The notes beneath the pieces were generated by a model, which was not told where the DNA came from, made no database searches, and saw nothing but the letters and a program-made list of their open reading frames with translations. A stretch of 64,000 nucleotides of DNA from positions 19,726,974-19,790,973 of the forward strand of contig NC_135259.1 of the NCBI RefSeq assembly GCF_964204865.1. Direction: 5' to 3'. Numbering within the stretch: position 1 is the stretch's first letter; each line of letters begins with the position of its first letter. The translations under genes and the position numbers were made by a program. This document shows positions 1-64,000 of this stretch, piece by piece. Source of the stretch: Styela clava (lineage: Eukaryota; Chordata; Ascidiacea; Stolidobranchia; Styelidae).

Positions 1-89
1 TTCAAATCCTTGGCCCCCAGGGTGTAATAAATTAGGTAGATCAGCTTTTCTTGAACTGTGTTCCGCGGAACACCGCTATTGCAGAGAAA

Positions 90-1215
90 CATAATTTCAG
101 CAAAGTTTGATAGGACAGAATCATTCACGACGATTGTTTCATGAACCTTAATAGTTTTTTAAGTTGTTTTCGCTTTCAAGAGAGTTTGATAAATCTTAAT
201 ATCTTTGATTTGTGGATTGGTCCAATTATAAAGAATTTAGTTTTAGTAGCTTAGGCAAAAGCCGGAATTTCCCCTTAACATACATCTTCATCAGTTCGTA
301 ATTACTGTTCTGTTTGTACGAAATGCTAATTTGCTATGAACCCTCCTTCTTAAGCTAAATCAATAAGTTTAAACTCTAAATCCGCTCAACCCATAACATA
401 CAATAAAATCCATTTTCCTCGCTAAGCTTCAAATCAGGTATTGGCCCAACAATACTGCTCTATGTTTCGCTAAAACAAATAAAATTAACTACTTCAATTT
501 TAAAATATTCGTAACAATAGAATACACTGAGCGAGTCATTCAGAAAACAGTGCACACAACGCTTACCATACCATTGAACAAGATTGAACTATAAAATACG
601 GAACTATAGACATAGTCATTCCACTGATGTGGGATTTATAGGTGACACAGCATACGCACACATATTGAATGGATTTATGAGAACTAGCGGCACGGGAGTG
701 TCCAAGGTTTTAAAATGCATACATCCCTTGTCTTATAAATCGAACGGAGGTTTGTTTGCGAATGATCATAGAAATAGAAAACAATTGGAGATATATATAT
801 ATAAGACTACTGTTTCTATAACCGGGAATATACATGGGAATGCTACGGTCCAGCATTCCTAGGTCGACCAGTTCCCCAGGTCGTTCTCCCAGAATTTCAC
901 GATATCTTTCATCATTTAATCTTCCCATGTTTTTTTTGCACCATGAAAATTATTTTGTTCAAATGAAGACCACAGGGATGCAATAATATGCTATCTTCTT
1001 TCAATAATCAGAAAATAGATGATATGGAAGATGGATATGATGTGAAATTTCATCATCAGGTCCTTAGTAAATATAATTGGTATAAATACCTATTTGACGG
1101 GTCATGAATAGCATAATCTAATTAAAAACATGTCGCGGAGCTCATCGAGGATTTGAATACCCTAGTCTGGTGAAAAAAAGCGAAGCGTGATTAGAGTTTG
1201 CTGGGGTAAGATCAT
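90..1215. repeat. Left copy of a ~1.1-kb direct duplication
   Basis: Large parts of this stretch recur in the same orientation at about 8095-8885. Matching blocks include the segment around 'catagtcattc' with 'tgtgggatttatag', the 'cataatttcagc' block and the 'aacatgtcgcggagctcatc' block near 1130 and 8795. The two copies bracket FReD locus A. No coding exon was recognised in either copy. Confidence 0.7.
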
Positions 1216-2052
1216 GGTACATCTCCTATAAAATATTTTTAAAATATAGATATTTGTGTCGTAGTTATTGAATTAATACGGAAATTCTTTGTTCCAATTT
1301 TTCAAAGGATTTTAAATTTGAATGAATTTTCAAACCGTAATGCCAAATAAATTTCCCGTATACTTCAAAAGAATTGTACCGAATGTCATATGAAAGTGTG
1401 TACCTATTTTCATATGAGGTTGTTACTGTAAAATATAAAAAACAACAAAAGCTCAGTAATCAGAGAAAATTAAAAATATAGAAGTAATTTTTCCATCTTT
1501 AAGGACCTATTGTTCAAGTAATTGCGGAGAAAAGCCTACTAATTTATCGAACCCCAAGTGAGATAGTCGATTTCAAGGCTTCAATTATGAAATTAAATTT
1601 AAATATGCACCTGGTATATTAATTATAAAGAAATCATACAATAGGGAGTTTTTCGCTGTCTAGCAGATGGGGGCGCTAAAGAGTCACTTTAGAAAGTGGC
1701 CGAAGTGGCGACAAAGCATGTAAAAAAGCAATTATTATTGGAACTAGAGATCGATTGATCGTAAGCAAATAACAAGGCTTGGTAATTAGAAAAAAATCTT
1801 CTCTTTAATATAAAGAGGATAAATATTGAAAAACTATTTAATTTTCTGAAAATAGTGGAATTGTTATTAATTTTGGTGCTTAAAAAGGGAATTAATCATT
1901 GTACGCAGCCATGTTATGAAAATCAGACAAAATAAAAATTCAACCAAATTACTACTACTGAATCTGCGATAAAACTCAAGAAAATGTTAACAGGAATGCA
2001 TCCTAAATATGCATCGCTGATGCCTCAGTAAATCTGAGTTTATACGTCAGTC
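1216..2052. other. Non-coding stretch, nothing recognised
   Basis: AT-rich DNA between the left direct duplication and the last exon of locus A. No exon, transposase or repeat end could be supported. Confidence 0.5.
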
Positions 2053-3805
2053 TTATTCGCAACGGAACTTCATTTCCACCGCTTTCAGAGATTCCTTCGA
2101 CAAAGTGGACCAGTAAATTCCTGGTAGAACTCTGACATCTTCAGAACGATAAATTTCATTGAGGTGTGACTTGTACGGGGTCCCGAACCATCATGCGCCA
2201 TTATGTTCTTCCGCTTCGGTGCATTCCGAGGGAGAACCGATGCTGCAGAACTGTACACCTGAGCTGGAATTCAATGCATCTCCAGCATTGCCTGTGTTGT
2301 CGTGGACGGATAACGTGTAGAGCGATGACGGATCACCAACGGAGAACGCACTACATAATACACAATACAAAATATTATTACTTGACGTCAAAATCGGTAA
2401 TTTGTTCCTGTTCATAAATTGCCCGAAATCAAATGGTTAGATCAGTAGTTCGCAAGCATTTTAATACCGCCACCCCTAAATCGAATTATTAAAAGCTTAC
2501 CATCCATTCATAAAAATACATTAATTATATCGTTATCACTAAAAAATAGCGATAATACCGATAGCTATTGCATCTTCTGATCAAAATCTGCTCGGCCAAG
2601 TATTGTTATTGTGGTCCTACCAGCCGCATGACTAGTCTCATTGACTAGGTAAGGCCATTGCAAGTCCAGCTTTTTCTCAGACTAGTCAGTCATAAGTAAG
2701 GGATTCTAAAAGAGACTGTTGGAACAGTGATCATCTGAATTACCTCTCAAAATTGCCAAATTTCAAATAAATACCCAAGAGGGGTAATTCACCATGCCAT
2801 TGGTTATAGTTGGGCCAGGGACAAGGGTATTTATATTTGATACGATCAATTCACTTCTTGGCCTGGTTCCAATTTTAAATGTATGACGCGTAATAGGAAT
2901 ATAGTTTGCCAGTGCGACAGCCTGATATACCACCTGATCGTTTTAAACTTATATTCTATTCCCTGACTTCTCAATTCTAGCTAATGATTTAACGTTGACC
3001 GGATAAGACTCGGCTTTGTTAATATAACTGATATAGAGCGCAGGCCCAATTTTTTAAGATCAGCCAAGTTTCAAAACTTTACTCAATGTTGGAAGATTAC
3101 TGAAGTTGCAAATGATGCGTTGAAAACTACCCCAATGCGGCACTACACTTGAAAAAAATCAGGTCATCCACTTCTAAGGAACAAAGAGTATGGTTGTCAA
3201 TTAAGAAGACCCTTATCATATCATGCATCCCTACCTGTATTCTGCGTAGTGTGCTGTTGAGTTCCAATCCATTAAATCAACTCTGAGCGAACATTTACCT
3301 CTTTGTGTGAACTGGTTTATTGTTTCCAAACCTGGAATAAATTGCTACAAAGAATTATGAGCATCATTTCGGTGAAAGTTAAAACTATGAGAACCGGCGA
3401 CCCAAAGAACTCAAATCAACGAAAACAGCATAGTTAGCAACAAGTATAAGAATTATTCAGTAGGGGACCTTGCTCATTCAATATTTCTTCTTTTTCTTTT
3501 CTCCCCACTTTCATGACGTAATTTCATTGTACTGATGAATCCACACGAGGCGCTTAGTGCGCCAGTGACTCTTAGTAAACTTAATATTTATGCGGAATTT
3601 TAGACTATACGTAATTTGAGCATTCATCTGCTTGTATTTATATGATATTCAAATATAATGTTCAAATGAATTTCGTATTTCGTTGGAAGAAATTTTAAGA
3701 GCATTTGCCAAAAGAAATGTCACGCGGACTCGTTCAGCGGCTCAGGAAATAGGAAACTCATCTCTTAGCAAGGTTACGAGTGGCCCAGTATGTCCCCCAG
3801 CTTTT

Positions 3806-3838
3806 CATTTTAGGGGGGGGGGGGGCGAAATTTTGGGG
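3806..3838 (+). repeat. Poly-G tract
   Basis: A run of about 13 G follows 'cattttag' and is followed by 'cgaaattttgggg'. The same lead-in (attttag plus G run) recurs at 4897. It lies in the intron of locus A between exons 3235-3331 and 5243-5339. Confidence 0.8.
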
Positions 3839-4729
3839 AGTGTAAATAATTTGCTATTAGCGATAAAACTATTTGTATTGTTAAAAAATTGGTATGTATT
3901 TGAGAAACGATGTACATGAGGGGGCCCCCAAGTTGATTGACGGCGAGTCAAAGTACACAGCAGAATTAAATTGTAGGGCCAGAAAAGGGAGCGAGGAAAA
4001 GTGCGCGACAACACGGCTGGGGTTCAGGGCGCGCCCAAGCGCCCTGAAAAAATTTCGAGAAATAGGTAGGATTTTAGATACACCTAGCATCGCAGTTTGT
4101 TATGTAATGAAATTAATATTTATGATATTTAGCTGATAGAATTCCCGAGAAATAAATAACAAGCACCGCTTTCATCAAGTAATTTGCAACTGATATAGTG
4201 ACTAATGAAGTTACTTGCTCATCTAGCATACGGCCTTGTATGGATGGCTACTTATGACTTGTTCTGTTACACATTTCACATTTTTTTGAACGTGTTTGTT
4301 TGACTTTTGTTTGAATTGAGCAATAAAATAAATTTTGAAATACGCGCGTCAACTGATCATCATGGCACATAATGTTGTATTCCTTCAGAACTGAAATGTT
4401 TTGTTGGCAAGAAAAACAAATCGCTGAAGTTTGATTCTTTCCAATAAAGAAATAAAAACGCTGCCATTCATTTAAAAAGGTCTGTTTTCAGTGCCTAGTT
4501 TTCGTTTTGTGACATCTTTAAGCTTTCTTAATATACGGCTGATATTTAAAATACTGCAGTGTGTAATCCTAATACTCATACGAACACATAGGATACTGGT
4601 ATAATTCAATTGTTACAAAATAAACCTGCTTAAACTGTGATAATGATGTACCGATAGACGGTATCTAAAACTCAAAAGGTACCAAATGAAGTGTTAAACT
4701 ATTTCACTCAAGTTCGGCGGGCCATTTTA

Positions 4730-4787
4730 AATCGTTACGCGGGCCGTAATTGGCCGCACACTGCGGTTTGGAACCCCTCATATACAC
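4730..4787. mobile_element. Remnant of a hAT-type MITE end
   Basis: The segment runs from 'ggcgggccattttaaatcg' through 'gcgggccgtaattggccgc' to 'ggtttggaacccct'. This wording is typical of the ends of hAT MITEs seen elsewhere in the window, for example at 24071-24479. The partner end was not identified. Confidence 0.4.
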
Positions 4788-4872
4788 TGATAAATATGCC
4801 ATAGTCGTTTGAATTATTTGAATACAATTATGCTTGAGTTAGGAATTACAGTGTAAAATCGCACCTCAAAAT

Positions 4873-4948
4873 GAGGGGGGGTGTTTGAAATTTTAGGGGG
4901 GGGGGGGGGGGGGGGGGTGTTCACCCCCTATAGGGGGGGGGGGGGTAG
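4873..4948 (+). repeat. Long poly-G tracts with a C-rich hinge
   Basis: A 7-G run, then a run of more than 20 G at about 4897-4917, then 'tgttcaccccctata', then a run of about 13 G and 'tagggaaa'. The G runs could pair with the central C5 or form a quadruplex. Exact lengths are unreliable in any assembly. Confidence 0.85.
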
Positions 4949-7639
4949 GGAAATCACTGGAGTGGCCACTCCAAGTGAGCTACTTGGATTATATTTTTTG
5001 ATGTCAGCTTATTACGCAACGCACCATAAAATACTTATTGACAGGACACATGAAGCAGTCAAAGCCAATTCCACCAGGAAAACAAGTATAAAGCAGAGAG
5101 TTCCACATAACCGAATTTAAGAACAATTTTTGGCGTGTAATGTCTTGGCGTATGAGCGATTCACTGACTTAAATTATAAATGAAATAACACGAGTACTCC
5201 CTTCAAATTATCCACGATTTATCAAGTTAGTGGTGTGCTCACCTAACCAGTAATCTTCATCGACATTTCCAAACCAGTCAACATAGATTTGCCAGTTTTT
5301 AATAAAACTGATATCTCCTTCCCTTCTTCTTTGAAAAACCTTTGTAAAAATGACCAAAATTTTATCTGTAGTGGCTTTGCCAGAAAATTGTTTCGAGATG
5401 TAGCCAGTATTTTCGTATAAACCTGTCTTGGTATTGCTCAAAATAGTTCACGCGTCGAAAGTGTCAGGTTGATGCGTTTTGTCACATAGAGAATAGAGAA
5501 GTAATTGCAACATACTCTCAACTTTGTACTCAATGCAGTAGTCATGTTGTATATCGGAGCGCTCGGTACTACCAGAATATGTGCTTATTAAGTTCCTGGA
5601 GTCGCTTGTGGTGTTCATCAAATCAATAAGTGATATTCGTTAGAATTTAAGACGACGCATAAATATTATTTGCAAATTAGGCGGCTGCACATTGAAAGCG
5701 TTTCCTGGGACGATAGGTAACTGTCAAAATTAATTGTCTAACATCTAAAATCAGTGAATTATTTACACTCAAGCATGAATTTGCTGCAAATGAATAGAAC
5801 AAAAACGACTCTTACCGTCCATACATTATTCGCGTCAGGTGAACAGTCACAGTATACGTCAACACCGGTCTTGTATGTAAATTCTGGGTAAATTTCGCGG
5901 GGGCGCCTTTGGTGGCAAATCCAATGGGCATGTTTTGAAGTTTCCCTTTCTCTATACCGTCACACAATACAGAACAGTTTTCGACTTTTATAGCTGCAAT
6001 GAAGAACAAAATTAATACAATTTGTGGTAAGTAATCAAACATAGATACAATGCGTACAATATATTTGTGTTTGACGAAGGCCCAATTTATATTTGTCTTT
6101 GGCGATTAAAATCGAATTCAATAAACTGGTTTACTTAAAATAGGAGATAATTGTTAAGATACAAGTAGAAAATAGTTGATTTCTTGAAGAGACAATTTTT
6201 GAATATTTTCACGAAACTTTACTGCCACAGCTTTATAGGTGGTCCTGTTCGTAAAATAACGCAATTCAGCTTTTTCTAAAATTGAAAGCTTTTAAAGGTT
6301 AGAAGTGCTCAAAAAAAAAATTAACATGCCTACCTGGGGCCATCGGGGTTGTGTTGCATCGTTTATCTCCCAACTGTACAAGAACAAAATAGAAAAAATT
6401 ACATGTTTTCGAAACGCTCGAGATCTCCTCTCAGAATAAGACTGTGAATTGACAGCTGACATAAACTGCTATTTTTGAAAGAAGTGAGAAAACTTCCGAA
6501 TGTCCGCACAAAACCCAGATATTTAACTCGTCACATATTAGGGCCTGAGGTGCAGACGACATGAAATAGGCGGTCACGCACGTTTAGTCGATATAAAAGT
6601 ATCCGTACTTGTATGAATCGAACCAGTGAATGAACCGCTATTGTAATCAGATCTTTGGAATTACACTAACGTTGTGTTGTTATTACGAAATAAACTATTT
6701 CCAGGATTCATTATGTAGCTGACAATGTAACCAAGGAAGAATGTCGAAATTATAAATAGAAAGTTGGAGCCCCGCGACTGCACCCATCCAATATAAATAA
6801 ATATATACTGTAGATAGCAAAAAAAATTATTCGCCAAGTTGTCTGCTTACAACCTCAACAAAAATGTTATAGTGATATTACCTGTATTTCACCCGCTTTT
6901 GTGCAAAGGTTCAAGTAAGCGCTCTATGATTTAAAAATATTGGCTTTGTTGGCCTTAGTTGACCTGGCTCGTAAACAATAGTCGACTGTACCGCAATATA
7001 AATTAACACATAATTTATTTCAGTCGAGACTCGAGACTAACTTATAGTACTCACTAAAACACCTAGCGGGAAAGATATCCCAAAAGTTAAAGCAGTAGTA
7101 GCAACTATGCAAAAGATGATATGCTGTCTTATACTTTGCTCGACAGATGGATCTAAAAAAGCATCATTATTTTTAATATTTTGCACACTACTACAAGCAA
7201 GGCATATATTCTATTAATAAACAATTATCCAAGAATTTCAGAACGTTTTCTAACATACCTATTAAAATAAGTGCAATTTGAATATTTCACGTAAGCAGCG
7301 GGACCCGACTGTAGTGTTTATTGTTATGCAAAAGCAGATTGGCTTGACAATGCTGTGTCGCAAATGTGTGAATCTCACTACATATATCAAAATCTTCTGC
7401 CAAAGTATTATATCAATCCTAACCCAGAATATAATATGATACCCTCTTGCCCTAAATATATACAACCACAGGTGCGGGGCGTGACATTTTTAAGATGCTA
7501 CAAATAAGCTAGCTACGTGGCCATAGAAGTTCGTGTTTCGCAATATGAGCGATCCTGTTTTATTTTGTTGTCAAAAATGAGATTTTCAAGAAACCTTGGC
7601 GGGTCATTAATTCTCTTTCGTACTCGCTCTTGCCATATT

Positions 7640-7995
7640 GTAACAACTTTTTAGGCAAATGGCATTTTTATTATCGTATTTAGTGTCGGTGTCTAGTAAG
7701 TATAAGAGTAGACCTAGATTACATTATTTCCCACCTCGACCTCTTCGTCTTTCTGCACGTTCAGGAGACTGCATTTCTGAAATTTGAATGATAGCACTCG
7801 TATGAGGTCAAATATGTTCACGTAGTATTTATTACTAGTTCAATATTATCATATTTAGTGATGGTGTCTGGGAAGTATTAACGTAGCCCTTGATTAAATT
7901 ACCCACCTATTTGTCTTTCTTCACGTTCGGCAGACATTGCTGAATGTTGAAAGATAGCAGTCGTATGGATTCAAAAAGTTCACGTAGTATTTATT
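7640..7995. repeat. Tandem duplication of ~175 bp carrying a candidate first exon
   Basis: Two adjacent copies share 'atatttagtg(a/t)(c/t)ggtgtct', the block around 'cccacct', 'gtctttct(g/t)cacgttc', 'gatagca' and 'gttcacgtagtatttatta'. On the minus strand each contains an ATG followed by a short open stretch ending at a GTGGG donor: 7774-7735 (40 nt) and 7937-7907 (31 nt). Both end in phase 1, which the transmembrane exon of locus A requires. Confidence 0.6.
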
Positions 7996-8094
7996 ATTAA
8001 TCCGTAATTACAAACTTTCTTGTGATATCTACGCACCAAGTGCTAATATAAAATAGTGTCTGTAAGTAATTATGATAAATGAATGATACTTTTG

Positions 8095-8885
8095 AAGTGA
8101 AACATAATTTCAGCCAAGTTTGACAGCACTGCATCGTTAACGACGGGTTTTTCATGAACCGTTAATAGTTTTTGAGTTACGGTCGCTTTCTAGAGAGTTC
8201 AATGAATGAAATTCTGATATATTTTATTATCACAGATTTACAATACTGAAGGAAGTCATTCAGAAAATGGCGCGCACAACGCTTACAATGATTGTATACA
8301 ATATTGAACTATAAACTACGAAACAATAGACATAGTCATTCAATTCATGTGGGATTTATAGTTGGCACAGCATATTAAATCAATTCATGAAAACTGGCAG
8401 CACGCGAGTGTCCAAATTAGCTTCTGATGCATACACCTCATACATCCCTTGTCTAATAAATCGAACAAAGGTTTGGTTGCGAATGATCATAGAAATATAG
8501 CTATGTGGGATATATATATATATATATATATATATGAGACTTCTGGTACCATACCAGGGAATATAGAAGGGTAATGCTGAGGTTCATAGTACCCTGCTAG
8601 TACCCTAGGTCGGTTATGGTGGTAGGTAGGTATGTTTAAAAGAAGACCATAGTCATGCAATAATATTATATCTCATTGCAATCTTCAGAAAGTAGATGCT
8701 ATGAAATTTCATCATCAGGTTATTAGTAAATATAATTGTTATAAATACCAGTTTAACGGGTCATGAATACAGTGACATGATCTAATTAATAAAAACATGT
8801 CGCGGAGCTCATCGGTGATTTGAATACCCTATTCTAGTTAAAGAAGCAAAGCATGATTAGGATTTGCTGGGGTAAGACATGGTAT
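8095..8885. repeat. Right copy of the direct duplication flanking locus A
   Basis: This is a diverged copy of 90-1215 in the same orientation. It carries a dinucleotide TA tract at 8511-8534 that is shorter in the left copy. The position suggests that A and A' arose by a local tandem duplication of roughly 8 kb. Confidence 0.7.
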
Positions 8886-10475
8886 AAGAAAGTTTGTTCC
8901 CTGGTGATCAAATAAACAAATGATTACGTTTTTGCACTATTTTACGCAATTGATAACACCCACCCCACGCCCTTAAGAAATTGATAACACCTATACCACG
9001 GCCAAAATATCTGATACAGAGTCTGGTCATGTAGACGGACATTCGATATGTTCAGTATGTTTTCATATCGAACTACCAATTTGCCCCACAGTCAGAATTG
9101 GGTATTTTTCTCGGTACGTTGTTTTGTCCTAGCATATCTTCAGAAATATCAGATATAATAATATTTATGTTCTAATTCTTATGCAAAGTCGACCGAACAA
9201 TTTTATAGAAGTTATCACACATATTCTTGCTTTGTAATAATTTATTCACAAAATAAATTTAAAATCTAGAGGACAATCGAAATCTCTGGCACTATAGATG
9301 AAATAAGAGTTCCGTTATGTTGACAATAAAAGCGATTATTTTTGGTAAATGACATCACATATATGCGAGATAACTCAATACCATTTGCGGAGCCCTCAGT
9401 TATATCAGATTGTATTAATATTAATTCTGTTCTACTTTAAAAGTGATATTCCCCAAGAAAGCCAAACTCCTGATGGTAAACTTTACTATATTACGGCGAA
9501 GGTGTACGTCCCTACACATCATTTGAACAATAGATATAAAACGTAAGGAAAAATAAAAAGCGAGATATATAGATTGCAAGGCAGAAAAACGAAAATTAAT
9601 AATACTTCAAAAAGCCACTTAAAACTCAATATGAAACTATGAATAAAAACATTTTTTTTTTTTTACAAATAAATTGCTTAACAGCTAATGTACAACAAAC
9701 AGCTAGTGTACAACGTGACACAATTATAGATACTAAGTAGCACAATTATATATACCAAATGGCACATTATATTAGGATGCAGATAATACGTTGGGAATTA
9801 CGGTCTTATATTTTAGCCGACGATTCGTTACTTTCATCAAAATTTTCAACACAAATTTATATCCATAAAAACTATAGTCGTAATTTTCCACGCAAAATTG
9901 GGCGGCCGTAATTTGCCCACCCCTGTTTTTAAAAAAAATCAATCTTATGCAAAGCATCAAACACATGGCTGTGGAGTCGGAGCTATTCAAACTGTGAATG
10001 CGAATCATTGAAAACGGAGACTCCGGTCATTTATTCTTGAGTTGTCTAATACTTTACGTATGTGGTGTGCAACCTGCGGCTCGCGGGCCAAATGCGGTCA
10101 ACAAGGAAAAGTTGAGCGACCCGTGGAGAAGTGCCAATTTCGCAGGCTTGCGATACGAGTTTTGAATTTTTAGTCACTTCATTTCGGATTTGATGATTTA
10201 AAAACTATTGAAGCATTTCAAATTGGACAAATTTTAAGTTGAAGTTGAAGAATAAAATTAATATAAAATATAACATATATAACGATTGTCAATAAAAGTA
10301 TTAAAGCATGAAAGATTTTCTTTTTCGACAAATGTAATGGAAGAAGTGAGTGACAGTTCGAGTCACAGTTTTGCCTACTGAATCTCAATGGTTTATACAA
10401 AAGTTTGACGATGCTTAATAATCCATAGTTTGCTTCCGTAGCTAATAAGGATCATGTAGTCCATAGTTTGCTCAT
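8886..10475. other. Non-coding stretch downstream of A'; last FReD exons not found
   Basis: The two terminal fibrinogen exons of A' should lie here on the minus strand, but neither G-L-E-T nor G-A-W-W remnants were found. The segment 'gcggctcgcgggccaaatgcgg' near 10075 resembles a hAT MITE end. The rest is AT-rich and featureless to me. Confidence 0.45.
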
Positions 10476-11334
10476 GTAGCTAGTCATAATCATCAACGTT
10501 CTTAAAGCCATCAATATAGTTTCCCCAGGTATAGTGATAGCTGACATGCCCATACCAATTTGATCGAAAAATCTTAAAAGAAGAGAACATGCATCCTTAA
10601 ACGCCTATCGTGTATTGACTGTTTTTGAAAATATTATTTCACGCCATAAAATTTCTGGGATGTGATGACTCCATTATTCTCCCGAAAACAATACTCAATG
10701 TAGTCGTAATACACAAACGTTAAAGAGCTGTTTAAATTTACAGTATATTACTATTAATACGCCTGGGAGTGCACACAACGCATAGGTCGACTTAAACTAA
10801 CTAATAAAACTCACCTTTATACAAATCGAATCGAAACAACAATAGCAGAGTTCAACTCCACTCTTGTATGTGAACTCAGGGTAATGTTGGTTGGATGCAC
10901 TTGTACCGCTTGGTATTCCAAACATTGGCATGAACTTATCATCTCTTTCTTTGATACCACGGCAAAAACAATGTCGGTCATCGAAATCTGAAGAACCAAG
11001 GCAACAAAAATCACCTCGTGTCTGCATATTCAAGAATAGTATGTGAAATATTTATTTCCCTCCCCTTAAAATAAGACCTATAATCAACAGCGCGGATTTT
11101 TTTTTTGACCTCGTCGATAACAAGAAATCCCTCCTACACGTTTTGAATGACTAATCTAAAATGTGTGAGAGAAAAACGTGTTATTTATTAGTTAATGGAT
11201 ATCCGTTTTCATGTTTTGTTTATTTAAAAATCTCACTATTCTCTACTTTGTCATTTTGTTTTTGATAAATGAAAATAAAAGACATCCCCCGAAAATGAGC
11301 CCCAGTGTTATTTTTCGAAAGACAATTGAAATAA

Positions 11335-11542
11335 GATCGATCGAAGATCGGTAATTAATTAATAACTCGCTAATTATACGACATAATTCATCCAAAATCT
11401 ATAGGCGTCTGATCCGAGCTATGCTGAATGCGCATGCAAAATTTAGAGCAGATTCAACCCCGCCTTCGTGAGATATCGCGTTCATCTAACAGACAAATAC
11501 CAATCAACATACTTACCGATCTTAAGATTGATAAGTAATAAG
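11335..11542. mobile_element. GATC-ended MITE, copy 1
   Basis: The core runs from 'aattaattaataactcgc' to 'gagatatcgcgttcatcta' and 'acatacttaccgatct'. It ends with 'gattgataagtaata', the inverted partner of the 'acttatcgatcga' start seen in better copies. Related copies are at 14145-14420 and 16462-16665. Confidence 0.7.
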
Positions 11543-11932
11543 TGGAAAGTTAATTGTGTTAGTAAAAGTATTTCATTTTAACCGAGCAATATTCTCCAAC
11601 TTATCATAAGTTTTTGTAAATTCGTAGATGCAAATATTCAAAAAGTAAAATTTTATTCCTATCACCTAGAAATTCGCTATGATGGACGAAATATTTCATA
11701 ATAAAACTCAATACCTGGCGTTGCTCCGTTGTCGACTTTTCCAAACTAAACAAATTTAAATTTAGATATTAATACGAACTTTTACTCTGAATAAGGCTAC
11801 AAACGAGTACCACCTATTACATAAGAAATGCTACTTAATGGAAAACTTGAAATTTCTGAATTTGGAATGACTAGCACAATCAAAAGAGAGATATTTAACT
11901 CAGACAACAAATAGGATTAGAGCAGTGCTTCT

Positions 11933-12229
11933 CAAGCTTTTTAAAGCCCCTTTTTAGAATTTGTCAAGTCTCGCGCCCCACCTCAAAAATAACTAGATAA
12001 CAATAAGCTACAAATAACAGATAGTAAGGCGAAAGTATGTTTTATTCAAACATACGTGGATGGAGCGTAAATAATGAAATGAATGAAAAGTTTTGAAATG
12101 TAAATATCCGAAATAAGGCGGACAAGATAAAATCTAACAAATATTTTTATTTTTAATTAGCTTCACGCCCCTAAAAAATTGTCTACGCCCCTTTGTGGGT
12201 CGCCACCACCGTTTGAGAACCACTGGACT
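11933..12229. mobile_element. hAT-type MITE
   Basis: It starts 'cagtgcttctcaagc' and ends 'gtttgagaaccactg', which are imperfect inverted repeats with the CAGTG/CACTG ends usual for hAT elements. The interior ('aataagctacaaataa', 'agtatgttttattcaa') recurs at 50812-51058. Flanking 8-mers match only partly (gattagag/gactggaa). Confidence 0.65.
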
Positions 12230-13028
12230 GGAAGGTAGGATCATGCCTACACCAAATCTGAGTCAATGCGCTTAGCTGAATAGACTTTCTCGCGATGGTA
12301 ACCAGATACTTTTCGCGAAAGCATCTTTGTAACACTCTTGGTTTTTTATGGCAGACCAAGTTGTTATTAGAAACCTATTGAGCGTCAAACTCGCCATAGT
12401 ATAAACACATATGGTCGCAATTGTAGAAAGTGATCGCTCTGAATACAGATATACGGTATTTTTTAAATATTGATCGAGTTACGTAATGACAACGACTTAT
12501 CCGCTTATGTGTAAACAATCCGCTTTGGTTATTTTACGATGATCACGAAAATCGAATATTTCGAATTTAAAATTCAGTTTGATGTTCCAAGAGATTAAAA
12601 AATTCGAATTATCCATCAAATTTTACAATCTTAATTCTCAACAACAACTAAAAGCCAAATTTTTTATACAGAGGATACCGAAAATGCATTATGTGGAATG
12701 ATAAATAAAGTGGAATATCTTGGGCGTGTTCTTCTGACCAATCGTTGTTTCGGAAAATGCAGTTATATCAAGTGCAAGATCTTAAAAGCTAGCGGGACTA
12801 AAAAGCGTGGTTGAGCGTGAGTCTGAGAGTCTAAAAAGCATTACAAGCTACCAAATTGCTATGTATACAATTTTTTTTGTATATTCCAAAGGGAAGGGGA
12901 GGCAATATATGATAATTTATAATATTGGAAGTGAAAGACTCCACTTCTATAGCTCTCTAATGGTGGTTGATTTGACTTCCTGTGATCCAAATTTTCTATA
13001 ACAGTCAGTACAAACTAATAAGACTCAC
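12230..13028. other. Non-coding, upstream intron region of A'
   Basis: No exon or transposon end could be supported between the hAT MITE and the transmembrane exon of A'. Confidence 0.4.
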
Positions 13029-13847
13029 CAAAATGCCCCATATAAATAACAAAGCAGGTAATGCTATCAAAAACAGGCAGGCAACGAGAGTTTTCATCTT
13101 TGTTCCTTCACCTGAAAATGCGCCAATATTTTTGATATACTGCACTCGACGTAAGCTAATGTGTTATATTACTATGTAATTACCTGAATGAATGACCAGA
13201 AAATATAAATATTTCGATTCGTCAGTGAAATACAATGCTAAAGAGATTCAGAGAATGGTGCTCGCGCTCACGCTATTGGACTTTCAACTAATAAACTATG
13301 TACAAAACATATTCCATTCATTAGAAATGTACAATTATAGAATATCGCTCAATGAATGAAATTAAGAAAGCAGGCAGCAAAGTTACGTCTAACCTCTTCC
13401 GAAAGCGATTCAATTCTCATAATGTACATCCATTGTCTAACAATGTATTTAACAACCATTTGGTTGAGAAGGAGATTTATGAGACAACCTGGAATTAAAC
13501 TCGGTAATCTATTGGGGGGATGCTGAGGTACAGGAACTTCCAGTCTACTTGCAACACTTTTCACGTTCTTTGTTCATATTGAGACCATTGTTGCGCCACA
13601 AGTTTCCTTTTTGTGTAATATGGATATTTCAATACGCCGATGGCACCATTTGATTCAAACATATTTACTTCTAATATAAGTACATTAGTATTATAGTCAC
13701 AACAAAAGACCAGGCGCCTGTGAAAACACCTAGTGTTTGTTATCATGATTTTTGTTTTGCCATTGCTAAAACCGCGATATTGTATTCAAAACGTTTTGTT
13801 TTATTTTCAAAGAAAGCGGAACTCCTCACTTATAAATCTTATCCTGT

Positions 13848-14025
13848 ACCCCGTGTGTTCCCCGAAAATAAGACGGGGCCTTATTTCAATTGATCTTTTA
13901 AAAAATAACACAGGGGGTTATTTAGAGAGATGGCTTTTATTTTCAATTATCAAAAACAAAATTACATTAAAATCATTTTAAAGATCATACTAGTTCCTAG
14001 GTCTCATTTTCGGGGAAACACCCAG
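13848..14025. mobile_element. pogo-type MITE (short form, ~178 bp)
   Basis: Inverted termini are 'gtgtgttccccgaaaataag' on the left and 'ctcattttcggggaaacac' on the right. The interior ('aaataacacag', 'cttttattttca', 'aaaacaaaattac') matches the element at 59081-59365. The same right end is found next to a pogo/Tigger transposase fragment at 61740-62402. Confidence 0.75.
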
Positions 14026-14144
14026 GCCGGCGTGATATCAGTGCTTGTGAACTGAGTTTACTGAGAATATGAAATCTTGTGATATATATCAATACATACG
14101 CGATAAAATTAGGAACTAGAATATCGGTTGGAAACAGAAGACTT

Positions 14145-14420
14145 ATCGATCGAAGGTTAGGGGATCCCCCAAAACAGTGATCTTACTCCTAAATGACATC
14201 GTGTGCCCCATCACTAATTAATTAATAACTCGCTAATTATACGACGTAATTCATTCAAAAACAATAGTCATCTGATCCGAGCTATGATGAATGCACATGC
14301 AAAATTTGGAGCAGATTCAACCTCACTTTCGTGAGATATCGCGTGCATCTAACAGACAGACAAACAAACAAATACCTATTAACATACTTACCGATCTTCA
14401 GATCGATAAGTAATAAATCA
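14145..14420. mobile_element. GATC-ended MITE, copy 2
   Basis: It begins 'acttatcgatcgaagg' and ends 'cagatcgataagtaat', giving a clear short inverted repeat. The core matches copies at 11335 and 16462 closely, including 'gatccgagctatgatgaatg' and 'cgtgagatatcgcgtgcatc'. Confidence 0.75.
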
Positions 14421-14454
14421 CGAAAAGGAGTTTTGTGAAGCAACTTCGTGTATA

Positions 14455-14545
14455 GCAGTGGTTCTCAAGCTGCGGGTAATTATTACCTCCAATGGGGTAA
14501 TTTGGCAATTTTTAGGCGTTAATCCAGACGTTCATTGTGTTAACA
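14455..14545 (+). mobile_element. hAT MITE left end
   Basis: 'cagtggttctcaagctgcgg' is a hAT-like terminus, followed by 'attacctccaatggggtaat', 'tggcaatttttagg'. Similar interior wording occurs near 2735-2790. The other end was not located. Confidence 0.45.
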
Positions 14546-15285
14546 ATTTTTTTGTAATCCCCAAACTTTTGACTAGTCTGCGAAAAAGCTGGACTTGCAT
14601 ATAAAACCAATACTTCTCCGTACAGATTGTAGGTTAAAATGCTGAGCTATTGCAGGTTTATCATTTTGAAGTCGGATCGGAAGACGCAATGGGTGTTAGT
14701 ATTTTCGCTGTTTTTGGTCTAAGAACTGTATTTGTTATTAAATGGGAAATTGGGCTGATCTGGTTATTCGAGTTAGGGATAGCGATATCTAAGGGTCTAG
14801 GAGCCACTGGCATATATTGTCAAATAGCCAGAGTGCGTTGAAAGAATTGAAAGATGTTTTGGCATAAATATAGTGTAAACTGTTTTGCTTTTTTATTACA
14901 TAGTTAAAAAGAAAAACTGCTAAATACATAAATTTTAAGTTTATTTTACCTGGCTTCGAGCAAGAAAATGATTAAAATATATTCCATTACATAAATTAAA
15001 AAGAATATATTGGTAAAATTTCATATAGAAAAAGAATATATTGGTATATAATTGAACAACAATTCTTCCTAGACTGCGATCAAAGTTTATTATTCATTGA
15101 GGCAAATTCATCATTGAGAATTCGTTTTCTATCACTAATCAATTGTAATGAAATTTTTTCCGGCGTCTGAAATTAAGAAGGGAAAGCATATCGGTTCCCC
15201 CATAAAATCTATGTGTAATAATATTAAAACTTCATAAGATTTGAAACTCTTTGGGTTGTCAAATCGGTAATCTCATAGTGTGCGT

Positions 15286-15395
15286 ACCAGGTTAGGTAGG
15301 GTTGGGGCATAATTTTAATCGTATTTTCTATATTTTAGTTCTATTACGAGTTCGGGGACTGTCTGTGTCAGTCAAATGAATATACCTCCTGTTTT
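15286..15395. repeat. Dispersed repeat 'gtaccaggttaggt...gagttcggggactg', partial
   Basis: Part of a family with pieces at 16312-16435, 16676-16740, 17640-17815, 18078-18260, 52055-52165 and 59595-59815. Diagnostic blocks are 'taccaggttaggg', 'cataatttta', 'tctattacgagttcgggga', 'gtgtaccaagatggcg' and 'cacatacttctggagcgcc'. The paired 'accaagatggcg' and 'cgccattttggt' blocks suggest a foldback element. The coding role is nil. Confidence 0.6.
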
Positions 15396-16461
15396 TAATT
15401 TACTTTTTCTTTCTAAACTTCATTTCTGTGAACGTTAGTGTTTGAAGTTGTTTCCAGTGAAGCCACCTAATTCCTTGAGGATCATTTCGTCCATCTTGAT
15501 GATAGACACCGTTGAGATTTGCGTAATTACAATTCCTATGCCACCAAGCCCCTGCGGTATCCATTGCACAGTTGTGAGTCGACTTATAGTCATTATCGGA
15601 ATCTTTTGTAGTGAACTACATTCCATTACTATATGTCATTGAATCTCCGGCTGTCCCCGAATATCCACCGACTTTCAAACAATAATTATCGCTTGCAGAT
15701 GCGATAGAGAACGTCCTGAAAAAAAGTGTGATTTGAAAGTTTATATTCCAAAAGTTATATTCCCAGTTTCTTTATCTGCGTAACCGAGTTTAGCGAACAT
15801 GGGTGGTTTTTTTAAGTATTGTGAAGAAAAACAAGAGAGCTATGCTCAAATATATGGACACGTAGAGTCACATAATTTTGATGACGTCATAGCGAAAAAA
15901 AAAGTAATAGCCTTCTGGAGAAAATTTTTATCTTTAACCACTGAAAATTTCAAAGCAATTGGTCCAGTATTCGAAGAGAAAAGCGACTTTTTAAAAACGT
16001 GTCGAAGAACAAGAACAACAACAACATAATATTGAAACGATCGTTATGTCCACTACGTGTCCAATTAGGCAGAGATGAAAAAGAATTAACATTGCCTTTA
16101 CTCGTTAGGCCTAGACGTTTGCAAATTCCAAATAGCATAATGTACAAATTGGCGAACAAAAATTAATTCTCACTTACTCATATTTAGCATAGGCTGAATC
16201 TCCAGAAACGTTTTTCAAATCCACTCTGAGTTCGTAATTTCCGTCCTTAGTCAACTGGTAAATGGTTTCTAGCCCTAAAAATGAAAAACAAACAAAATGA
16301 AGTCATCAAACACAGTGGTCCGCGAAGCATGTAAACCAAGATGGCGAACACCGGAACGTAATATGTACCAGGTTAGGCCATAATTTCAAGTAAAAATACT
16401 ACGGGAGTCACTTGGCTAGTCCCCGAACTCGTAATAATACTAAAACGAGAATATCGGTCGG

Positions 16462-16665
16462 AGACCGACGACTTATCGATCGAGCGATAATTAATTAATT
16501 AATAACTCGCTAATTACACGACATAATTAGCCCAAAATCAATAGGCTTCTAGTCCGAGATATGATGCAAGCACATGCAAAATTGTGAGATATCGCGTTCA
16601 TCTAACAGACAGACAAATACCTATCAACATACTTACCGATCTTAAGATCGATAAGTAATAAGGAA
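16462..16665. mobile_element. GATC-ended MITE, copy 3
   Basis: It begins 'acttatcgatcgagcg' and ends 'taagatcgataagtaata'. The core matches 14145-14420. It is inserted in the intron of locus B between exons 16178-16274 and 17216-17312. Confidence 0.75.
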
Positions 16666-17433
16666 ACTCGGAATAAAATTATGACCCAACCCTAGCCTCG
16701 TACACATACTACGTTCCAATGTCCGCTATCTCGGTGTCCGCCAAAAAACGAAGTAGCGAAACTAAAATTAATTTTACAAAATAGGGTTGATAAACTCTTG
16801 TTGAAGCAGGCAAATACCTGCCTTATTTTGGACAAAATAGAACATTGGAGTGATTCATTTGCCACACTTTATTTGGAAACAATATTGAATGCTGTAATTG
16901 CGCGTGCCGACGGCACATGAAGATCTAAAGAGACACAGACATGATGCGGGAACTGTAATGTGGCTCCCATCGCGTGGATTGCAAGATATGCGACCAAAAG
17001 AAATATAGTATAAGATCTGTAGAAACATTCTAAGAACGTTCCGAGGCCTCTTAAGGCAATTTGACAACAGTGGGTGACATTCAAGATTTTTGACAATGAA
17101 TGATTCCGAGCTCTTCCTGTATATATAACCAGCCTATATTAGCGAAATGTTGTTTATTTTACGCAGTATAATGTAGGTTTCGCCCAGTTTCCTTATTCAG
17201 ACATATTTTACCCACCTAACCACATTTCTTTATCTTTTTCTCCAAATCCATTAACATAGTCATTCCATCCTCTGTAAAAGTCTTCTATTCCATTCATTCG
17301 TCTTTGAAAAACCTTAAACGACAAGAATATTAGATTTTCTTACCTTTGCTAATTAGAAGTATACATTCTAAAGTAGGCTACATGTGTTTATACAAGGTAT
17401 GTGAACCAAGATGGAAGGTAGTGTGTCTACGGG

Positions 17434-17625
17434 CTCGGCTCATATAAGCGTACATAAAAAGGAGGTACAGAAGTAAAACGAAAGTAGGATGATACGGATG
17501 CAAGACAATGAACTTCAGGATTTTGGTAAGCAAACATTCATAGGTTTTCGGGGCCTGTTTGTTCGGCATTACACACTACAACGATGTCCTAACTAAAACA
17601 TATTTTGTCTTAATCATTGTCTTCT
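17434..17625. repeat. Near-identical ~190-bp direct repeat, copy 1
   Basis: The segment from 'ggctcatataagcgtacat' to 'attttgtcttaatcattg' is repeated at 22340-22530 with few differences: a short deletion near the start and a ~13-bp insertion in the second copy. Both copies lie in introns of locus B in the same orientation. Confidence 0.85.
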
Positions 17626-18077
17626 ACCAGACTAGGATTAAGTCGTTGTTTTTCCAATATTCCTTATGTTAGTTCTATTACGAGTTCAGGGGCTAGCCAA
17701 CTGACTCCCGTAGTATTTGTACCTAAAATTATGGCCTAACCCTAACCAGGTAACACATACTAAATCCGGTGTCCACCATTTTGGTTCACATACTTCTGGA
17801 GTGCCCAAACTATTATATAAGATATGGCAAAATAAAAGAGTAGCAAATGATTTTCAAAGTTACTCTGTTAAAATCAACGTCTTGTTAAATATTGTTGCTA
17901 ATTTTCTAGTTTAGGTAGCGCACTTTAGGTAGGCATGCGAGCAGGTCCATTTATGAATATTTGCAAGTCTTGATTATAATAAAGGCTTTGGCTTACGAGA
18001 TTTTTATGCCGCGGAGGACAACAAAAATAAAAGTGATGATTTTCATCGAATCAAAGTTTTTTCGGTACTTCCGAAGT

Positions 18078-18260
18078 ATGTGTACCTGGTTGGGTCATAA
18101 TTATACTCCGATTTTAATTCTATTAGAAGTTCGGGGATTGTCCATGTTAGCCAAGTGAATATACCCATTGCCTACAGGTTTCAGTTCCTTCACACAACCT
18201 GATGTAAAATTGGCGAACAAAATTAGTTACCTCCCTATTGGTACACATACTTCCAGAGCG
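18078..18260. repeat. Dispersed 'cacatacttccagagcgcc' repeat, near-complete copy
   Basis: It spans 'atgtgtacctggttgggtca', 'ttctattagaagttcgggga', 'ccaagtgaatatac', 'caacctgatgtaaaattggc' and 'ggtacacatacttccagagc'. It matches 59595-59815 almost throughout. It lies next to the 18325-18470 exon of locus B. Confidence 0.65.
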
Positions 18261-18609
18261 CCACTTTTTCAGCTTGCGAGAATGGCTACGTAACGACCAC
18301 CATATTATATCAGTTATTTCTTACAATCCACCCGCCTCCATCTGTTTCAAGATCGCAGTAAACTTCGAACGGTTTGTCTCTCGACTCTGGATAGATATCA
18401 AAGACTCCACCGGTGGTGTTCTGAATTTTTGCATAGCTTTGAATAACTTTCGTGCAAGCTTCGGGAAAAGCTGTCAAAAATTCATAAAATTTAAAGACTT
18501 TTACATAAAAGTAAAGAAATATATGCGCAGTAAAGGGTGTGTTCCAGAATAATGATCTTAATTTTGATGAATTTGAACTTGGGAACAGTGCAATATTATC
18601 ATGTATATT

Positions 18610-18814
18610 CAGGGTGTCCCTAAAGCCCTTTTACAATTTAAATTTTGTGATGCAGTCAGTTCTCGATATATCTTAACCGGGTTTGTTGTTTTTGATCGTT
18701 AATTGTTAAGTATTTTTACTTCATTTAAAACATTTGTGAGGCCCGAAGCAATATATGGTATCGATAAATTTATTTTGCTATTTTAAAACATTTTAAGAGT
18801 TTATGGGCATCCTG
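18610..18814. mobile_element. 'CAGGGTGTCC' MITE, copy 1
   Basis: It starts 'cagggtgtccctaaagcc' and ends 'agtttatgggcatcctg', forming imperfect inverted termini. Copies are found at 37449-37662 and 46411-46609. This copy lies in the intron between coil and fibrinogen exons of locus B. The copy in locus E is at the equivalent place, so it probably predates the B/E duplication. Confidence 0.65.
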
Positions 18815-19048
18815 TATATTTGCACCAGGACATTTGTACCTGTATACTTTTGCACCCACGGTCGTTTGGACTCATGGATATTTGTACCCAAGGACATTTG
18901 TTCCCACGAACATTTGCATCCATGAACAAATGACAAATAATGGAATTTATCGACCCATATAATAAATTATTGAGATTTTCTATGCGGTTCAGCTATTCAT
19001 TAATAAATAGAATTTCGGACTTATATGAATCTGATGAATCTACTACCA

Positions 19049-19315
19049 CTGTGTTTCCTCGAAAATAATTTTTTTTTCCAAAACAAACACGAGGGCTTAT
19101 TTATTCAAAGACGAAATTACAAAGTAAAGAATTACGAGGTTTGTAAATGTACAAAATATAAAAACCGATACTTTATTGAAAAAACTGCTAAACATATATC
19201 ATTCAAAAATGACCATATAACCATCCTTTGCAAGACATTAGATTCTTAAATTTTGAACGTGTAGGAGGGATTTCTTGCTATCGACTAGGTCGAAAAAAAA
19301 TTCATTGGGGACCCT
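19049..19315. mobile_element. pogo-type MITE, left portion
   Basis: It starts 'cactgtgtttcctcgaaaat' and contains 'cgaaattacaaagtaaag', 'gaacgtgtaggagggatttc' and 'ttgctatcgac'. The latter blocks recur at 62130-62290 next to a pogo transposase fragment. The right end is lost or strongly diverged. Confidence 0.55.
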
Positions 19316-20559
19316 ATTTTACGTAAATACGCACCACAAAAGTTGTGTGTTGTACGCTACCTTGTGTAATCCTTGCCAGAAGAGAAAAAGAAACGTTTAA
19401 TCGCGAAATTTCGTCTAAAGCTTGATCAATCTGGAGTTGCTGTTGTTGCAGTTTCAAATTGAACACTTTGGAATCTACAAAAAATGATATATATGCTAAT
19501 TTGTGACAGACAATGAAAAATTCTCAATTACATATCGGGGGTTATAAGACAAAAAAGGGATATGTTAAATTCCCGAATAATTGTGTGAAAATAATTGCCA
19601 AGAACTAAGCTGGTATCTATCTATTCATAGTTTGAAGCAGTATTCATCAAAGTGTTTTAATAAAAGTCACAAGAGTTCAAAAATCAAAATTATATGTCTT
19701 CTTAAAACAGCTTTTTCAAATTTCTCCCTCTGGTTTAAAGTACATTTACAATCAAATCATGGAGTATAAAACTAAGCAAACAGTCATTCAAACAATCTGG
19801 ATCACCGGGCTACTTTTTTGAAACAAAATCACATAATATCACCATTAGTCATAATATCCTTTAATTCCGAAACTGAATTGTTGTATCCAGATTCTAGTTT
19901 TTTTTCCAGGAATTTCATTTGTCCAAGCGATTGATTGCCTTGGTCTATTATTTGTTCTTTCACTATTTTCATCTCGTTTTGGAGCTGTTAATTTTAGATT
20001 TCACTAATTAGCTTGCTGAATTTAAAAGAGGTGTACAGTTTTTGTGCGTCTTTAATTATACAATAAGATTTGACTTCAATATAACAGTATCTCGCCGAGC
20101 TTAATTATACACACATTGCGATGAGCTTGAGTCTCATATTTATAAACCAACTGGATTTATTTTGCAAGTTATCAAACCTTGCTAAAGCCAAATGAATGTT
20201 TTGATAAATTCCATCTAAGGTGTAACACGCAAACAATTCAACACGTAGGCCTAAGTAGGTAATACTATTTGGAAAAACCGGGGTCTTCCCACTTTCCTAC
20301 CCAAATTATTTCACTCTCAGTGAAGTGAAGGCATGGGTTCAAAAAGAAGGTGTGCAATCTGCCCCAACGCCCCCGTTTAGAAATCCTGGCTGCGTCTTTT
20401 TTATAATTGCACCACACAGTTTCAGTATTTTAGAACACACTGCACAAAAGTGATGTTCTCTCTAAAAATCTGTTCCAAAGTACTTGGGTTCTATTTTTGG
20501 GAATTTATTTTGAGCCTGGTGTATTCGCTTCATCAATCGGTACAACCATGTGCTTTGAG

Positions 20560-21264
20560 AAAAACGAAGATTGCGAAGAAACTGCCAAGAGATACGGATA
20601 ATAAAATTACCCAGTTTTAAAAAATTTATCATTTGACATCGTCAAAGACTTGTGTACCCGCTACAGATGATAGGGGTAATGGACGAAACACCGGTATTTT
20701 TCGATATGGAAGGGAACAAAACTGTTAATAAAGCAGGCGAGAAAACCGTTTGGGTCAAAACAACAGGCCACCAGAAACAACGTTTTTAAAGTTCTTTATT
20801 GTGCCTTGCTGATGGGACAAAATTGCCGCCTATGGTAATTTTCAAGAAAAAGACATTTCAAAACAAGCAAAAATTTCCGAAAGGAGTAATCGTCCACATT
20901 TAAGAAAATGAATGGATGGATAACAAGCGGTGTCTAAGGTAGATCAATGAATGAAGTGTGGGCGCGTCGTCCTGGTGGACTCCTAAATTCAAGATCCCTA
21001 CTTGTTTGGGACATGTTTAAATCACATTTCTGTGAAAATGTGAAAGAAGCAGTCAGACGGTGCAACACGGATATTGCGGTAAATCCCGGTGCCCGCACAT
21101 CTGCCACACAGCCATTGAACGTATGTCTGAATAAACCCTTCAAATATAGGCTCCGTAAATGCTGGAGTGAATGTATGGTTTCCGGGGACCAAACTTTCAC
21201 TTCAGCTGGAAATAGGCGCGCCGCATCACTCGCTACGGTTTGCGAATGGATTTTGAAATCGTAG
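20560..21264 (+). pseudogene. pogo/Tigger-family DDE transposase, broken
   Basis: The translation shows the block around M-D-E-T-P-V-F-F-D-M, followed by N-K-A-G-E-K-T-V-W-V-K-T-T-G-H. After a frame change come A-D-G-T-K-L-P-P-M-V-I-F-K, W-M-D-N-K and E-V-W-A-R-R-P-G-G. Further on are W-D-M-F-K-S-H-F, then the N-T-D-I-A-V-N-P-G segment with Q-P-L-N-V-C-L-N-K-P-F-K. These match the DDE_1 catalytic domain of pogo/Tigger transposases; the first D and the D of W-D-M-F are expected catalytic positions. Frameshifts occur near 20785 and stops near 20902 and 20937, so it is dead. Traces of the upstream HTH/CENP-B-like linker may lie at 20520-20620. It sits in the locus B intron between exons 19843-19984 and 21886-21986, in antisense orientation. 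The DNA at 21812-21838 ('cgacttatttgccggaaata') may be its decayed right terminus. Confidence 0.85.
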
Positions 21265-21479
21265 GGAGAAATCAAGGTTCGAATAGTTGAACGGTCTTTT
21301 AAAAAATTAGACATTTACGCTATGTATGGAACCGAGAACGATCTTTTATGGTTGGATGATGGCGAGGAGGACCGCAACACTCAACCAACACCAGCCTAAA
21401 ATGATCCCTATGGCGACCAGGCGTCCGCCAAACACTGATGTCGATTGTTTGACGATGACGATGAATTGCGTGGTTTTTA

Positions 21480-21625
21480 AATATGATAACGAGATAGCGA
21501 TCAGAGATCGCCGACTCATCGATCTAGCGGCGTGTATCTTTCGCTTTTCCTCAATAGCGACACCGCGATTCAACCTCGCTTTTATGAGATATCGACAAAT
21601 ACCGATCAAGATCGACAAGTAATTA
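21480..21625. mobile_element. Diverged relative of the GATC-ended MITE
   Basis: It contains 'cgatcagagatcgccgactc', 'gattcaacctcgcttttatg', 'agatatcgacaaataccgat' and 'agatcgacaagtaatt'. These are matches to the ends and core of copies at 14145 and 16462, with higher GC and an internal deletion. Confidence 0.45.
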
Positions 21626-22074
21626 AAGCGTTCACATTCCAGATCCACGAAGCGAGAACACCGATTCATAAAACTGATCTGGCGGGGAGGGCAAATTATC
21701 GCTCGCAAGATATTTGATGGTCGGAATAAAATAATAAGCTGACATCGAAAAATATTATCATAGTTGCCCAATAGGACGCCCTCCCCCCTAAATCAGGCCA
21801 AAACTTTGGGTCTAGAAAAGCGACTTATTTGCCGGAAATACGGTGATAGTTAATCCAGCACTGAATAATGAATAAATTTTCGAACCTGCATGATGATCAC
21901 AATGCCAACAGTGACGAGCACAAGAATCAGTGATAAGAATATTGCCAAAGTAATCAGTCCTCTTCTAACATTTGTATCTTTATTTCCTAAAAAATGAAAA
22001 CAAAATTTGCTGTAAAAAAAGGTTGCAAAATATTTTATAACTTTTAGTTTGAGCTGACCTCAACGTTAGGATAG

Positions 22075-22335
22075 GATTTACATGTTAATCCCGGGGAAAG
22101 GAAAGCCGATAAGACAGCTTAACCACATGGCGAACCACGGCCTCTAGTCCGGTTACCATTCCATTTGGAGTATGGGATTTGTTAGTTATTTGTTTTCGGA
22201 TGCATGAACTTGATGGCGGGGGAAACCGTAACCGACCAGGGGTTACGTGAACCACGCCAGGCGACGGGGAGTTCAGCAATACTCTCGCACACAACCATCC
22301 CTGCATGGGATTCGAACCTGTGAGTAATCAGCTTT
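22075..22335 (-). repeat. Possible tRNA-derived SINE fragment
   Basis: On the minus strand 'ggttcgaatcccatgc' is a perfect pol III B-box-like sequence. Further on, 'gccatgtggttaagctgtc' resembles an A box. The order is B then A, so it is rearranged or two units are joined. The segment is notably GC-richer than its neighbours. It is adjacent to the 22340 direct repeat. Confidence 0.4.
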
Positions 22336-22339
22336 GTAG

Positions 22340-22545
22340 ACGGCTCATATAAGCGTACATAAAAAGGAGAAGTAAAACGAAAGTAGGATGATACGGATGC
22401 AAGACAATGAACTTCAGGATTTTAGAAAGCAAACATTCATAGGTTTTCGGGGCCTGTTTGTTCGGCATTACACACTTTATTTACACACTATAACGATGTC
22501 CTAACTAAAACATATTTTGTCTTAATCATTGATGAAAACTTCTTC
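22340..22545. repeat. Near-identical ~190-bp direct repeat, copy 2
   Basis: Same orientation and near-identical to 17434-17625, with 'ctttatttacaca' inserted after 'cattacacac'. It lies in the first intron of locus B. Confidence 0.85.
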
Positions 22546-23699
22546 TACCGCTTAATAAGTTTGAAAGAAATACTGTTACACTACGGTTTATTGGATAATA
22601 ATTAATGTTAACGAGAAGAGCCGCATGAAAACTCTCGCGAGTCGCGGTTTGGTTGGTTAATAGAATTCCTTTCCTGCTGCTAACAAATGAAGCTATAGGG
22701 GAACGGTTTGAGATTTAGGCAACAATTTTTAAAAGCATAGAAAATGACTGGAATTGGTGTTGCAAAAACGTCATCTGAGTCTAAGAAGTATGAACTTCTT
22801 CACTTGAAATAAATGATTTTCGCAGTCGCAAGCAACGCTTCACCCACTGCATATCTCCGATGAATCCGATATTTATTTTTAACATACCTGTATTCTTTAC
22901 TTGCTCTGGTGGTATTGGCACCTCATAGATTTCCTCCGATGTTGCTATGGTTTTCGGCATATTAGCATAGAATTCTGTCTCTGTCGCAAACATCCGAATA
23001 GGCCGGTTGGTCACTGAATGTGTTTATTTCGCACTATTGGAATTATTTATTCGAAAACGAGAGCTTTTAGTGAAACGTAAGTTACTAGTGCTTCGCGTAA
23101 CCGGATATCATACCACTGTGAGAAAATATTATTTTTTCGAGTCGAATAATACAATTAATAATGTATTCAAAAGAACGCATACTTGTTTTAATTCAAACGC
23201 GAACACGCAAAGCGCAACATCATAAGTTTTGATGATATTTCGCCATTTACGTCAATGTGTGCAGTAACAATATTATTTTATTTAGATTCACTTGAAGAAA
23301 ACAAAACTCTGATGCTCTGTTTGTGGTTTACACGTTGTTTAAATATGAATATGTGTGACTGGACCGGAATTGATACTTTATGTTGTTTTCATTGTGTTAC
23401 GCACCAGTGCATATGCATTATAAGTTAAGACAAAGTACGCCAGTGCGTGCATCAATAATGTTGTTTTATTCAAATTATTTAAGTACGTGACATACATACG
23501 CACACGATTATGATTCTTGTTTCAGCATGCTGTTGTTGTGTTCAAATTCTCACTTTCGTTTACAATTAACTCACGACCAACCGCAACTCATCATCATTTT
23601 GAACTATTAAGCAACAATAGGCAATAATGTTAAGTAACTTCGACTTGATAACAATTATAGATTCATATTTATCCTTTGTGATATCTGGACGTATATGAC

Positions 23700-23783
23700 C
23701 AGTGGTGAGCTGTAGCCGGGACGCACCGGAATTTTGCGAATTAGGTGCGTTCCGGTTGTTACGATATTTCCAGCTCATCACTG
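23700..23783. mobile_element. Short hAT MITE (84 bp) with 8-bp target duplication
   Basis: Ends are 'cagtggtgagctg' and 'cagctcatcactg'. Flanks are tatatgac on the left and tatatgtc on the right (7/8 match), the 8-bp duplication typical of hAT. A longer sister is at 30210-30633. Confidence 0.85.
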
Positions 23784-23853
23784 TATATGTCCCTAATTGT
23801 TTGTGTTTATTTATACAAAAACGACATAATTTCTCGTTGGTGGCAACTAACTA

Positions 23854-23970
23854 TCTATATTTTATGATCTAATGTAGACTTCTATTTTTTATGTGTAGAC
23901 TTATATGTAGAGTCTACATATAAGTCTACACATAAAAAATAGAAGTCTACATTAGATCATAAAATATAGA
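23854..23970. repeat. Perfect 58-bp-arm inverted repeat with a 1-nt centre
   Basis: The left arm 23854-23911 and right arm 23913-23970 are exact reverse complements around a single G at 23912. Arm landmarks are 'tctatattttatgatctaat' on the left and 'attagatcataaaatataga' on the right. Immediately downstream 'agaagtctac' and 'gtagacttct' form a second small hairpin. Confidence 0.92.
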
Positions 23971-24070
23971 AGTCTACAATGTAGTAGACTTCTTGCTTTT
24001 TATTTTGTTATGAATCGGGGTATTCAATAAAATAAATTGTTCATTGATCTTCAATCAATGTCTACTACAT

Positions 24071-24479
24071 CAGGGGTCTCCAACTCAATTTTCATGGGGG
24101 CCGCTGAGACGGAATCTGAGTGAGTCCGGGCCGCATCAGGTTTTACATAATAAATGCTTAGCTTGATCAAGTTAAATCTTCTAAAAGTTCTTCATTTTTT
24201 ATATACGCGAAACAAGTCAAAAACATAAATGTAGGTAGTTCCGCGATGGACCTTACCCCGAGCATCCACTTCCTTGTTTATTCCGTAACATTGGCTAATC
24301 AGCAAGACGCAAAAAGTAACGTAACAATAGACGTTTTCGCAACTCAACCGCTCAGACACTTCTGTCACTCAAAATGAGTTTGAAGGCTCCAACTCGCGAG
24401 GCCACCTCTAAAATAAACACCAGAAAATTTGCAATGGTAAAATATAGGCCGCAATTGGCCCGCGAGTTTGAGACCCCTG
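24071..24479. mobile_element. hAT-type MITE (409 bp)
   Basis: The left end 'caggggtctccaactc' is inverted as 'gagtttgagacccctg' on the right. Flanks tactacat and gtctacat match at 6 of 8 positions. The interior carries 'gggccgcatcagg' and 'aggccgcaattggcccgcg'. Confidence 0.8.
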
Positions 24480-25267
24480 GTCTACATCAATAAGAAGTTG
24501 GTTGATAGGTAGCATTCATCAACAGCAGATATAAAAAGCCCTGAAGATATACTGTACGACACATATAAACTTCCACGTGACAGAATGAAAATCCTGGACT
24601 GAGAATTAAATAATGCATGTGAATAATAACATTTTTAGCATAAAATGTGTTGTTATGTCTATTGCAGAGATTATATATCTACTTTCTGCCAAACTGTTAA
24701 CGACTTCATTTTTGAAAAAGGTAAATAGGTTTGGAGTTCTTAATTTTCAAATATATTTATGATTTTCACGTCTAAAATACAGAGCTAGAATTTTGCAGTG
24801 TAAACAATATAAAATAGTGGAACCGTCCCCTTAACGGCGTAGTCGATACTCGATACCATATATCTGTATAATTATGGGGTAAGATTTAACTTTGATCAAC
24901 AACCATTTCCTTTATAAACGATGTTGGCATCAAATTTTACGAAACCAATGATTATGCAAATCATTCAATTTGCTAGTGTGCTCAAAATATATTGAATGAA
25001 CCGAAGAACTTCCGCCCAGGAAGTAATAGAAATCTGAGAAAGCAGATTACATCCCAGTACTAGTGACGTTTCATTTTTTAAATTGAAAGAATCATAAAGA
25101 TTGAAGGCCGCAATATATTTATTGTTTGATGGCGCATGCGACACATCAAATTATAATATGAAATCGCAAAATCTCGCTCTATCACTTATGTCAGGCAGTA
25201 ATGAAATTTCTAGTGGAGCGTGCGGATTCACCGGAATAGGTGCTCGCCACTAATAATTAGTTTAGAA

Positions 25268-25751
25268 CAGAGTTTCCCAAACCTTTTGAGCCGCGGACCC
25301 CCGTTTGTGAAACTAATTTTTGACGGACTCCCATCCTATGTCGTATCAATTTCTGTTCCTATCTACGAGAAAACGTAATTTTTTTGACAAAATAAAACTC
25401 ATGAAAATCTGGTAGGTAACGGGCTCAAATGACCTTAGCAGTCGCACAAGTTGTTGACTGGTGAGTGGTGATAACTCAGTAAACCATACATACAATCAAT
25501 TATTATGACGATGTAGCTCCGTGACGAATGTCCACCACACAGACGCTAAAGGCAAGGATCGTTCTAAAACGGCTTTCCACTCCAATTGTTTCGCAACAAT
25601 GGTGATTTGCGATAGCGTGAACTTATCTCATCTACTTATCTTACTTTATCTCATCTACGAATGGTTATGCAGCAGTGTATCTACGTTGAAATGTACAGTA
25701 TATGTTCAGACTCTTTTCATATCGTCACGGACCCCAGTTTGGGAAACGCTG
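25268..25751. mobile_element. hAT-type MITE (484 bp) with perfect 8-bp target duplication
   Basis: Ends are 'cagagtttcccaaacc' and 'agtttgggaaacgctg'. The flanking octamer gtttagaa is identical on both sides (25260-25267 and 25752-25759). The open stretch inside on the plus strand is not coding in any recognisable way. Confidence 0.9.
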
Positions 25752-26004
25752 GTTTAGAAGATCCCGGGTGCTGCAAAGTCGCACAATAGATAAACGAAGA
25801 AACGATGCAAACGAAGAAACTTTATTACACGACGATTAAAACAAATAAAATATAAGAGCGACAGAATGCGTTGCTTCCTCGGCGACAGCAAAACCAAGTA
25901 GAGGGAGCTGCCAATCCGGTATTGGAAAAATCATAAAAACACCAATGACTTCACCGATGACAAATCCATCGTCGTAAATGACTGCGACACAAGTAGCCTG
26001 CAGA

Positions 26005-26292
26005 TTAAGTGCTGTCTTTGTTATTCACATACCTTTGCTTTGACAGTATTCGCAATGAAGGTTGGTGATTGTCCATTTGAATGATTAGCAGATTAAATTT
26101 TGCTTTAATGTTGTGTAATTCCAGGTCTTTCTCATTTTTTGATTTGCAAACTATTGAGATTCGTGACTGGAGTTCATCGATATATATACGGGTCCTACTT
26201 AAGTCATATACTTGGCGCTTAACCGTTCCACCCACACCACCAACTGTACCCTTACCATGCGACATGCCCGGCACAGAAGAAACTCCTTTCAA
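26005..26292 (-). CDS. Open exon-like segment, product unknown
   Basis: This is an open minus-strand reading of about 95 codons. It starts near M-K-G-V-S-S-V-P-G-M-S-H-G-K-G and continues into a charged, helix-prone stretch containing D-E-L-Q-S-R-I and E-K-D-L-E-L-H-N-I-K-A-K. It runs into 'aaagcaaag' followed by gtatgt, a good splice donor, at about 26032. This looks more like an exon than random DNA, but I found no partner exon and recognise no family. It could be a chance ORF. The codons after the donor would then be intronic. Confidence 0.3.
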   Translation of the reverse strand: MKGVSSVPGMSHGKGTVGGVGGTVKRQVYDLSRTRIYIDELQSRISIVCKSKNEKDLELHNIKAKFNLLIIQMDNHQPSLRILSKQRYVNNKDST

Positions 26293-26299
26293 TATTTAC

Positions 26300-26797
26300 A
26301 CGGAACTCTGACTAATTCTTGCTGAATAACCGCAGTGTAAAGGTTTTTAAGATGGTCCAAATTTCACCTCTTCCAAAAGGGTTTTGAACAACTCTCTAAG
26401 GCAAGTTTCATTCTTTATATGCAGCTTTGAATCGCTGCATCTGCACATTGACTTCGGTCCATTCTTCTGCCATACTACCTCTATGAATATGGTGTCTTGT
26501 GGTCTGCTCCAGTGGGATCTTTGTACCTCATCTTGGGGAAGACAGTAGAAATTGTATTGCTATAAATGTATTGCTACATTTAACATCCTTTTTCTGATCA
26601 AAAAATGACAGCGATTGCTGCTTGTTGATATAGCAGTGTCTGATGAATGCACCAGCCAGACAATGTGAGCACTTTTTCAACAAGTTCCTTTGCTGTGCTA
26701 ATTTTCCTACATTACTTTAGGTAGCCAAATTTATTGGGTTTTCACACGAATATTGCAAGTGTTTTTAGACCATCCTCCTTCTACAGTAAAATCACAC
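26300..26797. other. No supported feature
   Basis: A minus-strand stretch around 26440-26530 reads M-A-E-E-W-T-E-V-N-V-Q-M-Q-R but is interrupted by stops and matches nothing I recognise. Confidence 0.35.
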
Positions 26798-26995
26798 GGT
26801 TCCATTACATTTGAACCCGTGTACATTTGAACCACGTACATCTGAACCCACGACAATTGCACCTGCATAATATTGCACCTGTGGAATTTTTTTTTGTTAT
26901 ACGGATATTTGAACCCATACTAACCCTAACCATGGGTTTTAGCACCCGCATATAGATTGAACCCGCAGATATACACATTAGTTCAAATAGTCACC
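26798..26995. mobile_element. 'GGTTCCATTACATTTGAACCC' MITE, copy 1
   Basis: Inverted termini: the left end is 'ggttccattacatttgaac' and the right end is 'gttcaaatagtcacc'. Flanks aaatcacac and aaatctcac match at 8 of 9 positions, a Mutator-like 9-bp target duplication. The centre carries 'ctaaccctaacc'. Confidence 0.8.
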
Positions 26996-27499
26996 AAATC
27001 TCACACCTTGCAAAGTCCTTTTCCGTGGTTGCACCTTCCACATCCAACATCTTATAATAATTGTTTTGGAAATGTACGAGTGGGTGGATGGATTTAATTA
27101 TACAATTCCGCAACTTAAGAAGTATTTTCTACGGGATGAATACACAGCAATAAATGTGCACGAGCTCGAACAAATACAGGACTCATTTAAAACAAACTAT
27201 GATACTTGACATCAAGAACTTTTTGTTACATTTGATGTTAACAAAATATGAATTCTTGGAAGCTGTGGTGCCACCAGTATTCTGGTTTGAAAACTCAGAC
27301 TGATATTATTCACTTTCTACATTTCATTTTTTGGGTGTTTTATTTTTACGCATTTACATTTCTTTTTCTTGTAGTATACGGTGTTAATAAATGTAAAAAT
27401 ATCCACTTTGGTGATTTGTTTTCAAACGACTGTTTCTAGAACATTTTCGATACGATAATTTTTAATATGAAGAGCTAGCTTCAATTTATCAAAAGTGAC

Positions 27500-28370
27500 C
27501 CATTCCGTCAGCTCTCGTTCAGTTATCAAGTTAATTCTCATAGCGCATCAGCTCTTTTTATAGTATCGTGGCATGTTCATTCTGTAGACGAAATGCTGGT
27601 CTCCGCTCTCCGGTTCCATTACATTTGAACCCACGACAATTGCACCTATGGAAATTTTGTGTATTACGGATATTTAAACCCATACCAACCCTAACCCATG
27701 GGTTTTAGCACCCGCATATACAGTTGTGTACATTACTACAGAACCAACAATCTATTGATATCTATTTAAACAAGAAACTGCAAAAATATAAAATCAAGTG
27801 AATATGAATAACGTGTGATGTACCTGTGCAATATATGCCTCGACAAGAGGGCTTATAGACTATGGGACAGTATGGGTCTCCAAAAATTCTGTTATTCAGA
27901 TACAAGCATTCCATAATGGATGTTCTAAACACCGCAGTGTATTTCCTCTTCACACATTTTGCACAACAACATAAAGAAGGCGTCGAGAACTGAAAATCAC
28001 GACTCGTGGATTTTGGTGACTCTATTATAATACATGTGGACATCACAAGTGCGACTCTGTGGGACACATTTGCAATGCCCAGAAAAGTCAGTGACTTCAG
28101 CAAATGGTTTTAAAACGGGAGAGAGCTGCCGCATGATCTCGTTCAGTCATCAAGGTAATTCTCATAGCGCTTCAGCTCTCTTTTTCTAGTATCGTGACAT
28201 GTTCATTCTGTAGACGAAATAATGGTCTCCGGTTCCATTACATTTGAACCCACGACAATTGCACCTATGAATATTTTTTTTTGTATTACGGATATTTAAA
28301 CCCATACCAACCCCAACCCATGGGTTTTAGCACCCGCGGATATACAAATGGGTTCAAATGTACGGTCACC
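27500..28370. repeat. Local duplication carrying MITE copies 2 and 3
   Basis: The segment at 27510-27735 ('ctcgttcagttatcaag', 'catgttcattctgtagacga') is repeated at 28138-28370. Each copy ends in the 'ggttccattacatttgaac' MITE, at 27612-27735 (truncated) and 28231-28370 (with the right end 'gtacggtcacc'). Because the flanks are duplicated too, these two MITE copies came from one insertion. Confidence 0.7.
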
Positions 28371-28401
28371 ATACGCTTCAGTCTATTGTCTTTTCTTCGA
28401 G

Positions 28402-28740
28402 TCAGATGGTATTGTTGACGCCTATTGCCCTGCACATCCAGTCTAGCATCCTTATTCTTGACCTACCTCTGGCTCTCCTACCTTTATTTTCATTCTCCAG
28501 AATGTGCCGTTCGATTCTATCGTTTTCGCGAAATAGGTGAAAAAGCGACCGACCATCATTCTTCTTAGGACTTTTGCATTTGAAGCTTTCTAGGTCCACG
28601 AAATTCGAAGCATTCGTCGATAGAGCCACATCTCGGCTGCCTCTAAACGTTCTTGTTGATTGTCCAAGACTCACATCCGTATGTCAGAACTGACGTAAGA
28701 CCAGACGCAACACATTAGCTGCCTTTTCGTTGTGCCAAGA
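28402..28740 (-). pseudogene. LINE reverse transcriptase C-terminal fragment, frameshifted
   Basis: Read across three frames on the minus strand, it gives S-V-L-T-Y-G-C-E-S-W-T-I-N-K, then A-A-E-M-W-L-Y-R-R-M-L-R-I-S-W-T, then R-R-A-R-G-R-S-R-I-R-M-L-D-W-M. This series is characteristic of the region after the RT domain of non-LTR retrotransposons. At least two frameshifts make it inactive. No endonuclease or RT catalytic core was found nearby, so it is a 3' relic. Confidence 0.75.
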
Positions 28741-29299
28741 CTCAGATTTCGTGCACACAGGACACTTTTCATATTCATAAACGTTTTCTTCGCGACTGCT
28801 ATTCTGTTGTTGATATCTGATTCTGAGAGATCTGCAGAGTGCCGAATTTGGACCCATCGGACCGGACCAACGGCACTCTGCGTTACATATATAGCCTAAC
28901 TACTACTAATGTAATTAGCTCACTATCCTGTACTCCCTCAATAAGTTTCCGCTTGTTTCCTTCGTGTGGGCGGCAATGCTTTTTTGGTCCGATTTATGGC
29001 CTTGGACTTGGCACTTCTGCTGCCAAAACGAAATTCAAATAGTATTTCCGGTTGTTCATCAGTACTTTTTACCCTTCTCTGTTTACGTTTTATGTCACGC
29101 TCCCTTTTAGTTTATTTGTATAGCATGTTCTAAAGGAGACAGCGAGTTGAACTGCCTCCTTCTATTTTGTCGATAACGCTTTATATGTATTTTTCTCTAC
29201 TCTCTTTCCCTTTCTGGATTTTCTAGTTTTCGATTTGTTTGTTTTCTTTCCATATTTATCTTGGACTTGTGTACAACATACCCATTAATATATTGATAT

Positions 29300-31185
29300 C
29301 TATTTCCTTATCACACATTCTGCACAACAAGATAAAGAAGGCATCCAGAACTGAAAATCACGGCTCGTGTATTTTGGTGATTCTATGGGATATGTGGGCA
29401 TGTGGTACTGACGTGAATTGCCAGCTTTCTGAATGAAACTTGCATGCATTTCTTTCTTTGTGATGATGTAGCAAGTTCAAGCCTCTCGAAATGTTGAAAT
29501 AATCTACTTGCAGCCGCGAGCGTTCGATGAATGGCAGACAAATTGAGGCCTCGATTCAGGCAAAACTGCAAAGGGTGAGAGCAACAACTTATCTCATACC
29601 CGCCAAATTTCTCTTTGGGAATTCTTTTTTCGATGCTTTCGTGTTCGATCCATTATCACTGATGGCTTCAACAACAATGGGTGTATTGATTTGAAAGTCT
29701 TGCGAATTATCCTCCATCTATCACAAGATGTTTTCACCAGTGTCCTTCCTCTCGTCTAGTGGTCTAACTCTAAGAAAGCATGAACATAGTTGGAATGTGG
29801 ACTCTATATAATGACAATTCACTCCGAGAAATGACTTTATGTTTACGCTAGTCCGAACGTCAATGATAAGTATAAAACTTAGCTTAGCCGTTTTAGAAAA
29901 AATATTTTTACTCTGTTCGCCAGCTGCATGTGCGTTGGGGTGACATATCATGATGTGGATCATGATAGGCTACGGGGTTACAAAAGTTCTCACTTTTTTT
30001 TTATTTTTTTCACTTCACTTGAATGCAGCCCAACGCCTCCATGCCCAGTAGATGCCGATGGAAGTTTAGTTCATCACCCTCAAAAAGTTTTTTTTTATTT
30101 ATCACATGTTGCAAATAAACTTCCTTTCACCTTTTATCATATCCGTTTTATGATGCATTTGATATTGTCGCGACGGTGTTGCTACGCCTTAAGAATACGC
30201 TCGTCACCCCAGTGGTGAGCTGTAGCCGGAACGCACCGGAACGGCGTTCCAGTTGTTGGATATTTTACTGTATTTGCGTTCCTGTTGTTGAAATAAAATT
30301 GTGGTACAAAAGGTCTAGTTTCTCTGGTAAACTTACTCATTAAGTTATGTTTTGTTACACCATAATTCGTAAATCTTTTAACGTCACATCACGCAAATAA
30401 TTAATACAGCAGTAACGTGTAGTAGATGTTCCCCCCGACATTTGACCCCATGAAAATTCATTCTATACCTTTTCTAATAATAACATTTGAATTGCTATGA
30501 ATACTCTTATAATTTTACACAAAGTTTTGCAGTTCATTGCTGTTCTGTAAACGTCCTCGTCGTGTTGTGAATATATTATAGTTTTGCACATTAGGTGCGT
30601 TCAGGTTGTTACGATTTCTCCAGCTCATCACTGCGCCACCCTATCTATGATTCTTCTGCATGGGTTCAGTGAGATTTTATCACGAACAGTAAAAGTTATA
30701 TCGTCGGCATATAGTTTTGCTCTGCTCTTCCTTTTGTAATGCCTTCAATTCTTTCTCACGTTCAACGACAGAGATGGGCATCATGTCTGCCGAAATAACA
30801 TTGGTTATGAGTTCTGTACGTTTGTGCATCATTTGCAAGTAGTTTTTTGACCGCACCCATGAGGCCTGAGCACGTTGAAATGCTTCCACTCCTGTGCTTT
30901 TCTCCTCGGTAAGGGTTTACATGAGCCTCATCTCCAACCAGTAGGGTGCTTTGCGGCGTTGAATTGAATGTCTGACTCAATCATGAGGACTCTCTCTAAT
31001 ATCGAGAGCTGTGTGCAAATACTCCAGCGTGCGTCTGACATCGGCGAGTGCCGTGTGTAATCCACGCGTTCAATCCAGCTACGGACGAGTGTCGTGTGCA
31101 ATCCACACATTTGATGTTCCGGCGCGGGAGCACAGGCCACGTGTTACTAGATATTCAAATATTAAAATGTCATTGGAATAATTTA
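29300..31185 (-). pseudogene. ZBED-type hAT transposase relic, split by a MITE
   Basis: Minus-strand pieces in order: near 30780 the I-S-V-V-E-R-E motif; at 29721-29963 the N-C-H-Y-I-E-S-T-F-Q-L block with R-P-L-D-E-R-K-D-T-G-E-N; then L-N-R-G-L-N-L-S-A-I with A-A-A-S-R-L-F-Q-H-F and L-A-T-S-S at 29383-29571. This is the order found in ZBED/BED-finger hAT transposases. Many stops and frame changes make it dead. The same blocks recur at 62480-63985. The hAT MITE 30210-30633 interrupts it. The right flank (31140-31210) repeats 'attcgaata'-like words, as does 63890-63960. Confidence 0.7.
30210..30633. mobile_element. hAT MITE (424 bp) with 8-bp target duplication, nested in a hAT relic
   Basis: Ends 'cagtggtgagctg' and 'cagctcatcactg' are identical to those of 23700-23783. 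Flanks cgtcaccc and cgccaccc match at 7 of 8 positions. It sits inside the ZBED-type relic, so it is the younger insertion. Confidence 0.88.
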
Positions 31186-31424
31186 ATATTCGATTCGTTA
31201 TTCGAATATTTCCCCCAGACCCACACTCAATCCAGGTTAAAGTTGAATGGGGTTTTTGATCTCGACATTACGTTTAAGCATGTTAAATTTGAAAGTAGTC
31301 TTCTCGTTTTGGGAGATTCTAGTCTTTTCTGACATTATTATTCTGGTCTTGTTTGCTCATTCGTCATAGATTTCAATAGCCGATATGACTACAATATCAA
31401 ACATTGACCCAAAATATAATAAGA

Positions 31425-33840
31425 GTCAGTGGCGGCGCGTGGTCATTTTGACAACCGGGGCAAGCTACTGCGGGACCAAGCCACCCCCATCTACGGGGAC
31501 AGGATGAGCGCTGTAAGTTTTCCCATCATTTTATGAGTATAAAAACCATTCCATCGGTAACAACAAATCGGCAAAAGCGACAATTTTTAACGATAAGAAA
31601 GTGTCTTTAAAACCGGTCCAAGTCAAGGGATTAATAAATATAGACATAGTTTATTTTGAAACCTCTTTCAAAAGGAAAGGCAATATTTACCCAGATAAAT
31701 ACAATGACATATTAACAGAAACTTCGGGAAAGCAGACAAAACCTAAAATAAGGTTTAAAACGTTACTATGAAGAAAGGAAAGGTTATGCAAAGATAAGGA
31801 CATGCGTCGCTCACTCATAGATATATATGCTGCTAGACTTCTACTGCTTGAACATATATGCAACACGCCGCGGTTTCTTGGAAGCAAAATGCTCAATAAC
31901 GCGCTGATTAAAGTCATACATCCCAGAAATAACGTCTCTGTGAATGGATAATACAGCCAAGGAATTTAATCTATCTTGCTTCATTGTGTTTCTGATATAC
32001 GTTTTAATACGCTTCAGCGTGCTGAATGTTCGCTCTGCGTCGGCGGAAAAAATAGGCGTCGTCAAAATGATGTCCAGAAATTTTGCAGACGCCGCAAAGG
32101 TAGTTACTAGAGTGTTATCTATGAGGAACCCATAGAGCGTGCAAGTTGGTGTGATGTTCAAAAAAGTTTGATTGGTGTATATACATCACTATTCATTTTC
32201 CAATTTACCCACGTTTATCATGGGGTAAAATTTGGAGACAGTAGCCAACAAATGGATGGGAAATTGACGTGCAAATTTTGAAAAATTTTTGGGGTTCATC
32301 AAAGAGAACGCGCCAAGGTGTTCAGTGCGCAGACGATCGCCTATTTGATTCAACAGAATGTCACAGCATTCCTTTGCAGACAAAATCAAACGCTGCGTTG
32401 TTTGCCCGCGGCGTAAAGAAGCACTCCATGTGTCGTCGTATTTTATTGTTTCCCGGATACGAGATACAGCATCGCAGAAGTCTGAAATACACGACTGCAC
32501 AGACGCTCCATCCATTAGCCTTGACTGCAATGCGCCGTATAATACATCCACGTGATAGAATATTGTGGAGAAAAAAGCGAGAAAAAATGAAAACTCACCA
32601 TCTTCTAGCAGACGCTTTAGACCTGCCGCCTCCCTCACAGAGCGTTCGTCCCAAACCGGAGAGCTCTGAATGCCATTGAAACACTCAATGAGCTCAGACC
32701 TAATTTCGGACACGCCCTGCACCACGCGTGATTGGAAGTTCCAACGTGTTGGTGCACAAGCTGGGAGACGGCGGCTACATATCTGGCGAAGGAGGTCAGA
32801 GCCCCGAAACATTTGCAAAAAATATACGGACGAGAGGTTAAATTGGTGTGCATAACAATGTAAAAAATGCGCATGAGGAAAATCTTCTTTTATATAAACT
32901 TGAACACCATGTTTCGACCCACTCATGACTGCCGCGCCGTCATAAATTTGAGCTATCAATTTTGACTTCGCGTTGTAAGGCTGTAACACTTCTTTCAGTA
33001 CAGCCGATATCACGCAAGCCGTGCGATCAACGATTGGTACAAAGCTGTGAAATCTTTCGGTTGGTTTACCATCTTTCACAAACCGAAAAATCACAGCCAG
33101 TTGGGAAACGCACGTGATGTCAGTTGTCTCGTCAGACTGAATCGAAAGGAACTGGCAATTCTCAATTTCCAGAGCCAAATGTTGTAAATAAATTTTATAC
33201 ATTGAGTCGAGCAAATCATTTTGGATATCCTTAGATGTCCCTTTCGAAACAGTTGCGGCATCAAGATCATCTCTCAATACTGTATCTAGGGATGCGGTGT
33301 ATTCCACCATATCCAAAAATACCCCTCTATTAGAAGAGTCAGCCTGTTCATCGTGCCCACGGAGGGACAGCTCGTGACAACCAATAAACTTCAAAACATC
33401 TATCAATCGACCGAGAACATGGCGGTTTTTCTCGACGTTTTGGTTGTGCCGACGAATAGAAACCGCGCGTCCTTCATCCAACTGTGCTGCAATATTAACA
33501 TTTCCGAATGTTCGGTATTTTACTGCATTGTCCAGATGCTCCATAGAAGATTGATGATCCCTGGCACGCTCGGAAAGATGTTTAAGATCTCTAAAACCAA
33601 ATTTACACCAACGTGAGTCACGGGCGGTAGCGAAAAGTAGGCAATAAAAACAAAAAAGTGCATTTTTGTCCTCGCTGTAACACAACCATTCGTGTTTTTT
33701 ATACCAAGTTTCTGCGCAGAATGTAAAGAAGTGAGGAGCTCAAAAGGAATGTGGAAAATCGAAAGCAAATGGACTAAAGGTCTCTAACTGATTCAAATAG
33801 CGAACAAGCGACAAAAACGAAGGCGAGGAAACTATCAACT
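31425..33840 (-). pseudogene. TTF-type/ZMYM-like hAT transposase, nearly full length
   Basis: The main open frame (33685-32189 minus, 498 codons) begins inside a TTF-type zinc-finger segment: upstream W-Y-K-K-H-E-W-L-C-Y-S, then F-C-F-Y-C-L-L-F. It continues with the DUF4371-type region containing I-Q-S-D-E-T-T-D-I, C-Y-A-H-Q-F-N-L-S and A-P-T-R-W-N. The C-terminal hAT dimerisation block follows in another frame at 32161-31841, containing F-S-A-D-A-E-R-T-F-S-T-L-K-R-I-K-T. In-frame TAG and TGA near 32186, with a frame change, separate the two; a stop near 33735 separates the upstream finger part. A CAGTGGCGGCG sequence at 31425 is a plausible hAT terminus; its partner near 34.2 kb was not found. 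It is recently active in appearance (long open frame) but broken. It lies immediately upstream of the truncated FReD locus C. Confidence 0.85.
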
Positions 33841-34275
33841 CTTCAAGCAACCAACGAACGAGAAGGAATGCGTGAATATGTCAGCACGTTGTTGTAAGAA
33901 ACGTCGGCATTGTGTCGTCATAATTTCGGGGCTAGCACCGATCGGCCCCGATGATTTAGTAAAAGAAACAGAAAACAAACGAGACAAACGCGGCGAGTGG
34001 AAGATAAAAGAGAAAATACGATATACAATGAGCAACCGGGGCAAAATCGGCGTCGCCCCGTCGACGTTCGGCGAAGGCTTTGCGAGCGAAAAATGAACCA
34101 TGTCGGGAGAATATGGCTAGTGTAGACAGTCTGTGCAACCGATATTGAGGTATTTTTCGAATATTTTTTATTATACCGAAAAAACAACCGGGGCATTGCC
34201 CAAATAATTTTCCAAATAATCAAAGTCTTCCATTTCTCAATCAATCAAAGTCTTCCACAAATTCTTCCATTTCAG

Positions 34276-35067
34276 GCTTGGAAACAATCCATCAACTGGC
34301 TAAAACCGGAAATTTCGAATTAAGGGTTGAATTGGAAGATTTTAATGGAAACACTGCTTATGTCACATATGGGTAAGTATTAAAATACAGTTTATCTTTA
34401 TAAATTTTGAGATAATGAATCCGCATCGATTAGACTTAATTAGTCGAGCATTGTGCTATTTCTCCCACATATATAGTGCAATATTATTCCCTGACTGGAA
34501 ACCAAGTTTTTTCAACCGTCACAAAATTCGAGTCACGTGTCCCACAGCAGTTGGTATAAGAGCGAAGTAAGTTGAATCAGTTAAAATCAGGATCTAATTT
34601 TAAGGATATTGTGTGTGATGTCACTACAAGAATACATTCGTGCAAAATTATATCTTATATTACCGATATGACCGTCGCGCGAGATATTCTAGTAAATGTT
34701 TACTTAACCTGCCAGAAATATCATTGAATCAACCTTCAACCTTTGTTTTCAGAACGTTCTCAATCTCTTCTGCAAGCGAAAACTAACATTGTTAGTTGGA
34801 GAATACTCTGGAGCAGCTGGAAATTCATTAGCATATCATAACAATGTGCAGTTTTCTACAAAGAATTCTGATAATGATGGGTAGTTGCCAGTAAACTGTG
34901 CAAGCGCATACAAAGGAGGCTGGTGGTACAAAAGTTGCTATCACTCAAATCTGAACGGTGTCTATTACCAGAGTGGGCGAAATGATGGGAAATCGGTTTA
35001 TTGGCGTGGCTTCGAGTATACTGAATCCCTGAAGTTCACTGAGATGAAATTTAGAAAAAAAACTTAA
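34276..35067 (+). pseudogene. FReD locus C: last two fibrinogen exons only, broken
   Basis: Exon 34276-34372 (97 nt) encodes the [10 protein letters not shown] block and ends in a GTAAGT donor. Exon 34753-35067 (315 nt) begins T-F-S-I-S-S-A-S and ends E-M-K-F-R-K-K-T stop. Its paralogues are 316 nt in B, E and F, so one base is missing. The frame breaks near 34789-34800, between S-E-N and L-L-V-G-E-Y-S-G. A TAG at 34882-34884 follows D-N-D-G. The G-G-W-W-Y and N-L-N-G-V-Y-Y motifs are still readable. No upstream exon was found; the hAT element occupies that position. It is a 5'-truncated pseudogene, though the exons themselves are clear. Confidence 0.85.
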
Positions 35068-35799
35068 TATTCAACGAATAAACATTGCTGCCTACAAATT
35101 CTTCATTGTGTATTGTAATTGCAATATTTTAAACATTAAAGACATTTTGATTGCAATGGTATCGCGCATGAAAACGACATTCTTCCGAAAATTCGATTCC
35201 TTTGTTTTGCAATTGAATTGATGTGTTAGGGATATAATGATCGCATTCATTCATGCCTAATTTTTCACTGTTAAAACGTTCAGGACTAATAGAATATGCT
35301 AAAATTAGGCTTTGATGAAAATCTATAAAAAGTACTATTGAGATATTGGGTTACATAATTCCGCTCCATACCTGTGCTAAAGAAGCCTCCTAATTTAGCG
35401 TAGTCTACGTTTATTCTGCTTTTCATGATTGTATTTACTGCTATAGTCATAACTCTGCAAGCTAATGTAAGTTGTTGTTGCATTGGATCACATTTTCTAA
35501 TAAATTTTCCGCTACCTTTTTTATTATAAAATAAATTCCCCATTGAGACAAATAACTATGAATAATATACTTAAAATATTTCATTGGTTATTCTTTGTAT
35601 CAAGTTATGCATTGTCCAACAAAAACCTATTATAAATCCTTCATTATGTGATATCACAATATGATATTATCCTAGTTTAGAATTAGGTGAACAATATTTA
35701 AATATTATACCATCTAATAAATTTGACTCGCAATTGAGTCTGTATTATCATGCCTAGCAATTTTTATTAAATCCTTTGATATATTTTTATTACTTCCAG

Positions 35800-35854
35800 A
35801 TCGGAAGTTGTCGATTTGGTTAGCGCTGGCAAGCAAATAGCTATCAAAAAGTAA
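35800..35854 (+). other. Candidate alternative last exon downstream of locus C
   Basis: 'tattacttccag' is followed by an open stretch reading S-E-V-V-D-L-V-S-A-G-K-Q-I-A-I-K-K and TAA. The acceptor phase equals that of the normal last exon, so it could be spliced onto the 97-nt G-L-E-T exon. The same acceptor and S-E-V start recur at 44682 and 50449. Confidence 0.35.
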
Positions 35855-35859
35855 GAAGG

Positions 35860-37448
35860 AAAGTTATTGGTTTATGATTTGTTACGTACAAAATGTGAAA
35901 ACTGGATTGGAACCCATTAATTACTAATGGCCAGGGTTAGACATTTTGATTTCTTTCTTTGTCTTCAATGACATGATTTATTATTATATACGAAAAATAC
36001 TATTCAATCTATTCTATATAATACGTTGAACACATTTTATAACAAATGAGGATTGCTATAGATTATCATCCAAATTACTCAATGTTAGTCTAACCGAAAA
36101 TCTTCAATTGTGTGAACAAAGCTTTATTGGTATAATATATGTGTAAAGTCCAAGTTCCAAAATACCTAGTTGCACATGAACGCCTTAAAAATTGTTTTTA
36201 GATCTTTTTCACAAATAAATAACGTATTTGAAATTGTATCAGCCCCAATTTTGGTGATTTTGCGATCAATCTACTTTGCTTTCAACTTCTTAAAGACTCT
36301 GTCTTTATCAATTTTTCATTCGGATTTGCCATGTTGTTTGTAGATTGAATCAGATAAAAAAAAAGTGTATATTCTTTTTGTAAGGATAGGAATATTTTTT
36401 TTTTCAGGCTGTTTGCTTGATGAAGTGATAAAATTCTCATTTTTGGATTTTTTCCTGTAACCGATTGACTATGTCTGTTTTTAACAATGCCTCGTGATCT
36501 TTTGCTTTTTACTCCTTTTCGTGTACACTACGTTTAATGTTTTGGGACGTGTGTTTAATTTGGTGATTTTTCTTACTATTTGCTATCGTGTTGAAAATTA
36601 ATCAATATGTAATTTTTTCACGTATCATGTGAATAATTCTCTTCCTTGATTGTCAGTTCAAGGCAGGAGTGTGTAAACTTATTTATTAAAAATGGCACGT
36701 GACTGCTCGAGAATTCATTCGGGGAAAAGATTAAATTTGACAATGTATCGACCTTTCAGGCAAACTAATATGTACAATTTATTACGTCGCATTTGGTGTC
36801 ATTCGCCATTTTTTTTAGACATTTCTGTCCCAAATTAACAGATTTTGCGTTTAAAATCCATTGTTTATTCTAATTTGAAAGAAGTACAAATAAATAATGT
36901 ATGCACTTGAATAGAGTATGTCCGAGCAATCTATTAATTTGGGAAAAAAATGTCTAAAAAATTGGTGTCATTCACCATTTTTTTACATATTTCTTCAGAC
37001 TTTCTGTCCCAAATTAATAGCGTTTGCGTTTTATTTCCAATGTTTATTCTAATTTGAAAGAAGTACAAATAAATAATGTATGTAGTTGAATCATGTATGT
37101 TCGAGGAAAACTGAGTCTGGTCAGATGAAACCTTACAGGAATATATTTGTTTTAGTGTGAAGCAAGATTCTAGAATCACTCATTAGTAAATGAGTGCAGT
37201 CTAAACAAGAATAATAATTTATGTCTTATTTTTCTAGGGAAAAAAGCATGACTCAGATATAAGAAAAGTTCACAAAACTCATATTGCTTGCTTCATACCT
37301 GTTGATTGTGTTCTTATCACGAATAAGCCCGGTAGAAATCACCATTGCTCGATTATGTGAATACGCCACGTTTAACGTTGTTGTATTTGGCTATACAGTA
37401 AATGTTTCCAAAACACAACTAAAGGCATAGGTGACCCTTGACGTATAT
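35860..37448. other. Intergenic, AT-rich, no gene seen
   Basis: Contains an internal direct repeat of about 110 bp: 'tgtctgcaa..' is absent, but 'cagattttgcg', 'ttgtttattctaatttgaaa' and 'gaagtacaaataaataatgt' at 36838-36906 recur at 37018-37085. Otherwise nothing was recognised. Confidence 0.5.
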
Positions 37449-37662
37449 AGGGTGCGCATACACTAAGAAAGTTAAAATTGCAAAGGAATTTATGGTACTT
37501 TTTCGGTACTTTATACTTTTTTGTCCCTCACAGATGTAATAAATGAACTAAAAATACTTGAACAATTGCTGACTGAAAAACAACAAACCTGGTTAAGATA
37601 TGTATATCGGGAACTGTATTCGTAACAAAATTGAAATTGTAAAGGGACTTTATGGAACCCTG
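37449..37662. mobile_element. 'CAGGGTGTCC' MITE, copy 2
   Basis: Ends are 'agggtgcgcatacact' on the left and 'gggactttatggaaccctg' on the right. The interior shares 'caacaaacctggttaagata' and 'tatcgggaactg' with 18610-18814 and 46411-46609. It lies upstream of the first exon of locus D. Confidence 0.6.
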
Positions 37663-38018
37663 TATATACATCTTTAGCTACTTATTACGCACATAGTGAT
37701 AAATATCAGCAATAGAAAGCATCATCTCGTGTTCAGGATGATTAAATAATAATATGGAGCGCAAAATTATCTTTGTTCCAATCGCATGAGTAACAAACAT
37801 TACTCGTGACAAGTCACACGTATTGCTTATTCAACGCTTTATAAACCTGTTTTGTAGGCTACGTGTCATGTCATTTTATGAATCAATTACCGGTAGGCTA
37901 CTCATATGCATCAAAGAATTACGAGACCAGGTCATAATATAGCGAGTTTACACTCGTGAAAAAAATGATGTTCATCACTTGGGAAGATTCATTTTGGAGG
38001 ACCGATCGACCTGTCAAG

Positions 38019-41000
38019 ATGTCTAGAGCTGAAACGATATTCCACTCTGATATTCCAGATAATACAAATGGAAGCAAAGCTTTGCCATCGAATAACAATA
38101 TTTCCGAAACGGCAACCGTTCAGCAGCAAAAACAAAAAGGTATTATAACTTCTAGTTTATACGTGGTATCATTCGTTTCCAACATAGCTTTGTTTTTCAA
38201 TTAATGAAAACATACTATTACATTCGCATTTCTATAAGATGCATAACGTGACTTGCCCTGTGAAAAATTTATCACGAACCATTGAATTTTCTGGAAACCT
38301 GGACATAACTGACTTTATTACAAATCCTATGAATATTCGGTCATTGTTTGAATTCTTCTACCATTCCAGTTACTAAAGACACAGCAGTAAGAAGAGGACT
38401 GATTGCTCTGACAATATTTGTATCATTAGTTGTTGGGCTTGTTGTTTTCTGTCTTGTGATCATCACACAGGTATGAAAAATGTACCATTCATTCTATCAA
38501 TATACCGGAAGTCTAATGCACCAACATCGTGACAAAAGTATTTTGTCAAAACGTTAAAATTCACAATGCAATACAATCTCTCTTTCATTTATATTTAAGA
38601 TACAACGACGCTATTTACCCCAACTATGAAATCTGACCTAAATATTTTATTAGTGTAAGAGCAAATCATTTTTTTGGATCATACAGAAAATTATTAAAAC
38701 TGACGGGTTTGATGACGTCACAAAGCAATAATCAATGCGAAGTTTCGATCGATCTGCACGATTGAACTAAAAATTTTAAAATCATATTACTTGATTTTAA
38801 TACCCTTCACTGGGATCTAGTTGTATGTTATTATTCAGAATAAACTGCCCATGATAGTCGCAAATTTAGTAGCAGCATGAATGTAATATGTGGCAAGGGT
38901 CATCTTTAGATCCTTCAATGCCCTTATAAGCTACATATAAATAGTGATGAAAATAATTATTTTGTACCAATAGCTACAGTATGAAATGAGAATTATGAAA
39001 GAGCGATTAGAAAATCAAGAACACCAGTCCTCTGGACAATTGAAATGGCTTGAACGAAATTTGACATCTGAAATTAACAATTCGTTTTCGGAATTGAAGA
39101 TGATTGCAAATGAAGGTAATTTTTCTGTTTTAAATATAGTTTGGCATGTCGAACGAATGTTCTGTTGAATAAATAAAAAAGGTATTCATGAGCTGCGAGG
39201 AACTCTACAGACTTTGGTTTTGCCAATAAAATATCTTGCGAAATCATCAGCATATACACCTTATTACACATGTGGTTCACGTGTATATTTGGCCTTTCAC
39301 TCCAGGTTAAAAAAAAATTGACTACCACTCTCGACTAAGAAAATTCCGACTGTGAAAAATTTGTGCGTTGCAAAGATAAAAGCCTTTCAGTTTCAGTTGA
39401 ACATTTGGACTTACTCTGAACTTGCGACTCCGGCGAGGTGATTCGAATCCGACACCTCTGATTAATAATACTAGAAATTATATAAATAATTTTACAAGAG
39501 TTTATCACAATTAGAAATGACTGAATCTAGTAATCTGTAAAAATGTGACAATATTGTCTCTGACAGGCTTTGAAAAGGCGACAAAAAGGTTCCATTACAT
39601 TTGCACCCACGGACATTTACACCCGTAATTTGAACCCACGATAATGCACCTGCATACTATTGCACCTATGGAATTTTTTTATACGGATATTTGAACTCAT
39701 ATTAACCCTAACCCATTGGTTTTAGCACTCGCATATAGATTGAACCCGCGGATATACGAATGCAAATGTATGGGTTCAAATGTACATGGGTGCAAATGTA
39801 CGGTCACCGACAAAAAGTACTTGCTATCAGACATAAATAGCGTTAGGTTTTTACAGATTCAAGAGCGCTCTACTCGAAACTACAGCAACATCAGTTACAG
39901 ATTAATCAGTCTCTTGAAAGAATTTTACATTTGAATCATTCCATTGAACTCCTGGTTACGGCAACACAAGGTAACACACAGAGCATTAAATGGGCGTGAG
40001 TTCTTTATGTCCGCACGGGAAGTCTTGAGTACCAAAGTGACATGCTAGTTGCGATGAAATTGCGTCTCGGCCCTCTCTTCCTAAGGCATTCTAATGTCAA
40101 ACAATACATTGCGACGTTGAAGTTATGTAAATTTTTATTCCAAATACGCAATTAGTCCCGTATCCAATATGCTGATTTTGAACAAACGAATATTGATTTC
40201 TTCATATCACTCATGTTTTTTCAATTAGTAGAGGCGATGTGTAGGACATCTAGTAGAATACGCGTGCAAATCAAATTTTTGGTCAATTAACTGAATAGCA
40301 ATTATTTATTTACCCCACCCTCTATGTAAAAATCTGAACTATAATTTTTACCAGATTTTCCGAAAGGTTGCACAAATGTACATCGCATCTATGCAAAGCG
40401 TCAAAACACCACCGGCGGAGTCTTTGATATATATCCCGAATCAGAACACACATCGGTGGAAGTTTACTGTGATCTTGAAACCGATGGAGGCGGATGGTTT
40501 GTAAGTTACACTTTTATTTATAATTGATTCCACATAACCAACATGGTTGGGTTTAACGTTTCTATCTTTGTTATGAAACATTTGGTCTATTGCCGTGAAT
40601 ATTACGCCAATAAAAATAGATGAAACCATTTCCTGATTCGATTCATGCGATAGCAAATCAGCTCTAACGGAATTTATTAAGGTCTTTCAAAGAAGAATGG
40701 ACGGAACGGAAGACTTCTACAGAGGATGGAACGACTATGTTAATGGATTTGGAGAAAAGGATAAAGAAATGTGGTTAGGTGGGTGTAGTTTATATCGACA
40801 AAAACTATAATTCTAAATTTAGTATATTGTCGTATGGAAAGCGGTTCCAGTCGTCAGTAACCAGTTGCGTTACGTTAATTTAGGAACTAATAAAAATGGG
40901 CCAGATATAGATATACGAATCTTAAGTGCCTCAAATAGTACACCATTTTCACGCAAAGTAATAGCTAATTTGATTCCTAACACAATTATTGAAACGAGCG

Positions 41001-44000
41001 CAAAAAGATATCTCGCGATTCGAGAGAAATCAGAGAATCGGCGCGCTCGCATGACATCGTTATTCATATCACTTCGCTAACGCGGCAGAAATCTCTTAAT
41101 TAAGATATACCACGACATCGGATGTAAAATAGGAGGTTCCATTACATTTGAACCCACGTACATTTGAACCCATGACAATTGCACCTGTATGCTATTGCAC
41201 CTATGGAATTTTTTTTGTTTCACGGATAGTTAAACCCATACTAACCCTAACCCATGGGTTTTAGCACCCGCATATAGATTGAACCCGTGGATATACGCAT
41301 GGGTTCAAATGTACATGGGTTCAAATGTACGGTCACCAAAATAGGACTATCTTTTGTTTCGTCGAATATCTATTTATTGCGCCAGGCAAATAATATTACT
41401 AAGTTTACACCCGGGTAAAATTGATATCCATCACTAGGGAAGATTAATTTAGGAGGACCGATCGACCTGTCATGATGTCTACAGGCTAAATATTAAAAAA
41501 TCCAATTTAAGGGAATCAATGGATAGCTGTTTAAAAGAATTGGAAGATATTAGTGGCAAATACGACAACGATGTGCGCTTCGAAAAAGCGCGAATACAAT
41601 GCGAAAATCGATAGCGTGCTGCATAAAGAGAATATTTAGCGAAAGTTTTCTGCGTCATGAACAACGTCCACTGCACTAGATTTGCAATCAAACGTTAGTA
41701 AATGAGTGTCCTAAGCCTACATAGTTGAAAAGACATCTTCGCGCAAAGCACGACTCTCGTCGCAATGAGTCTGCCTGATGACTTTTTTCATCGTTTTATT
41801 GCGAACTTCGGAAACACAATGAAGATCATTTGAGAGTGAGTTTCTGAATGCAGGGAAGCACACAAGAGCATCATTTGAGGCTTCCTTGATGATTGCAGTA
41901 TTGGCAAGGAACTTCTTCTAGCAGCGGCAATTGCAATGAGTGCAGTTGTTCACGGTGAAAAAGAGGCCAATGAAATGCGGAAAATTCTTAATCGAACAAT
42001 ACTGTGTCAAGCCGAATTCCCTAAAATTAGCAGAGATGAACAGGAGCAGCTCATTCTACGAATTAAGGAAAGCTGTGAATTTTTCATTCAGTTTGATGAA
42101 TCGATGGACATTTTCAAATAAAGTGTACCTGGTGTCGTATGTCAGATACATTTACAATAACAATATTAACGAGGATTTACTGTCTTGTCAGCCTATATAT
42201 GAACGTACTACAGAAATGATATTTTCACAGAAGTGAAACTGCAGACTGTGCAGTAGCAACATTGGGGCCTGCATTAACATACAGTGAGCTGGAAGTCGCA
42301 CCCACATCACATTTTTGTTATTGAGTAGGCTTACTCAAACTTAAAAATAACTGTATGAATAAAATATCAAAAATGCATATTTCGAACTATTTAGCATTTT
42401 TACCTAGAAGAGAAGGAATTTTAATTTAATATATTGGAGGGGTGGGAGCGCAAAAGTTAGGGAAGCTTGGTTTAAACGAATAATGTTCTTATTTGGTTTT
42501 GATAATCGGATGTCTGTTGTTGCATACTAGAGTGTGGGGCAATCCAAAAAAAAAAGTTCAATAGTTCTAGAGAGCACCATCAGATATGAGGGCCGACGTG
42601 CATTTGAATTGATATGAAATATTCATCTAAAAATTTTCTTGAATGTTTTCGATTATTTTTTTCAAGCATGAAAGTTTGCTGAGCTTTTTCGGAAATTACA
42701 ACCGGCTTTACTCCTCGTAATCAATTCATATGTTTTACATGCTCCATATTTAGGCTTGGAAACAATCCATCAACTGACTAAAAATGGAAGTTACGAACTA
42801 AGAGTTGATTTGGAAAATTTCAATGGAGACACTGCTTATGCTACATATAGGTTAGTGATGAAATATACTTTATCATTGATAACATATTTAAACCCAGCCT
42901 GACATGGGCAAACTACGACCGGCGGGCCAAACAGGCCCGTTGGGTGATTCAATCTGGCCCTCCTGATGCTGCCATAACCAAACTTGAACCAAATTTCCAT
43001 GTTTCAGCTAAAATTAACGATTAAATCTAGCTATGTCACGAGGCTTATCGTTTTCCGCATTTGTTTTTGTAACACTGTGAATATTGTTCACAAAATCCAA
43101 CTTTTACGTCACACTTACACTTTGTACTGAAATTTTTTTTGCAAAATTCCGCTGTTTTCTCTTATAGAAACACCGTTTATACTCCGCCGAGCGGTTTTTT
43201 TTGTGATCTTGGTGGTCACATTTTCGTATGAGTATCATATCCTATCGGCACTGCGGTTAGGTATTGCAGGATTTTCCAAACAGGGGTCCATGATGACTGC
43301 ACAGTGGGTCCGGTCCGCAGCGGTATGAGGAGTCTGATCGATTTTTAATGGTTGAGCGTTTCGAACAAATATGCATTTCTGTCGGAAAGGACAATTAAAA
43401 ATTTTTATTGTCTTTTGTAATGACTTATATATGTGAAACAGAATTTACAGCTCTTACCCATATGATAACAAAATACAGGTTGATAATCGTCGGAGAGTCG
43501 CACCTACAAGTTTGCTTGCCACAAATTGCTTTGATATTTGATAAATTGTGAATGAAAACTAACCTCATTCATCACATTAATGTCGTTTGTGGTATAAATA
43601 AAACATTATCTTCACTCGTTGGTTTGGCACAGAAATTGATACGTCATAAGATCCACAAATAGGGGTCCACGGCCCAAAAAGTTTGGGAAACTCTGTTTGA
43701 TAGGATCTTCGTGTTCATAAATATGAGCTTTTCTCTCTTGTAATTACTGATACTAGAGTCTAGCGAAATATTTTATAAAATTTCAGAATTACCACAAAAT
43801 CAAATTTTGTTTTTCGTTTTTTAGAGCGTTCTCAATCGCATCTGCAAGTGATAAATATCGGTTGACACTTGGGGATTATAATGGAACAGCCGGAGATTCA
43901 TTAGCATATCATAACAATATGCAGTTTAGTACGAAAGATTCTGACAATGACCAAACGTCCGGCAGTTGCGCAATCACTTGCAGTGGGGCTTGGTGGTACA

Positions 44001-44146
44001 ATAGTTGTCATGACTCAAATCTGAATGGGATTTATTACCAGGACGGGCGCGATACGGCACAATCCGTTAGTTGGCATGACTGGAAATTTAATCGGCAGTC
44101 TCTGAAGTTCAGTGAGATGAAGTTTCGAAAAAAAACATATGAATGA
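38019..44146 (+). CDS. FReD locus D: intact type II membrane fibrinogen-related protein (379 aa)
   Basis: Exons 38019-38139, 38370-38470, 38974-39115, 39857-39970, 40355-40500, 40682-40778, 42754-42850 and 43825-44146 join to 1140 nt with no internal stop; all introns are GT-AG. Residues 1-40 form a tail without tyrosine. V-R-R-G leads into a transmembrane helix at about 51-73. Residues 75-159 form a coiled-coil stalk with N-x-S/T sites. The fibrinogen domain spans 160-379: [39 protein letters not shown], the calcium-loop D-S-D-N-D, then G-A-W-W-Y-N-S-C and N-L-N-G-I-Y-Y. The layout matches FIBCD1-like receptors; ligand unknown. Intron 6 carries a MITE, a hAT fragment and a copy of the first-exon region. 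An in-frame upstream ATG at 37956-37970 could lengthen the tail, but the 38019 start aligns with F. Confidence 0.9.
39588..39808. mobile_element. 'GGTTCCATTACATTTGAACCC' MITE, copy 4
   Basis: It starts 'ggttccattacatttgcacc' and ends 'caaatgtacggtcacc'. The flanking gacaaaaa is repeated on both sides (9 bp if the shared G is counted). It is inserted in an intron of locus D between the two coil exons. Confidence 0.8.
41135..41337. mobile_element. 'GGTTCCATTACATTTGAACCC' MITE, copy 5
   Basis: Best copy. The left end 'ggttccattacatttgaac' and right end 'gttcaaatgtacggtcacc' are inverted over about 37 bp with mismatches. The flanking 9-mer aaaatagga is identical on both sides. The centre contains 'ctaaccctaaccc', a telomere-like word. 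It lies in intron 6 of locus D. Confidence 0.88.
41400..41490 (+). pseudogene. Stray copy of the locus D first-exon region
   Basis: 'aggaccgatcgacctgtca' and 'tgatgtct' with 'catcact(a/t)gggaagatt' match 37945-38030, the sequence around the D start codon. It has an altered start context and an immediate stop. It sits inside intron 6 of D itself. Confidence 0.65.
41730..42240 (+). pseudogene. ZBED5/SCAND3-like hAT transposase fragment
   Basis: Across two frames it reads R-A-S-F-E-A-S-L-M-I-A-V-L-A, then V-H-G-E-K-E-A-N-E-M, then L-I-L-R-I-K-E-S-C-E-F, and after a frame change Y-V-R-Y-I-Y-N-N-N-I-N-E-D-L-L and P-I-Y-E-R-T-T-E-M-I-F. This order matches hAT-derived ZBED5/SCAND3-type proteins. 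It is frameshifted and truncated, and lies in intron 6 of locus D. Confidence 0.7.
42895..43705. mobile_element. hAT MITE-like sequence in intron 7 of locus D
   Basis: The left side has 'catgggcaaactacgaccgg' and 'cgggccaaacaggcccg'. The right side ends 'gtttgggaaactctg', a hAT-type terminus like that of 25268-25751. The two ends do not pair well, so this may be two partial elements. Confidence 0.45.
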
Positions 44147-44681
44147 ACTGAAATACAAAGACTGCATACTAAGATTTCAACTGGCTATGTCATTGCAATA
44201 TTCTTCAGCGATGTACTGAAATTAAGCTTCGCTAAAAATGTAGATAATGCACTTTCGAGATATGGACTGATATAGATCTTCGCTCAATACCTAGGACGTA
44301 GCAGAGAAAAACGGTTGGAGTGTGAAAACAAGTGAAACTTCCTTATTTGGCGTAGTCTATCAATATTCTGTATTTTATAATTTATTGTCTGATTCAAAAC
44401 ACAGTATGGGAGTGATTATTGCATTGCATCACATTTGCTGTTACATTCCACGCTATCTCTTGATTATACTATTTCCCATCGGGACAAACAGCTACAGCTA
44501 ATATACTTAATATATTATATTGAAATTTCTTTATATCACAATACGTTTAAAAAGTTATGCATTGGCCATGGAAAGCTTACCATAAATCATTGTGGCTTCC
44601 CGCTATTGAGCCCATATTATCATGCCTATCAAATTGTATAAAACCTCTGCTGGTATAATCACATAATTATATTACTTCCAG

Positions 44682-44700
44682 ATCGGAAGTTGCCGATTAA
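44682..44700 (+). other. Candidate alternative last exon downstream of locus D
   Basis: 'tattacttccag' then A plus S-E-V-A-D and TAA. Same acceptor and phase as at 35800 and 50449, but the open stretch is very short here. Confidence 0.3.
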
Positions 44701-44709
44701 GTTAGCGCT

Positions 44710-46052
44710 AGCAACCTAATCTGTTCATTACACATAATACCTCTGGCCAGGATTGGGCGTTTTGATTACTTTGTCTTCAATGACATGATTCATTATTATA
44801 TGCAAAAAACCTAATATTTAATATATATCAATATTATACGTTGAACCCATTTAATGACAAAGAAGGTTTGCTATAGATTAATGATAGAAACCCCACAAAA
44901 AAGATATTTTAAGCTTAATTTGTACTTTAAATTGAGTTTCAGCAGCAATCTAGCTTGTAATTATTTAATGTTAGTTTAACTGAAATCTTTATTATTGTGA
45001 GCAAGGTTTTATCGGTAGGAAATATGTGTGAAGTCCAACTTTTGGACTTACTATAGTTGCGGAAGTACTAATGCAGTGGTTTCCAAACTTTTTTTTCGCG
45101 ACCCAAATTTTCATGAAATCAAAGCCCACAGATACTCGCGGCCCCACAACTAGAAATGTTGAGCAACTTCAGAAATCAGTACTTTATACCAGTTTAATTA
45201 CCTCAATGGGAACAATGTACTTGTATATCGACTGCAGATGGACGTTGACGGTGAACGAGTCCGGTAATGAGCCGGAAAACGGGGAAACTTCGGAAGACTT
45301 GATAACACATGGCATCGTATGAAAACCACAATTTTAAAATCTCTTAGATCAGAATTATAACGGTTCTTTGGCGACTCATAGACGGACTTGATGCGAATAA
45401 GTTGTTGACCCGCTGGTAAGCGAATTGGATTTTTTGCCAGGCTGCGAGAAATTATGTTGGTTTGTTATTTTGTATCAGTGTAGCCGCTTGGTTATGGAAT
45501 ATACGAAGCAAAGTTGCTTTATTTGTCAAACACCTTAATTAAGTGTTTGGCAAGTTTGGTATTTATTACTAGGCGGGGTATTTACACTTTAGGTTCAAAC
45601 AATTACGAGTTGTTTAGGGTTAGACGACATTGACTTTAAAATTGGCCTTTAATGCCACTGACATAACCTTTCTATCAATGTTTGTAAGTATGGGAACTGT
45701 TGCAAATTAATCGTAACTTGGCCCTAAATTAGTAATAAATTTATACTAAAACTTACTTATTCAATTTCAGATAACATAGAACACCAGTTTCTTTATTAAT
45801 ATTTATTACATATTGGGCACTAAAATCTCAAGTGTTTATGGCCTCTAAAAGCCGTAACTCGGCCCTGCTTGCACGCTTAAAAAAAGGCCTAAAAATTAGA
45901 ACCCAGGTAATTGAAAACATATTCCAGGGAGAACATAACTATTGTGCAGAGCGTTTTAGAATCTAGAATACTAAAAACTTTTGGGGTACAGTCAAAATTC
46001 TTGAAAGGGGGCAAGTTGTAAATCTCCTTCCCAAATCCCCTCATTTCTAAAG
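44710..46052. other. Intergenic region with a hAT MITE end
   Basis: 'cagtggtttccaaac' at 45074 is a hAT-type terminus followed by 'cgcgacccaaattttc'. The right end was not resolved (possibly near 45415). The expected tail, transmembrane and first coil exons of locus E were looked for here and not found. Confidence 0.45.
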
Positions 46053-48162
46053 AGTTTAATTCGAAACAGCAACTCCAAAATGATCAAGCTATAGACGACA
46101 TTTCACGATTGAACTTTTCTTTTTCTTTCCTGGCAAGAATTACACAAGGTAGCGTATAACACATAAGAGCTTGTCTTATTTTCGAGAAAACGCGTTAGGA
46201 CATCAGATTCAAATAAGTCTGAATTATATTTATTAATGTATATCTGCACCCCATAGCGAATCTCAATACTTTTTTATATATAACTTCCACGAAGGTCGAT
46301 ATATTTCCATTATTTTTCATTTGTTCATGGATGCAAATGTCCATGAGTCCGACTCAGAACGTCCGTGGGTGCAAAAGTATACAGGTACAAATGTTCTGGT
46401 GCAAATATATAGGTTGTCCATAAAGTCTTAAAATGTTTTAAAATTGCAAAGGGAATTTACCGATAACATATATTGTTTTGGACCTCACAAATGTATTAAA
46501 TAAAATTACTTATTAATTACCGATTCAAAACAACAAACCTGATTAATATATATCGAGAACTGACTGCATCACAAAATTTAAACTGTAAAGGGACTTTTTA
46601 GACACCCTGTATATACATGATAATATTGCACAGTTCCCACCAAGTTCATCAAAATTCAGATCATCATTCTGGAACACACCTATTGTTGCACATATTCTAC
46701 TTTACTATTCTGTAACAATATTTAAATTTTATGAACTTTTGACAGCTTTCCCCCCAACATTGCACGAAAGTTATTCGAAGCTATGCAAAAATTCAGAACA
46801 CCACCGGTGGAGATATATATCCAGAGTCGAGAGACAAACCTGTCGAAGTTTACTGCGATATTGTAACAGATGGAGGCGGATGGATCGTGAGTGATAATTG
46901 ATATAATATGGTTGTTGCATTAGCCATTCGTAGAGCTGAACAAATTTCGATTCAGTTGAAATCATTCTTTTTATTTTTGTTTTGTCTTCCTGTCCATAAA
47001 AATCGTGTGAGAAAAAGTAAATTGCGCTACCCAAACTTTGAAATTACCAACAATATTTCTCACAATCTTCTGTTTTGCTATATCTAATAAGATAATTTTA
47101 CCACATGTACTTGAGAATGTATACTATTTATTAGCAACGATAAGAAAATCTAACATTCATGACCTTTAAAGGTCTTTCAAAGAAGAATGAATGGAACGGA
47201 AAAGTTCTACAGAGAATGGAACGACTATGTCAATGGATTCGGAGAAAAAAAATAAAGAAATGTGGTTAGGTGGGTGCAAAGCATGTCGACGATTAAATGT
47301 CTCAAATAATAGATAATCATTAAAATTCATCGCGAACCCAAATTTTTCAAATATTCAAAGTTATTATATGTTCACATGTTTTACATTCTTCCCTTTAAGG
47401 CTTGGAAACAATCCATCAGCTAACTAAAGAGAGAAGTTACGAACTGAGAGTTGATTTAGCAGATTTTAACGGAAACACTGCAAATGCTAAATATGGGTAA
47501 GCATTAAAATACAGTTTACCATTATAAATTTTGAGACTAAACATTAAATTCTTGTATAATGAATCCACATCGACTAGTATTAATGATTCGAACATTTTGC
47601 TAATTCTCCCGCATATATACTGCAATAATATTCACTGATCGAAAACCATGTTTTTTCTCCATCGTCAAAAAATTTCAGTCACATGCCATATACAGCAGTT
47701 TAGTAAGTTGGGCGAAGTAAGTTGAATCAGGATCAAATTTTACGGATATTGTGTGTAATGTCGCTACAAGAATACATTTGATATTTTATTAAACGTTCAC
47801 TTAACCTGCCAGAAATATCATTGAATCGAGCTTCATTTGTTTTCAGGACGTTCTCAATCTCATCTTCGAGCGATCGATATCGGTTGATACTTGGAGAATA
47901 TTCTGGAACGGCTGGAGATTCATTGACCATTCATAACAATATGCAGTTTAGTACGAAAGATTCTGACAATGACAAATATTCCGGCAGCTGCGCAATCGAT
48001 TACGGTGGCGCTTGGTGGTACAATCAGTGTCATCTTTCAAACCTGAATGGGATGTATTACCAGGACGGGCGACTTATTACGAAATCCGTCAATTGGTATC
48101 ACTGGAAATTAGATCGCCAATCTCTGAAATTCAGTGAGATGAAGTTCCGGAAAAAACAATAA
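46053..48162 (+). pseudogene. FReD locus E: 5'-truncated, two homopolymer frameshifts
   Basis: Exons: coil 46053-46148 (96 nt), fibrinogen 46746-46886, 47172-47269, 47400-47496 and 47847-48162. The coil exon reads N-D-Q-A-I-D-D-I-S-R-L-N. The first fibrinogen exon has one extra base beside a C6 run (46750-46755) and lacks the V-F codons before D-I-Y-P-E-S. The next exon is 98 nt instead of 97, because an A8 run (47245-47252) is one base too long; this produces a TAA. The last two exons are fully open, with G-L-E-T-I-H-Q, T-A-G-D-S-L, D-S-D-N-D and G-A-W-W-Y-N-Q-C. No tail or transmembrane exon was found. Its closest relative in exon and intron sequence is B, on the opposite strand. Both frameshifts lie in homopolymers, so assembly error is possible, but the missing 5' exons favour a pseudogene. 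Confidence 0.78.
46411..46609. mobile_element. 'CAGGGTGTCC' MITE, copy 3
   Basis: It starts 'aggttgtccataaagtctt' and ends 'gggactttttagacaccctg'. It occupies the same intron as copy 1 in locus B, in opposite window orientation but the same orientation relative to the gene. Confidence 0.65.
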
Positions 48163-49081
48163 CTTCTCAATTGCTGCATTCAATGAAACATTTCAATATG
48201 TAATGTTATTACGATACTTTGTATATTATTAGTCCGTTGTAGTATCACGCGTTCCTCAAAAACTTTTTTGTATTAAATATATGACTCAATAATGTAAAAA
48301 ATGGTTTCACCTATGTCTAATTTTTCCGTTTTAAAACTACATCAAAAATGAAGATTTGCTGAAAATATATAGAATGTGTAAGATATTGGGTTGACACACA
48401 TTATCTCAATGCATGTGCTAAAGAAACTTCTTTATTAAGCGCAGTCTACTTTAATCGTGTATTTCATAATTGACCAACGAAAGCTTACAATGAATCTGAA
48501 ATTCTGTGATGAAAATAGCATGTTATCGTCGTCACATTATTATTTTTGTTCAATTTTATTTTCGCAATGAATTATTTTCAGAGTTGCCGACATCAATGTG
48601 AAGATATTTTGAATTACAGTCATTGTGCCGCTTCTGACAATAATTTTTTATTCGATTTATTATATGAACGCGTTTTCATGAATTTATATTGCGAGCCTTT
48701 CGCATCAAGAGCATGAGTGGGAATCCGTTCTTGCAAAGTCTTGATATTAGCGTACCCACTTTTTTTGTTTTAGAAGTTCGACGACTTAAGCAAATGGGTA
48801 ATGTGTAGCACAGCTGATGACTAGCGATACAATTGGCGTTTCGAAAGTTATGAATTTGTGGAAAGCGCGTCACGTTGATGTAGCTTACGTAATCACGTAC
48901 ATACATTTCCTGAAATGAGGAAAGCTGTTATTGGCGCGTTCGATGCAAAAAAGAACATGTTGTTAGAATTTTGAATCCCACACCTGGTCAACATACTTTG
49001 TCGCTTTATGTTCTTTTATTATGTATCGACTGTCTGTCCGTCGTTTATATGCATTTTACATACTAGTTACTTGTTTATCGT

Positions 49082-49933
49082 TATAATTAGGCTTCCCGCT
49101 GCTTGTTAGGCTTCCCGCTGCTTGTCAGCAGGGAACCTATTGTATTCCTGTGTTTTATTATTATTTATTTTTATTATTTTTTTTTCAAATTGGTCCTACA
49201 AACTTGAAATTCACCTCAAATGTGCAGAAGTTCTCAGCTAGCAATAAAATGCAAATTTTATGCATGACTGACCACGTTTTCACGCTCCAGTGAGCAAAAC
49301 GCGTTTTCAGTTATTTGGCGATTTCTCAAAATTGATACATGTTATTGGGTTGCAATTCATAACAATGATTAATGGACATGTTCCGGATACGACATATCAA
49401 GGATACGCATGAGTGACCTTGGCGATATGCTCCAGTGAGCAATATAGGATTTTACATTTTCATCTTCTTCTCGAGAACGACACTACTTAGAGACTTGAAA
49501 TTTACATCACATGCAGATAATAAGTCCCCCATCATAAATTGCAAATTTTAGGCATGACTGACCAAGCTTTCACGCTCCAGTGAACAAAACGCGTTTTCAG
49601 TTTTTTTGCGATTTCTCAAAATTGATACATGCTATTGGGTTGAAATTCATAACAATGATTAATGGACATGTTCCGGATACGACATATCAAGGATACGCAT
49701 GAGTGACCTCGGCGATACGCTCCAGTGAGCAATATAGCATTTTACATTTTCATCTTCTTCTCGAGAACGACACTACTTAGAGACTTGAAATTTACATCAC
49801 ATGCAGATAATAAGTCCCCCATCGTAAACTGCAAATTTTATGCATGACTGACCACGCTTTCACGCTCCAGTGAGCAAAACGCGTCTTCAGCTTTTTTACG
49901 CGGGAAGCCTGTTAAAGCTGCACGCAGCTCTAG
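49082..49933 (+). mobile_element. Helitron-like element with 290-bp tandem repeats
   Basis: The left end carries a doubled 'ttaggcttcccgctgcttg'. The right end has 'gcgggaagcctg', its inverse, then the hairpin 'agctgcacgcagct' and CTAG followed by T. A hairpin directly before CTRR and a following T is the Helitron 3' signature. The interior is a tandem array with a 290-bp period (unit starts 49251, 49541, 49831). Each unit is itself a diverged dimer of about 145 bp, sharing 'acgctccagtgagcaa'. No Rep/helicase is present, so it is non-autonomous. It lies between locus E and its downstream candidate exon at 50449. Confidence 0.75.
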
Positions 49934-50448
49934 TTTTATTTGGCATCCGAGACAGGTGTTTCAAATGTCTGAAATAAATAACTAATAATATTCTGTGCAA
50001 AAAAAAACGAAATCATTGTACTCTATCGCTATATTTCCATTCTTATAATCGTATTTACTGCTGTATTCAAAGGTCTGCGAGCTAATGTATTTTATTGCTA
50101 CGTTGAATCACACTTTCTATTATATTTTCTGCTACCTTTTTTTAATATAAAGTTCCCCATTGGGACAAACAAGTATGAATAATATACTCAAAATATTGCA
50201 TTGAATAATGTTGTTTTCTTATCAAGTATGCATGGACCAAAGAAAGCTTAGAATAAATCATTCTGTGATCGAACAATATTATATTATCGTCGTCACATAG
50301 TTTTAGATAAACACTATTCAAATATAAAAACCAGTGATAAATTCGAATACTCACTATTGAGTTTATATTATCATGCCTATCGATCTGTATAAAGCACTGA
50401 TGCTTCATAAATCACTGATGGTTAATCACTAATTTATATTACTTCCAG

Positions 50449-50509
50449 ATCGGAAGTTGTTGAACAGTTTAACAGAAGCAAGCAAATAGCAATGATGATC
50501 TATGTATAA
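50449..50509 (+). other. Candidate alternative last exon downstream of locus E
   Basis: 'tatattacttccag' then A plus S-E-V-V-E-Q-F-N-R-S-K-Q-I-A-M-M-I-Y-V and TAA. It resembles the peptide at 35800 (S-E-V-V-D...K-Q-I-A). The phase fits a junction with the 47400-47496 exon. Confidence 0.35.
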
Positions 50510-50811
50510 TATTACTATTTGTGTGTTATGGATTTTTGCTCTTTGTTGTTGAACAAGAATTAAACATATGGATCGTTTTTTATTATAATGTGGTTGTTTT
50601 TTACCTTGGTATTCTTCTTATTGTTGTGAAAAAAAAATAGCTTTTCTCTTTAACTACTGGATCAATTGCTTGATCAAAATTTTCAGTTGTTATATATTGT
50701 ATTTTTCGCTAGAAGGCTATTACTTTTTGTGTCCATATATTTGAGCATAGCTCTCTTGTTCTCATAATCAAATGTTTTTTGATTGACAGGCAGCAGTGTA
50801 AAGATTTCACA

Positions 50812-51058
50812 AATCAAAATAACTAACTAACAATAAGCTACAAATAATACATAGTATGGCAAAAGTATGTTTTATTCAAGAAACACGTTGAAAATACGTG
50901 GATGGAACGTAAATATCCAAAATAAAAAGTGTTCATATCCAAAAAAGCGGACAAGATCAAATCAAACAAATGTTTTTATTTTTAATTAGCTTCACGCCTC
51001 GTCAAAAAATTGTTTACGCCCCCCTTGTGAAACGCCCATCACCGTTTGAGGACCACTG
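50812..51058. mobile_element. hAT MITE, left-truncated copy of 11933-12229
   Basis: Shares 'aataagctacaaataa', 'agtatgttttattcaa', 'acgtggatgga' and 'ttaattagcttcacgcc'. It ends 'gtttgaggaccactg'. The left end lacks the CAGTG terminus. Confidence 0.65.
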
Positions 51059-51059
51059 G

Positions 51060-51915
51060 TCCAAATAAAACTTATCAAAAATTTATTTGTTTGAAATCAT
51101 TCTTTGAAGGTGGTGAACTCTGTCACGCCTCATGTTGCTGTAAATATATACTGTGTTTCATGATATTTTAGATACCATGTTAAAATATAAAGAATCTAAC
51201 AAGTCGCAATTGTTGAGTAAATGTAAGAATAGCTGAAGGTCAATGGAGTCAATCCCCATAGCTATGGATACACGTAATTCAAATCTTCATTTGAATAACT
51301 CATTACAAAGCTGACATCATTTTGATTAAGGAAGGTTAGAATGTTGATACAACAGATATGCACACGACAAAATGAAATTTGAATTTCTCTTCCCGAAGAC
51401 ATCTGAGTCGGTCCACCCTGGGAACCTAATCACGTTGGGATAAAAAATTTAATGATAAAATGTAGTTGATGTTTTATAGAAATGAATGACGAAAACGTAC
51501 GAAGTGAACCTGCGGTATGGAACACCGTGTCCAGCAGGTCAGCAAAGGCCATGAACCACTGGTTAGCAATGCATTAACGTCATATTCTATGTTTGTGGAC
51601 CAATAGCTTGATGATCTAATAATCGTTTTCGCATAGTCAGGGTTGATTCCAGAAATAACAATATTGATGTACGCAATCACGCGGTTTGATTTAATGAAAT
51701 ACTATAAAACGACCTGAACCATGGATTCCAAGTAACCTTTCAATGTCGTGGCACCCACCACCAAAAGACACAGTGTGATATATATGTATTCAGATAATGT
51801 TTTTATGACCCAAGAAAATAATATCAATCATGGTATGATATCCGTCACATATCTTCTACGTATTTTTATAAATTATGCCACAGAGTAACATTTTGTAATC
51901 AGTATAGTTGCCAAG
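51060..51915. other. Region upstream of locus F; no promoter element named
   Basis: About 850 bp of AT-rich DNA precede the F start codon. I could not identify a TATA box or initiator with confidence. No other gene was seen. Confidence 0.4.
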
Positions 51916-54900
51916 ATGTCTACTACACAGACAGAATTTCGTGGAAATTTCCCGCAAGTAAGGACGGTGGTACCAGATACGAATTTCTATGAAATCCCCA
52001 TCTCGCAGTCAACAAAGAGCGAAGGTATGTTTTTTTATTAGATTTATAGTCGACGCTACAGAAGTATGTGCACCAAGATGGCGCACAACCTGGTTACCCT
52101 AACCTGGTACACATACTATGTTCAGGTTGTCCGCCATTTTGGTGCACATACTTCTGGAGCACCATATAGTCAACTCACGCTATAGTATCGAGAACCGGCA
52201 TTATGCTGTTGGTAAGATAATAAGAAAGAAAGGCTCTTATTTGTGCTGGCGTATGAATATAGGCAAAAGTATTAGTATTCATGAAATATCAGAATTAATG
52301 TGGGCTCTAGTATTATAGCCAAAGAAAATTCTGGTTGCTATGGAAAATATAAAGCACTTCGCATGAAATATATGGCTAATATTCGGCTAATGTTTGTATT
52401 AACAAGGTAGCAATTTTCAAATACGGTATATATGAAAGCCAAAATAAAGTAGTATCATCTTTCACAGTATTGGTAATCTTCTTTATCAAAAAACTCCCGA
52501 CTATGATGACCACCAGATCCCTGAAATGCGATCGCGGTACCGACAAATGGGTGCGCAATTTTTTTTTCATTTTGTTGGGGTCATCACACAAAACTTCATA
52601 GTGAAAAACGAAATTGAAATGAAATAAAAGCAATAGATTTCTAGCGACAACAACAATCTTTAACCACTGGACTGGGCTTATTTCGAAGCAATTGGCCCTT
52701 TAGCTAACGAGAGAAGCAATATTTTCACAAACACAAGTATACTAACCGCAACAAAAATTGAACACACGATCCATAAAGCCACACTTTGTGTCCAACAAGT
52801 AAATTCTGTTATTATTTTAGGTAATAAAGACACAACAGTAAGAAGAGGACTGATTGCTCTGGCAATATTTTCATTAATGGTTGTTGGGCTTGTTGTTTTC
52901 GGTTTTGTGGTCATCATACAGGTTGGAAATATATATCCGGGATCGTTTTATCATTAAAACGGAAAGTGTGAATGTATTTGCATAGTAAACATACCTCACA
53001 GTCAATTTCACTAACAGTGGGACTGACTCATTTTCAATAACAAAATTCTAAATGCAGAACAAAGTACAGAAGAATCTTTAAAACACGAGAAACTTTAAGG
53101 TCTTTGCTGTCTCTCCAACTATTACATTCAAGATATAATGTTGTTATTATATGTCCAAACGTGAATATTTGATCAAAACATCCAATAAATTTTTGTTAAC
53201 AAAAATTGTTTATAATGAAGTGTTTAACTAAAAGCAATAATTGATGCAAAATTTCACGGGCTTCAAATGTATTTTTTGAAATATATTCAAAGCTATTTTT
53301 AAAATGGCTGAACTTGATTTGATATCCTAAACTAGGTTCGACTTATACGCTTTTTTTTAGATCAACCGCCAATTACAGTCTCAAATTCAGTGACATGTTA
53401 AGCATTTCGCTGTTCTAACAATCAATTGGTTTTCTGTGGATAGGAACCAAAACTATCCAATTTCTCTAGTATTTTCAAGTTGACACTGAAAACGACTAAT
53501 TGATATTCACAGCTTCAGAATGAGATAAAAACTATGAAAGTCAAAATGGCACATCAAGGAAACCACCCAACCTTTGAAATTTCACGCTTAAATCATTCCG
53601 TAGAACTTCTGCTGACAGCCATACGAGGTAACTAGAACACACATCAAATTGCCGAGAATATGCCTCGCGTATCCGCATAAGCCATGAGGTTTCTCGCGGA
53701 ACCAAAATGAATATGCTGGGGACAATGGAACTAAGTCACGTACTCCACTACTGCATTTCAATGTCATTCCAATTCTTTTCAATACTGCATTGCGATATAT
53801 TAACTATAGTTCTGAAATAAGCTATTGGTTCCGTATTTAATGTCATCAATGTGAAATAAATTGGAATTTTGTTATTTCACACAGCAATTCATCCTTCACC
53901 ACACCTGTCATTTCGATACCGTACTCAGTTATTAGTTAAATATTTGTTTTAATTGAGGTGATAAATAAAACAAATTTGATTCTTCAATTGGTTGAGGTAT
54001 TGTGTAGGACTCCTCGTGACCCTCAAGGCCAAATCTTTTAGCGACGTAAATGATCTTGAAAAGACATTTTTCACTTTAGTCTCCAATAATTTTTAAAGGT
54101 TTCCCAAAGAACTGCACAACTGTAAACCGTCACATTGCAAAACGTCGAAACACAACCGGCGGAGTCTTTGATATTTATCCTGAATCGGAAGACAAGCCTG
54201 CCGAAGTTTACTGTGATCTCGAAACGGATGGAGGCGGATGGATTGTATGTTAATACTTATTTTAATAATTGCTTTCAAGTAGCCAACATTAGTATCTTTT
54301 CTCTTTTAACTTATTTTTTCGAAACACTCACGCAAATTCGGAAATTTCAGAAATAAACCCAATTCATTACTAATGGAAACAACTTTAACAGCATTTGTTA
54401 TTTGTAATAACGAATAATCTCTCACAAATTAAAAGGATTACTTTTTTTCTTTTTAAGCATTTTATTGAAATTCCGAAAACTTTTAGATAAAGATATCGTC
54501 ACGTCGTGTAACCGTTTAAATATAATTTGAAAAAGAACTCATTGATAAGTTGATAACTGAGGCTAAAAAATCACAGTTGAAACATAATTTGTTATAATAT
54601 TTCTAAGGTCTTTCAAAGACGAATGGACGGAACGGAAGACTTCTACAGAGGATGGAACGACTATGTTAACGGCTTCGGAGAAAAAGATAAAGAAATGTGG
54701 TTAGGTGGGTGAAGTACATTTCGCTATAACAAAAGTAAAAGTTTCGCATTTGATCTATTCTATTGCATCCGAGGGCTGGCAAATTTTGTGGTGTGAGTCT
54801 GACCATCATTAAGTAGCAAATGTTACACATAGTAATAGAAAATAGCATACGTGCAGCAGAATTCACCAGAAGTCTCAAAGTTTCATCCGATTTCCTTCAG

Positions 54901-56501
54901 TCGAGATCTCATGATAAATTAAATACCCATATACAAAGCTGCAAGGGAGAAAAAACTTTGGTATGACGATTCTTGCTAACATGTTTGAAGAGGTGGTCTC
55001 TGCGACAGCTAGCCATAAATGAAACAAAATTAAAAATTCTCAACTTAGATCAGAATTCCGTTGAGCTTTTTAGGAAAATTTCATGTGAAATTGGGGGTTC
55101 GATGAATATAAGTCGCTCTATTTAACACTTTGAAGACATTGTAAAAGTTTTTGTAATTCATTTTGAACATTCATAAAGTTTGAGATTTCCAATGATAAAT
55201 TGAATATTATTTTCTTGCTTGACGATGCAATGCAGCTAGTTGTTCATATCTTTTGCTTTCACTACATTTAGGCTTGGAAACAATTCATCAACTGACTAAA
55301 ACGGGAAGTTACGAACTAAGAGTCGATTTGGGAGATTTCAATGGAAACAACGCTTATGCCAAATACGGGTAAGTGCGTAAGTGGCAAGGTATAATTAATC
55401 CCTATAAATGTGACTTGGAAGAACAAAATAGGGTACTCCCGCAGTGTGTGTACCAAGGAAAATACCTTGATATATTATATTGAGTCATAAGATTATTTTA
55501 CGTCATGTCATGAGTGAGGTTTAGTTCATGAGCCATTAGTATTACTAAGTTGTTATTATAATTTCACCATTTCCGCGGGTATCGGTTCTTTACATAATAT
55601 AAAATATTGGCACATACACTTCTGGAGCTTCCAAAATAGTTCTGCCCCAAGTATGCAGTTATTTATTTGTGTTGCAATAATGTTCAATGACAGCCAACGG
55701 GAGTTCTCTCTATATTTACGAAATTTGAGTCATATAACATCAAAACAGTAGTTTGTCATCAAAAAATTAGTTTTGTGTCACGACGAGATATACAAAACAA
55801 CATATGTGTTGAGGATAAATAAAGCACAACCGGTGTTATCGAACCAAGAATGTCCAAATAAATTGAATACATTCAAATTTCGATGTTGTTAATTCTTTAT
55901 TTCATCTATAATTTAGGATATTTTTATTTAAACATGTCCTTTTAAGCATTTATTATCTTATGATAGACAAAACTTTAGTAACTACTGGCATAACAATAGA
56001 GAATACTAATTGTCCCAATTTCTCTGAATAACTAAGTTTGATTCTACGAAATCCCGAGTGTTTTGCGAAACGGACCCATTCCAGAATATGTTCGATATTT
56101 CATATCCGAAAAGATTAGTTTAAAATGTATTTGATTTCGAGCCATGACAGCCTATATTTTAACGACAACTTGTCCGTTTTTACAGAATCTTCTCTATCGC
56201 ATCTGCAAGCGATAAATATCGGCTGACACTTGGAGAATATAACGGGACTGCTGGAGATCCATTCACATATAATAACAACTCACAGTTTACTACAAAAGAT
56301 TTTGATAATGATCGTAATGATGTCGACAGTTGTGCGGTAGATCGGAAAGGAGCTTGGTGGTACAATTGGTGCTCAAATACAAATCTGAACGGCGTATACT
56401 TCAATTATGGGAAAACGGATCGCACCTCAATCTACTGGCATAACTGGAGGCAACTTCAATCCTTAAAATTCACAGAGATGAAATTTAGATTGAAGACTTA
56501 A
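51916..56501 (+). CDS. FReD locus F: intact type II membrane fibrinogen-related protein (326 aa)
   Basis: Exons 51916-52024, 52821-52921, 53513-53627, 54099-54244, 54608-54704, 55272-55368 and 56186-56501 join to 981 nt without a stop; all introns are GT-AG. Residues 1-36 are the cytosolic tail, with T-E-F at 6-8, N11, P13 and Y25-E-I-P-I. V-R-R-G precedes a transmembrane segment at about 47-69. One 115-nt stalk exon (about 71-109) replaces the two of B and D; its start resembles their first and its end their second. The fibrinogen domain (110-326) has [20 protein letters not shown] and V-F-Q-R-R-M-D-G. Next come [23 protein letters not shown] and E-M-K-F-R-L-K-T stop. The role is inferred as a cell-surface lectin-like receptor; the ligand is not predictable. 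Confidence 0.9.
52055..52165. repeat. 'accaagatggcg' foldback repeat in intron 1 of locus F
   Basis: 'agaagtatgtgcaccaagat' on the left and 'attttggtgcacatacttct' on the right are inverted around 'aacctggtac'. This shows the family's two ends facing each other and explains the partial copies in locus B introns. Confidence 0.75.
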
Positions 56502-58430
56502 TTTCACATCATGAAATCGTTGCATTGCACAGAAAACAATATATATATATGCTACAGACGCCATTAATGTGTTTCTAAACAAAGGATTTCTTTAGATTGA
56601 ATTATTAATAGTTATTATCAATTAATTTGGTGATTGGAGACATTGTCTCCGTTAGTTGTTAAATTACTATGGACCTATTTCAATCAATTACTTGAGGAAA
56701 CACTTAATTTTTATGTATAATTTCCTAATACTAATAAATCCACGAAAATTAAATCTCCAATCATATCGCGACGATACGAATGAGAGAATACATAAACCAT
56801 ATGAGATTATTATAAAATAACTAAAGTCTTTAATTCCAATATAGTCTTGTTCTCGTTTCCAATTACTCTTTTAATACTGATCCAATATTTAAACAACGCG
56901 AACAAACTATTGACAAAAATTTACATTACAATTGTAGTCATGTTCTGCTTAGTGCTCATACAAAAAATATTGCATTTTTTGCCTGGTTGTAATTAGGTGG
57001 GCCCTTAGATTCGAATACTAAATTCTTCAAATCGGTTTGGACAAAAAATCGAATCGCCGCCATTTTTTTTTTGTACGCTAAAGGTTGGGGTGAATTCTTT
57101 CAATTTTTTACCCCCATTACAAATAAAAATGTCACATGCAATCGCATATATCTTAGTGTTCGACATTCAATTCGAAAATATATTCGATTCGATTCTGAAA
57201 AAATAAGGTATTCGAGAACGACAAGTCCTAGTTGTAATAACCAAGCTCTGGTTTACCGCGTATTTTTGATTTAATTGGTTTTCATATATTTGATTATAAC
57301 CAATTGACGCTGTCTATATTTTAATATATCTTTTATTGCTTTGCACAACGTTTGACGTTTTTTGCCGTGCATTTATCTTGTTGAATTTTCTCATATGTTC
57401 TTTCTTGTTAAAAAATTTTAATATTAAAGGTTTTCAAATATCTTTAATTTTAACCAATTACCTTTTTAACCAAAGCCATAGTTATACATATGTTTACTTG
57501 AGTTGGCGCTTGATAATGGTTTGCAAGTTTCTAATATTCATTCTTAATCGCAATATTTTAGCACACACCATTTAAAATTACTGATAGATATAATTTGCTT
57601 ATTCTGATAGTCAGATACAGATTTATTCAGATCGGGGATCGTTACAAGTACAACTAATGCAAAACTGGTTGGAAAAAATAAAGACCATTTGTTTGTACAA
57701 AAATTTCGAAATCACGACTAGAATCTGCCAAATTGCCCGAGTGGCTGCTAAAATAAATAAAGTTATCACAGAGGTTGATGCTCGGGAAAACATTCATAGA
57801 TCAAAAGCCGCATAAACGCTTTAGCATTCAGTTGATATGAACTGTAATTATGCATGCAACTTCAAACTAGACTACTTTTTATTTATTTTGGCCCTAAATT
57901 CATTCGTACACTCACTCGCTTTGAATCACTTATGAATAATTTGCATATATGTGCATCAATGAATTCAACTGGATTGTGAAATTCCCCCTCCAGCAGTTGG
58001 TGTTTTGACTTAAATGCAATCTCGAGAAATTAACTATCTCTATCAAGAGATGTTATAATAATGACGCGTACGGTACGCACCGACAAAAACAGTAGTTACA
58101 CAATTCTAAAATTTTATTATTTTCAATTAGATATTTGAACCGTGGTTGTCGCTGCTTGTTTGATAACCATCTTTGGTTCCCCGCGGTTTTGCCTTGCCCT
58201 GTAAAACTGTGTAATTTTCATTTTTTTCAAATATTTTTTGTGTTCTATTGTTTTCTTTTTATATACTGGTTGGAAAAATAAACTTGACCTGACAAAGCAA
58301 TCTGCGATTGCAAGTTGCAACCTACATCCCTGTTGGATAAGTTATCATTTTGAAGCGCAACTCGTTTACGCGACAGACGCTTTGGGAATCTAATCTTCCT
58401 TTTTATATGTTATCAACTAAGACAATGTCT
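56502..58430. other. Downstream of locus F, no gene supported
   Basis: AT-rich DNA. At 57630 'tttattcag' followed by 'atcggggatcgtt' weakly resembles the candidate alternative exons of C, D and E. Nothing else was recognised. Confidence 0.4.
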
Positions 58431-58580
58431 CCCAAACTTTTTGTTCGTGCGGCGTCAAATTACCAGGAAAAAAAATCTCACGGCCCACTTACACTAAAAA
58501 TGAATGCTTTTAAATAAAACGCAATTTTGTGACCGTTAATGTGTACTTTATGCAGCGACGTACCCTTTGCAATCTGCCGC
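58431..58580. mobile_element. hAT MITE left end
   Basis: 'caatgtctcccaaacttttt' and 'tcacggcccacttaca' resemble termini of hAT elements such as 25268-25751. The right end is unresolved. Confidence 0.35.
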
Positions 58581-59080
58581 ACCAAAATGTAAATTATTTG
58601 ATCCAGTAATAGCACTATATTGTCTGATAATAAGTTTTGATAAATTAAATATATGCTGTTCGGTGATTCTATTTTAATTTACTTCTCAAGTCGTTGCTAA
58701 TATTTTATTGACTTAGTCTATCTGGGACCTAGGTCATTGTATACAATTTGTTACAGTATTTCGGTATTGGAATAACACTGATCATTCGCACACTGTAAAT
58801 CTATCATGCTTACCAACTATTATTTAATGCGATCCACACCCTTATTAATAATTTCATAGAGGAAATTGTTAATGAAACAACCTCATCCTAGTGCAAGCCA
58901 AATTCATTAGTGATTAATGTGCAACTACGCCTAACTTTTGTCGAGAAATGGTTATCAATTAGGACATATATATCTATTGTTATTCAACTGTTGGATTACG
59001 ATTAGTTTTGTTAAATGTAAATAAATATAACAAATGCCGCATAGATTGTGTACAATTTCTTCGCGCTAATAATGGCACAC

Positions 59081-59365
59081 AGTACCGTGTTTTCCCGAAA
59101 ATAGAACAGGGTCTTATCTCAATTTTCTTTCGAAAAATAACACAAGGGTTCATTTGGGGGAGATCTCTTTTATTTTCATTTATCGAAAACAAAATGACAA
59201 AGTGGAAAATTGCGAGATTTTTAAATACACAAAATATGAGAACTGATATTTATTCACACATAAATAACACGTTTTTATTTACAATGTCTCATTTTTAAGG
59301 TGAGGGCTTATGATGAAAATCATTTAAAAATTCAGGCTAGGTCTTATTTTCGGGGAATCACGGAG
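59081..59365. mobile_element. pogo-type MITE (long form, ~285 bp)
   Basis: Left end 'ccgtgttttcccgaaaatag', right end 'tcttattttcggggaatcac'. The base pair TA lies before the left end and close after the right end, as expected for Tc1/mariner/pogo insertion. The interior has 'cgaaaaataacacaagggtt' and 'aaaacaaaatgacaaagtgg'. Confidence 0.8.
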
Positions 59366-59594
59366 TACCGGTAAATATATACACATTTCTCGTGGCCAGG
59401 TTGTACACATCAAGCCAGGATATCCGGAACCAAATAATACATGTAAATACTGTGACCTACCTTTATTAGCCGCAGCCCGCAGACATATATCGCCCATCAG
59501 TTTCTTTTCGCCATCTTCCGGTACACCCAAATTGCGGTTGCTGTTTAATTATCCACATATTTGTGTTCCCAAATTGTAGCAGAAACTGGCATTT

Positions 59595-59815
59595 CCGTAG
59601 TGTGAGTACCAGCTTCAGCAGGTTAGGGTTAGGCCATAATTTTATTCCGATTTTTTATTATTTTAGTTGTATTATGAGTTCGGAGACTGTCTGTGTTAGC
59701 CAAGTGAATATACCTCATGCCCATAGGTTTCAGTCTCTTTGCACAACTTGATGTAAAGTAGGCGAACAAAATTGGATACTTCCATATTGGTACACACACT
59801 TCTGGACCGCAGAAT
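59595..59815. repeat. Dispersed 'cacacacttctggaccgc' repeat, near-complete copy
   Basis: It contains 'gtgagtaccag', 'ggttagggttaggccataat', 'gtattatgagttcggagac', 'gccaagtgaatatacc' and 'ttggtacacacacttctgga'. This is the best guide to the full length of the family (about 215 bp). Confidence 0.7.
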
Positions 59816-59819
59816 AACT

Positions 59820-60640
59820 AGCTGTACCGGTAGACAAATAATTTTACACCTGTAAAATATAAATACAACTAAATTATTACCATGTTTAATCGAACAACGT
59901 AATTCATTCAGCAACCATAGCCTATATAGAGAGTTAAACAACCAGTTAACTGGAAGTACAGAATGAAAAAAAATCAAGATATCGTCGATAAATGCAAACC
60001 AAATACTATAAAAACAAATTTTCAAATGTTATAATGCCTACGATACCGGTATGAAATATTTGTATTACATCATAGGCTAATCACAAAATGACGACTCGCA
60101 GTGCAACATTTGAAAAAATGTTAACCATAACTATCCACGTACTCATTTATTTACTCATTCGAAGGCCAGCAGTGACCCGAGAACTTTTACATCAAAATTG
60201 CAGAGTTGAGCGTGATTTTTCTATTGATATTGGACAAAGAGAGAATGTTCACTATTTACTTTTGATGTAATGATACGCAAGTTTTCCTTTCAGCAGTCAA
60301 AACAATACGTTGGCACAATGCGCAGAAAAACGAATTGGAAACAAAAAGACGGGAATGGCATCCCAATCGAGCAATAGTTCGTTTTCTGCACTTCTCTCAT
60401 GTATTTCCTTCTCTAATCGCTTATATTTATTTCGAAGCCAATTTATAACGGTTAGCAAGTAACATTAACCAACATGACAAAATTTCTCGAGGGCTCACTT
60501 ATTTGTTACGTCATAATATATTTCTTTGTAGCCATATGTCATGAAAGGACAAAAAGAGTTTAAATAAATAACGGATTTTTAACAAACGACAATGAATAAA
60601 CGAACACCGAGTTTCATCAGAGTCTTGAAACTTTTTATCT
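59820..60640. other. No supported feature
   Basis: AT-rich; short open frames only. Confidence 0.4.
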
Positions 60641-60740
60641 GATGGAGAAGGACCTTGTTTTCGAGGCTGCGCTCGCGTGCCGAATAAATGGGCTCGCGTG
60701 CCACGTTTGGCACGCGTGCCAGGGGTTGCCCACACCTGTC
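60641..60740. mobile_element. hAT MITE end with 'ggcacgcgtgcc' repeats
   Basis: 'ggctcgcgtgccacgtttgg', 'cacgcgtgccaggggttgcc' and the terminus 'cacacctg' form a hAT-like end read from the minus strand as CAGGTGTGGGCAACCCC. The other end was not found. Confidence 0.5.
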
Positions 60741-60904
60741 CTATAGTGTCGAGTACGTTTCGTTGTTCTGTCTTGAAATATTAATTTAATTTAGTATCTG
60801 TTGTCTGACATTGTTTAATATTGGTTAATCATCTGTGTTTTGTAAGTTGAAAATATAGAATACCGCGACTTAAGCAGCATATTTTACTGAATTATATTAA
60901 AAAT

Positions 60905-61560
60905 ACAAGGTGACCCGCAAAAAATGGAACCATAAATTTCTCAGTTACTTCTACGAAAATGAAGTAAATTATTTAATTTTGTCTACACTTGAAATTAACT
61001 TCTCTTTGTGTAAGTTTGTACCCAAAAATTTCGGAAATCTATGACGTTTTGCATCCTGTTCTTTCAGAACATGTTCCAAATGCCCTCCTCGGAATTGAAA
61101 ACAGACTTTTTGCAAAATTGCACACGTTGGGGTAGCCTCGTATTCTGGAACCACTGCTGGTCACTTCTATCTATTCCCCAAAGGATGTCCAGCACTTCCT
61201 CGGCATACCATATAATGTTTCGTATTCCCCGTTTGAACTCTTTCATTTCCTCCCACAAACCAATAGGCACCGATTAGGATTCATTTTTGGAAATAATTGC
61301 CCATTTCGTGCATATTGCAGAAAGTAAAAGTCTCTGTAAGGCTTTTCCTTGGAGGTGCTGCGCCACAGTAAACATTATTGTTGTTGTTGACATCCACTGA
61401 CCGCAGAAACTAAGTGAGTGATTGACAGTTTTGCAAAACGGATGTATATCTGTCTCTAACGCCAAGGCGTTTAGTGCCGTGACCACGATTTTAGATACCA
61501 AGAGAAATTTCCTCGACAATTTAAGACGAGGACTCAAGACTGTTTCGGACTAAAATGAAG
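60905..61560 (-). pseudogene. Probable Tc/mariner-type transposase C-terminal relic
   Basis: Minus-strand pieces include V-N-N-N-N-V-Y-C-G-A, then E-E-V-L-D-I-L-W-G-I-D-R, then G-G-H-L-E-H-V-L. This resembles the C-terminal part of mariner-like DDE transposases, where a 'lcv..GGHiEHl'-type ending is common. There are stops and frame changes throughout. The family assignment is tentative. Confidence 0.4.
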
Positions 61561-61639
61561 TCAGATATTAATAAGATGGTGGCATTTCACAAGGCTCAAC
61601 CCTCACATTATAATAATGATAAATGGAGAATAAAGTTGT

Positions 61640-61725
61640 TTTGACTTATTTTGTCAGGGGGGGCGTTTGGTAGTCAAAGAGTTGCCGAAGGGGGCGCTGC
61701 GAGAAAAAAAGTTGGGAACCACTGG
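61640..61725. mobile_element. hAT MITE right end
   Basis: 'gggggcgctgcgagaaaaaa' and the terminus 'gttgggaaccactg' form a hAT-type right end. It abuts the pogo fragment that starts at about 61735. Confidence 0.5.
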
Positions 61726-61734
61726 TCTAACTGC

Positions 61735-62402
61735 TTTTTTTACATTTCCACAGAGATGTGATTTAAACATGTCTCACACAAGTAGGGATCTTGAATTAAG
61801 GAGTCCACCAGGACGACGCGCCCACACTTCATTGATCCATCTTATACACCCCTCGTGATCCATCCATCCGTTTTCTTGAATGTGGATCACTCCATTCGGG
61901 AATTCTTGTTTTTTTGGAAAGGTCTTTCTCTTGAAACTTACCATAGGCGGCAATTATGTCCCATCGGCAAAGCACGATAGAACTACTGTGAAACGTTGTT
62001 TCTCGTGGCCTGTTGTCTTAACCGAAATGGTTTTCTCGCTAACTTTATTAATAGTTTTGCTTCCTACCATATCAAAATATATCAGATGTTGGGTATTCAC
62101 GACGGCCTCATGAGAAATGTTTTCAAGATGCTTCCAAAATTACAAAGTAGAAAATTACAAGATTTTCAAATATACAGAATATGAATACAGATATTCCTTT
62201 ACTTATAAATAGCACATTTTCATTCAAAATAACTGCAAAACATATATTATCAATCATTTAAAACGTGTAGGAGAGATTTCTTGCTATCAACTGAATAAAT
62301 AAAAAATTCGCGTTATTGACAAGATCTTATTTTAGGGGGAGGGCTTATATCAAAATCATTTTCAAAATTCAGGCTAGGTCTTATTTTCGGGGAAACACGG
62401 TA
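61735..62402 (-). mobile_element. pogo/Tigger element, internally deleted, with terminal repeat
   Basis: Minus-strand translation of 62095-61740 gives D-M-V-G-S-K-T-I-N-K, then A-D-G-T and F-Q-E-K, and finally W-A-R-R-P-G-G-L-L-N-S-R-S-L and C-D-M-F-K-S-H-L. These align with the pogo relic at 20560-21264. Immediately upstream, 62125-62402 is the right half of the pogo-type MITE, ending 'tcttattttcggggaaacac' plus ggTA. Transposase and MITE terminus in one unit link the MITE family to this transposase. Confidence 0.78.
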
Positions 62403-62479
62403 TAGTGAAGATGCTCCGAAATGAATCAATTACGATTCATAATAAATATATACAACCAGTTACGAACAGTTCCTACTGG

Positions 62480-63985
62480 TGTTGTTCTCCCCCTAAAAAG
62501 TCATTGACTTCAGCTAATGGGTTTAAAACGGGAGCGAGCTTCCACATGATCTCCCAATCACTGGTTTTGGGGCAATAGTTTGGCTGTACTCAGTCTCGCT
62601 ATATTCTCGCCACTTAGTACCGCCATTACAGGCCGCTGTATTTCTGTCAGACGCAAAACAATGAAGAATGTGTATTCCACCTGGTACTGATGTCAGTTAC
62701 CAGCTATTTGAATGGAAATTGCATGCTTTCGCATTTTTTTTTTAGTGATCATGTAGCAAGTTCACACCGCTTAAAATGTTGAACTAAACTTCTTACAGCC
62801 GGACGCAAGCGTTCGCTGAATGGCAGACAAATGAAAGCCTCGATTCAGGCATAAGTGCAAAGAGTGAGTGCAGAAACGTATCTCATAGCAGCCAATCTGT
62901 TCGAAGCTTCCATGTCCGATCCATTGTCACTGACAGCTCCAACAACAATGGATGGATTCGGATATCTTGCGCAAAATTTTCTTCTCCACTCAACACGATA
63001 TTTTCACCAGTGTGCCTCTCATTCAGTGGTCTAACTCCGAGAACGCATGCACATAGTTGAAATGTGGAGTCTATATAATAACCAGTCACTTCGTAAAATG
63101 ACTCCATGTTTCGCTAGCCCTTGCGTCTTATGTCAATGATAAGTATCCTTCGATTAGCTGTTTTCGTAAAATATTTTACTCTGTTCAAATTTGGCCTGCT
63201 GAATGTGGATCGGGAATTGGGATGGCATTTCATAATGTGGTTCAAGATAGGTTACGAGGTTACAGAAATTCTCATCTTCAACGACAGAGATGGGCCTCAT
63301 GTCCCCCGCATTAACATTGGTTATAATTTCTCTGATTTTCTCCTGTCATTCGAGAAAAATCTAATTTTGTCTGATTTTGGCCTTGAACCACTAACGGCCG
63401 AGGAGCTCGGATACTCTCGGGTACCGGCGTCAGAATCTGCATTTTACAGTTGAATTTATTAATCGGTGTTTCACTTTGAGGTAGTTTAATAATTTCGAGG
63501 TGCTACCATGATAGGCGAAATTCCTCTTGCTTCATTTATAAGCAGTTTTTCGACCGCAACCACCAGGCCTGGGCCCGCTGAAATGCTTCAACACCTAAGA
63601 TTTTCTCCCCATCGTTGAACTGAATACCGTATCAAGATTACCCGCGCAATTCGCTTTAGCTCGGTAAGAGGCACTTCTCCAGCCCAAAGGGTGCTTTGCC
63701 GCGTTCAATTGGATGTCTAACTCTATTAGGGCGACTCTCTCTACTAATCGATAGCACAAATTCTCGAGCGTGCGTATGACATCGGCGAGTGCCGTGTGTA
63801 ATCTACGCATTCGATTCGGCGATGGACGAGTATCGTGTGCCAATCCACACATTTGATGTACCGGCGAAGTGACGCAGGTCACGTGTTACCAGATATTCGA
63901 ATAAAAAATGTCATTCGAATAATTAGTATTCGATTCTCTATTCGTCATTCGAATATTTTGCCCAGACCTACTCTAAATCCCTACG
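62480..63985 (-). pseudogene. ZBED-type hAT transposase relic, second copy
   Basis: Minus-strand blocks: I-S-V-V-E-D-E-N-F-C-N-L-V-T-Y-L-E-P near 63290, Y-Y-I-D-S-T-F-Q-L-C with R-P-L-N-E-R-H-T-G-E-N near 63050, V-S-D-N-G-S-D-M near 62930, and F-K-R-C-E-L-A-T with D-I-S-T-R-W-N near 62700. The order is that of ZBED-like hAT transposases (R-W-N near the insertion domain). Several stops and frame changes are present. It parallels 29300-31185 over most of its length. Confidence 0.75.
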
Positions 63986-64000
63986 TAAGTTAAGTGAGGT

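Follow-up and report, generated by a model that had tools for sequence, protein, structure and literature searches.

The question raised by this part of the Styela clava genome (376.6 Mb) is what kind of protein its row of FReD genes encodes, how far the row extends and what it may be used for. The window, meaning the whole stretch of 64,000 nucleotides analysed here, lies at C13:19726974-19790973, C13 being our label for the contig that holds it. In an initial annotation it had been read as seven FIBCD1-like loci in two opposed arms, two of them intact, with the same set of exon lengths at every place.

Extent of the cluster and state of its loci

Exon peptides were searched by tblastn against the window together with 80 kb to its left and 120 kb to its right, and loci were built by splice-aware modelling. 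These searches and models placed 14 FReD loci across 145.5 kb, from -8072 to 137469 in window coordinates (C13:19718901-19864442), giving a cluster of at least 14 loci. They are arranged in three orientation blocks: A2, A and B on the minus strand, C, D, E, F and G on the plus strand, and H, I, J, K, L and M again on the minus strand. Six loci (A, B, C, D, E and F) lie inside the window rather than the seven first claimed; A is one locus, and a separate A' was not found by tblastn. The strands given earlier for A and B (minus) and for C-F (plus) are borne out, but the two opposed arms are an effect of the window's edge.

Twelve of the loci, B-M, belong to one type II family, of which six are open (D, F, H, J, K and L). 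The open models span genes of seven, eight and ten exons with consensus splice sites, and have lengths of 379 (D), 326 (F), 322 (H), 359 (J), 332 (K) and 435 amino acids (L; 423 with an alternative donor site). The remaining six are damaged or incomplete: B has an in-frame TAG in its last exon, C is a fragment, E carries a frameshift, G lacks a last exon, I has no AG acceptor at e7 and M has a frameshift in e5; the single-base lesions among these could be assembly errors. D and F, correctly singled out as the intact pair of the window, are both fully open with AG/GT at every intron (8 and 7 exons, respectively), but two intact genes among seven becomes six open among twelve for the type II loci overall. 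The even division of B-M into open and damaged or incomplete loci agrees with the birth and death that had been proposed.

Within the window, the leftmost locus is A (2053-5883, minus), a divergent FReD gene with exons e5 at 5825-5883, e6 at 5243-5339, e7 at 3235-3331 and e8 at 2053-2350, the last containing one in-frame TGA. It forms a divergent tandem pair with A2 (DNA 76-91% identical over the three longest blocks), and in the FReD tree it sits on a long branch apart from B-M. A TM-like putative exon upstream of A (7038-7123, minus) was picked out by a hydrophobicity scan and by DNA comparison of A with A2; A2, to the left of the window, also has a similar TM-like candidate, again a putative exon, upstream. 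Locus B (15400-22993, minus) has eight exons, at 22888-22993, 21886-21986 (TM), 19843-19984, 19361-19474, 18325-18470, 17216-17312, 16178-16274 and 15400-15715. Locus C (34276-35064, plus) retains e7 (34276-34372) together with a last exon that is broken in frame and interrupted by a stop. Between the minus block of A and B and the truncated C lies the remnant of a hAT transposase (31844-33739, minus), in which Pfam matches DUF4371 in one ORF and the hAT dimerisation region in the adjacent ORF; this remnant may mark the rearrangement that cut C.

On the plus strand, gene D (38019-44146) comprises the tail exon e1 (38019-38139), the TM exon e2 (38370-38470), e3 (38974-39115), e4 (39857-39970), e5 (40355-40500), e6 (40682-40778), e7 (42754-42850) and e8 (43825-44146). 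Locus E (46053-48162, plus) has an e4-like exon, e5, a frameshifted e6 of 98 nt, e7 (47400-47496) and e8 (47847-48162); neither a tail nor a TM exon was found for it. Gene F (51916-56501, plus) comprises e1 (51916-52024), the TM exon e2 (52821-52921), a fused-looking stalk exon (53513-53627), e5 (54099-54244), e6 (54608-54704), e7 (55272-55368) and e8 (56186-56501). The exon length set first reported at seven places (101, 142, 114, 146, 97, 97 and 316/322 nt) is thus real, but within the window it is whole only in B and D: in F a single exon of 115 nt replaces those of 142 and 114 nt, the last exon of A is 298 nt, C is reduced to a 97-nt exon and its broken last exon, and E has the 98-nt exon.

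Imperfect tandem repeats of 15-16 bp, of the related TTTGAACCCA / ATGTACATGGG type, are dispersed in introns of B and D and in one spacer (18849-18916, 26806-26863, 39761-39801 and 41298-41330), and a 290-bp unit is present in 2.3 copies with 94% matches between E and F (49244-49897). None of ten further ORFs of the window was matched by Pfam, and a search of Rfam at gathering thresholds gave no matches.

Tail, membrane anchor and stalk

The exon plan is a tail (e1), a TM exon of 101 nt (e2), a stalk (e3 and e4) and a FReD head (e5-e8), with phases from e1 to e8 of 0-1, 1-0, 0-1, 1-1, 1-0, 0-1, 1-2 and 2-end. In the genomic models the tail, a single TM helix, the stalk and a C-terminal FReD therefore occur together in one protein. 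The reading as a membrane protein had been made to depend upon a TM helix from the 101-nt exon, and a strongly hydrophobic one is found: the Kyte-Doolittle mean over 19 residues is 3.16 in D and 2.99 in F, where the next best stretches reach 0.51 and 0.58. A TM helix is present in all five open models examined (D, F, H, J and K) and is the sole strongly hydrophobic stretch in each (2.62-3.16 as against 0.63 or less elsewhere). The N-terminal flank of the helix is more positive than the other flank in four of the five, the exception being F (+1 vs +2), which mildly favours a topology with a cytoplasmic N-terminus.

The e3 exon product of D was predicted from its single sequence by AF2 as one helix (pLDDT 94.8). 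A simple heptad test gave a coiled coil no support, with 1143 (D), 535 (F) and 1726 (B) of 2000 shuffles reaching the score. The FIBCD1-like order claimed at the outset thus holds for tail, TM helix, helical stalk and FReD, but its coiled coil is unsupported by this crude test. The order in FIBCD1 itself, as given in excerpts of PMC3908420, is a short tail, one TM helix, a stalk and a C-terminal FReD with calcium aspartates.

Since e4 has phase 1-1, its gain or loss keeps the frame. There are three e4-type exons in L, four in M, up to five e4-like matches in G (one with stops) and one each in B, D, I and J, and e4 was not found in H; in F and K a single stalk exon, of 115 and 133 nt respectively, looks as if the beginning of e3 had been fused to the final part of e4. 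The stalk ranges from around 29 residues (H) to around 140 (L), and in these gene models members of one cluster differ in stalk length through exons that were gained, lost or fused. The fused-looking stalk exon, at 115296-115428 (minus) in window coordinates for K, to the right of the window, and an unusual tail are shared by F and K across orientation blocks.

Eleven tails were compared (B, D, F, G, H-M and a gene on C17, described below). Ten of the 11 have a distal tyrosine, within the pattern hydrophobic-Y-(E/G), and eight a proximal FYxx tyrosine; in six the latter reads YxxI, which we take to be an AP-2-type sorting motif. Both tyrosines are lost from the open gene D, where H and S are found instead, and the proximal one is lost from F and K. 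Over the ten cluster tails pN/pS is 0.49. No canonical ITIM or ITAM was seen in the tails by eye.

Scaffold and pocket of the head

The FReD predicted for the heads was recovered by Pfam, with Fibrinogen_C matched in the last exons of locus E (E-value 5.2e-33, 115 bits), D (3.6e-31, 109 bits) and F (1.3e-24, 88 bits), all over the curated cut-off of 22 bits. By sequence, the nearest solved heads are those of FIBCD1 (4m7f, E-value 2.5e-62) and, practically equal, tenascin-R (2.7e-62). The positions of the S1 pocket were defined by the ligand residues of FIBCD1 given in excerpts of PMC3908420 and PMC10825690. Variability and pN/pS were calculated for ten members, leaving out A and A2 (divergent), C (fragment) and G (last exon missing); since this set includes the damaged B, E, I and M, the tests were repeated with the six open genes alone.

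Variability is concentrated at the ligand pocket, which adds new evidence for the recognition role suggested earlier. The mean entropy of the ten S1 positions is 1.98 bits compared to 0.71 for the remaining positions of that last exon (0/20,000 permutations), and in the six open genes 1.70 compared to 0.58 (0/20,000). In an earlier alignment with nine S1 positions the values were 1.98 bits and, over the 193 FReD positions of the domain, 0.63 (0/20,000), or 1/20,000 when the test was confined to the last exon; the four scored core residues reached 2.32 bits (1/20,000 over the domain and 13/20,000 within the last exon). Among the 193 scored positions, 413, 432 and 405 rank 2, 4 and 5 in variability, and 382 and 412 are less variable (57 and 43).

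The codons give the same contrast. Over 45 gene pairs pN/pS is 1.03 at S1 codons, 0.95 over 27 ligand-face codons, a set partly picked after the entropies were known whereas the ten S1 positions came from papers, and 0.23 across the 80 codons that make up the remainder of the last exon; for the open genes only, it is 1.08 at S1 codons against 0.34 for every remaining codon of the exon, among which the face loops are counted. At the pocket, pN is above pS in 24 of the 45 pairs. Synonymous sites are well diverged (pS around 0.5), so that the contrast within one exon is sharp, short of proof of positive selection; a pocket pN/pS near 1 fits relaxed constraint as well as it fits diversifying selection. 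The protein encoded by e6 is near-invariant in the type II loci and identical between D and F, and its low pN/pS (0.11) despite a pS of 0.48 points to constraint rather than to recent gene conversion. The equivalents of D393, D395 and C414 are invariant in all ten members. In contrast, of the four acetyl-pocket residues Y405 (F allowed), H415, Y431 and A432, each member keeps between none and two, and Y431 is kept in 0/10.

It could be argued that these loci are mostly decaying duplicates with no shared function, the pocket variability being a sign of relaxed constraint; such an account would suit the six of twelve type II loci that are damaged or incomplete and a pocket ratio that is about 1 and not clearly higher. 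We consider it unlikely, because the scaffold in the same exon and e6 have the low ratios given above, the pocket pattern persists in the six open genes alone, and the calcium-site aspartates, Cys414 and, in 10/11 tails, the distal tyrosine are retained.

The reading we favour, with moderate confidence, is that B-M encode surface receptors of type II, crossing the membrane once and bearing pocket-diversified FReD heads, that they form a family specific to this tunicate lineage, and that they are probably immune. It starts from what can be read directly in the sequence, namely the gene models, the cluster, the contrast of pocket and scaffold and the conservation of the tails. Such a receptor would be anchored by a TM helix and a short cytoplasmic tail, which in most members carries tyrosines; from there a helical stalk, differing in length between genes, would lead to a fibrinogen-like head that bears a calcium site. 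Each gene would retain the scaffold and alter the S1 pocket residues, so that the cluster would offer a germ-line panel of binding specificities. The surface heads, perhaps as oligomers, would differ between genes in the ligands they bind, and binding might be passed inward via tail phosphorylation (SH2 docking) or via endocytosis of the YxxPhi type (endocytic adaptor); the tyrosine-less D could be a silent member, a decoy or a competitor. The cluster would have grown by duplication in both orientations, with the pseudogenes as by-products. Judging by the behaviour of the gene family and by known FReD biology, the most likely use is immune recognition, in which blood or epithelial cells would recognise glycans or altered surfaces.

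Kinship, comparable systems and other FReD genes

The claim of a lineage-specific family stands. Nine of the twelve members (B, D, F and H-M) form a clade at 99/99 in a tree, drawn without C, E, G, A and A2, that also includes human FIBCD1 and tenascin-R and a single sequence from each of six further FReD clusters; in a second tree, with all fourteen loci, the twelve B-M group together at 92/89. The first tree groups D, F and K at 85/89. A simple inverted duplication of one arm is not supported by the second, where the plus block and the right minus block are each scattered (4 changes each) and the left minus block falls on one side at 56/65, but this tree is poorly resolved, 13 of its 18 inner branches being open.

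Whether the cluster should be called FIBCD1-like is a more divided matter: the order of parts and 4m7f as the best solved relative speak for the name, but the acetyl pocket is not kept and membership of the FIBCD1 family has a p-AU of 0.44. It is improbable that these are tunicate orthologues of vertebrate FIBCD1, multiplied as scavenger receptors for acetyl groups (chitin). A clade of FIBCD1 with the cluster is not rejected at that p-AU, and the order of parts and the calcium-site aspartates are shared, but the free tree does not show this grouping and supports none, tenascin-R scores nearly equally, and the clusters C8_9.2, C17_8.9 and C19_6.8 of the same genome keep 3-4 of the 4 pocket residues, of which the members here have 0-2. 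Furthermore, the vertebrate FIBCD1 is one gene rather than a cluster, and the stalk here changes in length with exon number.

Ficolins are secreted, and the enlarged FReD repertoires of invertebrates are for the most part regarded as secreted lectins. With ficolins, tachylectin-5 and the other FReD clusters of this genome the cluster shares its head. In 7-kb stretches of six such clusters, five have e5-e8 laid out as here and the sixth (L033) has e6-e8. A D/F-like tail or TM exon was found in none of the six regions over the 3.5-5.3 kb or so covered upstream, where the scan for TM exons took in phase 1-0 exons of 80-149 nt, so that divergent or farther exons are possible. Weak hydrophobic candidates lie upstream in L030 (1.91, signal-peptide-like), L031 (1.83) and L034 (2.13).

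The genome-wide family count proposed in the initial annotation gives at least 161 FReD exon matches, with 150 of 718 candidates scored, and tail or TM exons outside the cluster were found only on C17 and C5. The TM exon of F has nine matches (seven in the cluster, C17:7820587 and C5:8257032) and the tail exon of M has eight (seven in the cluster and C17:7820250); each search recovered 7/10 of the known cluster exons, and dispersed members may therefore be missed. The C17 gene, with tail and TM exons and a FReD exon at C17:7827159, is a probable dispersed member of the family.

For the pocket, last exons from eleven other places were compared (44 rows, without loci L001-L008). The pocket residues are kept at 3-4 of 4 in C19_6.8, C17_8.9, C8_9.2 and C10_7.7, are mixed in C3_18 (2,2,2,2,4) and C6_8.8 (2,3,1), and number 0-2 of 4 in C6_23, C18_14, C14_6.8, C10_11 and C10_22. 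In the four other clusters with at least 5 rows, excess pocket variability was seen for C6_23 (4.6-fold, 0/5000), C18_14 (2.4-fold, p 0.008) and C19_6.8 (2.4-fold, p 0.02), with a weaker excess for C3_18 (1.7-fold, p 0.07). Pocket-biased variability is thus a wider habit of the FReD genes of this genome and is not specific to the membrane form.

The Ly49, NKR-P1 and CD94 proteins are type II lectin-like receptors with a stalk, encoded in a gene cluster, with diversified heads and with tails that either have or lack a tyrosine. It is tempting, if doubtful, to see in the pocket-diversified family what the NK gene complex is to vertebrates, but built on the fibrinogen fold: type II heads for different ligands would stand on exon-tuned stalks and tyrosine-bearing and tyrosine-less tails would signal in opposition. 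The likeness is one of function by analogy (type II, stalk, lectin-type head, cluster, diversified head) and extends to tails with and without tyrosine in one cluster, as in Ly49-like paired receptors (a distal tyrosine in 10/11, none in D). However, the head is a FReD and not a C-type lectin-like fold, a canonical ITIM was not seen, and the tyrosine-less D has no charged residue inside its TM helix. A CD94-like type II gene is described in Botryllus (PMC5465252, in excerpt). The family lets one ask whether type II lectin-type receptor clusters arose more than once in chordates, and a clustered, membrane-anchored FReD family provides concrete genes for studying tunicate recognition without antibodies or MHC; one cluster also exhibits the change of stalk length through exon gain, loss and fusion. 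Among the open-access matches listed, judged on titles and the openings of abstracts and with subscription papers outside the scope, a clustered type II FReD family of tunicates is not described.

Least likely of all is a v-Themis-like self/non-self system for allorecognition or self-sterility: the polymorphic FReD proteins named v-Themis control self-sterility in ascidians, and their genes lie within intron 1 of s-Themis genes, which are of REJ/PKD1 type (PMC9265791, in excerpt), and the cluster is likewise a diverse set of tunicate FReD proteins of recognition type, but v-Themis identity was rejected since exon-by-exon searches, which can miss, placed 0/7 PKD-channel and 0/9 REJ matches on C13, a membrane anchor is predicted here as against vitelline-coat proteins, and a REJ/PKD locus is on C18, near two other FReD genes.

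On C18, exons matching REJ and the PKD channel, of which some contain stops, are located at C18:10420781-10442473 (minus), and two FReD genes, each one open frame, at C18:10502459 (minus) and C18:10537456 (plus), around 60-120 kb away; these make a candidate s/v-Themis-like pair. At C19:5.33-6.08 Mb FReD exons of equal or near-equal scores recur around every 100 kb, which suggests a large recent segmental array or an assembly repeat. In keeping with a tunicate genome, of which a fusion of cellulose synthase to GH6 is the hallmark, the sole GH6 match (C9:16179895-16180164, plus, 35.4 bits; cellulase-like in PDB, E-value 3.8e-6) lies 2.1 kb downstream of its sole Glyco_trans_2_3 match (C9:16177301-16177801) on the same strand.
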